The notes beneath the pieces are model-generated. The model worked only from the letters and a program-made list of their open reading frames with translations. It was not told where the DNA came from and searched no databases. This document shows positions 1-64,000 of a stretch of 64,000 nucleotides of DNA, piece by piece. Position 1 is the first letter of the stretch. Every line of letters begins with the position of its first letter. The DNA is from Glandiceps talaboti. Taxonomy: Eukaryota; Hemichordata; Enteropneusta; Spengelidae. The stretch lies in NCBI RefSeq assembly GCF_964340395.1, contig NC_135570.1:14553822-14617821 (forward strand), written 5' to 3'. The position numbers and the translations under genes were made by a program.

Positions 1-768
1 TCTTGATGGATGGTGTTGAGAAACAGATAAACCCACATCAATATTAGGTGCTTCCTCTTTCACAAGACAAAACTATAATGAAGATAACATTCCATTATCA
101 TAAATGCTGGTTGGAACGAAACCGTTCGATCACAGAGTGTGTCACATATTACATGTAATCCTCATCCGGGGATCAACGGAGGTATGTTCTATTATAGAAA
201 GATGCCTGAAAAATCCAGCACAAGTGACAATAACGAATACGGTAACATCTCCTTTGACAATATAATGAATGAACAACACTGGTCATAATAAAGTCAAGCT
301 TTACCAGAAATTAATATTTATTAGTGCAGTCGTTATGACGTAATCATAGACATCTATGACGTAATATAGATTTGCATATACTACACGTCATTGTGGTTAA
401 TGGGTCGTCACATTATCGAAACATAAGATATATTTCTTCTAAAAATTCATACACAGAGTTCATCACTGTCCTCACACCCTGTTTTGATAATATCGATTTT
501 CATTAGATGAACATTATCGCGTATTTGCAAAGGCGAATTGTCTATTCATCTTTCCTGATAATCATTTACTAACTAGTACCCGTGTATTTAGTGAAGGTTA
601 TTGTAAAAGAACTAAAAATATTCGAACAAAATGAATTACCATACACTCAGACCACTAGAATAGCGTCTGGGTCTTTATTATCAGATCGAGGATACTGCAG
701 TGAAATACGTGGACCGTGGTCACTGTGTCAATACGGGGATTAAACTGTTAATTAACTAACCTGTAATA
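1..768. other. Intergenic, no gene seen
   Basis: AT-rich sequence with no convincing exon on either strand. The only structured feature I see is the 14-bp palindrome at 345-358, listed separately. Confidence 0.5.
338..365. repeat. 14-bp palindrome CATAGACATCTATG with 7-bp flanking duplication
   Basis: A near-perfect palindrome at 345-358 is flanked on both sides by acgtaat (338-344 and 359-365). Its ends, CATAGA/TCTATG, match the larger palindromes at 6914, 10731, 12863 and 15239. It is the shortest member of that set. At this length chance cannot be excluded for this copy taken alone. Confidence 0.55.
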
Positions 769-966
769 CAACCCATAACACCAAAGTAAAGCACTTTTCT
801 GTATGTACCACAATCATTTATAGCATCCATATCAAGTACAACCCATAACACCAAAGTAAAGTGTTTTCTGTATGTACCACAATCATTTATAGCATCCATA
901 TCAAGTACAACCCATAACACCAAAGTAAAGTGTTTTCTGTATGTACCACAATCATTTATAGCATCC
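769..966. repeat. Tandem repeat, about 70-bp unit, three copies
   Basis: The phrase acccataacaccaaagtaaa recurs at 771, 841 and 910 (periods 70 and 69 bp). The third copy is interrupted at 966 by the fold-back element. The copy resumes at 1872-1890 with tagcatccatatcaagt. Confidence 0.9.
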
Positions 967-1871
967 CACAGGCATTTGTTTCCCGAGTTCAGTGGCTCAG
1001 AATATTTCTATCAGAATACAATAAAATGACGATAATATTGTTAATATTGACATATTAAACCAACACTATATGAAAGGGGTAAAATTACACTTGTTTCTGT
1101 GATCGCGCAGTTTCACTAAATGCGAAGGAAGACACAAGGTATGAAAGGCAGCCACCATTACCGTACGTAAACATGAACGTTCAACCGGCCGTTGTACTTG
1201 GCAAACATTTCGAAGATTTTACCTTCCGTCACTTCCTGGTTCCTAAATTTAATAATCTTCCGATAAATCGTGTCGTTGTTACAATCGGACCACACTTACC
1301 AAAGATATCAACGGATTTCTGACGCCATGTAGGGGAATTGGAGCAGATAAATTTTTTCTAACTACCTTCCGAGAACGTGATTGGATATCGATGTTTACAT
1401 GTTAAATGGAGAGCCGTTATCGGCCGTAACATGTGCTGCTGTTACATAAAGGGCTAGGACAATATGCAAAATAGGTAGTTAGAAAAAATTTATCTGCTCC
1501 AATTCCCCTACATGGCGTTAGAAATCCGTTGATATCTTTGGTAAGCGTGGTCCGATTGTAACAACGACGCGATTTATCGGAAGATTATTAAATTTGGGAA
1601 GCAGGAAGTGATAGAAGGTAAAATCTTCGAAATGTTTGCCCAGTACAACGGCCGGTTGAACGTTCATGTTTACGTACGGTAATGGTGGCTGCCTTTCATA
1701 CCTTGTGTCTTCCTTCGCATTTAGTGAAACAGCGCGATCACAGAAACAAGTGTAATTTTACCCCTTTCATATAGTGTTGGTTTAATATGTCAATATTAAC
1801 AATATTATCGTCATTTTATTGTATTCTGATAGAAATATTCTGAGCCATAACTCGGGAAACAAATGCCTGTG
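967..1871. mobile_element. Fold-back (long inverted repeat) DNA transposon, hAT-like
   Basis: Two roughly 400-bp arms (967-1367 and 1473-1871) are near-perfect reverse complements around a 105-bp spacer (1368-1472). The termini are CACAGGCATTTG.../...CAAATGCCTGTG. An 8-bp direct repeat, tagcatcc, flanks the element at 959-966 and 1872-1879. The inferred empty site restores the interrupted tandem-repeat unit. An 8-bp duplication and CA...TG ends are typical of the hAT superfamily. There is no transposase ORF, so it is non-autonomous. Near-identity of the arms suggests recent origin or gene conversion between them. Confidence 0.88.
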
Positions 1872-1879
1872 TAGCATCC

Positions 1880-2308
1880 ATATCAAGTGTCAACCTATAC
1901 TGTTTCATTTGCTAATTGACCACATTAGAAAGGCCACATATCATTGAGGCCATCCATGCGAGATATATGCAAATGCAATGGCGTGAAATTATTATACTGT
2001 AAAACGTTGTTATCACTGGATATGTGTGTTACACCCAATCCGTGAAACTGCCCAATTCATGAAATGTGCATGTAACTTTGCCCAGTTATGGAATGGTCAA
2101 CATTATGCAAATGAGAGTATAGATTACGATAGAGGCGGAATTAAATGTTGAGTTTTGAACTGTGGTTTTGATTATCAAAGCTACACTGAATTATAATAAA
2201 ATAAGAATTGTGAAGTGACGAGTTTGTAAATACGTGATAGTATAGATGTTTGATTGATATTTATTTTGTGTGTGTATGTCCTATGAAAAATGCTCATGTA
2301 TTGGGCAT
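1880..2308. repeat. Diverged flank of a dispersed repeat shared with 19767-19885
   Basis: The segment gtgtgttacacccaatc near 2025, followed by a cccaattcatgaaatg stretch, reappears inverted at about 19840-19885. The two copies then differ in length before both run into the identical 259-bp block. No coding potential is visible. Confidence 0.55.
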
Positions 2309-2567
2309 CACTAGTAGAAAAAATAGTACAGTTTACGACACTTTCCGTACTATAGTTCAGATTGAGTTCAATTCTGTACTTTTATGCTGATGAGGTGGAC
2401 GTTTCTGTACTTTCCCATTAGCGCCTGTCTAATCGGATTATACTCGATCTGAAAAATAGTTCAGATTGCGAGTCGGAAGTGATTTGAATACATTTGCATT
2501 TAGTTCAGAATATATTCATGAGTTCACCCCCATAACCGGGCAGTAAACAAATGAATATTCAAATCTA
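2309..2567 (+). repeat. 259-bp repeat, inverted identical copy at 19508-19766
   Basis: Reading both copies base by base I see no difference over 259 bp. They lie in opposite orientation about 17 kb apart. The block starts cactagtagaaaaaatag and ends aatattcaaatcta. I could not assign it to a transposon class: no clear terminal inverted repeats and no convincing target duplication. Confidence 0.85.
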
Positions 2568-2824
2568 TCTCGCCTGCATGTGATTCAAGGCGTGTACACT
2601 AATTGTTTGACCCACAGAAAACTAACAGTAACACTATTTAGTTAGTTAGTTGTCTGTGTTTGACCACATGAAGGCGGAGGGGGAGGGTGCAAAAGAAAAG
2701 GGTTACACACATGTACAGTGTATGATATGATGAGAGCTACATTTAATGTACATGTACATACGAACTGACATGTATACGTACATGTACAACTACGCTAGCA
2801 TGTAAACGTTAGCAAAAACTCTTA

Positions 2825-2870
2825 CTACTACCTCAGACCACTAAAATACTAGAGTGGTCTGAGCTACTAC
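2825..2870. repeat. 32-bp palindrome (CTCAGA...TCTGAG) with 7-bp duplication
   Basis: The palindrome at 2832-2863 has arms CTCAGACCACT/AGTGGTCTGAG. It is flanked by ctactac at 2825-2831 and 2864-2870. The flank is low complexity, so this duplication is weaker evidence than the others. Confidence 0.65.
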
Positions 2871-5800
2871 TACTTGCAAAAAGTATTTACAAGCATTTCC
2901 ATGTAGGTCAATGAAATATCACCTATGTGGGTTATACTTCAATAGTCGGTCAAACAGCGTAAAGGTCTACATTCTACAATGACAGACATGATTGTTCAAC
3001 TCGGTGCGATCTAAGATGAATTCACGGTGTATATTTGGTTACGTCGCCTTTGAATTGATGATGACGACTCGTCCGACCTAGACTGTTCTGGTCCAGTTTC
3101 AAGTGAAAGTCAGAATTATCACGGTGCCATTGATTATACTAACTGTGATGAAACTCGCCCACTCTAGTCTCTATGACTTCATTAGCCCCAAAATGCAAGA
3201 ACTTAATAATGGTATTGTAAATCGAAGTTCATGCATGCTCTGACTGTCGCCTGTTTTTTGTTTTCTTACATTTTATACAATTTTGAATTGTTAGCTTTGT
3301 ATTTCCTGCATTAATGTTGAAAACTGGTCTTTTTACTGTGCGTCTTCAATGCGCAGGTAAAATAGTGTGTTAATCTAGCATCGTGAGTACGCGCTCGCTT
3401 ATGGTTTCGCATACCTTGGACTGCCTGTCATTCAGTATTGTTTTAGCCTATTTATTTCTAAAGAAAAATGGTCTGTAAAGGGACTGCTTTAGTTGTCACA
3501 GTGCCTTTGTGGATTTATAAATCGATTTATGACAAGTGAGTCTACCTATTTTTTTTCCGACCCACTCAGTCAAGGAGTGCGATACACCAATCACCGTGTA
3601 TTTAGCTTTGTATACAGTGTATGGATAATAGCAAGTTTCGGGACTGAAAAATCATAAATTGTTTGTTAGACTTATTTTTTATTCAATGTAATCTGGGTTG
3701 ATTGGGAATTTTCAGATATCAGGATTTAAACCTCGGATTTCAACTCAGAAAGGCTATATTTTTTGCCTCAGTCTGAATTATATTAGTAGAACTCTCACCA
3801 ACGTTCCCAATGTGAAGTGATCTGAAAGTTGGTGAGAGGTCCTCACGTTGGATTGCAGCACTGCATGTTCTTGCCGAGAAGATAAAGAGGTGTAGTAATT
3901 ATGGTTTAAAACTGACTTTTACAAACGCCAGTCGTGTAGGGTCTATGATTTTTTATGTTGTGGATGAATGCGGCACTTTGATCTGAACCTCAGACCACTA
4001 TAATAGGAACAGACTAGAATCGCTTTTTGTTTTAGGTGTAAATGGGGCTCTAAACCCATCTTCTCTGTCGTGCATGGTTACCCTTCAAACCTGCTTCAAG
4101 CCGAACGTTGTGCAAAACGATACTTCGTGTCTTTACGGGGTTTTTTTGCAATTGTGTTTTAGTGGCCTGAGTCTGAACAAGTGTTCATACAGTACAGCAA
4201 AGTCCCACCAACAAAATCCATAGCAATAGATGCAGGAAAACCTCAGTATGGGCGACGGTGAAATCATGGTGTTAATTCTAAAACTTTTGAAAGCAAGAAC
4301 ATATGTTTGTGCAACTTTTGTATTAAAAGCATACCATTCCAATTCAAGGACAACGATTTTGTTCAGAAATGGTGGTAGGACTATAATCCTTCCTACCTCC
4401 TTCCTTCCTACCTCCATAGTTCAAAACCGCTGATCGTAACTGCATGGTACAGCGCATCTACATTTATTTCTGAGTTCCGGAGGGCATTATTTGATAAGTA
4501 CCCCATTCGTCCCTGTATTAGATCTTGTATAGTCATAACATTACAAAGATATGTGATTGTTGTGATCATTTCATTTGCTCATTATGTATTCAAGTGCAGT
4601 CAAATTTTCTTAGGTGTATGAGCAACTTTACTTCACCAATAAATTCTACTTTCTCACGAGTATTGTAAAATAACATGGCTATAATATGATACTACACAGC
4701 ACGTTTTAGACGTATTTGCATATCAATGTCATCTTCAAATTTTCTTGAAGAATTCTTCATCCAGATACTCTAACATACCTGCACACCAAATGTCAGCCCA
4801 TTCAATCGATTAGTTTTGCGGCTGTCATTCATTTTTACTTTGAATTCTTTTATTTACAAAACAAATGACAGTTTTTGACCCCAAAAATGACCAAAAACAG
4901 AAAATTGAAAATATCTTGCTGTCATAAACAAATATGAATAGACTTCTCGATAAAATTCCATTTACTCATTGGGAACATCGAACGTACAATGTCAAAAAGT
5001 CGCACTGGCGCAAAGTATCATGGGAAAACTTTCTTTGGCACACCTCACTTAGGAAATATAGCCGCAACAAAAAAGTTAATACTGGGATCATGTCTTTTTA
5101 AATTTAGCCTTTACCTTATAGAATAGAAGTATCAAAAGTGTATGCACTAACAAGTATCTGTGGTTTGTGCAAACATGCCAAATCGCTGATGATTGTTAAA
5201 CAACAAAACTTTGCATACCATTGTCATTAATAATTCTACGTTTTACTTCTGAATCAGTTCTAAACACTTACGATTGAAATGATCGTCAACGATACGCTGA
5301 TTTGTAGTTGAGGGTAATTAAAAATATTTTACAATGACGATTTCGACCATTAGCCGATGGAGGTGACCCCAACCAAACCTGTCACAAGATGTAAACTTGC
5401 ACACTTTTTGTGTGTCAATATGTCTGTTCTGGTCAGTCTGTTTTGGGAATTTATGGTACACTCACTGTCGCAGTTTTCAGCCAGGGTCACGTTATTCGAC
5501 GATTACTATTTGGATAAACACTGCAAAAAAGTAACACCCGTCATTGTTGCTTAGACATTTTCCTAGGGTCTTTTTCAACATGATTTATAGTAAGAAGTAA
5601 CTTTGTTGATGGTGTAGTCACTGAATTTATAACCCTACATCGATGACTTAGTAATTGAACACGCAAATGAATTATCATGAACACTGATCTACAACCGATC
5701 CGACCCTGGGATTCGATCACAATTCATGGCGTCGCTTGCCAGTCTATGTCTATGTCTTGGTCACGCAAACGTGAACACTCTGATATCTGAAACACTTCTT

Positions 5801-6842
5801 TGCTCCAGATACGCACCTTTTTTTCATGGAAAATGTCATATAGTTTGAAGTAAGCTGGGAGAAAATATTAATGAGATATTTGTAGATTTAAATAAGAGTG
5901 AAATGATAGTCAAGTGATTTTGAACCATCTCCGTGTATTTTGCTTTAGCGAAAACACTGACAACTACTAGTATGTGATCGCCCGGTCGTCAAATTGCAAA
6001 GAACAATGAAGAACAGCTGAACACCTTCCTGTGGTCATCTGTTCCTTTCCGTACCGACTCTCAATTGTTTTGCTGCGTTTACTTGTATATCTTTAATAAC
6101 AATAGTTTTTTAACTAACACCAATGTTCTTCCACTTTCTTTGCTTTCAAAATCAGTCACTTACTGTTGTAGCCAGTCAAAGACAGCCATCCTCAACTGGA
6201 AACACACCATGACAACAAAGATATACCAGAAAGTCATGACGTTTTGAATCATATCATTCGGCCCCCAGCCCTGTTTTTGACAATTAAAAAATGCTCTACT
6301 ACCCATCACAGCCAGTATCAATCAGACTTTTTCCATATATTATATTCCACCCTAACTTAACCCATATGACCGCCCCATTTATAACTCGTATGTCCGGACA
6401 TGAACATGATTGGCTTTTCGCTGACCAAGGGGTATGAGACCATATGTGGAAGTGGGGGATAAGCTTATCAAATATGACCGTAGTTCCATGTAAATTAAAA
6501 CTTATAGTTATGCTTATAGTCGTTACGTTTTCAGTTTATTGTGGTACCCGCTTGATGCTTTCTCTGAAGATGCCGACGGGATCAGTCTAAAATTCAGTTC
6601 TGGTGTATAAACTACAATGTATCACACATATCATGACTCTCACTATCCAATCCATCGGCTATACACTGGAGAACACAAGGACTATACTGACTGTTTTCTA
6701 TCCAGCACGAAATAAATTGAGAATACGTGGAACTTATATGTACATGAACAGTAGCTCCGACAACTCTGACAAGTCTCTATATACCCCACCAGGCCTCTTT
6801 GCTGGAGTTCGCGGAGCGTGTGTTGTCAGTGCTAATCTCGTC
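2871..6842. other. Intergenic, no gene seen
   Basis: Short ORFs here (up to about 94 codons) have no recognisable domain, no codon bias and no plausible splice context. Isolated fragments resembling the CTCAGACCAC palindrome family occur (for example near 3986) without the partner arm. Confidence 0.5.
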
Positions 6843-6983
6843 TAGTTCCTATCACCGTGTTCCTAAACAGTATCGTTACCATTTACACCTCCACTCACTA
6901 AACTTGGTTTAGTCATAGAAAATAGAGAGGACCCTCTCTATTGTCTATGGTTTAGTTAGATACCAATTGGCATCTGGACTAGA
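6843..6983. mobile_element. Short DNA element related to the 48-bp minisatellite unit
   Basis: Positions 6843-6900 contain an inverted, diverged copy of the 48-bp unit that forms the minisatellite at 41164-43915 (tagttcctat ... acctccactcac). The following segment, ggtttagttag...ggcatct, matches 14155-14187, where a second copy of the unit lies about 340 bp upstream. This suggests a dispersed non-autonomous element. It contains the palindrome at 6914. Confidence 0.55.
6907..6956. repeat. 36-bp palindrome (CATAGA...TCTATG) with 7-bp duplication
   Basis: The palindrome at 6914-6949 has a GAGAGGACCCTCTC centre. It is flanked by gtttagt at 6907-6913 and 6950-6956, an exact 7/7 match. Confidence 0.8.
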
Positions 6984-8004
6984 GCTAATCACGAGTCCAT
7001 CACAACGTGCATGCATCATTTTCTGATGTCCGCATTTGATTTGGACATTGAAGTAAATGATTTTACATTTCTGAGTCTCATTCGGTATTTTTCCACTGTT
7101 CTATATGTGGTAGCTACTACTTTTGGCACAATAAAAAAAAAGATGTTACGAAGACGAAAAAAAATATAATCGAGATGCACGATAAACATTTTTGGAAAAA
7201 AAGTCACATAAATGACTGCAGTATCCATATTTTTAATTGGCATGATTGAAGACTTTAAAAAATGAATGATGATAAAAGTGAGATTTTGCCTCAGTGATGG
7301 TTTTTCTATACAAGCGATAACATCACGATACCGGGTACTTCACAAACATTATCTCACTGACTTCAAAACCATAGTGACTAAATCGTTTCGTACAATTAGA
7401 CGGCATGATGTTTTTTACGTCTCGCACAAGCATATACAATGGTACACTTTACCAAATTGTAATAGACCATGTAAATATTACATTGACCGATGCAGATCTT
7501 GCTCGCGCAGGTTGGGTAGATTTATATGCTACGTTATGCCTTAGGCCTAAAAAATAACTGTTTGGTTTCTGTTACCCGACCCACCTAGTTTTTCACTGCC
7601 GACCCTTAACTTTTTTTTACGTGTTCTTGAAAAACTAACAAAATCGCAACAATTGTGAAGTCTCACGAGACATAGTGGATGCAGAAACTGACATCAACTT
7701 AAAAAGACAATATAAAACTGTTCCTCCAATCTGTAATGGTTGTACATCTAATGGAAAGAAGCCAATAACACAGAGATCATTTGGAAAAAATGGAAAACCA
7801 GAATTAGACACTCGCACATGAATAAAAATAAATCTACCTACCCCACCTATTTATTTATTTTGCCTAATCGGAACAACACAATTTTTTTAATAGGCCTATT
7901 TCCTAACTCAAGCTTAAATTATTGGACCCTTGTGAACCAAAAATGTGCGAAAATACAACGCCAAAATAGTAACGCTTTGCACGGTTTTCACACTGAGCAA
8001 TACG

Positions 8005-8048
8005 ATTAGATCATAGACAGTGAAGTTCTCCAGTGTCTCTGGTTAGAC
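8005..8048. repeat. Degenerate CATAGACA-type palindrome
   Basis: Positions 8012-8041 begin CATAGACAGTG and end AGTGTCTCTG with imperfect arm pairing. The flanks attagat and gttagac share 5 of 7 bases. It is probably an older member of the palindrome set. Confidence 0.35.
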
Positions 8049-10019
8049 CGACAACAATGAAACCGTTAGCGGGATCTCAGAGTCATACTCATTCACATAC
8101 AATTTTTTATGGCTGTTCACGTTGGTTAGCAACATCTCTGTCTTTGAGTTTGAATGAAATCGCTGCCATTCCCTACAGGAAACTGTTCTATGGAATTACA
8201 TGCCAGGAGCGCTTTCAATATCATAGAATGTTTTGTTGATCTTTTTTTTTCTTTTTTTCTTTTTTTTTCTTCTTTTTTTTTTGGGGGGGGGGGTCGACAA
8301 CTTTTACCAAGACAACCATTATATTAATCATTATAGTAACTACCTAGCATGGCTAATAGCCATACTGAGGTAGAACTGTAGATTGCTAAAATGTTATGGG
8401 TTGCTGGTTGTACACAACCTCAGCATATGCCACTTGACTTTCAGGCATTAATAGGTGGCAGAAATAGTCCGCACCAGGGCCGCTCTGTAGTCCGCATAAA
8501 AGGGTGACTAAGCCCAGACAATATTGTCCAGACCAGATTTGGAGGTGTGAACGCATTTAAAGCTGACTCGGTTCTAAATCTTGGTGCATATTCATGAGGT
8601 CGACACCTAGAAAATGAACCATGTGTACATTTCTTTTGTCTTTTGTTAGTTAATTTATGCGGGTAAACTGTGTCTTCACTAACATTTTCCACTAAAAGTT
8701 TCAAAATTGTCTTGTTTTTTGAAGGACTACTATAATAATATTTCACCGCCCTTGCTTTATTGTCATATCAGGAAAGTCAAGAACTTGACAAAAGCTATTC
8801 AAAACAAAGTAATCAAAGTTGTAAAACCAAAATGGTGCCGTGGAGAGTTGTGTCTGGTCATGTTCTGATCATGGAAGTATAACCCACGGTCTGATCTAGT
8901 AGCAGTATATCAACGACGAATCTACATTACAAACAAACAAACAAACAACACACACACACACACACACGGTGATATTAAAAAGCACGCAACACAAAGGTTG
9001 GTTCACATCCCTCGCATCAGTACCGGTACCCATTCTACTGAGTTATAAATATAAATCACATTCTCAGCTACAACATTGAACTTGTATGATACAAAAATCT
9101 TCAGAATGTGCGGGCCATATTTTCACTACCGGCATTGGCAGTCACCATCACTGCCTTTAAAAAAAATTAATACAGATAAATGGAAGCAAAAACAATCCTC
9201 TTGACGGTAGTTTAGTAGTCAGTTATGAATTATGTAACGTTAAATAACGATATTCAAATATTTCCCTCTATGCCTCCCATATACCGATAGTAAATCTTCA
9301 AACATCCATACAGACATGCGGACTTTGCTCCCTACTAGATACATCCATGTTTTACGTTACTTTCGTATTGCAAATTTAGCTGATGATGTCATGTCAAAGC
9401 CACGTGGTCTAAAAACCTGAATCTCCGTACATACATTTCGATATGAAATTATTTATCCGTGATGTTTAGAATTTTGGTCGGTCAATATAGTTTCAATGAC
9501 CAAGTGTGACCCCCACTGATGTCTAAAGTACTAATATCAGTACCTGACCGGCCATGGCCATGGCCTTGTTTTTGTTTTTGATTTTCTTCAATATTCAAAT
9601 CTACGTAATGTCTGGTTTGTTAGGCCATAAATTCCAAGCATATTTACCATGATATCACAAATATAGACCAGTTACAGAAAGTAATAAGTGTCAGCAAAAT
9701 ACTGTAATATCGACACTGTTTCACGGATTTTAGGGACGCTGGTGCTTGGATTATTTTACGGTTGACATTACCTAGCCAGTAATATAAGGAGTAGTACATG
9801 GGTATTTTATCCCTGGACTCTCTGTCTGTTTATATCGAAATGGAATAAGCTGAAACAGTTCTTCTTTGAGCAGGAAATATGTTGTGATTATGGATATTAT
9901 ATATATACATGTATATAATTGCCAACACATCGGCAACGAGAGTAATGACATTGACTATACGTAATATGTAAAGATGTAGTGTAAAATTGGAATACGGTCG
10001 TCAGGAACTAGATTAGGGT

Positions 10020-10190
10020 AGGGGGAGGCTCAGGAGAAAAATTGTTGTCACGGGAAAAAAACGAATTGGGACGTGCGTGAAAATTCGGATTGTCTGAAAG
10101 GGGCCCGGAGTCACGTACAAATATTTTGCTCATGAGTTGAACCAAATTTAACTCCAGGAGCAGACGTTTAACAAGCGTATTTTTAAAAGG
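10020..10190. repeat. Dispersed repeat, related copy at 15860-15995
   Basis: Shared order of phrases in the two copies: a G-rich tract, gtctgaaaggg or close variants, then ctcatgagttgaacca-like text, then caggagcag and gtttac. The copies are diverged and class is unknown. Confidence 0.5.
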
Positions 10191-10723
10191 GTGACTGGCA
10201 GAGAATGTGTGTCTCTTGAAGGGTAGACAATATACTCGCGATAGACTATGGGTTTCAGGCCACTGTGTCAGACGTGGTCTTGGAGGAGTCAGTACAATTC
10301 CTCCAAGAGTGGTAAGAGGCCAAGCCTGAAATAGACGGGTTGTGCGGCAAGTAGAAGTTTACATGCCTTGTCTGTGGTTTACATTGTGCACGCAAAACAT
10401 CCCACAAAACCGGCCATAACTAAAGCGGCATATCAGTAAATATGAAAAACGTGATCTTGGTAATTTGGATACCAGTTCTGAAAATATTCTCCGGGAAAAT
10501 AGGTTAAAATGAACATCAAGATAGCTGCCTATTTCCCATTGTTTATAAATCGTCAAGAGGTTAAGCTATCCACTCAGATGAACCACTCTTTGTCACTTTA
10601 TAATCTGGCATTATACATGGGATAATTTCCAAAATGTACATGTTTTATCGTTTCATTTTGGACTTTATAGAAGTTGATGACTAAAATTACCTTACCCTCG
10701 ATGAAAGTTATGAATGCGACTAG

Positions 10724-10761
10724 GTTTTACCATAGACAGGGTGGAGGGTCTATGGTTTTAC
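10724..10761. repeat. 24-bp palindrome (CATAGAC...GTCTATG) with 7-bp duplication
   Basis: The palindrome at 10731-10754 is flanked by gttttac at 10724-10730 and 10755-10761, an exact 7/7 match. Confidence 0.8.
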
Positions 10762-11623
10762 CTACTAGAATTAGTTGCGACAAGATTGTAAATACACATG
10801 GGCGAGTTTTGCCAGATTGCTTTATTTCAAGTGATTTGAAAATTGTGAATGGCGGACTTGGCCGTGGTCCATCGAATTGTCGAGTACTACCGTGGTGGCA
10901 CTAGTCGTTCCTCACTGGAACGGCAAGTGCCACCTTATGGCGATATTTATTGTCTTTGAACCTTTCTCAACAAATAAATCACACATAACTCCCCAAACGC
11001 TTCCATTCTAGAAATCCGGTGCCGACCCTAAACCTTTTTAATAAAGAAGAAAAATCAGTAAAATCGAGAAAATTGTGAGTGAAGTCTTGCCAGAAATGGT
11101 CATCAACTTAAAAAAGACAATAAAAAAACGCGGTTCTTCCAATCTGGAATGCAGAGCAGATGTCTTTGAAATAGAATTATTTAGTTTGGTTTAAAATTTA
11201 GTTGAAGTGGGCACAAAACTTGATTTGGTTCTGACTGTTCTGAATTTAGGGACACGAAATCGTCTCCCTGATGGCAGGAGTTCAAAGTGTTGGGACATAA
11301 TGTGGCCTTTGTCATTTACCATTTTCCCAGCTTTGTTTTGTACACGAGATGTAAACATTTCATTCAAATTAGTCTACTTTTCTTTACTAAACACATTTAC
11401 AATTTTGTTCAAGACACTCTTGTAGCTAGTCCCTAGACTACCAAACCAGCACAAAAAAGAAAATGTTAAACCGACTCAAAACTCCGATAGAATGTCTGTA
11501 ATACCTTGGCATTTACAAAATTTTAGGCCCCTCAATTGTTGTAGACAGTAAACTCTAGATTGACATTTCTTGTTAATGAAATCTGTGTTGGCCTTAACAT
11601 TTGATTTATTATCCAAGACTGTT

Positions 11624-11625
<2 letters not shown>

Positions 11626-11699
<74 letters not shown>
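11626..11699. repeat. (TA)n microsatellite
   Basis: Uninterrupted TA run of about 37 units. Reading frames through it are spurious. Confidence 0.97.
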
Positions 11700-11701
<2 letters not shown>

Positions 11702-11743
11702 TCACCTGTTCAACTTTAACATTGTCAATAAAAAGGTCGGGCA

Positions 11744-12600
11744 CTACTTTAGGGTTCTTCCTAAAGTCGACCTTTCGTCCAAGTAGTTTTCTTTACACCA
11801 AGTAACAAACCTATCAACTTCATCGAAATAAGTACGGTCAGAATTTGACAGGTCAACTAATGCAGAGTTATCAGAATATTTGATAAGTGGATTTGTATCG
11901 GTACCTGATGAGCAGTCATTTGTGTAAAGTGTAAATAGTTTGTGTGAGAGTATCGTGCTCTGTGAGGCACCCCTAAATGTTGAATGGAAGGCTGAACTTA
12001 ATTTTTGGTAGCGAACAAACTGGGAAAGGTTGACAAGAAAATCCATTATCCAGAGGATGAGTTTGGGGTTAACGTTTAAATAACTAAGTTTATGAGCCAT
12101 CATGTTTGGTTGACTTCTGTTAACGACTGATGAAAAATCAATAACCAATAGTCTTACAAATGAACTTGGTTTTTCAAGATGTGTATACGCATCGTGAAGT
12201 AATGTGAGAGTTGCATTATCAGTACCTCTATTACTTTAATATGTAAATTGGTATGGGTCAAGGTGTGAATGTTTTTGTGGGTTTTGACAAAGTAAAATAC
12301 GCTCGAAGCATTTCATCACAATGGAAGTCAGTGCTACAGGACGATGCCTTGGAAGTTTTTAGGGACCGGACAGATGGTAGATGTTTTCCAAATGGTTGAT
12401 ATCGTATGATCATTGTACGACCAATTGAACAATCTACTGGAAACACTAGCTAACTGCGATGCATAGACATTCAGTAACCTACCACATATGTTATCAGGAC
12501 CCATAGCTTTCCTTATATTTAGTTTCTTAAAAATAGACAACTCGTTTATCACTGATTTCAAATTAACTCTTCTTTTCTTCTTATTTACTCTCAAGATCTA
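11744..12600 (-). pseudogene. Decayed non-LTR retrotransposon reverse transcriptase (CR1/Rex-like)
   Basis: Two minus-strand frames together resemble the N-terminal half and catalytic core of a LINE reverse transcriptase. The upstream frame (12594-12334) contains KAMGPDNICGRLLN, then a stretch ending WKTSTICPVPKN, a typical conserved RT block. The downstream frame (12148-11744) contains VNPKLILWIMDFLV, then LFTLYTNDC, and the catalytic-box equivalent KYSDNSALVDL, where the second Asp of the usual DD pair is Asn. A frameshift and stops separate the frames, and no endonuclease domain is seen. A dead 5'-truncated copy is the best reading. Family assignment is by recollection of motif context and is less certain than the RT identity. 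Confidence 0.8.
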
Positions 12601-12855
12601 ACCCGATGTTATCTATTTCCTTTCCAAAATCGTGAATATCAAAGCGACAGTACATTACAACTTCGCCTCGCCACCACCCTGTGTTGCTTGGCAAGGTGGT
12701 AAATAAAACAAGTTTGCCTTTGGGATTATATTAACTGGGATTGTCGACACTGAATAATCCGGTCAATCATGGCACTGCGCTCATTGTATGTCACGGCGTA
12801 CAAGTATAAACGACGTTCATACTTCCATGACCATAGTTTCTGCGACCTGTCATTT

Positions 12856-12901
12856 GTTTGACCATAGACACTCCACCTTTGTGGAGGGTCCATGGTTTGA
12901 T
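12856..12901. repeat. 32-bp palindrome (CATAGACA...) with 7-bp duplication
   Basis: The palindrome at 12863-12894 has CTCCACC/GGTGGAG-like arms. It is flanked by gtttgac and gtttgat (6/7). Confidence 0.7.
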
Positions 12902-13036
12902 GGGATGCGTTAATTCTGGCAAACTTGTTTGGCAAATCGATCTGACGCAATATAGCTTGTGACCGTGGCATGCATAGCTTGGGTCAAAATCTATAACACC
13001 ATTAAAGTATAAATAATGTTTAAACTTCCACGATAA

Positions 13037-13087
13037 CACATACCTTTGAGAAATTATACTGACAGTATAATTACTCCAAGCACAGAC
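13037..13087. repeat. 37-bp palindrome (CTTGGAG-type) with 7-bp duplication
   Basis: Positions 13044-13080 carry the arms aattatactg/cagtataatt and end ctccaag. The flanks cacatac and cacagac match at 6 of 7. A second copy lies at 23388-23425. Confidence 0.72.
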
Positions 13088-13293
13088 TATTCTCGTGTCA
13101 AACTCCGACACGAACTTGTTTTTCCTTGAAGAGTATATCTCGTGAGACCTATGGAAATTATCAAAATCTATATTGTAGTTGAAAAGAGCAAGAATGAAAA
13201 GAGGGGAAATTTAAGGGACATCATTTCTATATACACGTGTATTGTGCAAAGAACCCGATATCTTTGACCGCGTTGCCGTCAACCGAGCAATGG

Positions 13294-13294
<1 letters not shown>

Positions 13295-13381
<87 letters not shown>

Positions 13382-13400
13382 TCAGTATATATATATATAT
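13295..13400. repeat. (TA)n microsatellite
   Basis: TA run from 13295 to about 13377, a short interruption (cagatcag), then another TA run to 13400. Confidence 0.96.
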
Positions 13401-13805
13401 AAGAGGTAAGTCATAAACTGAAGGAAAAGTGCTCAATACTGAGAAGTAGAGCTGTATTTACACAAAGTACACAAGTTATGGTACGGAGGCCGTTACGATC
13501 TTCAGACGACTAAATAACGGAAATTCAAGTGATAGAATTCGATGCGCGTTGTTGAGTGACATGGTGGAATGATAGAATGTATTTGTTTTCGTGGACGATT
13601 TAGTGGACGATCTAGTGGAATTAATCTCTAAAAAAAAAACATGAATCATGGTCTGAGTACTTCACAAATGTATTCAATGCTCAAGTCCAAAGTGATGAAA
13701 GTTTCTCGATTTCCATGATCTTATCAGATCCACCTTGATAGACATAAATTCAGGCATTAATGGTGAGATTAATATCCGACTGTAGTCTTTTGGACAAGGT
13801 AATTA

Positions 13806-14187
13806 CTTTGATAGTCTAGTTCCTATACTGTATCATTACCATTTATACCTCCACTCAAAGTATAGTCAGAGTCGTTACTCTAGAAGTCTTGAAATGCATG
13901 AGATGCAATTTAAAATTCATTTACAGCCACCCACACAGTCATTAACATCATGTCTTTGTTAATAAATCACAAAACTCTAACCAATAACACAGTCCCTCAT
14001 AAAGTTAGTGTTTATTGGGACAGTAATGTTCAAATGTGGTATATTTGTCAGCCCATGATGCTACTTATATACTGTTTACATCACCAAAACATTTAGGTTT
14101 CACTGATTGGGTGAACAACTTTTTGTGCTATTTGAGGGGCTTTTGGCTAGACGTGGTTTAGTTAGAAACCATATTGGCATCCAGACT
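13806..14187. mobile_element. Second dispersed relative of the 48-bp minisatellite unit
   Basis: The copy begins atagtctagttcctatactg and contains the inverted 48-bp unit. It ends with ggtttagttag...ggcatccagactatt, giving possible imperfect terminal inverted repeats ATAGTCTRG. No transposase is seen. Confidence 0.5.
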
Positions 14188-14392
14188 ATTACTTTGAAGG
14201 AGATCATTGAAGAACAATAAAAATAAAACTCAAGGTGTGGATATGGGATCAGTGTGGCATTCTACATAGACATTCTCCAACAATTCTTGTAGACATGTTA
14301 TGTAACCATTTTTTCTTCACGAAAGGCATGTTCCCACAGGAATCAATGGGGTAGGGGTTTCTAACATTGTCTTTTGAAAGTAAATTACATGT

Positions 14393-14860
14393 ATGTCAAA
14401 ACTAAAATTATTGTATTTACTAAGAGATGAAATTCTTAAGAAAATTGAAAAGTGGTTATTGGTGGTCATAAACTCGACGTTGTTCGCTTTTTATGAATAT
14501 CTAGGCGTGATTATGTCAAGCAGTGGTCTATGGTATTTAGCGCTTGCAGCTCAAGCGAGTAAAGCAATGATTGCGGTCATGAGTCAACTTGCAAAACTTG
14601 GGGACCTCCTAGTCAAAACTAAATTTAAAAGTTTTTGACTGTAAACTATTACCGATATTAAATTATACAGTGGAGATTTTGGGTTTTAATAGGTCTACTG
14701 AAACTGAACGTGTTCAAAGTAAATTTCAGTGTTATATTTTGAGTCGTATATAAACATATATGTAGTCTTTGAGTATGGGAGCTACAAAAATGCTTGACAA
14801 GTGTTCATTACGGGAAGTAGGCTGAAATGTTTTGAGATTGCTGAACGAGAGCTGCAAAAC
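14393..14860 (+). pseudogene. LINE reverse-transcriptase C-terminal fragment
   Basis: The plus-strand frame contains YLGVIMSSSGLW, then KAMIAVMSQLAKLGDL, a layout typical of the thumb and connector region after the RT catalytic box in non-LTR elements. Stops interrupt it from 14638. The following bases still resemble the usual continuation (PILNY...G) in a broken frame. It lies opposite in orientation to the LINE fragment just downstream. Confidence 0.65.
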
Positions 14861-14920
14861 TTTAACCTCAGACCACTTCTCCTCAGCCCTGGTTCAAGTT
14901 CTTAGGTCATAGTGGTGTAA

Positions 14921-14960
14921 ACTACATCTCAGACCACAATGTAGTGACCTGAGACTACAT
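14921..14960. repeat. 26-bp palindrome (CTCAGA...CCTGAG) with 7-bp duplication
   Basis: The palindrome at 14928-14953 has arms CTCAGACCAC/GTGACCTGAG around a short centre. It is flanked by actacat at 14921-14927 and 14954-14960 (7/7, not low complexity). Confidence 0.78.
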
Positions 14961-14989
14961 GCACATGTAGGCCCTACCTACTGGTATAT

Positions 14990-15860
14990 TATGTAACTGC
15001 ACTTGACGCCAGTGTGATTTCTAACTAAACTGTGTTATTGAAAGAACCGATGTGACGTCATCTGTTTTCTTTGTACCTGACACAATCCTAGCTGCTGTAT
15101 TTTGGGCATGTTCAAGAGGGACAATGTTTTTAGCTGGCAGCCCATACAGAAGGGCCATTCAGTAGTCGGGTATCGATGATATAAGTGCATGACCAAGGTT
15201 CTGACAAACTCCGTTTGTAAGATACTGGCGTATGCGACCATAGACAGTGGAGGGGCCCCCTCCACTGTCAATGATGCGACCTATTGTTCGGGGGTGAAAA
15301 AGAACTGATCTACATGTCAACGAGATGTGCTTCTTGAGGTTATAACGGTCATCAATTGTTACACAAATGGTACATGCTGAATCCACTAACTGCACAGAAG
15401 ACGATCCCATGTTGATGTGGTTCATGAGACGAGGAAGCCTGTTGAACTGAGACGTGATAAGGAGGACCTCGGTTTTGCCATCATTAAACTAGCTTATTTT
15501 GGGTCGTTTAATATCATGTGCAACAGTTTCCATCTCAGTTAGTTACTGTAGTTGACGTATGTGATTGGGGAAATATATTGGTAAATCTGGTTGTCGTCTG
15601 CATGTTGTTGCATATTGAGATTTTGATGTCGGATTAGCTTTCCAAGTGGTGATGTGTATAGACAGCATACGCGTGTAAGAGTGGACCAAGCACAGGGTTT
15701 TGTGACACTCCACACTGCAAATGTTTGGTTTCTGATATGCCTTGTACAGAAATGGACTGTTGTATATCTTTGAGGTATAAAGACTCTAGTCGAATGCCTG
15801 TAATACCGAGCTCGGAATAAACTTGAAATTATGCTGGAGTCAGAATTTACGGGGGGGGGC
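14990..15860 (-). pseudogene. Decayed LINE reverse transcriptase 3' region (jockey/L2-like)
   Basis: Read on the minus strand from 15860 down, a frame contains HADDNQIYQYIS, the YADD-type catalytic box with Tyr replaced by His. Lower down come DSACTICVTIDD and HISLTCRSV, followed by QNLGHALISSIPDY and MALLYGLPA, a characteristic end of non-LTR polymerases. Frameshifts and stops break it into at least three pieces, so it is inactive. A 42-bp in-frame gain inside this frame corresponds exactly to the 35-bp palindrome plus a 7-bp duplication at 15239-15280. Confidence 0.8.
15232..15280. repeat. 35-bp palindrome inserted in a LINE reading frame, 7-bp duplication
   Basis: The palindrome at 15239-15273 has the centre GGAGGGGCCCCCTCC. 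It is flanked by atgcgac at 15232-15238 and 15274-15280 (7/7). Translated on the minus strand it separates TIGRI from RQYL, which are adjacent in related polymerases. Confidence 0.85.
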
Positions 15861-15995
15861 ATGAACAAAATTGAGGTTCAAAGGGAGGGGGGCATGACAA
15901 TTGTGATGGTCTGAAAGGGCCCCCGAATATTCTGCTCATGATTTGAACCAAAATTAAACCTCAGGAGCAGTTGTTTACCAAGTAAATTTACATTT
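15860..15995. repeat. Dispersed repeat related to 10020-10190
   Basis: Carries the same phrase order (G-rich tract, ggtctgaaagggcccc, ctcatgatttgaacca, caggagcag, gtttac). Confidence 0.5.
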
Positions 15996-16008
15996 GTATA
16001 AGTGTATG

Positions 16009-18330
<2,322 letters not shown>

Positions 18331-18500
18331 GCTCCTTATAGTCTCGCTGCCAGACTCGAGACTATCGTCCCTAATCTGTTTACCGAGCGGCGCAGCCGCG
18401 AGAAGAGCGGGACCAGTCCCCCTCTATTCTCGCGGCTGCGCCGCTCGGTAAACAGATTAGGGACGATAGTCTCGAGTCTGGCAGCGAGACTATGCTCCTT
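18331..18500. mobile_element. 156-bp perfect palindrome with 7-bp duplication
   Basis: The ends ATAGTCTCGCTGCC/GGCAGCGAGACTAT continue as a near-perfect inverted repeat (18338-18493) with a loop of about 25 bp. It is GC-rich compared with its surroundings. Flanks are gctcctt at 18331-18337 and 18494-18500 (7/7; a 9-bp reading, tgctcctta, is also possible because the end bases are complementary). It contains no ORF. It is the largest member of the set of palindromes with 7-bp duplications. Confidence 0.88.
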
Positions 18501-19507
18501 ACAGCAGTTTGTTTTTCCCGCATATGCATACATTACCCATAATCCTTTTAAGTATTCTGCAGATATCTGTGCAATGTGCACTCATGACTCATGAAAATCT
18601 GGAATGCACTGATCGAAGCCAATTGTACAGTTATACTATAAAAACAGGAGTTATGAGTATAATTGAAATAAAACAAGAGAATAAGAGATGAGGGCCCTCA
18701 GAATCGTCACGTAGAGTGATATAACAGTTACATGGATGCCGGGCATGTACCCATAGGTACGGGCCCGGGGGGGGGGGTTTCTGCATGCCGAACGTCATTA
18801 AGTATTTCCTTTACTTTGGTGCTCATGATCGTAATTTGGATGATGCCCAAGATATTTGAGGCGTGAATACCTGTTGTTCTTCTAAAGGCTTGTTTATTAC
18901 TGTGAAGATCACACCCTAACACTTAATTGTTCTATAAACGACACATGGACAAGAATACTATTCCCATAGAGGTTAGTCTAGTTAATTCCTGATGGACCGT
19001 ATTTCGTTCAGCGTTACGTTGTACATAACACGGTCAGTCAGAAACTATAGACGACATGGACGACATGGATGCCATATAATATTCCCAATAGTCACTCAAT
19101 TTTACTTAGCTAGAAATAATGTCCACAGACTCAAATCTGTCAGCACGTCTCTACTGTGAGTTTGTTGACGCTATTGGCCGGTCAGGTTTGTTAAGAAGCT
19201 CCATACACTAGCAATATTTGTGGCCCAATTTTAAACTATTATTGGAAACGATTGTCATGTCATCTAAATCTGTATTACTATGCATCAAACGCGTAGAAAT
19301 GTGAAACACGTTTAGTGGTGGCGGTATGTAGTGCATAATGAAAAGGCGTACTACGAACATTTATTTCAAAATGAGCCCTGTGATATTACAATCTACGTAC
19401 GTCCTAACCATGTAGTTCATATCATAAGCCTGCTTATATACATACATATGTATCGAATACACTAGCTACACGTATAGCGTTTATGTACGTATTGATTGCA
19501 AGCACGG
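18501..19507. other. Intergenic, no gene seen
   Basis: Only short spurious ORFs and a G-tract near 18765. Confidence 0.5.
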
Positions 19508-19766
19508 TAGATTTGAATATTCATTTGTTTACTGCCCGGTTATGGGGGTGAACTCATGAATATATTCTGAACTAAATGCAAATGTATTCAAATCACTTCC
19601 GACTCGCAATCTGAACTATTTTTCAGATCGAGTATAATCCGATTAGACAGGCGCTAATGGGAAAGTACAGAAACGTCCACCTCATCAGCATAAAAGTACA
19701 GAATTGAACTCAATCTGAACTATAGTACGGAAAGTGTCGTAAACTGTACTATTTTTTCTACTAGTG
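19508..19766 (-). repeat. 259-bp repeat, inverted copy of 2309-2567
   Basis: Reverse complement of 2309-2567 without a difference that I can see. Flanks differ except for the related segment beyond 19767. Confidence 0.85.
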
Positions 19767-20506
19767 CATATCTTACCATACCCACTTCATAACCTGGGCA
19801 ACACGCGTACGATTGCCTATCATGAACAGGGTATCTACCCATTTCATGAATTGGGCAATTTAACAGATTGGGTGTAACACACACACATATATGTGTGTGT
19901 GTGTGTGTGTGTGTGTCAAGTTTTCTTTTCTGTGCCCTACCCCGCCGTAAACACATATTTACATAAACAACGTACATAGCCCACGTGATTATCTGTATCA
20001 TACAACTATTCACTAGTCGTGCAGCATGACCTTGGGCTGCGCTTCGGAAGGAGGTTGCCGAACGAAGCCGAAAGATGGCAGTGTCAATGTCCTAGCACCC
20101 TCGGAGTGCCTGCTTGTATAAACGCGAGTTATTTTTAAGAACCTTTCAGACAATTAATTCATAGATAATATTACAAAAGCGATTAGTGTTGTAGTTAAAC
20201 TGTATTCGATTCTCTATGAAAGGACAACTACTTCAACAACATGACATGTCTTGCCAGTGGCCACCTTAGTAACCTTTCCTTAACTGCTGTAACTATAGTA
20301 ACCATTTACATGTACTATACCGATGTAGTCAACAATCACCATGATGGATATCATCACTCACTGCTATGAAGGGACCATTGATCATTGAGAAAGGCAGTAA
20401 TTTATCAGTTGCTGTAAGGAATTTGTTGTACAAGTAAAAACATTTGGCAATAAACTAGATATGTAATTTTAAATTACTGGCATGGAAGCAAGCATAGTTT
20501 ATTTTA

Positions 20507-20652
20507 ATGTATGTATGTATGTATGTATGTATGTATGTATGTATGTATGTATGTATGCATGTATGCATGTATGCATGTATGTATGTATGTATGTATGTAT
20601 GTATGTATGTATGTATGTATGTATGTTTGTGTGTGTGTGTGTGTGTGTGTGT
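20507..20652. repeat. (ATGT)n then (GT)n microsatellite
   Basis: About 30 tetranucleotide units with a few ATGC variants, passing into GT dinucleotides at 20626. Confidence 0.97.
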
Positions 20653-20774
20653 CACATTCTCTGGCAAGTCACCCACTTCATGATAATTCAAGTTTAATAG
20701 TGCGTCGAAGCCGCATCATCCACCCCCACCTCAGATCATCAGAAATTTCAAGCCCGCCCTCACACTCTGAATTT

Positions 20775-20915
20775 TAGTATAGTATAGTATAGTATAGTAT
20801 AGTATAGTATAGTATAGTATAGTATAGTATAGTATAGTATAGTATAGTATAGTATAGTATAGTATAGTATAGTATAGTATAGTACAGTACAGTACAGTAT
20901 AGTATAGTATAGTAT
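20775..20915. repeat. (AGTAT)n pentanucleotide repeat
   Basis: About 28 units with a small AGTAC sub-block at 20881-20898. Confidence 0.97.
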
Positions 20916-21601
20916 AATATATTTTATTTTATTTGACATGAATATAAGAAATACATCCATAGTCAAAAACATACAAAAACAAATAAAAATATAAATAAAT
21001 ATAAATAAAACACTAAACTACAGCATTGAATACAAAGATAATAATGAATTAGAGAATTTTCCAAAACTATTTTATATTATGTCTCACCCCCCCCCCCCCT
21101 CCCAACATTTTCTCTACAATACCCCCCCCCCCCCCAAGTAAATTATGTTTGGTCATTATTTTGTATTATCATCATCCTAGAATAGAATATTGATATTCTG
21201 AAATATAATATTTAGCTCACAAGTGACTGTGGGTATGCATGATACCACAGTGATGATACGATGCAAACCGGAGGACGCCATATTTTAATGTGTCTATTGT
21301 GACTGGAAATCTCTGTCAAACGGGAGTTCGAGTGTACATGGGTAGATGTTTTCAATTTGGACCGCACACCCTCATACGAAAATATTGGGAGTACCCCTAC
21401 CACCGTCACCCCACCCCCGAGTAAACGCACACTTACAAGTGACAAGAAACGATAAACGTAATTTCGTTTTACGGACTGTCCGGCCTACGTTTTATTTGTC
21501 TCTTTACAAATTACATTCAGTCAGTGCATAAACCTCACTCAGTCGAGTGATGGCGGTAGACTACAAAACCATGCAACCATGCGACTTGTATGATGCTTGT
21601 C

Positions 21602-21720
21602 GCTGATTGGCAGATGGTGTTTTTGACCTCTGTGACCCCGACCATGATTGGTCTATTCAAAACTGGCGGATTTTACGAACGATTGGAACGCCAGGAGTTT
21701 TAAACGAAGAGTGAAGCAAG
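21602..21720 (+). promoter_or_regulatory. Candidate CDK1 promoter and 5' UTR exon
   Basis: Three inverted CCAAT boxes (ATTGG) lie at 21606-21610, 21647-21651 and 21682-21686, spaced 41 and 35 bp. Between the second and third are TTCAAA (21656-21661), the reverse complement of the CHR core TTTGAA, and tggcgg (21664-21669), an E2F/CDE-like half site. A splice donor (AAG|GTCAGT) at 21720/21721 could end a non-coding first exon, with the acceptor ...TTTTCATAG at 22670. Spaced NF-Y sites with CDE/CHR elements are known to drive vertebrate CDK1 and other G2/M genes. The start site itself is inferred, not seen. Confidence 0.5.
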
Positions 21721-22695
21721 GTCAGTATTATGTCCGTCTTGTTCATGCATTATATCAACTATTTTAAAATATTTTTAGCATCATTTAAGGTCCAGTCATG
21801 AAATTAACCACTTTTCTTCTCTACTGGTTGATGATGTCAGTGTTTTGACCAGTCTTTTCGTTCGCCAAATGCATGCTATAACTTGACCTTTAGTTCTCTA
21901 CGGCATTGAGTCCTGTTCTCGTTGAGACAGTTTTATTTATATTGCTGTCGAATGAGACATCAAAAAGTACACGGCCCCACATCGTATTCCGAGAACTTTA
22001 TTGCTAGCGAAAAGGCGATTTTAAATGGAACTGTATTGGAAACTTGTTGAATGTGGTCAGCAAGATTGTCTTGGTGTATGCAAGCGATCGGTTGTGAGTG
22101 TCCACACGTAAACAAAGACATTCAAAATACCACACTGGTCAGTTTAGTTTTGTTTATTATCGACAAGGTGATGATACTGTAGAAAAACGCAGGATACATA
22201 TTATTTTTAGGCAAAACACAACAATACTCAAAAATAATTAAACCATCGTTGTAGTAGATCTTTTCTCAATTTTTTGACACAAAAGTGACACGAGATTCAA
22301 ATTTATACAATGATACACTAGGCCACACTGTACTGACAAAGCCTTCTCGCTAGCTGAAAATCGTATTTACTAAACTATGTAGTTACTACTGTTGCTAGTA
22401 GTAAATGCAACATCCGACCGATGTGTCTACATGAAATGGTGTGCCTCCAGTATTAAATCAACGTTTTGTCGTTTCTTCTGACTGTTACAAAATGGCTTGA
22501 TAAGAGGTCTTGATATTCAGCCAAAAAAACAAACTGCAAATATTAATGACTTAGTTAATTTGTGACGTCACTAATTATTTTCAGTTACTATGGAGTCTGA
22601 GACCATGGTTTACATTTACTAAAAACTAATATACATTTGTAATTTTGTTTGTATCTTTTAATTTTCATAGGTTGAAGTAAGAGGAGAATATCATC

Positions 22696-25600
22696 ATGGA
22701 AGATTACGTGAAAATCGAGAAAATTGGAGAAGGTATGGTACAAAGTACAATTCACCTATTGCACACGGTGGGGTGGGTGTTTATATGTGGATCATATAAC
22801 TGAAAAATCAACTGCTGTTGATTCCGAAGTCAAGAATCCATACCACTCTTTTTAGGGATCACGGTTATTGCAAATTGGTAGCCAACAAAATATGGCATGC
22901 CAACAAATCCTACCAGTAGTTTTCACAATTTGACCGAGCTTTTTAGCATTGCAGGTTTAGCTACATTTTTTGTAACATATAAATTTAATATGCACATGAT
23001 TATTATTAGAGCATCAATAAATAAATGTAAATTTTATTCAGTACAATGCTGATATTGCATTGTTTTTTACCATGGTTGGGTAACAGTGGTGTGAAAGGCT
23101 GGATTGAATAAGGACGTTGGGGGCGCCATGTCGGTTCTTTCCGAGAAAGCGACTTCTAAATTTTACACCTATGTGTGGACCCCCAACTGTCATATCACTG
23201 CGAAATTAATTGCTGTTAATTCAGAATCCATACCACTGTCTTGTTAGGGATCATGGTAGTACAAGAAGCCAACAAAACACTGCGTGGCAACTAGTTTGAG
23301 AGGCAATTTGAGCTTTTCTGCGTTGCAGGTTTATGCACAATGTTCAACAGATTTAAATTTTATTTTGTACGATGCTAATTGGTTAACCTTGGAGTTAATT
23401 ATACTGTCAGTATAATTACTCCAAGGATTAACATTGGTGAAAAAGTAGGAAATCTGATAAAACTAGTATACATTGATTTCCATATCTTTGATAATTGTTG
23501 TACCAGTCACTGGTATGGTGCATCATAAACAGCAGCAAGAAACAATGTGTGGTAATTTCTGTGAAGAACCCCAGTGAAATACCCAGGAACTCTGGTTGAT
23601 TTTATCTCCTTACCACAGTAACAAAGTATTGATCTCATTCACACAGGTACATATGGAGTAGTATACAAGGGTAGAAACAAGAAAAGTGGAAAGCTTGTAG
23701 CACTCAAGAAAATTCGTCTAGAGAGTGAAGAAGAGGGTGTACCTAGTACAGCCATCAGAGAAATCTCTTTACTGAAGGAACTACAACATCCCAACATTGT
23801 CTGGTAAGTTTGTCAGTGATAAATTTGGTATATACATCCATGCAAACACTGAACACCCAGAAATACACGACATGGTTTTTCTGTGTTGTGCTAACAGCAG
23901 GATTATCACATTTCACTTTCTAAGACTAATTCAAACTAACCACAGTCTGTCTAAGTAATTAATAAACTGTGGAGTAACCATGCTAAGGGTTTGAGAGTCA
24001 AAAAAATGTATATGGATATGCTTTGACGAATGTGGACCAATATATTCTATGAATATGATCGTATATACATTGTATGTACAAGTTAAAACATCATCCATCC
24101 CCTTTATAATGGATTCGAAGATGCTTAGATGACAGAATGGGTCTTTGAAAAATTGTACAATTCTATGATGGGTTGATAACAAATAAATAGCAAACAATTT
24201 CCACATCACACACCATAATTGTGTTGTCTATTTGTAATTAACAAATTCATTTCCTAAATTTATGTTTCCCCCAAATATGTTTATGTTGTATTTTAAAAAG
24301 ACTGCTAGTCAATAGTTTACAGTTTTGAATGTCACAGATAGACTACAGTGATCCACGTGTAAACCTTCACCTGAGGTGAGGCTGTGATTGACGTGTAGAG
24401 GTTTGTAGGAGGCTATGTACTACCAAACCAGAGTGACTATAGGATTTCATGTAGACACTACAATGTGTTTTTGTTAAGAATTACACAAACAATATACAGA
24501 CTAATTATAGCATGTATGCACATGAAATGTTAAAGTTTATCTCAATGTGAAGTTGAACTCACAAAGTTTTGCTTGAATCTTGTTTCATCCAATGATTATG
24601 ATGATAATTTGTGTTCACAGTGAGATAAAATGTATCATTTTATATGTTTGGGTATCAGTGTCTCAATAGTTTGTTTTACAAAAACCATGTGTCGCCTAAT
24701 TGGAACTCTATAGTCACTCTTTTTTGGTAGTAACAATATAGAGGAAAGTTGTCAGATTTTAGCTTGATCTCATTCTTTGCCATTAATGGTCTACATTTTT
24801 CTTTTTTTAAACCAGTCTTCAAGATGTATTGATGCAAGAATCCAAACTCTACCTGGTCTTTGAATTTCTTACTATGGATCTGAAAAAATACTTTGATAGC
24901 ATTCCCTCAGGCAAATACATGGATCGTGGACTTGTTAAGGTAGGCTTCTCCACTAGACCGTGGGTACCAGGGGGTGTCACAGTTCAGAATGTGATCAATG
25001 TTTATAGTCAAGTAATAAGTTTAGATAATTCATCCTGAGTGCTTCAATAATAGTCTTGTGTGAAAAATCAAATTAGTACATTTAGCCTCAATCTGACATA
25101 AAGACTAGCCGCTTTCACAACATCGGATTTTAATCAGATTGATGTAGCCTGTACACAATACATTATGATATGTCAAGCATTTTGTAATGGCCATTGTAAT
25201 TGGTTTTCTGTAACTTGTTTGATGCATGACTTCAGGTGCTTGACACAGATTTTGTAAAGTGGTACATCTCATCTAATATATACTCAAGTAAGTGCACAAG
25301 TGTAATTCCATGTACACGAAATAATGGGAATGCAGTTATAACTTATATATGTCTTTACAAGATTTGCTGGGGGGGGGGGGGGGAGATCCCTGGAGAAACA
25401 TATCATGTAACAGTGTTTTTTTAAAGGAAGTAGGTAAAATCTACTGTGTTCCCACCAAAATTATGATAGATTCTATGGGAAACACTGCCAGTTTTACCTC
25501 TTTCTCCCTGTCTGTTACCAGGGTTACCTTAGCAAAAACCACCCTTGCATGTTCAGTACAGCTACAGGGAGCACTGTCACAAGCACAGGTGCAAATACGG

Positions 25601-28080
25601 CAAGTACCGTACACCACACTGGCATTCGCATGCCATTGAATCCTGTTGTCATGGCACTTCAAGCCAGCAGTTTACTCACTTTTCACCAATTCATTATGTT
25701 GTATTGTCTGTTTATTTCAGAGCTATCTCTATCAAATTTGTCAAGGTATCGTATTTTGCCATTCAAGACGTGTTGTCCATAGAGATCTGAAACCACAGAA
25801 TCTATTGATAGACAGTAAAGGTCTCATAAAGTTAGCAGACTTTGGTCTTGCTAGAGCCTTTGGTATCCCAGTCAGAGTTTATACACATGAGGTGGTTACC
25901 CTTTGGTACCGTGCTCCAGAAGTTCTTCTTGGTTCACCTCGTTACTCTACTCCTGTTGATGTCTGGAGTATTGGCTGTATCTATGCTGAAATGGCAACCA
26001 AAAGACCCCTCTTTCACGGAGACTCAGAAATTGACCAACTCTTCCGTATTTTCAGGTATGTTACATTACTGATTTGTCTGCCTTAAAGTGGCCATATGGA
26101 TGAGGATTGGGTATTTAATTTTGGATTTTTAATTTATAAAACAATTTTATCATGGTTTCGTACTTGAAAAATCAACATGAAACAACATTATGCTAAGCCT
26201 TTTTGTGTACATGTAACTCAATAAATTGAAAAAGCATAATAAATGTGTAAAATGTTTGTTATTGTACATACAGCAACAAACTTTTTACACATTATTTAGC
26301 TTTTTGCAATGTATCGAGTTACAAACACAGACTTGGTTAATGTTGTTTCACATTAATTTTTCAACTAGGAAGCCATGGTGAAATTGTTTTATAAATGAAA
26401 AATCCAAAATAAATACCCAATCCTCATCCATATGGCCACTTTAAAGGCATGACTGCCTGTGCCTGACTGTATGTTTGGAGGTGGAGAACTTGTGATGACT
26501 CACTGGCAAGTAATCACCAAAATATAAACATTCCCTATTTGGTTTGTTCACATACGTAAATATCGCATATTTGAATAATCCTGAGTGACACACAATCTAA
26601 ACAGCTGTTTGCTGGGGAATTTGTCTCATTTTGAAAGGTTTTTACATTCTATGAAACAAACAGATTAATTTTCAACTAATTTATGTATCAAGTTACCATC
26701 CTACGACATTCTAAAACAATGTGTACATGATTCATGACCTGTGTGTTTCTTGGAGTACAGAAAAAATGCTGAAAATAAGACCCAATAGCTAGTGCTCAGT
26801 ACAGCATTTTGAATTTCCTGCATTTGCATAGATTAGCCATAATCCTCTTTATATACGACAATTTTGTGTTTAAAGGGAACTTCACTCCAGGAAATAGAAA
26901 CATTTTCATAAACTATGGGTTCTTGAGAATCATTTCATGATTTTACATCACCTACAATTACTTGTGATTTCTATTTCTAACAGGACACTTGGAACACCAA
27001 ATGAAACATCATGGCCCGGTGTGAGTTCACTACCTGACTATAAACCTACCTTCCCTTGCTGGAAAGTCAACCAACTACACACAGCAGTCAAGAACCTTGA
27101 TGAAGATGGCATGGATCTCCTACAGGTCAGTCACAATCTTAATTTTTTAATTTTATCTCACTGTGAACACAGATTAACAGTTACATTTGAATCTTCCTTG
27201 TTTCATCTGACAGTGATGTTGATTTGTGTTCACACTGACATAAAATGTATTATTTTATATGCTTGCATGCCATCAGTGTCTGTTTTATGTCATCTATATA
27301 ACAAAAACTTATCACATATCAGTATATCGGTAATACCCCTCCCTGTATTTGGCAGCTCTCTAAGCCTCCATAGTATACTCGCATATCAATATAGTACCCC
27401 TCCCAGTATTGAACTGCTCTCTAAGCCTCCGTAGTATACTTGCATATAAATATAGTACCCCTCCCAGTATTGGGCAGCTCTCTAAGACTCCGTAGTATAC
27501 TTGCATATAAATATAGTACCCCTCCCAGTATTGGGCAGCTCTCTAAGCCTCCATAGTATACTTGCATATAAATATAGTACCCCTCCCAGTATTGGGCAAC
27601 TCTCTAAACTATCAAACTACTGTTCATTGTCATTGTTCTGTACAGTGTAAGGTATAAAAACCCACATCTCGAGTATTACACAATTTTCCAGGAAAACTAC
27701 TCACTACCCAACCCTTTTCGGCATCAAATTTGAACAAGTTGTAACATTCATGATATATTTATTCACCATTCAATTCATATACCAAAATAATTATCAACTC
27801 AAGAATGCAAGATCTAACAAAAGCCTGTTGAGGTGTGTACAATTGAAGAATCAAGCTGATTTTATACTCATTTACTGAGAAATTGACGAAACACTTCTTA
27901 AAAAGTCTGTTGAAGTGCACTCATTTACTGCCAAGATCTGTAACAAATCGTCTTGTATTTCTCTTTCAGAAAATGCTTATATATGACCCAGCACGTCGTT
28001 TATCAGCCAAGGCAGCACTCAAACATCCATACTTTGAAGATCTTGACAAAAGTGTCTTACCTGGTACGATTATAGAATAA
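22696..28080 (+). CDS. CDK1: Cyclin-dependent kinase 1 (cdc2)
   Basis: This is the mitotic Ser/Thr kinase that with cyclin B (and A) drives G2/M. Six coding exons join in phase to 301 residues plus stop: 22696-22732, 23647-23803, 24816-24939, 25721-26055, 26984-27125, 27970-28080; human CDK1 has 297. All introns are GT-AG. Seen in the protein: glycine loop GEGTYG with the inhibitory sites Thr14 and Tyr15, Lys33, the cyclin-binding helix PSTAIRE at 45-51, HRDLKPQN with catalytic Asp128, DFG Asp146, and the T-loop [12 protein letters not shown] with activating Thr161. The diagnostic phrase [13 protein letters not shown] favours CDK1 over CDK2/3. The start has a good Kozak context (A at -3, G at +4). 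The tail ends LPGTIIE and is slightly longer than in vertebrates. Introns hold MITEs and a tandem repeat but the frame is intact. It is convergent with LARP7. Confidence 0.97.
23381..23432. repeat. 38-bp palindrome in CDK1 intron, 7-bp duplication
   Basis: Positions 23388-23425 (CTTGGAG...CTCCAAG with aattatactg/cagtataatt arms) match the copy at 13044. Flanks ggttaac and gattaac agree at 6 of 7. Confidence 0.72.
24536..24630. mobile_element. Short MITE, about 95 bp, first copy
   Basis: Diverged inverted ends tttatctcaatgtga / tgttcacagtgagataaaa. A related copy with clearer arms lies at 27151-27245; both are in CDK1 introns. Confidence 0.6.
26083..26444. mobile_element. Palindromic MITE, TTAA-flanked (family A)
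   Basis: The ends TTAAAGTGGCCATATGGA and TCCATATGGCCACTTTAA are reverse complements. The arms extend through most of the 362 bp. It lies just inside CDK1 intron 5, starting 28 bp after the exon end at 26055. TTAA at both borders suggests a piggyBac- or Kolobok-type target. Other copies: 31890, 33733, 49218 (nested) and 54079 (half). Confidence 0.82.
27151..27245. mobile_element. Short MITE, about 95 bp, second copy
   Basis: The arms ttttatctcactgtgaacac and gtgttcacactgacataaaa are inverted. It starts 26 bp after the end of CDK1 exon 5 at 27125. Confidence 0.65.
27310..27605. repeat. Tandem repeat, about 61-bp unit, CDK1 intron
   Basis: About five units built on tagtacccctcccagtatt followed by gctctctaagcctcc. 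The first unit is most diverged. Confidence 0.88.
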
Positions 28081-28400
28081 CATTTGACATGGTAATGTTT
28101 ATATACAAATCACCGTACTCCAGTGTAACTGACGTCGACACAGCAATGTTTATATACAAATCACTGTCGTTTCTTTCATTTGGACTGGGATTCATCTAGT
28201 GCACAACGGAAGGCTAATTAGTATTCATAAATGCAAATTACTGTTCAGGTATCCAAATTTTGTAATATTGAATGAAGAATACTCATTAGCTTTGCATTGT
28301 GCACTGTATATTTGACACATGACAATAGGAGCAAAAACTCCCCAACATGTACAGGTTGATGTACAAATCGATTGGGTTGGATAACCATGTTGTAGTATAG

Positions 28401-28757
28401 TACAACTGTAGACATCAGACTGTGGACGAATGGAACCTGTTACAAACAGGGAAAGTAAACAAATAATTTGGATTAATAACACTTGGCACAGCATGTTGGA
28501 AGTACAGAGACTTGTATTACAGTCCATCATTTGATAAGAACAGTTTTATATGTACATGAAATGCCAGGGGGACTGGAAATTTGTCTGTGAATGTGACCTA
28601 ATATGTAAAGAGGCCATAAAAATGTTCCTATCAAGTGATGGAATGTAATACAAGTCTCTGTACCTCCAACATGCTGTACCAAGTGTTATTAATCCAATTC
28701 AGTTGTTTACTTTCCTTGTTTGTAACAGGTTCTGTTTGTCTGATCTCTAAAGTTGTA
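28401..28757. mobile_element. Palindromic MITE (family C, TA-flanked) in probable CDK1 3' UTR
   Basis: The termini tacaactgtagacatcagac and (reverse complement) tacaactttagagatcagac pair, and the arms contain aacctgttacaaac. TA borders suggest Tc1/mariner. It lies between the CDK1 stop (28080) and the candidate poly(A) signal (29326), so it may be transcribed as a long hairpin. Related copies: 61241 (truncated) and 63539. Confidence 0.78.
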
Positions 28758-29294
28758 ATAACACGATAGTGAAGAAAAGTTTGTAATTTCAAATTTTTCA
28801 ACATATTTATTTGGATAATTCATACTTCTATAACAATGTTTGAACCATGTATAAACACAATTAAAAGCTAGTAGTTATCGCAGGTAAATTAACCTGTCAA
28901 TAATGTACCATCATCGTAAACCACAGTCTCTTGTACGACACCGTCCAAGATTCTGTCGTGAAAGAAATATCAGCTCTAGTTTGCGAGAATGTAATTTACA
29001 AGTTGATGAAAATTATGGTCAGACAAATGTCCAGGACTGTATGAAAGTTATTGATGACCACCACCACACCTTGGTTACATATATCATAACAAAATGATTG
29101 GTTGAGTTTGAAGCCAAAATGGTTTTTAAGACAACCAAACTGAGAAACTATAATCTGGTTTTGTACTGGTATAAATGACTCACTATAGAAATCGTTTATC
29201 TGTACCACTATAATGTATATAGTTTGAAGTCACTTAGATATTTCATTTGTACTTTTGTACTATGTCAACTTTTCATTTCTCTGATCTACACTTC

Positions 29295-29520
29295 TGTCCT
29301 CTTCCATTTGTTTGTTTTTTCTTCAAATAAATGATTATATGATTTATTTCTTTTGTGTTTGAAAGTCTGTTTGAATGTGAGTGAGGCTGTATGGTACAAC
29401 ATGATGGGGACTTCCATGTTGTTGTCTTTCTTCAATCAAATAATTGATTATATAGATTATGTCTTTTGTGTTTGATTGTATTTGAATGTGAGTGAGCCTG
29501 TATGGTATATGACATGATGG
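29295..29520. repeat. Tandem duplication, about 115 bp, at CDK1 3' end
   Basis: Phrases tgattatat, cttttgtgtttga, tttgaatgtgagtgag and ctgtatggta recur in the same order from about 29330 and again from about 29447. Only the first copy keeps an exact AATAAA (29326). Confidence 0.75.
29326..29331 (+). terminator. Candidate CDK1 polyadenylation signal
   Basis: Canonical AATAAA is followed within about 25-60 bp by a T/GT-rich tract (ttcttttgtgtttg). It lies 1.25 kb past the stop codon, implying a long 3' UTR; earlier sites were not ruled out. Confidence 0.5.
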
Positions 29521-31889
29521 GACACCCTCACATAACAGTCAACCCCTTTTAGAACATGCCAGTGAGGGTGGTATGACACTAATTGGCAACCTAAGGTAAT
29601 AGACTGCAAGGGTTGTCATTGTATTGTTCATGAGGGTAATCCCTATCCAGTCGCCACAAAACAATCAAAAAGGAGCATACACAGCATAGGTTAGACTAAG
29701 ATATGTCGTGTTGCTTCAGCCTCCTTTCTTGACTGATGTGTGAGGGCACCCCGTCACAGCATACCTTACAGACTATAATAGGTAACAACCTAGCGAATGA
29801 TAACCATGGGCCGGGGAGAGAGTACTTGCAAATCATTGATAAATATTTTGCTATGATGTGATAGTTTTTCAGATATCCCTTGTGTGTGGGTAGGAGCCTT
29901 TCTTTGTTATCATTTTACATGTGCAAAACGCTTGTACCATATGGTGAAGGCTGCAAGATCAACCTTTGTAATGTAGTCTTGGTTGCCCAGATTCCACTGT
30001 CGGCTCTGGCTTTACAGCCACCCAGAGACAGCAAGCAGTAGGAGTTTGCAGTGGAGTCCAAGTATCTGAGACAATTTTTATTAGCACTTTCTTAATTATT
30101 CGCAAGACATTTTTGTAATGAACTTTAAAAATAATGGGAATACATTGTAACAACAATGGCAAACCCTTCAGTATCACCATGGTGGACCAAGATGGGCAGC
30201 TAAAGAACAATATTAAGGTCTTAACCCTTACAACACCATGTCTGCATATATGCAGACAGTCCCTTCCGGGTTCCCAGACCTCATCTGTATATAAGCATAC
30301 AAGTTAACTTGTTTGCTTATTAAGCCCAATTTTCACCTCTTCATTTCATATCAGGGTAAATTAATATTCATTTCACAATATATACGTAATGGGTGGATAA
30401 GGAAAAAATAGGATTGATTGTATGTTTTATTATTCTGTTCAAGTTAAAGTTGATAATTGTAGAGTAGGTAAGATCCTACTGTGTTGTGGGGAAAAAGTCC
30501 TTGGCCTAAGGAGTCTTTTGCATGAAAAGTCATTGGCCTAGGGAGTCTTTTACATGAAAGTCTACGGCATCTTAAAGGTTAATCGCAACTCCCTCAGCTT
30601 GACCATACATGAGTTATTATTTTATGTTTATGATCAGACTGCAGTTTTAGTTTTTGTCATTATTTTCATGGCAAGTGAGAGCTAAAATGAAATCTTAATT
30701 ATCATATTCAACTAACCATTGCCTTTGAGCGAAGTCATCTCTTAGTGTCATTCAAGCAAACACACCAGTGTTTTTTCTCAAGTTGTATATTTCTCATCTA
30801 TCAGGGCTTTGTCATTTTATTTTACCCAAAAATACCTTTTTAGTTCATATCAAAATATTTCTGGAGACCAATTGTAACAAACCAAGAAATCTGCTTTATT
30901 TCATAAATGTATTAAACTTTCAATACGAAAACTGAATTTCATATGGTGTCTTGCATATTGATGTAACATGCTTCGGGCCTTTTTTTACTTCACTTTTTGT
31001 TCAACTTTTGTGTTATTCTATTTTGAGTGAAGTGGTTGAATTGAAGGATATGATGCTCATAAACTAGCAAATACCATATAAAGAATATTTATTTTGTTGT
31101 GAGTATATGTGTGTACCTATAATACTGGGCTGGTTTCCGGTCCCATACCAGCTTTGGTAATAGGGACCGATATTAGCAAATTTATCCATGGTTGTGATTG
31201 GTTATAATTCTTTGCATTCTGATTGGTCTGTCAGTAAATAATTTCAAATGGTAGAGCACTGATCTCGGTCTCGTGGAGACAAATTTGATACATTGTGTCA
31301 CGACATCAAAGTGGTTGGCTGATGCCTGAGGGCGCCCCGTCACAGAGAACCTTACAGACGAAGCCTTACACTATATCATCTTTGGGGAAAGAGTTATGGA
31401 ACACATAATCAGAATATAAGTTGGGTAGCGTGAGGAGCCGCTTGCTAATAATAATATTCAAATCTCCACTTAAGTAGTGGAGTAGCAAGCATTGACGAGG
31501 GACAAACGTTGTTGGGGGTTGGTTTTTTTGTTTGTTTGTTTTGGTTTTTTTTTTGGGGGGGGGGGCAAATTTCAAAGATTATCACATTACACACGTACTT
31601 TCATGGTCAAGTAATGACACTAAATATGTTTTATCAAAGTTCAAGGCAGTTTTATTTCTTCTTATATATGACAAAGTGAACTCCAACTCTAAACAAATGG
31701 CATTATTAAACACCATGTACACACAGTATTTCATGATGGCAACCCATGATGTTTATAAGTGCCAGTGTGGCATACTCAGGAGTAATTTGCACGTGTTTGC
31801 AGCTAGCTGTGCACTTGTGAAAATACAACAGAACATGTTACAAGCAATCTGAGTACCTATACTCATGCACCATGTTATTACTGCATGTG
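29521..31889. other. Intergenic between convergent CDK1 and LARP7, no gene seen
   Basis: Contains old repeat fragments: gggcaccccgtcacag at 29740-29785 is related to 31326-31360. A T/G-tract occurs at 31518-31564. The largest reading frames show no domain. Confidence 0.5.
31250..31365 (+). repeat. Possible tRNA-derived SINE fragment
   Basis: The string ggtagagcactgatctcgg resembles a tRNA A-box and anticodon-arm region. It is followed about 75 bp later by a body phrase, gggcgccccgtcacag, that recurs at 29743. No intact B-box or tail is visible. Confidence 0.35.
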
Positions 31890-32240
31890 TTAAAGTGGCC
31901 ATATGGATGAGAATTTGGTATTTATTTTGGATTTTTATTTGATAAAACAGCTTCACTATGTTTTTCTACTTGAAAAAATAATGCAAAATAACATATACCA
32001 AGTCCATGTTCATAACTCAATACATTGCAAAAAGATGCAAAAAGTGTAAAAAGTTTGTTATTGTACGTACAATAACAAACATTTTACACATTGTTTAATG
32101 TTTTGCTGTTTATTGAGATGTGAACATGGACTTGGTATGTTATTTCACATTATTTTTTCAAGTAGGAAGCCATGATAAAATTGTTTTATGAATAAAAATC
32201 CAAAATAAATACCAAATTCTCATCCATATGGCCACTTTAA
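31890..32240. mobile_element. Palindromic MITE family A, full copy
   Basis: Both ends are intact with TTAA borders (TTAAAGTGGCCATATGGA / TCCATATGGCCACTTTAA), 351 bp. Confidence 0.85.
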
Positions 32241-33157
32241 CCAGTAATGTTGCGTACATGGAAGGCTTGTATGCTATCTTGCATACAGGTATGCAATATT
32301 TTCGTTACATACACTGCAATTCAAAATACCAACAGTATACATGTATGTTTTTACCAATGTAAGGAATCGCTGACGTTTTATGCAATAATACCAATCACAC
32401 AATAGGAAAGTAAACAAAAAGGATGAACAATTTAAGTTTATATAAGATATTCGTAACATCAATGGCAGTTATCACATATTACATCTTAAAACGAAGTATA
32501 ATATGCTTGATAATAAATCATAAAAGCCACACAGTCTGGTCACTCTGCAGGTAATCTCATAGTCAGTATGATGGAAACATTTTCACTAAAACTTTAAATT
32601 CACTAAGATGAGGGAAGAGTCTGCATGAAAGCTGAGCTGTCCAACATAATTTGAAAACCAGAGTTAAAGTTGAAAGGTCATTGTCATAATTAGTTCGGCT
32701 GAAAAATACAGTTTTTATGAAAGCAACAAAATCTTTACCTGTACTAAAATACTGGTTAATTTCTGTGTTGCTGACATCTGAATTTTGGCAGTTTGAAAGT
32801 ACAAAACACAATGTAGTCTCGCACAAATCTTGTATCCTGGATGTCATACAGGTTTAATACTGGGTTCAGTTACTGTGTTTTCTTGTTTTTCTGTTTCACT
32901 GGTCAATCAACCAATGACAAATAAAGTGGTTGATCCATTCTGACCATTGGCACAAATGTCCTTTTCCGCTAACATGATTTCTGTAAACACAGATTGGTCC
33001 TATGTCAATGAGTCAGGTACAGGTTGATAATGTCAAAGTTCAAAATGATTGATCTTCTGTGGCTGCTACAACGATCACACCACTGAGGTCAAAGTTCAAA
33101 ATAAGTGATCCTATGTCACTGACACAAAGGTCATGCCACTGAGGTCAAAGTTCAAAA

Positions 33158-36100
33158 TCAGTCATCATCATCAAATCTGATATGACTTCCTGATCCCACA
33201 CTGGCTGTTGACAGTCTTGATGCTTTGCTGAGAACCTGTCAAGAAAAATTCGATACAGTAAAAATCATTTACTATCATCACTATCTGGCATACTACTCAA
33301 CAAATCCATATGATAAAACAGTTTAATTCATAATATTGTTAGTTTTTATAGCCCTTTCCCACTATATGCTCAAAGCATTTTACAATTATTACCCCTGGCT
33401 CGGATCTATAGCGGCACAACGAACCTTTATACTTCCTCAACCCCCTGGGGAGCATACGATCCATTGCAGCCTTTATAAGTGCATAGGATTAAAGAATTCA
33501 CATAGCAAACTGTGTCCTCCTAGGTCCCCAATTATACAGCTGGGCTCACTGGGACACAAACAAGGACCAACTCTTACACATGTCTTAGTTATTCAGAAAC
33601 GAACGGCAGTGGCAAGGCTCAAACCTGCAACCTGCAGATTCCAAGATTCCACTCTAACCATTCGACCATCATGACTCACAATTCATAAACCAATTCTCCT
33701 AGACAAACATTCCAATACTGCTGCAGCTTTTGGTGTGGCCATATGGATGAGGATTGGGTATTTATTTTGGAATTTTTTAAATTTATAAAACAATTTTATC
33801 ATGTTGTCCTACTAAAAGAATAAGTGTGTGAAATACATAAACCAATGCTGTGTTTGGAACTCAATAAATTGCAAAATGCTAAAAAGAATGTCAAGACATC
33901 TACAAACATTTTACACATTTATCAATCTTTTGCAATTTATTGAGTTACAAACAAGGACTTGGCATTTGTTGGTTCACATTGATTTTACAAAGTATGAAGC
34001 CATGATAAAATTGTGTTATAAATTAAAATCCAAAATAAATACCCAATCCTCATCCATATGGCCACTTTAATTCTGTTATGCATCATTCTTGGTTTAGATC
34101 CACTTACTCCACAGGACAACCGTTATCATTTCAACATTCAATACAGACTTTCTTAGAAAATGAAGAACCACGACAATCGTCTTTCTCCTTGCAGCCTTCA
34201 CACTCACCTTTTCAAGACCTTTCTTTTTAGCTCTTTTGTTATTTTTCCCAGAATTGAGTTTAGTATTTCTATCAGAGTTCATCTTCTGCCAGTACTGTTT
34301 TTCTTCTTCTCCTGCAAGCATAAAAGCTCTGTATAAACACTATACAACTACTCTAAATTATCTGTACTTTGCACAACTAACGTAGTAAAGTGATTGGCAA
34401 ACAATACACATCTGTTAAAGGGGCACACACTGAGTTTATAAACCTTTTACTCATGTGAAAATACTTACATAAACCCTTGATTAAACTATTATAGTATAGT
34501 ATTTATATCAATGCATGCCTTCTATGACAGTACAATTGCCTTCAAATTTTGCTAGACCAGTTGATTGCATGCCTAGTATGGATTCCTTGACATTTTTTGG
34601 TACATACCAAAATTGTATGTTATACATATATCTTAATACCATGTTTGAGTTCATTCAATTGCAAGTGATAGTTACGTTTGCTTCAGTAAGTAGAATACTA
34701 GGAGTGACTTGAATATGCAGCATAAATCTCACCCCAAAAATGTATAAACTCAGCTTGTGCCCCTTTAATGTAAATTGCAATGGACTGATGCATTGACCCA
34801 TCCTTTACATCTTCAGTCTAGTTTAATTCTTACTTACTGCAAGATGTTACCTTAGTTAAAGGAGTGATCTCTTTATAAATTGTTTCATTGAGTGAGCCTT
34901 GAAAGTGAGCATTGCTTAGTACAAGTTTCAAGTCACATTCAAGTGGGTCAGTTGAGGTTACCATGGCAATGTCCATTACAGCCACTAGTGAAAGCAACCT
35001 GTCACCAAATCCTGAATTTGTTTATTCAACATTCAATATGGAATCAAGACTCAGTGTTGGCACAAATAATGAAGAACAACAAATAGTTGGTGTACCATTA
35101 TGTAAGGGACGACCGCACAATGTCACACAAGCCCAATAAGCGAACTTCATGTGAGGGGATCTGGCATCAATGTGATTGCTGGAATTTCATTTTCACACTT
35201 CCAACCAAATTTTGACAGAAAATTTTTATTCCTTCAATGATAACATTTTTGTATTTACTACTGAGATGTTAAGTTGATAAAAATTTACTTAAACTGTGAG
35301 ATACAGTCCTGGGTTTCCAGTAGTATTTTAATGTGTTTACCATCATGTTTTTATATTTAATACATCAATCATAGTGGTATAACCATTGCAGATTTCATCA
35401 TAGTTTACTTCATATAAAACATGTGATTTCGCACTAAGGAACATTCGTTTATTATAATATCTATATTTCCTGGATTCTATTCCCATTAAAATTCAACTAA
35501 GGACAGTTACCTGTTAACAATGATGTGAAGAGTTTACTTTCTTGACCAGCTTCACAGAACTGTTGAACAACTTGCTCAGCGCCCTCTGGTGTTTGGAACC
35601 TGACATGTCCCTCTGCATCGCCATCCTTCATGTCAATGTATGCAATTGGTGCAATACTAGCCAACAGTTCCTGCAATGATGAAATGTATTTCACATACAA
35701 ATGAAACATGTGATCTCACAGAGATGATAGTTGATAAAACTTCCCATACTGTAATAAAATTGGGCCAAATTAATTGAACTTCCGGGTTGGTACTGACGTT
35801 GGATTATATTGTATGTGTTTGAATCTTCAGTGGGTAGCGTGCGTTCTGAATCGTGTGTATAGAACACAGAATGTGCATTGTACATGCTGATTATTATATC
35901 ACAAGTTATGGGTTATATATGTGTACATAATTAGTAATAAACAAGTAAATATTTTAGAAGGTTTTTTAGGAATACGACAAAATATGATCAGCATCTGAAT
36001 ACAGACTGAGTGCGCCTGGTTAGTAAGTTGGTAACTGTGTACCTACCCTAAGGATTCGTTTGGTGGCAAAGGCTTTGTTGCTGTTAAATTTGATGACAAC

Positions 36101-39100
36101 CCCCTCTGTAAATGGTATTTCTGTGGGTCTGGCTTTGCTGTCTTTCATCTCTCCTCCCTCATCTTTGCTACCGTTGCTTGTAATGGCAGCCATATCTTTC
36201 TTTAGCTGAGCCATGTTTGCTTTCTGGAGTTGTAGGTACTCCTTCCTCAGTTCAAGCCATTCTCTCCTGCAAAGTAACAGAAATACAGAGATCAGTTCTT
36301 GTGTTTGACAAATAGTAACACACTTGTTACCATGACGACGGTGAATGCATAGGAACAACGTGTTTATACTCAGGAACACACTGTCACATGCATGATGATG
36401 ATGTAAGACTTGTAACTAATTGCCTGATTATTCTCCAGGCTTAGTATTTTCTATGAATGTTTGGTTTATATTCGACTGACAAAAATAACGCATTACATTT
36501 GCACATTGCAGCTACAAGGTAACATGTACAGGTACATGTGATCTCTAGAATCACTTCCTGATTAGACTAGTTTGTATCAGGCTAGCTCAGGGTCAGCATG
36601 GTGTCTACCCTTCACCAGCATGACTAGTGTTAGGAACTAGAAGGGTTAATGTCTGCATCACTGTTACAATTCTATTTCAATAGCCAATTTGAAGTTATTT
36701 GTGTACAAGCAATACCCCCTGGTACAGTGGTAGAAAGAAGATTAATACCCAGCTAGCCCAATGCTAACACTTGGATGGCACTACCACTATACCAGCATGT
36801 GTTAGCAACTGGAATTCACATAGTTAATGTCTATATCAGTCATACATTAAAATCCTGTTTTTTCCCCAAGTTGTAGTATTTTGTGTACAACAGTACCCCC
36901 TGATAGAAAGGGAATTAATACTAGGGTAGCTTATAGCTAATTCTCGGCTGGCGCTAACACATAGCCAGCATATGTTAGCAACTGGAAGGGCCTATACAGA
37001 TACAGGCTAGTTCTGTGCTAATTCTGGGCTGGCACTAATATCTACCCTAAACAGCATTGCTTAAAAGCAAATGGAAGGATTAATACGAATCAGTGTTGGC
37101 ATATTGGCATCACACTTGCCCAGTGATAACCATACCACACTATATAGTGATAACATTAGGCTTACAAAGAAAGGAATAGCAAATAAGCAAGGAATTATTG
37201 CATTGACTAAAACCAAGTACTCAGAACTTTGACTAAAAACACAGACCCATTTCAAGGTCTAAAATTATTTACATTTATGAGTCACAGACAACATGCTAAA
37301 TATTTAATTTATTGTCCACTTACTTTGGTAGGACTCTCAGTTTTGGCATTTCCATTTTATCTTTCAATTTCATTTTCTGTTTGTGTCTCTTCCTTTTTCT
37401 TTTAGATGACATATCTCTCTCCCCTTCATCTTTAAACTCTCTGTGTGTCCTCTTCAATTCATCTCTGTTGAGGTCGTCAGTATGTTTCCTTTTCCTTCCA
37501 TGTTTTACATGATCATGGTCATCACCATGTTCATCATGTTTCCGTGTTCGTTTCTTTTCAGACGCTTCATCATGATCACTATCACCATGGTGATGATGTC
37601 TTTTATGTTTTTGATGTTTTTCAGCATGTGTTTCATGATGTCTCTCTTTCTCATGTCTACGTTCTTTATCATGTGACTGTTTACTCTCGTGTTTATCTCC
37701 TTTGCTTTCATGTTCAACATGAGATGTTCTATGTTCACTATGTTTAACATCTTTTTTATCAACTCCCTTCGGTTTGTCTGTTTCTTGACTCTCATGATGT
37801 TTATGACGTTCCTCTTTTTTTGCCTTCTTCTTTTCAAGACAAGAGTCACTGTCATATTCTCTTTTCTTTGTAGATTTCACGATGTCTTCTTGAGCTTCTC
37901 CTTCACTTTGTTGCCGTTTCCTTTTCTTTCCCTGTTTTTCCTCTTTCCTTGCATTAACTCCATCGTCATCACCATCTTCACCTCCTGTTCTTTTCTTATG
38001 ATGTTCATCCTTTTCTTCGACACGTTTCTTGTGTTGTTTATCATCTTCGTCTTTACTTCTGAAGCTGTCCTGTCTGTCCCTATCTCTAATTTGTATATTC
38101 TGTACAATTTCACTTGTCGCATGGTGAGAACTGCTGATAATTTTCCCAGCCCTTGTTTTGGGAAATTTTCCTGGTCTACCCACGATGTCTTGAGGAGGAT
38201 TATTCAACATCTATGTAGGAGAAAGGCGAAGTCAAATTTACGATATTTAAAAATATCTGTATGAAGACAAAAGGATTCAGAGTTTGTAGAGCTTACAAGA
38301 CAATGAGCTGTCTTGAATAAAACTCGGCTATTTTCAGATACTGCTTGGTAACTCAACTTTCCCGATTACAACTTATTATCTGGATAGATAAAACTAACTC
38401 ACCTGACATGCCCTGTCTGCTTCTCCTGGCGTCTCAAACTCAACAAAAGCAAACCCTTTGATATCGTTAGTGCTTTTATACTTGGGTATACTGACATAAG
38501 TTACTTTACCACAGCAACTAAACACAGACTTCAACCATTCATGAGTAGCATTTGGTGGAATACATTCCTGTGTAGAGAAAGAAATATCAGGACTTGAAAT
38601 TAACAGTAGTCCCATGTCCACAGACTACCAATTCTTGTCATGGGGCTACCGTAATTTGCAGCTGGTAGCCCACTTAAGCTACTACTGATTATGTGATGAT
38701 TTAAAGGATGAGAGATTTATGGACATGAAAGTACTCTACTAACAAACATATTTCCAATAGAGGAATTGTTTTCAGTTCAGGAATATAGGACTACAGGTCA
38801 CAATCCATGGGCTACCAATTTCTGAAATTAGTAGCCCACTGGGACTACCAAAGAAAAAAGTTAATTTCAAGCCCTGTATATCTAACATTGTATGTACATG
38901 GAATGGAATGGAATTGAACATCGTTATAATATGAATCATCTTCCAACTACAAAGTGATGGACTTCAATATACATCTTTCTCCTACCATAGATGAAACAAC
39001 TGGATTTCATCAAAGGAACAGGTAGGAATAGAAATGAATTACGACTCTGGTAAGCCAGTCTTCGGTTTACTAAGATAGATACAAACTAAATATATCGTTC

Positions 39101-40424
39101 TTCATTGTGGTGGATTGCACAAGTGGGTGATAGCAGTTCCTCTGTCGTATGATTTTAATCACCCAGTGATCAACATAGTGTAAACATTGGAAGTCTTAAC
39201 ACAACATTGCAAGTTCATGGAACTCTGTCAATAAATTTCTGTGATGCCTTAGACCTACTGAGACTATAATTAAACCAATGTCAATTCAATAGCTTATCAC
39301 TGTTGTATCAACATGTTGTGACAATAGTTTTAGTTTGTGTCTATCTTAGAAAATCAAAGGCTCAACTACATGTACCAGGGTAATGTTTCTCAATGGATCA
39401 TTATGGTCATGCATAAACTTGGCTGATAATAAGCAAAGGGAGGAAACAAGTACTAGTGTGGATTTAGAGCCGAGACTGTCTATCATGGCTTTACTCTAAG
39501 CCCAACATGGTGATTCTAGTGAATGACTTACCACATAAACAATGACATCGTCTATGGTGATTCTAGTAAATAACTTACCACATAAACTGTGACATCATCT
39601 ATGGGGATTCTAGTGAATAACTTACCACATAAACTGTGACATCATCAATATCATACTTTGGAGGGGTCAAAGGTTGAATTCTTCCTATCTGTTTCTCATC
39701 ACTGCTAACCTGGATGTATAAGTACATTTTGTAAGTACATTATCACTACATGAGACATACCCTATATTTCAATCTGCCCTTAGTGAGTTCTACTTAAAAA
39801 CATGAGAGAATCAGTGTGCCATCTAATGATAGCCACATTTTTTCGTTGCAAGTCAAAATGATACAAACTGGCATTTCTTGTGAGTCACCACATGAATACA
39901 GTGTATTCAATAAAAGGAACAGCAACTGCCATAAATAGTAGATTGAGAATTAAAAAAAAAACAAAAAAAACTTGTAGGACCATTTTAGACAAACTGTCCT
40001 GACCAGAAACAATTCTTTTTGAGGGGCCTAATAATGGTGAAATTTGTTACGTCAATACTTGTGAACAAAAAATAATAACTATTAGGACTAGAGTAATTAC
40101 CTTAAGTTTATTTGATGCTTTGGCAGCTCTGATGATAACTTTTTCATCGTCTGTCATCGACTTCAGTTTGTTAAAACTCAGAAGTATTGATATATCTACC
40201 AATCCATCTTTATTCTTTTCAATATACTGCTTCAAAAATCTATCTTTACGTAGATTGGCGTCACCAAAATAAAACTCTAACTGATCTCTGATTTGGGAGG
40301 TCAAAAACTTGATACGTTTCCTCTTGTTTCTTGCTTCTGTTTTAGATTCAGATACCACTTCAGAGTGTTCTTTCACCCTCCCAGATGATTTATCCTTGAA
40401 CTTCAGCTCTTTCTCATTTCCCAT
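33158..40424 (-). CDS. LARP7: La-related protein 7 (7SK snRNP subunit)
   Basis: LARP7 binds the 3' end of 7SK RNA and stabilises the nuclear particle that sequesters P-TEFb. Eight coding exons join in phase: 40424-40101, 39709-39626, 38567-38403, 38210-37324, 36266-36047, 35670-35511, 34311-34208, 33235-33158. Total 673 residues; human is 582. Domains: La motif about 36-108 (QLEFYFGDANLRKDRFL), RRM1 about 130-190 (VTVYVECIPP, KGFAFVEFET), then a charged linker 192-480 with a His-rich part at about 326-436. The C-terminal xRRM follows, about 535-640 (AYIDMKDGDAEGHVRF, then YWQKMNSDR). The end, GSHIRFDDDD, parallels the human tail. The ATG sits in a strong Kozak (ACCATGG), eight codons' worth after an acceptor at 40438/40439, so at least one upstream non-coding exon exists. 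Extra length is mostly linker. Confidence 0.95.
33325..33688 (-). mobile_element. tRNA-headed SINE with target duplication, in LARP7 intron
   Basis: On the minus strand the head (33676 downward) reads gatggtcgaatggttagagt, then gcaggtttgagcc, matching tRNA A- and B-box regions. The body continues to a tail near 33345-33380 resembling the aaagcrctttgagca / gctataaaaact tail of CR1/L2-mobilised SINEs. A 9-bp direct repeat, aattcataa, flanks it (33325-33333, 33680-33688). Confidence 0.72.
33733..34070. mobile_element. Palindromic MITE family A, one end decayed
   Basis: The right end keeps ATATGGCCACTTTAA. The left end starts gtggccatatggatgagg with the TTAA lost. It lies in the last LARP7 intron beside the SINE. 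Confidence 0.8.
34415..34768. mobile_element. MITE family B, TTAA-flanked
   Basis: The ends TTAAAGGGGCACACACTGAG / CTCAGCTTGTGCCCCTTTAA are near-complementary, with TTAA at both borders and weaker internal pairing. It is 354 bp in a LARP7 intron. A second copy spans 49007-49712. Confidence 0.75.
36570..37100. repeat. Degenerate tandem repeat in LARP7 intron
   Basis: About 2-3 diverged units of roughly 200-220 bp share gctagctc/gctaattct, gctaacac, ccagcatrtgttagcaact and tacccctg-like phrases. Confidence 0.6.
39507..39650 (-). repeat. 47-bp triplication spanning a LARP7 splice donor
   Basis: The string cttaccacataaac occurs at 39527, 39574 and 39621. On the minus strand each copy is an exon-2 end (GTTTATGTG) followed by GTAAGT. 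The exonic copy (donor at 39626/39625) keeps the frame. Two further donors lie 47 and 94 bp downstream. Use of either adds an in-frame TAG after nine extra codons. Confidence 0.85.
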
Positions 40425-40438
40425 GGTTAATGGCAGTG

Positions 40439-41163
40439 CTGAAAACAAATTGTAAAACAAGTCAACCACAGATTTAGTTTTGGTTGTGATGTGTGTAGTC
40501 AAAATTCAGAGAATGTGTTACTGTACAGTACTTTGTACATGTAGTGGCTGTGATGGTCTTAAAGATGAGTTCTACTTTCATTATTTTTTCAAAAGTGTAG
40601 TTATTTCCTGAGGCCAAGATACATACTGTATCGCCTGGACCCCACACTTGGTTGATTTCAACGATCTATCGAACTGCATTAGCACCCTCACTCATGGATG
40701 TCTTTTCAACACGGCTTGTTGAGAAGACATCCTGAGTGAAGCAAAGGTCCCGAATATTAGCCGAGACTAAACAAATTCCTTAAATTTAAATTCTGCAGAA
40801 AAGATAAACATAACAGGAAAACTTGATTTTTAAGGTATATGTTTCAAATATGAAAACAACAGATTTTTTGTATTAGTTTAAAGATAATTCATTTTTATAA
40901 TACTTTTCTGTGTTATTTATACTAAATTTTGTAGGGTAAAAGTTTGTTAACCTTGTCATATCTCAGTAATGTAACCTTGTGCATGTGTATATAGCTTTGC
41001 TTTATCAAACTGTCTTCTCATTGGTCAATAGATCTAGGGCAATATACAAAATATTGACTGACAGCAGTGGTGCATCACTTTCAAAAATTGAATGCATAAT
41101 TGCTGTTGTGTATTATACTTGGCAAGCCTGTCTCATATTATTATTGCAAACCCTTGGTAAATG
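40439..41163. other. LARP7 upstream region, probably intron 1; no gene seen
   Basis: No exon is recognised. An imperfect hairpin at 40694-40740 (actcatggatgtctt / aagacatcctgagt) lacks flanking duplication. Confidence 0.4.
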
Positions 41164-41312
41164 GTAATGATACTGTATAGGAACTAGACTATGTGAGTGG
41201 AGGTGTAAATGGTAATGATACTGTATAGGAACTAGACTATGTGAGTGGAGGTGTAAATGGTAACGATACTGTATAGGAACTAGACTATGTGAGTGGAGGT
41301 GTAAATGGTAAT
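41164..41312. repeat. 48-bp minisatellite, left part
   Basis: Three units of the sequence built on ggtaatgatactgtatagg and aactagactatgtgagtgg. The array is interrupted by the hAT element starting at 41313. Confidence 0.95.
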
Positions 41313-43209
41313 CAGCGTGCGAAATTAACGCCGGTCCTTCGGCCCGAGACCAACAGATTTCCGTTCGGACCGACAGTTTTTCAGAATTACAACAACGTAT
41401 CGGTCCTTATGACCGACTGAAATTTGGAGTAAATAATAACATTTATTCAAAGATATATCCAATTTCACCTACATGAATCTGATCTTGTGTTACCTATTTT
41501 ACTCTCGACATCTCGTTCACTGAAGTCAAGCGACACAGAGCTAGCTCGCTACCTGTTGTTGTCAATGTTGATATCATGTCTACATATGACGTAGCGTACA
41601 GCATTTACTTTATGAAATTATGTTAGCAAACACATGATTGGCTGAATTTCTCTAATTATTTTTTGTCTTGTCTAATCAGAACGTCTTAGACATTCCGACT
41701 CATTTTACGCATTCAGCGCATGCGTCTTTTTCTGCCATGTTTCGTAATCATTTAATCATTGTTGTAAAGTTTACTGTTCGAAGTGTATGAAACTTTTAAC
41801 GTGTTTGAGACAGTTCCACTCTGTATTTATAAAGTATGTTGCGATATTTAATGAGCTTCCGAAGAAGAAGACGAAACAGACACTGGGTTTTTTTGAAAGG
41901 CTGGTATTAAAGCCGGTAAATGTTAGCGGGTTTCCCGATCAATTTACCAGAGTTCCCCATGTGTGTGGCCATGATCAAAACAAACTGACGGAAAACATAT
42001 AAACTACAAATGTACTCTGAAAATGGCGTTTTAACTAATAAAGAAGGCAGGTACACTTTGTAAAATATCTTCAGTACGATAGTTTTTTTTTTGTAAAACA
42101 GTAAAAAAAATGCGTAGTCTGATTGCCTTCAATTTGATGCATATGATAATGTACGTACTGTCATGTTGTAATCAACGTATAAACTTAGAAATGTTGCATT
42201 TTTGTTGCCGTTGTTGTATCTGGAAAATTACTGCATCATGCCAAACACGGGTACATAGTGGATGACACATTACAGTACAGTTACCATATCACGTTCCCAC
42301 GTCAAAAAAACACTCGCACTGTAAGACATGTTTAGCCATAGTTCTCTTCATCATGGTCAAATTTCTTACACAAACAGTCAGAGACAATACTCAATACACC
42401 ACGGTAGGGTATACGGGTAGGGCTTTATGGGGGGGAGGGCCTTCTGTACATATTTGTAAAGACTGAAGGAAGACGAAACCGCTCTGTGTCACTAGGTGGA
42501 TGGAAATTGAAATAAAGCAAATACACAGTTTTCAAGAGGGATAGTTATGCGACAAAACCTGCTATGATGAATTTGTGGGTCTACGTTCGCTAAGAGTTGG
42601 AAAGCTACATCAGCTGTTGCCACATACGATGAATCTGACTTTGGATTATGTGATTCAGAATTTAGTTAATCGTACAGAGAGGAAGGAGAGGACTGTGATC
42701 TCTTAGAGATTGCAGATAATGTAGATTTATTGATTCATTCACCCATATTATCTACAATCTATGGATATGTATTTCTATGGTGGAATGAATACATTCAGTC
42801 TCAGACCACTATAGTCTATAGGAACAGATTATGCGAGAATGAATATTCATAGTCTCTGGGTTCATAGTTACAAATGAAAACCTCTACTCATAGAGTCAAA
42901 AAGTACTTGCTTGTGAATCCAAAATTTACTTCCAAGTTATTTTTTGATTCTGTGAGTGGAAATTTTATGAAATAATAGTGGATAGTGAACAATTCGTTGT
43001 ACTCTCTTTTACTTTTATATCTAAAGATATGTTGTATAATATTAAAGTTCAAAATCATTTAATCTGTAAAGGGGGGGGGGGGTGTAGATACAGGTCGTGA
43101 ACGTGAACTACAGTGAGTATGGACCAGCAGTTTTCCTTAAGGACCAGCAGTATTTGCTACATGTCGGTCCTTATGACCAGTAGTCATTTTCCCTTAAGTT
43201 CACACACTG
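41313..43209. mobile_element. hAT-family DNA transposon inserted in a minisatellite
   Basis: The terminal repeats CAGCGTGCGAAATTAA and (reverse complement of the right end) CAGTGTGTGAACTTAA match at 13 of 16. They are flanked by atggtaat at 41305-41312 and 43210-43217, an exact 8-bp duplication. A subterminal motif, cggtccttatgacc, occurs near both ends. Plus-strand frame 41787-42002 encodes PKKKTKQTLGFFERL, resembling the basic N-terminal leader seen in some hAT transposases, but nothing resembling the RNase-H-like catalytic domain or dimerisation region follows. At 1,897 bp it looks like an internally deleted, non-autonomous copy. It also contains a G-tract (43071-43082). Confidence 0.88.
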
Positions 43210-43915
43210 ATGGTAATGATACTGTATAGGAACTAGACTATGTGAGTGGAGGTGTAAATGGTAACGATACTGTATAGGAACTAGACTATGTGAATGGAGG
43301 TGTAAATGGTAACGATACTGTATAGGAACTAGACTATGTGAGTGGAGGTGTAAATGGTAACGATACTGTATAGGAACAAGACTATGTGAGTGGAGGTGTA
43401 AATGGTAATGATACTGTATAGGAACTAGACTATGTGAGTGGAGGTGTAAATGGTAATGATACTGTATAGGAACTAGACTATGTGAGTGGAGGTGTAAATG
43501 GTAATGATACTGTATAGGAACTAGACTATGTGAGTGGAGGTGTAAATGGTAACGATACTGTATAGGAACTAGACTATGTGAGTGGAGGTGTAAATGGTAA
43601 CAATACTGTATAGGAACTAGACTATGTGAGTGGAGGAGTAAATGGTAATGATACTGTATAGGAACTAGACTATGTGAGTGGAGGTGTAAATGGTAATGAT
43701 ACAGTATAGGAACTAGACTATGTGAGTGGAGGTGTAAATGGTAATGATACTGTATAGGAACTAGACTATGTGAGTGGAGGTGTAAATGGTAGCGATACTG
43801 TATAGGAACTAGACTATGTGAGTGGAGGTGTAAATGGTAACGATACTGTATAGGAACTTAACTACAATGGAGGTGTAAATGGTAATGATACTGTATAGGA
43901 ACTAGACTAGTGAGG
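43210..43915. repeat. 48-bp minisatellite, right part
   Basis: About 15 units with few substitutions, ending in shortened units near 43860-43915. With the left part there are about 18 units. Single diverged units occur at 6843 and 13806. Confidence 0.96.
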
Positions 43916-45224
43916 TGATGGGTATGCCACAATTATGAGTTTTGGTACAAATTACTAGTTACTTGCAGGCAGAGTACACAAGCTTGCCAAGTTTAGGACT
44001 CAAATCTGTCCCATGCACAAACAGAGCACAGTCATCCGAAGAATAAGATTCAAATTGAAGGATGGTCCAAGTCCTGCTAGCTGCTTGCTGATGGAGTAAG
44101 TTAGGACTCGATTCTGACAATGTCAGGGTATACAACTTTTAACAAGACAACTTGGTCAGTTGTGAACTCAGCCAATATACATGCACTGTACATATGTACA
44201 CATTGTTACTAGTATATATATATATATACACACAGTATATACACTAATATACACACAATACAAGTTTAAAGAGACTATACATGTACTATACAACAGGCCA
44301 TAATAGAACCCAATTGCAAAGAACAATCAAAATTTACAAAATGATCTTGAAATGAATATTTCAAAAGAATGAGTGCGAATGGTGATCTTATTAGATTTTG
44401 GAAAATTTGCTAATTCATAACGATTATTATTTTTGTATATAATATAAATGATATGTACTGGAGGGTAAAATGGCAAAGTAACTGAGGTACATTGTATTAT
44501 ATTAAAGACCATATTAGTTTTATTACGTGTTATAATTTGATATTTTATGTCTAAATGGCCTCGTACATTCACGAGTCCCCTATCAATTTATTTTCAAAAA
44601 AGTTCTTGGCATGGGACCCCCTCCCCCCCCCCCGCACATAACATAACGGTCCCCTTCGAATTCGGCATGGCCAGTGACAGTACTTTCTGAACATTCCAAA
44701 TTTCGTTAAAAAAACGAAAAACGCGAATGTTTATAATAAGACCATTTCCCATGCTCGAATCTTATTTCACGTCACATAGTTTTCCCGTCTGATTTCTGAG
44801 TAACACAATAACAACTAAGCTAAGGGAAGGTGGTACGATTACAGCTAGTAGATTAGAGCCCACAATATGATCCCGAAATATAAAACAAACTGAACGGCGT
44901 CAGTTCCATGCCAAAACTTACATGCATAAGAAGGTGAGTGTACGGTCGAAACGAAAACAGCTCACAGTCACTCACGCACGATAGTCACCGTCTTTAACAG
45001 CGCAGGCGAACAGTGCTGCGCAGAAATGTCATTCTTACAATTGTGAACGCCCCTTGTTCAAGAAGCTCTGTGAATGATTATCAATAGCCGCGCCTTCAGC
45101 GCTGAGCCAATAGTAGCTGCTTTTACAGTTACATATTTAGATCAGAGGTCGTTACGCAGGGTCAAAGAACTGAAACTTCAGCGTTGAAGTTTTGAACCTT
45201 GTCACGTGTGTATATCTGGTGCAC
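43916..45224. other. Intergenic or LARP7 first intron/promoter; no gene seen
   Basis: Mostly AT-rich. The last 300 bp (about 44880-45120) are richer in CpG and contain a CCAAT box (gccaatag, about 45105). This could be the LARP7 promoter, which must lie upstream of 40438, but no transcript start or first-exon donor could be pinned down. Confidence 0.3.
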
Positions 45225-45732
45225 GTCCAACTCGGCCCACTCTCTGCCAACTCGGCCCACCAACTCGGCCCATCCTCTGCCAACTCGGCCCACTCTGTTC
45301 AATTCGTCCCAGTTGAACTAGTCCAAGTTTCAACTCGCCTCAAGTTCAATACGATTGCGATTCCCGTCACAGCTTGCTATTACAAATGTAATAAACATAT
45401 TTTTAAATAAATTGTGTTGTCTTTGATTACCTGATGTGTCGTCCACTTCAACATGACATGCAATCTAAAAACGTCTAGATCTTTTTTATTCATAATTGAG
45501 AATGAAACTCCTGCAATGTATGACATCAATTGAAATCATACATAGACTTGATACACTACAATTGCATTGTCTGAGGTATGTCGTAAGTAAAGTACGTACA
45601 TGCATGTGTCAGCTGTCAGATTACAATACGCACATCATGCTGGAACGACGTTGGTATCACTTAATGGGCCGAGTTGGCAATCACGTGGGTCGAGTTGGTA
45701 ATGGGCCGAGTTGACAATGGGCCGAGTTGGAC
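45225..45732. mobile_element. DNA transposon relic with repeated subterminal motif
   Basis: The 15-bp ends GTCCAACTCGGCCCA (45225-45239) and TGGGCCGAGTTGGAC (45718-45732) are perfect inverted repeats. Inside, aactcggccca or close variants recur four times on the left (to about 45292). The reverse complement recurs three to four times on the right (from about 45664). No flanking duplication is evident and there is no transposase. Confidence 0.72.
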
Positions 45733-45936
45733 CTACCCCGATCGTCGTTAAATGAAACCAAAATACGTTTGGTTGCAATGAAAAATGATCTAAAATTACC
45801 TCAGAACTATGAGTCTAATCGGTCGTGAAAATCCATCCACGTTGGTTGCCATTTTGTACACACACGGATGTAAATATAAATAACCTGTGTGTGACCTGAA
45901 GCAGCCTGCTTTCGATGTTTAGTAAGATGGAATATG

Positions 45937-46172
45937 ATTGGTCTGTATTTTACAATTGGCCAATTGGCGGGAGTGTAATATACCGTCTCGTCTGTTTGTC
46001 GCGTACGCAGTCTGCTCACATAAATAGAACGTATCCTAGTAAACTCGCACTATTGGGCGTTTGCGGATGCTTGCTGATGCAAACCTCTTGCTTCCTTGCG
46101 TATAAATTTGTGTAAATAATCGTGTGGTATTGATCTAAAGTAAAGACACTACGACAGGACCCCATTTTGAAG
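45937..46172 (+). promoter_or_regulatory. Candidate promoter and 5' UTR exon of the 649-residue gene
   Basis: Two inverted CCAAT boxes (ATTGG at 45937-45941 and 45955-45959) and one direct CCAAT (45960-45964) overlap TTGGCGGGA (45964-45972), a good E2F-type site. TTTGAA (CHR core) lies at 46166-46171. A splice donor AAG|GTATGT at 46172/46173 could end a non-coding exon, spliced to the acceptor TTTCAACAG at 47120. This is inferred from motifs only. Confidence 0.4.
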
Positions 46173-47129
46173 GTATGTAAACATACTTGGTGTTTTGTAC
46201 TCCGCATAAACGCACGTGTGTGAGTGGAAAGGTGATTTTAGTAAGTTGTATTTTAGTTACTCGCTGCTATTTTTGTAACCCAGGCTCCAGGAACTTTGGG
46301 GGTCGTTAGCAACGCAGTTGTTTCCGTGATCACGAAATTCAGAACAACAAAACAAGACAGGAAGGGCTTGACAATAGTGGTATAACATTACATAAGCAGA
46401 TAGTCTGCACTGTTAATGTGTTATGTGAGGAGTGAGATGCAGGTAACTGATGTGATGCCGGTGATAAAAACATTTGTTTACGGACCGGACAACGATGGGA
46501 TTCGAACGTCGTCTGCGTGTTGAAAAATTGAAGTCACATATTAAAATAAAAAAGCTGTATCCTTCGATGTGGTCGTGGCGTAAATGCACTGATAGTTCAC
46601 ACATAGTCACAGTTAGTAACATTTCAATATTATTTAATTTTTCAAAGATATAAAAGAAACAAATGGTTTAAAACCAATAATATTTAATAATGATAGCGGT
46701 GACAGCGCCATGGAAAATTACGTTCTCCCGACTGTCGAACACCATCATTTTTATCTCGGAATTATGATATCGACATTTTCTTGATTTTTACAAAGGTTAA
46801 ACAAAGTTACAAATCTCAAAGTTTTTCAAAAACTATTTTTTTTTTATTAAAACTATTTCTTGTTTTGAAATTTCACTCGTGTCAAGTTTCACCTAGAGTT
46901 AGAGCTAAACTAAAGGAATATGTAAATCTTCAGTTCGAATGCTTTAATTCTTTTAAAATATTTGTAAGAAATTTCAGTGAGCAGTTAGTTTAGCAAAAGT
47001 CATGGAGATCATCATCATGTATATTAAAATAAAAATAAATAGTTTTATCATTTTCAAATTTCATACATCTTTCGTGTAGTTATTAATATTTGCTAACAAT
47101 GTTTTTTTAAATTTCAACAGAAATTCAAA

Positions 47130-50100
47130 ATGGTGTCCACAAAAGCCAGAGTGGCACTGGCACTTACGTTTAGCAGCATTGCCATATTTTTCTTTGCTGC
47201 TAACTACTTCAGTAGAAAATGGAATAGTGCCAAACGACCTGTCTCTAAACGTTTGAAGGAAGTCTTCCCACAGAGAGCTCTGCCATCCCTACCTGATGAT
47301 AGTAATCTAAGATCCTATACCAAGGGACCTCCATCAAGTATGTAGCTTTATTATCTTCACACATCAACATTATTGTGACAATAAGTTTATAACATGTGCA
47401 CACCCTCTTTACTCTAAGTTCTGATATTCATAGACAATTTTGATAATGAAGGAATATGCAACCAAGACTCATTGAAATGGGTGAAAACAGTACCCTGTAA
47501 CCAGTGTGCCCACAATGGTAGCCAAATTTTGTTGTTGTGAGTCAAAATGATAAAAACTGACATTTCTTGTGAGTCACCATGTATCAAAAGATAGAGAACA
47601 CCAAATTTGGAAGCACAAAATAGTGTGTCAGTAGCACGTCAAATTGGCTTAGAGGCTTGCTATTAAATGACATACAAATTATGCAGTTAGTCAATTCATA
47701 CTTCAAATATGTATTTTGCAAGTATATTCTGTATGAATTAGGCTACAGTATATACTAAATTCTTTGTCAATACTAGATCATATTTTATACAACATATCTC
47801 TTCTCTTCTGCTTTGTTCACTCTGAATTTTAACTTTTTTACCAGCACCATTATTCTGTCCTCTTTTTTCTCCTAACTGTTCTCTGACTCTGTCATTCACA
47901 TCTTCATGTTTTGTTTTATTTTACTCTTGTCTATGAATGAAAAGTTTTGATATCTATGTAACCACTAACCAGTCATTTCTTATTTATTCTGTTTTGTTTT
48001 CCATGTTCACATACATTATTATTGTATTATTATTATTTTCATCATTCAAGCTTTTAAATTTTGTGTTTATTTTATATCAAACTTTTCATGTAATTTTCAT
48101 TTTATTTTATAGAGCTCCTGTCAGCTGACAATCCACTTTCATTACTTTAATTTTCTCATATTAAATAGTTTATTTGATTTTTAACTTTATTACTAGGAGT
48201 CTATTGTTTATTCATAACTGTTTACATAAAACATTTCTTACTCTGCAGGTTATGTCCTCATGATATCTCTATATAGTTGTACACAAACAATATTGTGTAC
48301 ATATAGATAGACTATATTGTGTACATATAGATAGACTATATTATGTACATATAGACTATATTATATACATATAGATAGACTATATTATGTACATATAGAT
48401 AGACTATATTATGTACATATAGACAGACTATTGTGTACATATAGATAGACTATATCATGTACATATAGATAGACTATATTGTGTACATATAGATAGACTA
48501 TATTATGTACATATAGATAGACTATTATGTACATATAGATAGACTATATTGTGTACATATAGATAGACTCTTGATAGACTATATTATGTACATATAGATA
48601 GACTATTTTGTACATATAGATAGACTATATTGTGTACATATAGATAGACTATATTATATACATATACATGTATATTATGTACATATAGATAGACTTTATT
48701 GTGTACATATAGATAGACTATATTACATGTATATAATGTGAAATATATTTAGAAGTGTGTGTAGAGTTAACAAGTGAATACTTGGCTACTGAACACTTTC
48801 CATATCAAACTTTGGCTGTATAATGAAAAGTTGAATTCTATAATGAAGTGGGATTTTATGAAATGTATATTTATTTGTTTATTTTCTTGTTATGCAATGT
48901 GCAGACATCATTAATATGATATATACTTTTAATTTTAAGCCCTGTGCTTAGTTCACATTGAAATGTACATTTTTTTCTCTTATATATTTTCCATCAATTG
49001 CAATTTTTGAAGGGGCATAACTTGAGTTTATACGTTTTGTGCTGCATGTTTAAAAAAATACTTGCAGTATTCTACTTTTCAATCATACTTACCATTACTT
49101 GAAATTGACTGAACTCAAACCTGGTACATGTATTGTGGTGTTACTTATAAACGATCCAATGACGTACATTTACATTTGTAATTGTACATCTAAAAAAAAA
49201 TGTTAATTAATAATTCCTTAAAGTGTCCGTATGGATGATGATTGATTATTTATTTTGGATTTTTAATAATATTATGTAAAACGATTTTATGATGGCTTCC
49301 TACTTGAAAAATCATGTAATACCGGTACATTGCACAAAGTCAAAACATGTGTAAAGATGGTGGTTTTTGTACATACAATAACAAAAATATTACACATTTA
49401 TAATGCTTTTGTAATTCATTGAACTACACACAAGGACTTGGCATATATGTTGTGTCACATTGATTTCTCGAGTAGGACACCATGATAAAATTGTTTTCTA
49501 AATTAAAAATCCAAAATAAATACCCAATCCTCATCCATATGCATGCAATCAACTATTCTAGCAATGCCTGAAGACAATTGTAAATTCATAGAAGGCATGT
49601 ATCAAGTTGAACATAAACATTAAATACAATACAATGTGGTTTATTCAAGATTTATGGATAAGTATTTTCATTTGAGTAAAAAAGCTTATAAACTCAGCTT
49701 GTGCCACTTTACATTGATAGATGCTTGGCAGGGTCTTTTTGTGTCATATTTGTTCAAGCATTCATATATTTTATGTGTCATGTCATTTTGAAGTACATCC
49801 TTTGTAATGTACATCACCACTATAGTATCGTTTAGTTAGTAAAGTTACTAAAATATTGTTAGTTTTATTTACTATTTGAATGACACTTGTAGCAGATGTC
49901 AACAATATTTATATTATGTGTAGATAATATTGTACAGATAAATATTTAGGTAGTGTGCAACAGTTATGTGTTTTTTTGAATAGGATAAGCTGGAATCCAT
50001 CACTGTAACAGTTGGTCACTATATGCGATGTTTCATTGTTAATTTAGAGCGTTTCTCTTTAGGCTTAGGAAGAACTGCTGGAATACACAACATGTTGATA

Positions 50101-51942
50101 TAATATTTGATACCTATAATTCATAGTGAATGTAAAGTTTAAATAGTAATGGCACTTTTAGTTATGATTTTCTTTTCTTTTTTTAATTTTTCAAAACTAG
50201 TTTATGAATTGGCCCCAGTGAGGTATGCTACCGCACAGTATCGATTAGACAGGATAAGTAGGGCTATGTTTGAAGGCAAGCCTATGACTAGTGCTATCAA
50301 GTACATCTGGGACATTGATGATGAGTACCTCCTGGATAGATTAAATAGTAATTGGTTTCCAGACATGCCAGCTGTATGTCTCTGGAATTGGGGATCAGTT
50401 GTCCAGTTCTACCCCGGTGGCCAGAACAGTGACATTATCTTCCTAACAGACTCTTATTATGATTGGGAATTGAATCTGTTGTCATCAACATGCAGTGAGA
50501 TTGAGATAACTGATGGTGAGGAACACCAGGAGGAAGAGAAAATCACAGTTGGAACACATTCCCTGTGGAAGGCATGCATGTTTGGATTCATGGCACTTGA
50601 TTGCAACGTATCAACTGAAATCTTCTGGGAGAATAAACTGAGCTTGTATCATTTTATACAGAAGAATTTACAGCAGCACATGTCTCCTGTACAGAATATT
50701 GAATATGGACAATTTGATGAATTTGATGGCAGACCCCTGTATGTTGTAGCTGAGACCTTGAAGGTACCTCGTAAACCTGAGGAAAAACCACGAAAGAGGC
50801 ACAAGTCTCTAGACCAACTATACATGAAGCGCTCAATGCAAAACCCAGGAAGAGGGTCTTCAGTCCATCGCTTACCAAGAGAATGGTTATGGGTCATTGA
50901 CCCAGTACAAAAACTTGTCCTATTGAAGGATGACAATGACAATGACAGTATTGACAATGGCACTTGTGATAGCAACATGTCTTGCAAAGATGCCGAGAAC
51001 AAGGAACCCATGTATATTGTGGCTGAGATACTACATGTACCGGACAGATCTGTCAAGGTATGTGTTGAAGAGGAAGAGAAATCTGAGAAGCCAGCACAGA
51101 AGCCAAGAAAGAGGCACAACTCAGTTGATGCAGTGTGTACTAAAACATCTGTACAGATCCCCAGAAAAGTAAGCTCACTGTATAATTTCTTTGCCAAAGG
51201 ATGTGAGTTGATCGGAAGAATGGCCCAGTGGACTGATGTTGATTCCCAAAACAGTGACATTAAGTTTACTGAGATGGCCATTATGGATGAAGATGATAGC
51301 CAGTCTGAGACCAGCATGAATGACAATGCATCTGTAGGTCCAGTTGAAGAACCTCTGGATCAGAATCTGGCAATAAAGAATGACAATAGTGTACAGACAG
51401 TGTCTAGTGGCAAGGACAACCAAAAGGCTGACATTCTGAAAGAAAAAGCCAAATCAGAGCCTACTGTCATCATCAACAAAGCAGATGAGAAGATATTCAA
51501 GAAAACATACAACAGAGTGACAAGAAAGAAAGTGACCAAACTGACAAGATCAGTCACTGATGACCATGCAGACTCTGTACTGAAGAATAAAGATGTGGTC
51601 TTAGAAACAGCAAAGAAAGGAGCAGATAACAAAGAACAGTGCACAATGCCAAAGATGGGAATTGAGGATCATTATCCTATGTTTTATTCTAAATGGGAAG
51701 TAGATGAGGCTGTCAACCAACAAAGCCCAGGTCACCATATCACTATTCCTCCCATCAAATGTTTTCTTGAGGAAGATGAGTTCTTTGATGCTGTAGAATA
51801 TCTAGAGCCAATGGATGATGATGAGAAGGAAGTGAGCTCCGTTGCTAATGAGTACCAAAGACAAGGACTTGTTGGTTTCCTAGACAGAATGGTCAAGAAA
51901 GTAGCCAGGGGATTCTTCAGCTGTAAGAAGCTGTTCAAGTAA
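47130..51942 (+). CDS. Unrecognised membrane-anchored protein, 649 residues
   Basis: I do not recognise this protein. Two coding exons, 47130-47337 and 50201-51942, join phase 1 to phase 2 across a GT-AG intron. The ATG has A at -3 and G at +4 and follows an acceptor at 47120. Residues 8-27 are one hydrophobic segment followed by a basic stretch (RKWNSAKRPVSKRLK), as in N-terminal signal anchors of the ER or mitochondrial outer membrane; the rest would face the cytosol. Residues about 70-180 look folded (Trp/Tyr-rich, IKYIWDIDDEYLL, VCLWNWGSVVQFYPGG). An internal duplication pairs PLYVVAETLKVP (248) with PMYIVAEILHVP (339), each followed by a PRKRH[KN]S motif, a possible basophilic kinase site. 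Residues 420-600 are acidic and probably disordered. The C-terminus is basic and amphipathic (FLDRMVKKVARGFFS). Codon choice and the long frame support a real gene. Confidence 0.82.
48293..48735. repeat. Tandem repeat, about 24-bp unit, intronic
   Basis: Roughly 18 imperfect units of gtacatatagatagactata. It lies in the single coding intron of the 649-residue gene. Confidence 0.92.
49007..49712. mobile_element. MITE family B interrupted by MITE family A
   Basis: The left end gaaggggcataacttgag (49009) and right end ctcagcttgtgccacttt (49693-49710) match the ends of the family B element at 34415. A family A element (49218-about 49545, ttaaagtgtccgtatgga ... tcatccatatg) sits inside, so A inserted after B. 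Confidence 0.75.
49218..49545. mobile_element. Nested MITE family A
   Basis: The left border keeps TTAA and several mutated positions (gtccgtatgg for gccatatgg). The right border has lost the terminal gccactttaa. It is older looking than the copies at 26083 and 31890. Confidence 0.75.
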
Positions 51943-52189
51943 ATTGTTAATAACTGATGTTTACATGCTGAAACATCAATGGATGTCATCTCCATAAATG
52001 TGAATAACATCTTTCACTTTACTAAGGGGAATCTATGAAAGCTGCTGGACCATATCCATGAACAAACAAAGAAAAATTACCAAAAAGACAAAAAAAACCC
52101 TAAAAATGAAAAACACCAAAAAAATCTTTTTAGAAAAAATTCAAAAAGCATATATAATATGAACACCAAAAAAAAAGGGAAGAGGCCAG

Positions 52190-52455
52190 TGAAAATATTC
52201 ACTGATACAGAGAACGGATCAGTGATTGGAAGTTTATGGGGGGAGGGGAAAAGGATAAAGTTGGTGAAAAATCATGTTCACTGATGCTGATAACGGATCG
52301 GTGATTGGAAGTTTATGGGGGAGGGGCAAATGAAAAAGTTGGTGAAAAATTCACTGATGCTAAGAATTGATCGGTGATTGTAAGTTTGTGGAAGCGGGGG
52401 TAAGGATAAAGTTGGTGAAAAATTCACTGATGCTAAGAAGTGATCGGTGATCGTA
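52190..52455. repeat. Tandem repeat, about 70-bp unit, in probable 3' UTR
   Basis: About four diverged units of aaagttggtgaaaaatcac-like sequence plus cactgatgct, gatcggtgattg and a G-rich tract. It starts 250 bp after the stop of the 649-residue gene. Confidence 0.85.
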
Positions 52456-53337
52456 AATTAAGAGAATTGGTAGAAGATTGGCAAAATCCAGATCATGTCA
52501 ATAATACTCATAGACAAACTCAGTTCATATAATGAAGTACTTCAGATAATCAAATTTATCATTATTAATTATCATTTGTTTAAAAGCCATAAAAAATAAT
52601 ATGTGGAATAATGACAACATTTTGATAACTGAGTCCTGTGAAAGGAATAGTCTTTACTAAGTAATTCAAAGAATACAAAACAGACAGTGATTAGACTTTA
52701 TACATCTGAAATTAAAACCAGGTTACCAGAACTCAGAACAGTCTTATAGACACATACAACATTATGTATGTGGACAGTTTACCTAAAAAAAATGCAAAAC
52801 AGGCAATCCAGTAATATCTGCAGAACACTTACATATTCATCAATTTATTATCAACTTCAGTGTATGCAGAATTATATATCTATTTATCCACTTAGCAGTC
52901 AGCCAATCTCAGGAGTATTGGCACACAGTGTGTGTAGATCGGTGAGTATTTAAAAGAAATGGGAAAAATATTTTTAAAAAATAAAAAAATAAAGAAATAA
53001 AAAAATTAAAAAATAAAGTAAAAAAGAACAAATTTAAACAAATATGTAAAACTGTCACTGTCAGACAATAGTGAATGATATCTGTTGATGTCAGCTGAAT
53101 ATGTTGTTCATTTTACTTGAAGTTGTCTACTCAGTCCTTCACAGTGGGACCAGTCAGTCTTGGATTGAAAGTCTTGAGATAACCAGGTAGTGTGATAAAA
53201 AATACTACCAAAATTGTAATGTGTATTTATTTATACTCATGAAATATACTGTCACAGTGGTATTGTCAGTATTGTGAGTACACCTTACAATGTGATGATG
53301 GTAATGTAAATAATGTATATATCACATTCTGTGGTGA
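52456..53337. other. Probable 3' UTR, no gene seen
   Basis: AT-rich with an A-rich low-complexity stretch at 52965-53030. No reading frame is convincing. Confidence 0.45.
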
Positions 53338-53343
53338 AATAAA
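53338..53343 (+). terminator. Candidate polyadenylation signal, 649-residue gene
   Basis: AATAAA is followed within 30-60 bp by GT-rich sequence (tgtctcttgtg ... tttgtatg). It implies a 3' UTR of about 1.4 kb. Confidence 0.45.
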
Positions 53344-53743
53344 AGTATTGTATATAGCAAACTATGTCTCTTGTGATAAATAGTATGATTTGTATGCTAG
53401 TGTCCTGATACGATTATTCAGTTTCTGGTTATTACATTACAAAGTACTGATCTTTTGATGCATGTGTTAGGACTTTCTGTGGTGTCCATTTGCTAAATTG
53501 GAACTTGTCAAAATGTACACAAAGCAATGTTTAGAGGACCTTAGAAATCACTGATATCATGAAATGTACACAAAGCTATGTCCACAGGACCCCAGTAATC
53601 ACAGTGTCTAAATACACATTTTACCATGAAATGGGACACCAGCATACCAGCTGTAGTAAAAATGGATGGATATACAATTGTTGTGTAATTTTTATTGTAA
53701 TGTCAATTTTAGTTTTTTACAACTAAACACTTAATTCTGTTAC

Positions 53744-53777
53744 CCTGAACCTCAGATCTAATGGTCTGAGCCTGAAC
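53744..53777. repeat. 20-bp palindrome CTCAGATCTAATGGTCTGAG with 7-bp duplication
   Basis: The palindrome at 53751-53770 is flanked by cctgaac at 53744-53750 and 53771-53777 (7/7). Its ends match the palindromes at 2832 and 14928. Confidence 0.75.
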
Positions 53778-54078
53778 TGAAAATTAAAACCTGGCTATCT
53801 GAACCAAATATTGATCAGATTTGGGGTGCTTTTCAAGTCCTTTGTTTCTTAGGTTTATTGGATCTATTTTATGCAAAGGATTAGTTTAGGAATATTTGTT
53901 AATATGTATTTTATACATTTCTTTGGATAGAAAGTATAACTTTTTATGTGTTTTTAACACAGATGAACAATTGCACATTTAAGTATGCCAATTTGAAAGT
54001 GGTAGTGTCATCATACAATCATGGTATTTAATAATACTCCCAGAGAAATGAATTTCACTCTGTGCTTTGGTTCAGAAT

Positions 54079-54290
54079 TTAAAGTGGCCATATGTATGAG
54101 GATTGGGTAGTTATTTTGGATTTTTATTTTATAAAATAATTTTATCACGGCTTCCTACATGAAAAATCAATGTGACTCAACATAGACTAAGTCTATTTTT
54201 GTCACTCATTACATCGTAAAAAGCTAAAAAATGTATAAAAAGTTTGTTATTGTATGTACAATATCAAACATTTTACACATATACATATCT
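54079..54290. mobile_element. MITE family A, left half only
   Basis: Begins TTAAAGTGGCCATATG and continues through the central hairpin (tttgttattg ... caatatcaaac), then diverges near 54285. The right arm is missing. Confidence 0.72.
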
Positions 54291-54587
54291 GAGAACCCCT
54301 GTGTGATATTGTGTCAGATATACGTATCACTGACTATCAGGTTCTCACAAAAAAAATAAAGAACAAATGACAATATAAGTAGGAGGTAAATAAAGAAATC
54401 ACGGCAAGTTCACTACATCAGAATTTAATCAGATTGATCTTCACCTTTAAACTTATCCAAGAAGATCTCTGTTATTGACCTCTAACTTATGAAAACAAAG
54501 ATGACTAGTACTTCTATACAATTCTTTCTGTTCTGCTTGCTAAATCCCTATTTTACCTTCCCAAATAGAACTCTGTATACAGCTTAA

Positions 54588-55472
54588 GGTTCAAGGTTAA
54601 GGGATGACTTATTAAACAACAAGTTACCTCACTGCCTTACAGACTATCACATGCCACTAGTTCATGATTATAGTACTAGGTTCAAGGTTAAGGGATGACT
54701 TATTAAACAACAAGTTACCTCATTGCCTTACAGACTATCACATGCCACTAGTTCATGATTATAGTACTAGGTTCAAGGTTAAGGGATGACTTATTAAACA
54801 ACAAGTTACCTCACTGCCTTACAGACTATCACATGCCACTAGTTCATGATTATAGTACTAGGTTCAAGGTTAAGGGATGACTTATTAAACAACAAGTTAC
54901 CTCACTGCCTTACAGACTATCACATGCCACTAGTTCATGATTATAGTACTAGGGGTTCAAGGTTAAGGGATGACTTATTAAACAACAAGTTACCTCACTG
55001 CCTTACAGACTATCACATGCCACCATGTTCATGATTATAGTACTAGGTTCAAGGTTAAGGGATGACTTATTAAACAACAAGTTACCTCACTGCCTTACAG
55101 ACTATCACATGCCACCATGCATGTTCATGATTATAGTACTAGGTTCAAGGTTAAGGGATGACTTATTAAGCAACAAGTTACCTCACTGCCTTACAGACTA
55201 TCACATGCCACTAGTTCATAATTATAGTACTAGGTTCAAGGTTAAGGGATGACTTATTAAACAACAAGTTACCTCACTGCCTTACAGACTATCACATGCC
55301 ACCATGTTCATGATTATAGTACTAGGTTCAAGGTTAAGGGATGACTTATTAAACAACAAGTTACCTCACTGCCTTACAGACTATCACATGCCACCATGTT
55401 CATGATTATAGTACTAGGTTCAAGGTTAAGGGATGACTTATTAAACAACAAGTTACCTCACTGCCTTACCCC
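54588..55472. repeat. Minisatellite, about 92-97-bp unit, about ten copies
   Basis: Highly uniform units built on ggttcaaggttaagggatga and ttacctcactgccttacaga. Length varies by small indels near tgccac(ta/catg)gttcatg. The translated repeat frames over it are not a gene. Confidence 0.97.
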
Positions 55473-57124
55473 ATGCCATGTTAAGTAGTTGTCGTTATTT
55501 ATGACCTGGAGGCTGGAGGAATAGGGGGGGGGGGGGGGGGGTTTCGGGGTCACTTAAAAACTGGGGAGTGAAAAGGGGGGGCTACTTAAATTTCTTGCTA
55601 ACAATGAAGTATAGAACACACCTAAATATACACGATTATGCAAATTCAAATTATTTATTAACACAGTGTTTTTTCTGTTAGAATTTTTCAGTGTATATTG
55701 CATATACATAGCCCCTATGAAAATGCGCAACATTCGACATATACAATAATTTCTGAAGCCAGTACAGTAGACCATAACAATCTGTAACACAAATTGATGA
55801 AACCGATACTAGTACATTGAGTTCTATTACAAATCATTATTTGATAAAGTAGTAAGGAATAACCTGGAAAGGAATATAATAAACAGCTGGAGCCACACAG
55901 AAGGGGAGGGGAGGGGCAAAGTCTGACCAAATAGGATAAACTCATCTAGAATATCACGGTGTAGATTATATGTCAGTCAGTGCAAGCATATCAGATACTG
56001 GAATGATATGGTGACTTGAATTGGTGAACTTAAAATCCCCGACAGGTTTCATTGCAGATATTTGTAACTGGTAAATACTGATTATAAATATCAAATACAT
56101 GTTGAAAACAAAGAATATGATAATATATAGCTAACTTTGCATTGCACAGATACTAGTACATTGCGTTCTGTTACATGAAATGAATATATAAATATACTGT
56201 AATTTTTCATAATTTTAAATGGTATGACATAAAACTATACTTTGAGAAATTTTCTCAGTGTTAGTAGTCTGAATTAAAATTCAATTGTGATGAGGAGAGG
56301 GTATCGTTATCACCTTGACATATTACAATAATACAGGATAAACACTTTTTTTAGTTTTAATCCTTGAATTTTAAAAATTTCCAGGGTCTCAAGGGAGACT
56401 CCCTCCTGTACCTACCCTCACACTGTTCCCTTTTATTTTGATTTCAATTTTACCCCGTAGTATAACTACCACGACATGTTAAAATAGCACCAGAAAGTAT
56501 TCTTTTAGTCCTTGAATTTCAAAAATCTCCAGGGACTCTCCCTCTCCCAGTCCCTTGTTTTTTTTTAAAGTCCTATATTCTTCAAATACGTTTTGAGTCT
56601 GTTATTCATTTTTAGTGTACATTCATTTATAAACGAAATTGTTGTCACTTTTTTTCTCTGTTACAAGTCAGCTCCAAGGAACTCAAGGTCTTATGAGTTC
56701 ACCTGCTGTTTCGCAATAACTCACCACAGACAAATAAGTCTGTGCACTCACACAGGTCATTATTTCACATGAAAAATACTATAGAGAGAGAGATACTTTA
56801 TTTAAATAAAGAATGAAATAGAAACTTTGAGACTTTAGTAATTAATTGATTTAAAAAAAAAACTAACCCACGTACGAAAATTCAATCTCAGAAATTAAAT
56901 TTTGTCAAGATATCTACCAAAATCAACGAAATACGGGTCAGCGCTCCGTTTATGTCATCCGACACACTCATATATAATACTGTATAGAGCAACCAACGAT
57001 CGTACATGTATGGCGCAGTCTATCGTATATTTGGGAAATACCGACAACGGCGCCTGTATGGTACAGTCTACTCTTTAGTCTACTACAGTACCTGTCATTT
57101 GTGTTGAGCGCCACCAACAGTTGG
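55473..57124. other. Intergenic, no gene seen
   Basis: Contains a G-tract (55524-55540). Phrases resembling each other recur near 56364-56410 and 56508-56550 (ccttgaattt..aaaaat..ccaggg..ctccctc), suggesting an old duplicated repeat. No exon is supported. Confidence 0.5.
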
Positions 57125-57130
57125 TCGGCC

Positions 57131-57370
<240 letters not shown>

Positions 57371-57497
57371 CGAGGTGCCTACATTTTTGGCCATAATATT
57401 AAATATAGCAATGTTAGTCAGATTTGTTTTGTCACTCGGCTTTCGTGATCCCCTACATACCCAGGATATGTGAGATGGGATATGTTTACCCGTTTCC

Positions 57498-58205
57498 ACG
57501 CGATAATTAGCTGATATGTCCTTGTAAAATTATTTTCACTAGAGACGGCCTGTCTAATTAGCCGATAGTTTATAAAGTTTAGAACGATATTTAGACGCGA
57601 TAATTAGCGCGGATATATCCTTGTAAAATTATTTTCACTAGGGACGACCTGTCTAATTAGTGGATACTTTATAAAGTTTATAAAGTTTAGAACGATATTT
57701 AGACGCGATAATTAGCGGATATATCCTTGTAAAATTATTTTTCACTAGGGACGGCCTGTCTAATTAGCGGATAGTTTATAAAGTTTATAAAGTTTAGAAC
57801 GATATTTAGACGCGATAATTAGAGGATATATCCTTGTAAAACTGTGTTAACCAAGGACGGCCTGTCTAATTAGCGGATAGTTTATAAAGTTTATAAAGTT
57901 TAGAACGATATTTAGACGCGATAATTAGCGGATATATCCTAAGAAGGCTTGTAAAATTATTTTCACTAGGGACAGCCTGTCTAATTAGCGGACAGTTTAT
58001 AAAGTTTAGAACGATATTTAGACGCGATAATTAGCGGATATATCCTTGTAAAACTTTTTTAACCAAGGACGGCCTGTCTAATTAGCGGATAGTTTATAAA
58101 GTTTATAAAGTTTAGAACGATATTTAGACGCGATAATTAGCGGATATATCCTTGTAAAATTATTTTCACTAGGGACAGCCTGTCTAATTAGCGGATAGTT
58201 TATAA
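57498..58205. repeat. Satellite-like tandem array, about 100-115-bp unit, seven copies
   Basis: Units share acgcgataattagcggatat, atccttgtaaaa, ggacggcctgtctaattagc and a ttataaagt motif present once or twice per unit. Confidence 0.95.
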
Positions 58206-58536
58206 TCAATGTTAGAAATGATATTATATCCCATTGTCTGTTTGCAAGTAAGCGTCTATGAAAATGTCTGCCAACGTGTACCAGACATTTTCAGAGATTC
58301 TATAGATGTTAACATGTTGTGCATTTCATAAAGTAACCATATTCAGCATTTAAAAAGAAAAAACACATTCAAGAGTGGGAGGAAAAACGGTCTTTAATTT
58401 ATTTGCTCTTGAGCTTGGACTGATTTGTAACAAAGTCATAACGCAAACTTTGCATATATTTCCACATATGTTAACATTCTGCATTTTCTTCACAAGGGTA
58501 AATGCCATTTTAGATTGATAATTTACTACAACTGTT

Positions 58537-59632
58537 TGATAGCTTGTTACTAAGTAAGTTTTAGGAATTCAACCTCTGCTGTGTGAAAGCTTGTTACTAA
58601 GTAAGATTTAGGAATTCAAACTCTACTGTGATAGCTTGTTACTAAGTAAGTTGTAAGAATTCAAACTCTGCTGTGTGAAAACTTGTTACTGAATAAGTTT
58701 TAGGAATTCAAACTCTTGTGTGAAAGCTTGTTACTAAGTAAGTTTTAGGAATTCAGACTCTGCTGTGTGAAAGCTTGTTACTAAGTAAGTTTTAGGAATC
58801 CAAACTCTGCTGTGTGAAAACTTGTTACTGAATAAGTTTTAGGAATTCAAACTCTGCTGTGTGAAAGCTTGTTACTAAGTAAGTTTTAGGAAATCAAACT
58901 CTACTGTGTGAAAGCTTGTTACTAAGTAAGTTTTAGGAATTCAAACTCTGCTGTGTGAAAGCTTGTTACTAAGTAAGTTTTAGGAATTCAACCTCTACTG
59001 TGTGAAAGCTTGTTACTAAGTAAGTTTTAGGGATTCAAACTCTACTGTGTGAAAACTTGTTACTAAGTAAGTTTTAGGAATTCAAACTCTGCTGTGTGAA
59101 AGCTTGTTACTAAGTAAGTTTTAGGAATTCAAACTCTACTGTGTGAAAACTTGTTACTAAGTAAGTTTTAGGAATTCAAACTCTGCTGTGTGAAAGCTTG
59201 TTACTAAGTAAATTTTAGGGATTCAAACTCTACTGTGTGAAAACTTGTTACTAAGTAAGTTTTAAGAATTCAAACTCTGCTGTGTGATAGCTTGTTACTA
59301 AGTAAGTTTTAAGAATTCAGCCTCTGCTGTGTGAAAGCTTGTTACTAAGTAATTTTTAGGAATTCAAACTCTACTGTGTGAAAGCTTGTTACTAAATAAG
59401 TTTTAGGAATTCAAACTCCGCTGTGATATCTTGTTACTAAGTAAGTTTTAGGAATTCAAACTCTGCTGTGTGAAAGCTTGTTACTAAGTAAGTTTTAGGG
59501 ATCCAAACTCTGCTGTGTGAAAGCTTGTTACTAAGTAAGTTTTAGGAATTCAAACTCTGCTGTGTGAAAGCTTGTTACTAAGTAAGTTTTAAGAATTCAA
59601 ACTCTGCTGTGTGATAGCTTGCTACTAATGTC
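58537..59632. repeat. Minisatellite, about 46-47-bp unit, about 23 copies
   Basis: Units of gaaagcttgttactaagtaa plus gttttaggaattcaaactct. At least two variants (GAAAGCTTG and GAAAACTTG) alternate in places, suggesting higher-order duplication. Confidence 0.97.
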
Positions 59633-59900
59633 CGTGTTTATTATCAGGAAGCTGCTGAATGCAATATAATATAATCGCTTACACATTTGTCTGTTCAAAT
59701 CACTTCAGTTTATTAAAGTGAAAATATTAGGAATTAAGCTTATATCCCAGATAATCTCCACATAGAGGAGATCAATGCGTGGCACCATCTGGCCAATCAA
59801 ATAATTTCAAATTTGACAATTAGTCTAATTTCAGTTTACTCAAATGCAACTTGAAATTTATTATTTGACTGGCAAGAATGTGTCATGGATTGAAATCTAT

Positions 59901-60057
59901 CTGGTGATGGGGAAGGCACAAGGTGCAAGTGTTTTGAATAACCATATATCTCAGTATTATGTTTATATAAAGTCAAATGGTAGAAAAGTTATAAATACAC
60001 TGAGACTTTGTTGTTAGTTTTGCATCTGTTCTCAACTCATCCCTTCCCCATCACTAG
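59901..60057. mobile_element. Possible small MITE
   Basis: The inverted ends ctggtgatggggaagg and ccttccccatcactag enclose about 157 bp. No clear duplication at the borders. Confidence 0.45.
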
Positions 60058-60581
60058 TGCTAGTAATGCATGGACTATAGAGAATGCTATGATTCGACAT
60101 TTGAGAGACTGGGTTTCACTAATTCCATTATTATAATTAGCATGATACCGAGTACATTATATGGAGTAATACATGGTAGTATTTAACAATACACTTGACA
60201 ATGACAACGGCATACTAGGAGAAACATCCCCAAAAAATAATCAAATTCGCAATCGATGTATAACTTGTTTATAGTACGTAACGTTGTCAGAAATGTGCCT
60301 CTTTGTATTTGTAATACTTAAACATGGTGCCGTACGGTTCAGACACATGCATGCCATTGAAGTAATGAATAGTTCAATCAGTCACCCCCCCCCCCCCCCA
60401 TTCAACATTGTCACATTCTGGCAAGCCAGGGCGTATTTTTCTGCTGACACAATGAAAAATGATTTTCAAAAAAGAGGGTGACCCCCTCCTACTCAACTAC
60501 CCCTCTCTCCTCTCAGGTTGGAAAAGCTAATCTACTAATCCATTCCTAGTATCATGACAGTAAGCTCTCTCTAGTTGTATG
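60058..60581. other. Downstream flank of the receptor gene
   Basis: No exon is seen. Contains a C-tract (60386-60399). No convincing minus-strand poly(A) signal was identified. Confidence 0.4.
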
Positions 60582-63409
60582 TTAACAATGAGTATCTTCA
60601 TATGCCGAGATTAACGACTGTACAATGTAAATAATTGTCGCCACACTGAATGAAACTACAAACAACAGGAAAAGTATTCGATCAATTACTGATGCCAAAA
60701 AGCGCCATTCTTCGACTTTTCCAGTTCGTTCGTCTTCCATTTCATAGCGAGACACAATATCCGTACAAAATTTCCCAAAGTCACAACTATTCCCATTGAC
60801 TCTTTTTTGGAAATCCCCGAACTCATCGCTGTCTTTTGTACCGACGCATGGGTGTTTGTGTTCCTTATCACAACTTAAATGGACATCAGTGCACATTCTT
60901 TTGGAAAGATTGTGTTGATAGTTTTTAGATTCATTCTTTCTGAGTTCTTGTTTAGTTACTGTGTCTCTCTGACCCTCGTGTCTTTCATCTTTGGCAGTTG
61001 CTTTTTGCCTCTTAATACATAGACATTTAGTTAGCTTCACGTATCTAGATGCCAATTTCTTCATCCACAAGGGGGCGTTTTTGTTTGACCCACGATGATA
61101 GACGTGTAGCATCCCAATAGTAACGATACAGTTCAACACCATAAGTGATATATCAATTGAAATATAGAGACCTGAATATCAGACAAACAGAGGTGGAATT
61201 AAAATACAAAACATTCTGCACATATTGAAGAACTTATAGATACAACTGCAGACATGAGACTATGGACGAATGGAACCTGTTACAAACTGGGAAAGTAAAT
61301 AAATAAATTGGATTAATTGGATTATAACACTTGGCACAGCATGTTGGAATAACAGAGACTTGTATAACACATCATGGTTTGATAAGAACAGTTTTATGGC
61401 CTCTTTATGTGTACATGAAATGCCAGGGGAACTGGTAATTTGTTTGTGAATGCGAACTATTATGTAAAGTAGCCATAAAACTGTTCCTATCAATCAGTAT
61501 GTAGCAGTATGTAGTGCTATGAGTACAAAGCCAGTATGTAGTAGTATGTAGTGCTATGAATACAAAGCCAGTATGTAGCAGTATGTAGTGCTATGAGTAC
61601 AAAGCCAGTATGTAGTAGTATGTAGTGCTATGAATACAAAGCCAGTATGTAGTAGTATGTAGTGCTATGAATACAAAGCCAGTATGTAGTAGTATGTAAT
61701 GCTATGAATACAAAGCCAGTATGTAGTAGTATGTAGTGCTAGGAATACAAAGCCAGTATGTAGTAGTATGTAGTGCTATGAATACAAAGCCAGTATGTAG
61801 TAGTATGTAATGCTATGAATACAAAGCCAGTATGTAGTAGTATGTAGTGCTATGAATACAAAGCCAGTATGTAGCAGTATGTAGTGCTATGAATACAAAG
61901 CCAGTATGTAGTAGTATGTAGTGCTATGAATACAAAGCCAGTATGTAGTAGTATGTAGTGCTATGAATACAAAGCCAGTATGTAGCAGTATGTAGTGCTA
62001 TGAATACAAAGCCAGTATGTAGTAGTATGTAGTGCTATGAATACAAAGCCAGTATGTAGCAGTATGTAGTGCTATGAATACAAAGCCAGTATGTAGCAGT
62101 ATGTAGTGCTATGAATACAAAGCCAGTATGTAGCAGTATGTAGTGCTATGAATACAAAGCCAGTATGTAGCAGTATGTAGTGCTATGAATACAAAGCCAG
62201 TATGTAGCAGTATGTAGTGCTATGAATACAAAGCCAGTATGTAGTAATTTATGTAGTGCTATGGATACAAAGCCAGTATGTAGTAGTATGTAGTGCTATG
62301 AATACAAAGCCAGTATGTAGTAGTATGTAGTGCTATGAATACAAAGCCAGTATGTAGTAATTTATGTAGTGCTATGGATACAAAGCCAGTATGTTGTAAT
62401 AGATAGTGCTATGAATACAAAGCCAGGATGTAGTGAGAAAAAATAGCTATTTTCAAAGTATCTCTCTGATAAAGTAAAAAGTAGAACAATTTTAAAAAAA
62501 ATGTAACTACTCAACTAAAAATAGTAACAGTTAGTATGGTCAGTCATTTGGTAAGGTATGAGTATTGGTTGATGGGTGCTGTGTGTATGCCTGTGGGAGA
62601 TGGGTGAGGATGTGTGTGTGTGTGCTTCCACATGCATGTGTAGTGTGTGTTTGTCTCTCTGTGTGTGTAGATGCATGCGTGTGTGTATGTGCATAACTGC
62701 ATGTCCATGGTATAATTAAATGTGATTGCATACTTATGCTTGGTATCTGAGAGGTTGGTGGGATCTCATCGGCGATTAGCTGATAAAAGACGAACATGGT
62801 CAGAAGGCTGGTCATACATAATCCGATTCTCTCCCCTGACTCTGGTGGCAGAAAGAAACTAGACACGGACAGGATGCACAGACACATGGTAGGTACGGTC
62901 AAACGTAAGATATAGGATTGAAAACGGCGACGCAAATGTATCACGTATGTCACTGATGGATATGGCACACCTGGGCAGCAGTAGTAATATTCAACTGAAT
63001 GGTTCACTTTTACATCAATAATGTCCCAAACACCATTGCTTTCAAAATTATCCGTTGAGGCCCCTTCTTCGTTTTCGTAAGCGATGTCAACGTCTCTTCC
63101 ATCCCACACCCAAGGTCCAATCTTCATTGGGCAGCACTGGTCATCAAATGGAAAGTTATGGACATCCATTTTGCATGATATCGTTGTAATTGTCGGATAG
63201 TGCCATCTGACCTTCCCTTCAGAGGTTATTCTTACATGAGTTTTATCTAAGTCAGTCTCTCTTTCATCGCCAACACTACAGGTGACCAAAAACAAAAACT
63301 ACATTTACAAGAACAATCAGAGAAACTCAATAAGTAAAACCTTTCATACGTTAAAGAAATCAATATACTATCACACACACACACACACGCGCGCGCACAC
63401 ACGCGCACG

Positions 63410-63467
<58 letters not shown>

Positions 63468-64000
63468 ACCACCACCACAACCACCACCACTCATACCATC
63501 CATCTCTTATATCGTGGGTTATGCATCAGAAGTTGAATCAACTGCCAACATCAGACCATGAACGAACGGCACCTGTTACAAACAGGGAAAGTAAACAAAT
63601 GAATTGAATTAACAACACTTGGCTCAAGCATGTTGGAACAGCAGAGACTTGTATTACACACTATGGTTTGATAAGAACAGTTTTATGGCCTCTTTATGTG
63701 TACATGAAATACTAGTGGAACTGAAAATTGGTCTGTGAAGTGGCCATAAAACTTTTCTTATCAAATGATGGAATGTAATACAAGTCTCTGTCCATTCAAC
63801 ATGCTGCGTCAAGTGTTAGTAATCCAATGGAGTTGTTTACTTTCCGTTTTTGTAACAGGTTCCGTTCGACTACAGACTAAGACAGTTGTATATGTTTCCC
63901 AAGATGCAATCCTACATGCTATACATTGACCCCTAGATACGCTATCATTCAAGCAACCGAGTTTGCCTACCTATTGTAATTTCGCATTTCTGGTCGCCAG
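60582..64000 (-). CDS. Nicotinic acetylcholine receptor alpha-type subunit, 5' part outside window
   Basis: Cys-loop ligand-gated cation channel subunit of the plasma membrane. Three exons on the minus strand join in phase: >64000-63971, 63275-62734, 61171-60582. The partial exon encodes WRPEMRNYN (the W-x-P-D-x-x-x-Y-N block) and splices to SVGDERETD. The Cys-loop, 13 residues between cysteines, contains HNFPFDDQ. Loop B is PWVWDG. Loop C has YYYCCPGVPYP with the vicinal cysteines that mark alpha subunits. M1 follows LRRRF. M2 runs from GERIGLCMTSLL, with Glu at -1', Leu at 9' and Asp at 20', predicting cation selectivity; 2' is Gly, unusual. M3 is built across the splice (IPSI|SLYISI). A cytoplasmic loop and M4 (RILFLLFVVSFSVATI) end the protein. 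Upstream exons lie beyond the window. It is divergent, so an exact subtype is not assigned. Confidence 0.93.
61241..61497. mobile_element. MITE family C, truncated, in receptor intron
   Basis: The left end tacaactgcagacatgagac and the arm through ctgttcctatcaa match 28401 and 63539. The right arm is missing and the 37-bp minisatellite begins where it stops. Confidence 0.75.
61495..62435. repeat. Minisatellite, 37-bp unit, about 25 copies, intronic
   Basis: Units of cagtatgtagtagtatgtag plus tgctatgaatacaaagc, with a tagtag/tagcag variant. It lies in the intron that separates M2 from M3 of the receptor. Confidence 0.97.
63373..63480. repeat. (CA)n microsatellite in receptor intron
   Basis: CA run with an internal CG-containing block (63388-63414) and a CAC-rich tail. 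Confidence 0.96.
63539..63888. mobile_element. Palindromic MITE family C, full copy, in receptor intron
   Basis: The ends CAACTGCCAACATCAGAC and (reverse complement) CAACTGTCTTAGTCTGTAG pair, and the arms carry acctgttacaaac. TA follows the right end; the left border reads TC. It lies between two receptor exons. Confidence 0.78.

Follow-up and report, generated by a model that had tools for sequence, protein, structure and literature searches.

The window (the whole stretch of 64,000 nucleotides that was analysed) contains a set of tiny palindromes flanked by 7-bp direct repeats, and the question raised by this locus is how these palindromes were produced. We propose, with a probability of about 0.8, that they are excision scars (footprints) of cut-and-paste transposons of the P superfamily. 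An element would insert at a GTTNAAC-like site and duplicate 7 bp, and the transposase would later release it by cutting within both terminal inverted repeats, roughly 17 nt from their outer tips. Both target copies would stay behind in the chromosome together with a short stub of either end, and the break would be closed by end joining that involves trimming, microhomology or brief filler. The retained ends would be inverted copies of each other, and therefore the scar would read as a tiny palindrome.

Palindromes in the window

All 11 palindromes reported by the first-pass annotation were found where it had placed them. The 7-bp flanking repeats also agree with its description, since they are exact at eight palindromes (345, 2832, 6914, 10731, 14928, 15239, 18338, and 53751) and carry one mismatch at three (12863, 13044, and 23388). 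Three of the four end types that it distinguished (CATAGA, CTCAGA, and CTTGGAG) form one class, whereas the fourth, the ATAGTCTCG type at 18338, represents a separate family. The palindrome at 18338 can also be read with a 9-bp repeat TGCTCCTTA and the end TAGTCTCG. Two other copies of this family are exact in the 9-bp register and a fourth copy matches at 8/9 positions (by eye). The palindrome is also embedded in a larger high-copy repeat, with identical flanks elsewhere. The ATAGTCTCG type was excluded from the class because of the 9-bp register and the larger surrounding repeat. Two members that the first-pass annotation did not list (2613-2658 and 56725-56744) were added, which brings the class to 12 palindromes in the window with ends near CATAGAC, CTCAGAC, CACAGAC or CTTGGAG. 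The ends are inverted in all 12. The features are listed in Table 1.

Table 1. Coordinates of the proposed scars, their relatives and the surrounding elements in the window.
Feature	Position	Strand	Description
Scar, CATAGAC type	345..358	.	14 bp; TSD ACGTAAT
17.5-kb CACTA-like element	2309..19766	.	270-bp terminal inverted repeats starting CACTAGTAG
Scar, CACAGAC type	2613..2658	.	46 bp, 14-bp arms and 18-bp middle; TSD TTTGACC, exact
Scar, CTCAGAC type	2832..2863	.	32 bp; TSD CTACTAC
183-bp non-autonomous relative	3989..4171	+	Ends CTCAGACCACTA / TAGTGGCCTGAG; TSD TCTGAAC, exact
Scar, CATAGAC type	6914..6949	.	36 bp (17+2+17); TSD GTTTAGT; within the 6841-6983 element
Scar, CATAGAC type	10731..10754	.	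24 bp; TSD GTTTTAC
Scar, CATAGAC type	12863..12894	.	32 bp; TSD GTTTGAC/GTTTGAT
Scar, CTTGGAG type	13044..13080	.	37 bp (18+1+18); TSD CACATAC/CACAGAC
Paralogue of the 6914 site, empty	14136..14190	+	Right end of the 13811-14189 element; single GTTTAGT
Scar, CTCAGAC type	14928..14953	.	26 bp; TSD ACTACAT
Scar, CATAGAC type	15239..15273	.	35 bp (17+1+17); TSD ATGCGAC
Foldback repeat, outside the class	18338..18493	.	156 bp; TAGTCTCG ends; 9-bp repeat TGCTCCTTA
Scar, CTTGGAG type	23388..23425	.	38 bp; TSD GGTTAAC/GATTAAC
Scar, CTCAGAC type	53751..53770	.	20 bp; TSD CCTGAAC
Scar, CACAGAC type	56725..56744	.	20 bp; TSD AACTCAC/CACTCAC

The window was scanned for exact palindromes of 13-200 bp with 6-bp arms. 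The scan returned 25 matches with an exact 7-bp repeat, where 19 lie within one tandem array (48301-48630) and six lie outside it (345, 2613, 6914, 10731, 18338, and 53751). The chance level in first-order Markov sequences is 0.45 such matches per 64 kb. A second scan, with tandem repeats masked and trimming of up to 3 bp allowed, gave six exact-7 palindromes against a permuted mean of 0.44 (maximum of three in 200 permutations). The corresponding counts at other repeat lengths are two for 5 bp, none for 6 bp, none for 8 bp, and one for 9 bp. The loose end-motif scan of the window returned 14 matches against 2-4 in shifted controls, and 12 were accepted while those at 37240 and 45859 were judged to be chance. 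The same loose scan of the 50 kb adjoining the window gave three matches that were all judged to be chance. The window has no tRNA and no Rfam match at the gathering score.

The CACTA-like element houses 8/12 scars. Elements of the CACTA/EnSpm group have ends starting with CACTA and create TSDs of 2-3 bp. Both ends of the 17.5-kb element start with CACTAGTAG and CAT is found at each side; this was seen on both sides in one copy. The scar at 10731 recurs with its flanks at C1:139040, and the 251-bp stretch that surrounds it has 40 matches when the window is counted. The paralogue that lacks the 6914 insert has only one GTTTAGT, in an alignment that covers the right side alone.

Genome-wide counts and the 7-bp duplication

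The pattern CATAGACN{0,30}GTCTATG, which admits CATAGAC-type inserts of 14-44 bp only, has 3,706 matches in 590 Mb compared to 198 for the reversed control. The flanks of 50 fetched places carry an exact 7-bp repeat in 25 cases and a repeat with at most one mismatch in 36, while permuted flanks give 0.42 and 1.20, respectively. The remaining 14 places have no 7-bp repeat within one mismatch. Exact repeats of 5, 6, 8, 9 or 10 bp were found at none of the 50. The check proposed by the first-pass annotation, a genome-wide peak at 7 bp, thus holds for one end type that was searched by its ends. The claim that the 7-bp repeats are target-site duplications (TSDs) of a DNA transposon is upheld. Elements of the hAT group create TSDs of 8 bp, and hAT was rejected as the source since no exact repeat of this length was observed.

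When 180 kb from other stretches of the genome was scanned for exact-7 palindromes without regard to their ends, the peak was absent (one match at 7 bp and four at 6 bp). In the same sequence, the loose end-motif scan gave six matches against 7, 11, 12, 6, 34, and 3 in shifted controls, a count that proves nothing by itself; four loci (L007, L009, L017, and L024) were accepted and two (L014 and L015) were judged to be chance. L019 (4327-4357) was excluded as its flanking repeat has two mismatches. Viral contigs searched with an exact 16-mer and a 20-mer gave two matches, judged to be chance, and none, respectively.

Target motif and candidate transposases

GTTNAAC ranks first among the 64 palindromic heptamers for both the 12 window TSDs (z 5.7) and the 36 genome TSDs (z 10.1). 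The alternative GTANTAC fits the window TSDs less well (z 3.6). The position table of the window TSDs was compiled before the motif of 1360 was met in the literature, while GTANTAC of Galileo was known beforehand. The element 1360, a member of the P superfamily, is described with a modal TSD of 7 bp and the target motif GTTNAAC (PMC3276498); its comparison with the scars covered these two features, and both agree. Galileo, also of the P superfamily, is described with a TSD of usually 7 bp and a palindromic target GTATTAC / GTANTAC, but it differs from the scars in its long inverted repeats (PMC4168063). A 7-bp duplication is therefore not without known makers, as these two P-superfamily elements both produce one. 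The TSD lies within the 7-8 bp of this superfamily and the target is palindromic with the form GT..AC.

The zebrafish THAP9 element Pdre2 has 13-bp inverted repeats that start with CATA (PMC10983969), similar to the CATAGAC ends, and has internally deleted relatives (PMC7776569). Its TSD of 8 bp and its end CATACCTGTCAAC are different. The CTCAGAC and CTTGGAG ends do not start with CA, unlike those of P and Pdre2. Dada, which the first-pass annotation had mentioned, is similar in its TSD of 6-7 bp. However, Dada-U6 and Dada-U1 are described without terminal inverted repeats and the targets of Dada mostly as RNA genes (PMC3706591, PMC8869645), whereas the scars have inverted ends; Dada was rejected on these published features.

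The P-transposase domain PF21787 has 13 matches in the genome, and five of them are in frames of 724-794 aa. Candidate P-type elements lie at C14:24546894, C19:16472492, C24:18354572, C23:13025420, and C13:7428182. The domain is also carried by a 693-aa frame, for which the PDB match to P transposase is weak (E 0.033). The Pfam scan of this one frame, which is cut by the edge of the fetched sequence, listed PF21787 alone and no THAP or GTP-binding domain. No matching pair of terminal inverted repeats and TSDs was found in 6.5 kb around one P-transposase copy, an interval that does not reach the ends of the element. One pair of transposase loci is identical, which could reflect duplication instead of transposition. 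The 30 frames scanned in the window include no transposase, and a search with the 599-aa frame gave no homologue at E 1e-5.

The best surviving alternative, to which we give roughly one chance in nine, is that the scars derive from a transposon outside the P superfamily that makes a 7-bp TSD and likewise leaves long end pieces. All arguments for scars apply equally to such a transposon, the P-type transposases here are only candidate users of these ends, and hobo (hAT) likewise favours GT...AC targets, GTNCGNAC (PMC3276498). However, the TSD of hobo is 8 bp, and TSD length and GTTNAAC jointly match 1360 (PMC3276498). P elements are described as distinguished by their staggered cut, which at 17 nt is unusually long (PMC7776569), and P-type transposases do occur in this genome.

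Ends and junctions of the proposed scars

The 183-bp relative at 3989..4171 is an unexcised, intact element of the CTCAGAC type. The 2832 scar matches its left end at 16/17 positions over the first 17 nt and is divergent beyond. The L024 scar from the 180-kb scan matches the left end at 15/17 over its first 17 nt and the right end at 13/15 over its last 15 nt (by eye).

Excision of the Drosophila P element is described to leave the two TSD copies, each followed inward by no more than 17 nt of the adjacent end, with microhomology or filler where the two end pieces meet (PMC2895639 section 7, Table 1). The scars resemble these footprints in both TSD copies, in end pieces that seem to reach a similar limit, in junctions with microhomology, blunt joints or filler, and in similar lengths. 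The Drosophila footprints are different in that their TSD is 8 bp and they were made by assay in spn-A mutants (PMC2895639), while the scars have 7 bp, are natural, carry substitutions, and occur at thousands of places. The lengths in the window (14-46 bp) are not distinguishable from those of the Drosophila repair isolates (KS p 0.79), a set of 44/66 isolates from which 22 with damaged TSD had been dropped. All 50 genome lengths differ from this set (p 0.030), and the 36 with TSD give p 0.075. Templating of filler from the flanks is not significant in any of the 12 window scars (lowest p 0.125), including the 14928 scar, where the middle contains the TSD in reverse complement (ATGTAGT) as possible templated filler.

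The first-pass annotation regarded the palindromes as minimal MITEs, namely 14-46-bp elements that transposed themselves with two ends sufficing. We consider this improbable, and distinctly more so than a source outside the P superfamily. The 7-bp duplications and common ends are consistent with minimal MITEs, as are one 27-bp insert that recurs unchanged at two sites with differing TSDs (L043 and L074) and the three window palindromes that are near-perfect over 35-37 bp, with a fourth over 38 bp save one indel. However, copies of one MITE family are alike along their whole length, and this likeness is absent here, since 35 of the 36 genome inserts with TSD are distinct (several end subtypes are mixed in, which raises the diversity). 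Two loci (L098 and L099) also represent one site with common flanks and different scars of 33 and 26 bp, although L099 could alternatively have arisen from L098 by loss of 7 bp. The junctions are similar to published P repair products, which are also recurrent (one junction was obtained 14 times; PMC2895639 Table 1). The ends are common but nearly every middle differs, and the inserts are built like the repair junctions that excision leaves.

Inserts with one arm also argue against minimal MITEs as they retain the 7-bp repeat. The one-armed sample consists of 20 places, out of 100 listed for the 15-nt end CATAGACCCTCCACC, that have no opposite 15-nt end nearby. A 7-bp repeat was found within 60 bp in 12 of these 20, exact in nine, and the second arm of some is cut to 3-4 nt or less. 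Past nt 15, only nt 17 is still common (16/19 distinct loci), and no base exceeds 53% from nt 18 onward. This is suggestive of arms that end near 17-18 nt, a limit that is weakly supported because the search pattern already fixes the first 15 nt and arm identity to nt 15 is partly built in. Among the most symmetric scars, moreover, an arm is just half of the palindrome. The least probable origin is that gap repair was interrupted after excision and left internally deleted copies instead of joined ends. Repair of P excisions by SDSA that finishes with end joining has been described (PMC2895639), but gap repair should often retain more than 18 nt of the end, and across nt 18-30 of the 19 distinct loci, selected by their first 15 nt, no base is common to more than 53%.

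For the excision scars of P-superfamily elements that we favour, the sequences demonstrate the 7-bp duplication, the target motif, common ends with variable junctions, an unexcised relative, and the presence of P-type transposase genes in the genome. Where the transposase cuts, how the break is repaired, and the agency of these particular transposases are inferred.

Implications

Scars of P elements are usually studied as laboratory repair junctions. On balance, we favour the view that the several thousand scars of a single end type, within a total that perhaps reaches ten thousand or more, constitute a natural archive of P-type excisions that are apparently more numerous than intact elements. 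No report of such a genome-wide archive was found among titles and the starts of abstracts, in a search that mostly excluded subscription literature. Caution is advised where short palindromes lie between flanking repeats, since a count of tiny transposons may wrongly include them. If the proposed origin is true, each archived event tells a former transposon site, a transposase cut, and a germline end-joining repair. The cut position and target choice of an uncharacterised transposase, and the germline end-joining spectrum of a non-model animal, would then be readable from an assembly. The natural archive would also show that P-type elements have been very active outside the well-studied insects and fish.

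Palindromes of the window and their flanking repeats

All 11 small palindromes that the first-pass annotation had described in the window were found in place, with 7-bp flanking repeats that are exact in eight cases and carry one mismatch in three, as it had claimed. Two further members of the class were identified. A scan of the window with tandem repeats masked and trimming of up to 3 bp allowed gave six palindromes with exact 7-bp flanks, compared with a mean of 0.44 and a maximum of 3 in 200 permutations. The same scan gave none at exact flank lengths of 6 and 8 bp and one at 9 bp.

The palindrome at 18338 (ATAGTCTCG type) is also compatible with a 9-bp repeat, with the end TAGTCTCG. By eye, the 9-bp register is exact in three of four copies of this family and matches at 8/9 in the fourth (window 13811, 18338, and 6841; L008, fetched from the same genome). 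This palindrome lies within a larger repeat of high copy number and has identical flanks in both other copies fetched. It was left out of the class on account of the 9-bp fit and the larger repeat. The single set proposed earlier holds for the other palindromes, and the ATAGTCTCG type is a separate family. A 48-bp minisatellite has a unit similar to the left terminus of the 13811 (TAGTCTNG) element, and would then be an array of tandem transposon ends.

The resulting class of 12 consists of related end types near CATAGAC (5), CTCAGAC (3), CACAGAC (2), and CTTGGAG (2). The lengths are 14, 20, 20, 24, 26, 32, 32, 35, 36, 37, 38, and 46 bp. The inserts have common ends and unlike middles. Three among the longest exhibit the arrangements 17+2+17, 18+1+18, and 17+1+17, and the 38-bp palindrome has the same symmetric plan plus one extra base.

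Coordinates of features (window positions unless a fetched stretch is named)
Feature	Coordinates	Observation
Further class member	2613-2658	
Further class member	56725-56744	
183-bp element	3989-4171	
17.5-kb element	2309-19766	
48-bp minisatellite	41157-41312, 43210-43914	
905-bp foldback	967-1871	91% self-inverted; ends CACAGGCATTTG; 8-bp repeat TAGCATCC; host site a minisatellite
Diverged piece of the foldback	L014 2744-2887	
Dispersed inverted-repeat family, ~210-365 bp	26081-26445, 31890-32240, 33735-34075, 49216-49541, 54073-54283	most ends near TTAAAGTGGCCATATGGATGAG
Frame	11744-12235 (-)	resembles LINE reverse transcriptase fragment by eye; without Pfam match
Partnerless single CTCAGACCACT ends	646, 14867, 42800	at 42800, ~410 bp and left flank common with L025:6434 (larger duplication)

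Genome-wide pattern and target motif

The pattern CATAGACN{0,30}GTCTATG occurs 3,706 times in the genome that contains the window (590 Mb, 47 contigs) compared with 198 times for the reversed control. Sequence with 20-bp flanks was fetched for the first 50 distinct places listed, which all lie on contig C1. Repeats of 7 bp are exact at 25 places and have at most one mismatch at 36, compared with 0.42 and 1.20 for permuted flanks, and exact repeats of 5, 6, 8, 9, or 10 bp are absent among the 50. The genome-wide 7-bp peak, a test set beforehand, was thus observed for the CATAGAC-type pattern at 50 places on C1. One of these places (L031) is a copy of the window palindrome at 10731 with identical flanks, so the places are not all independent events.

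The symmetrised target positions of the window read G-T-T-N-A-A-C. GTTNAAC ranks first of 64 palindromic heptamers for both the 12 window sites (z 5.7) and the 36 genome sites (z 10.1). The same motif and the same modal target-site duplication (TSD) of 7 bp are reported for 1360 of the P superfamily (PMC3276498). Galileo, also of the P superfamily, has mostly 7-bp TSDs, with GTATTAC as its reported target (PMC4168063), and the P element is reported with an 8-bp TSD and the motif GTCCGGAC (PMC3276498).

Palindromes as probable excision scars

The palindromes are read here as scars, the excision footprints of P-superfamily transposons. P transposase is described as making an unusually long staggered cut of 17 nt (PMC7776569). 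In most joined P excision sites reported from Drosophila spn-A mutants, the two TSD copies enclose a remnant of each element end, at most 17 nt long, with microhomology or filler between the remnants (PMC2895639). The window inserts are built on the same plan. The 12 window insert lengths are indistinguishable from the Drosophila set (KS p 0.79), which comprises 44 of 66 isolates in Table 1 of that paper after 22 with damaged TSDs were dropped. The 50 genome inserts show some difference (p 0.030; p 0.075 for the 36 with a TSD). The palindromes had earlier been taken for minimal MITEs, but 35 of the 36 genome inserts with a TSD are distinct, unlike copies of one MITE, although these inserts mix several end subtypes. 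A literature search of partial coverage returned no report of genome-wide P scars.

For the 15-nt end CATAGACCCTCCACC, a one-armed sample of 20 was picked from the 100 places listed, by the criterion that no opposite 15-nt end lay nearby. At least two (L092 and L094) still have both 7-nt ends. A 7-bp repeat lies within 60 bp in 12 of the 20 (exact in nine), and in some of these the other end is cut down to 3-4 nt or fewer. Past the 15-nt pattern, sharing still holds at nt 17 (16 of 19 distinct loci), and 53% is the most that any base reaches from nt 18 onward. This arm divergence, rather than a parent element, is what fits, and does not prove, a cut near 17-18 nt. Two fetched stretches (L098 and L099) represent the same site with the same flanks but hold unlike scars, the outcome expected of two excision events; alternatively, one of them may have lost 7 bp later.

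The 183-bp element, a probable unexcised relative, has ends CTCAGACCACTA and an exact 7-bp TSD, TCTGAAC. By eye, the scar in the fetched stretch L024 matches it at 15/17 of the first 17 nt and 13/15 of the last 15 nt. The element around the 6914 scar has a paralogue at 13811-14189, a candidate empty site that lacks the insert and contains GTTTAGT once. The right side aligns over ~35 bp (88.6%), and there is hardly any alignment on the left side, where the 6841 element is differently deleted. No intact full-length parent with CATAGAC ends was recognised among the 20 loci fetched.

Transposase genes and scar density

The P-type RNase H domain (PF21787) has 13 matches in the genome, all above the cut-off, and five are in frames of 724-794 aa. 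Two loci, C14:24543900-24550400 (L122-L120-L123) and one on C19, are 99.97% identical across the whole 3.8 kb compared, by either recent transposition or duplication. For one of the two, 6.5 kb of surrounding sequence showed no element borders, so it is by inference that these transposases belong with these palindrome ends. Some 2-3 kb downstream of the C14 frame, there is a CATAGACAATAG...CATTGTCTATG palindrome as well as a CTTGGAGTAATT end.

The 17.5-kb element has 270-bp inverted repeats (98.5% identical) that start with CACTAGTAG (CACTAGTAGAAAAAATAG...), and CAT is present on both sides. Of 127 candidates for an internal 251-bp stretch, 40 match at ~100% identity, including the window, and in two fetched copies the similarity breaks off no more than a few bases from the end of the element. 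No Pfam transposase was found among the frames scanned. It appears to be a CACTA-like element of very large size that amplified recently. It holds eight of the 12 scars, and the other 46.5 kb of the window holds four. Four scars were accepted in 180 kb elsewhere in the genome in a scan with noisy controls. Extrapolated very roughly from these four events of a noisy-control scan, the genome would carry ~13,000 scars if that sample is representative.
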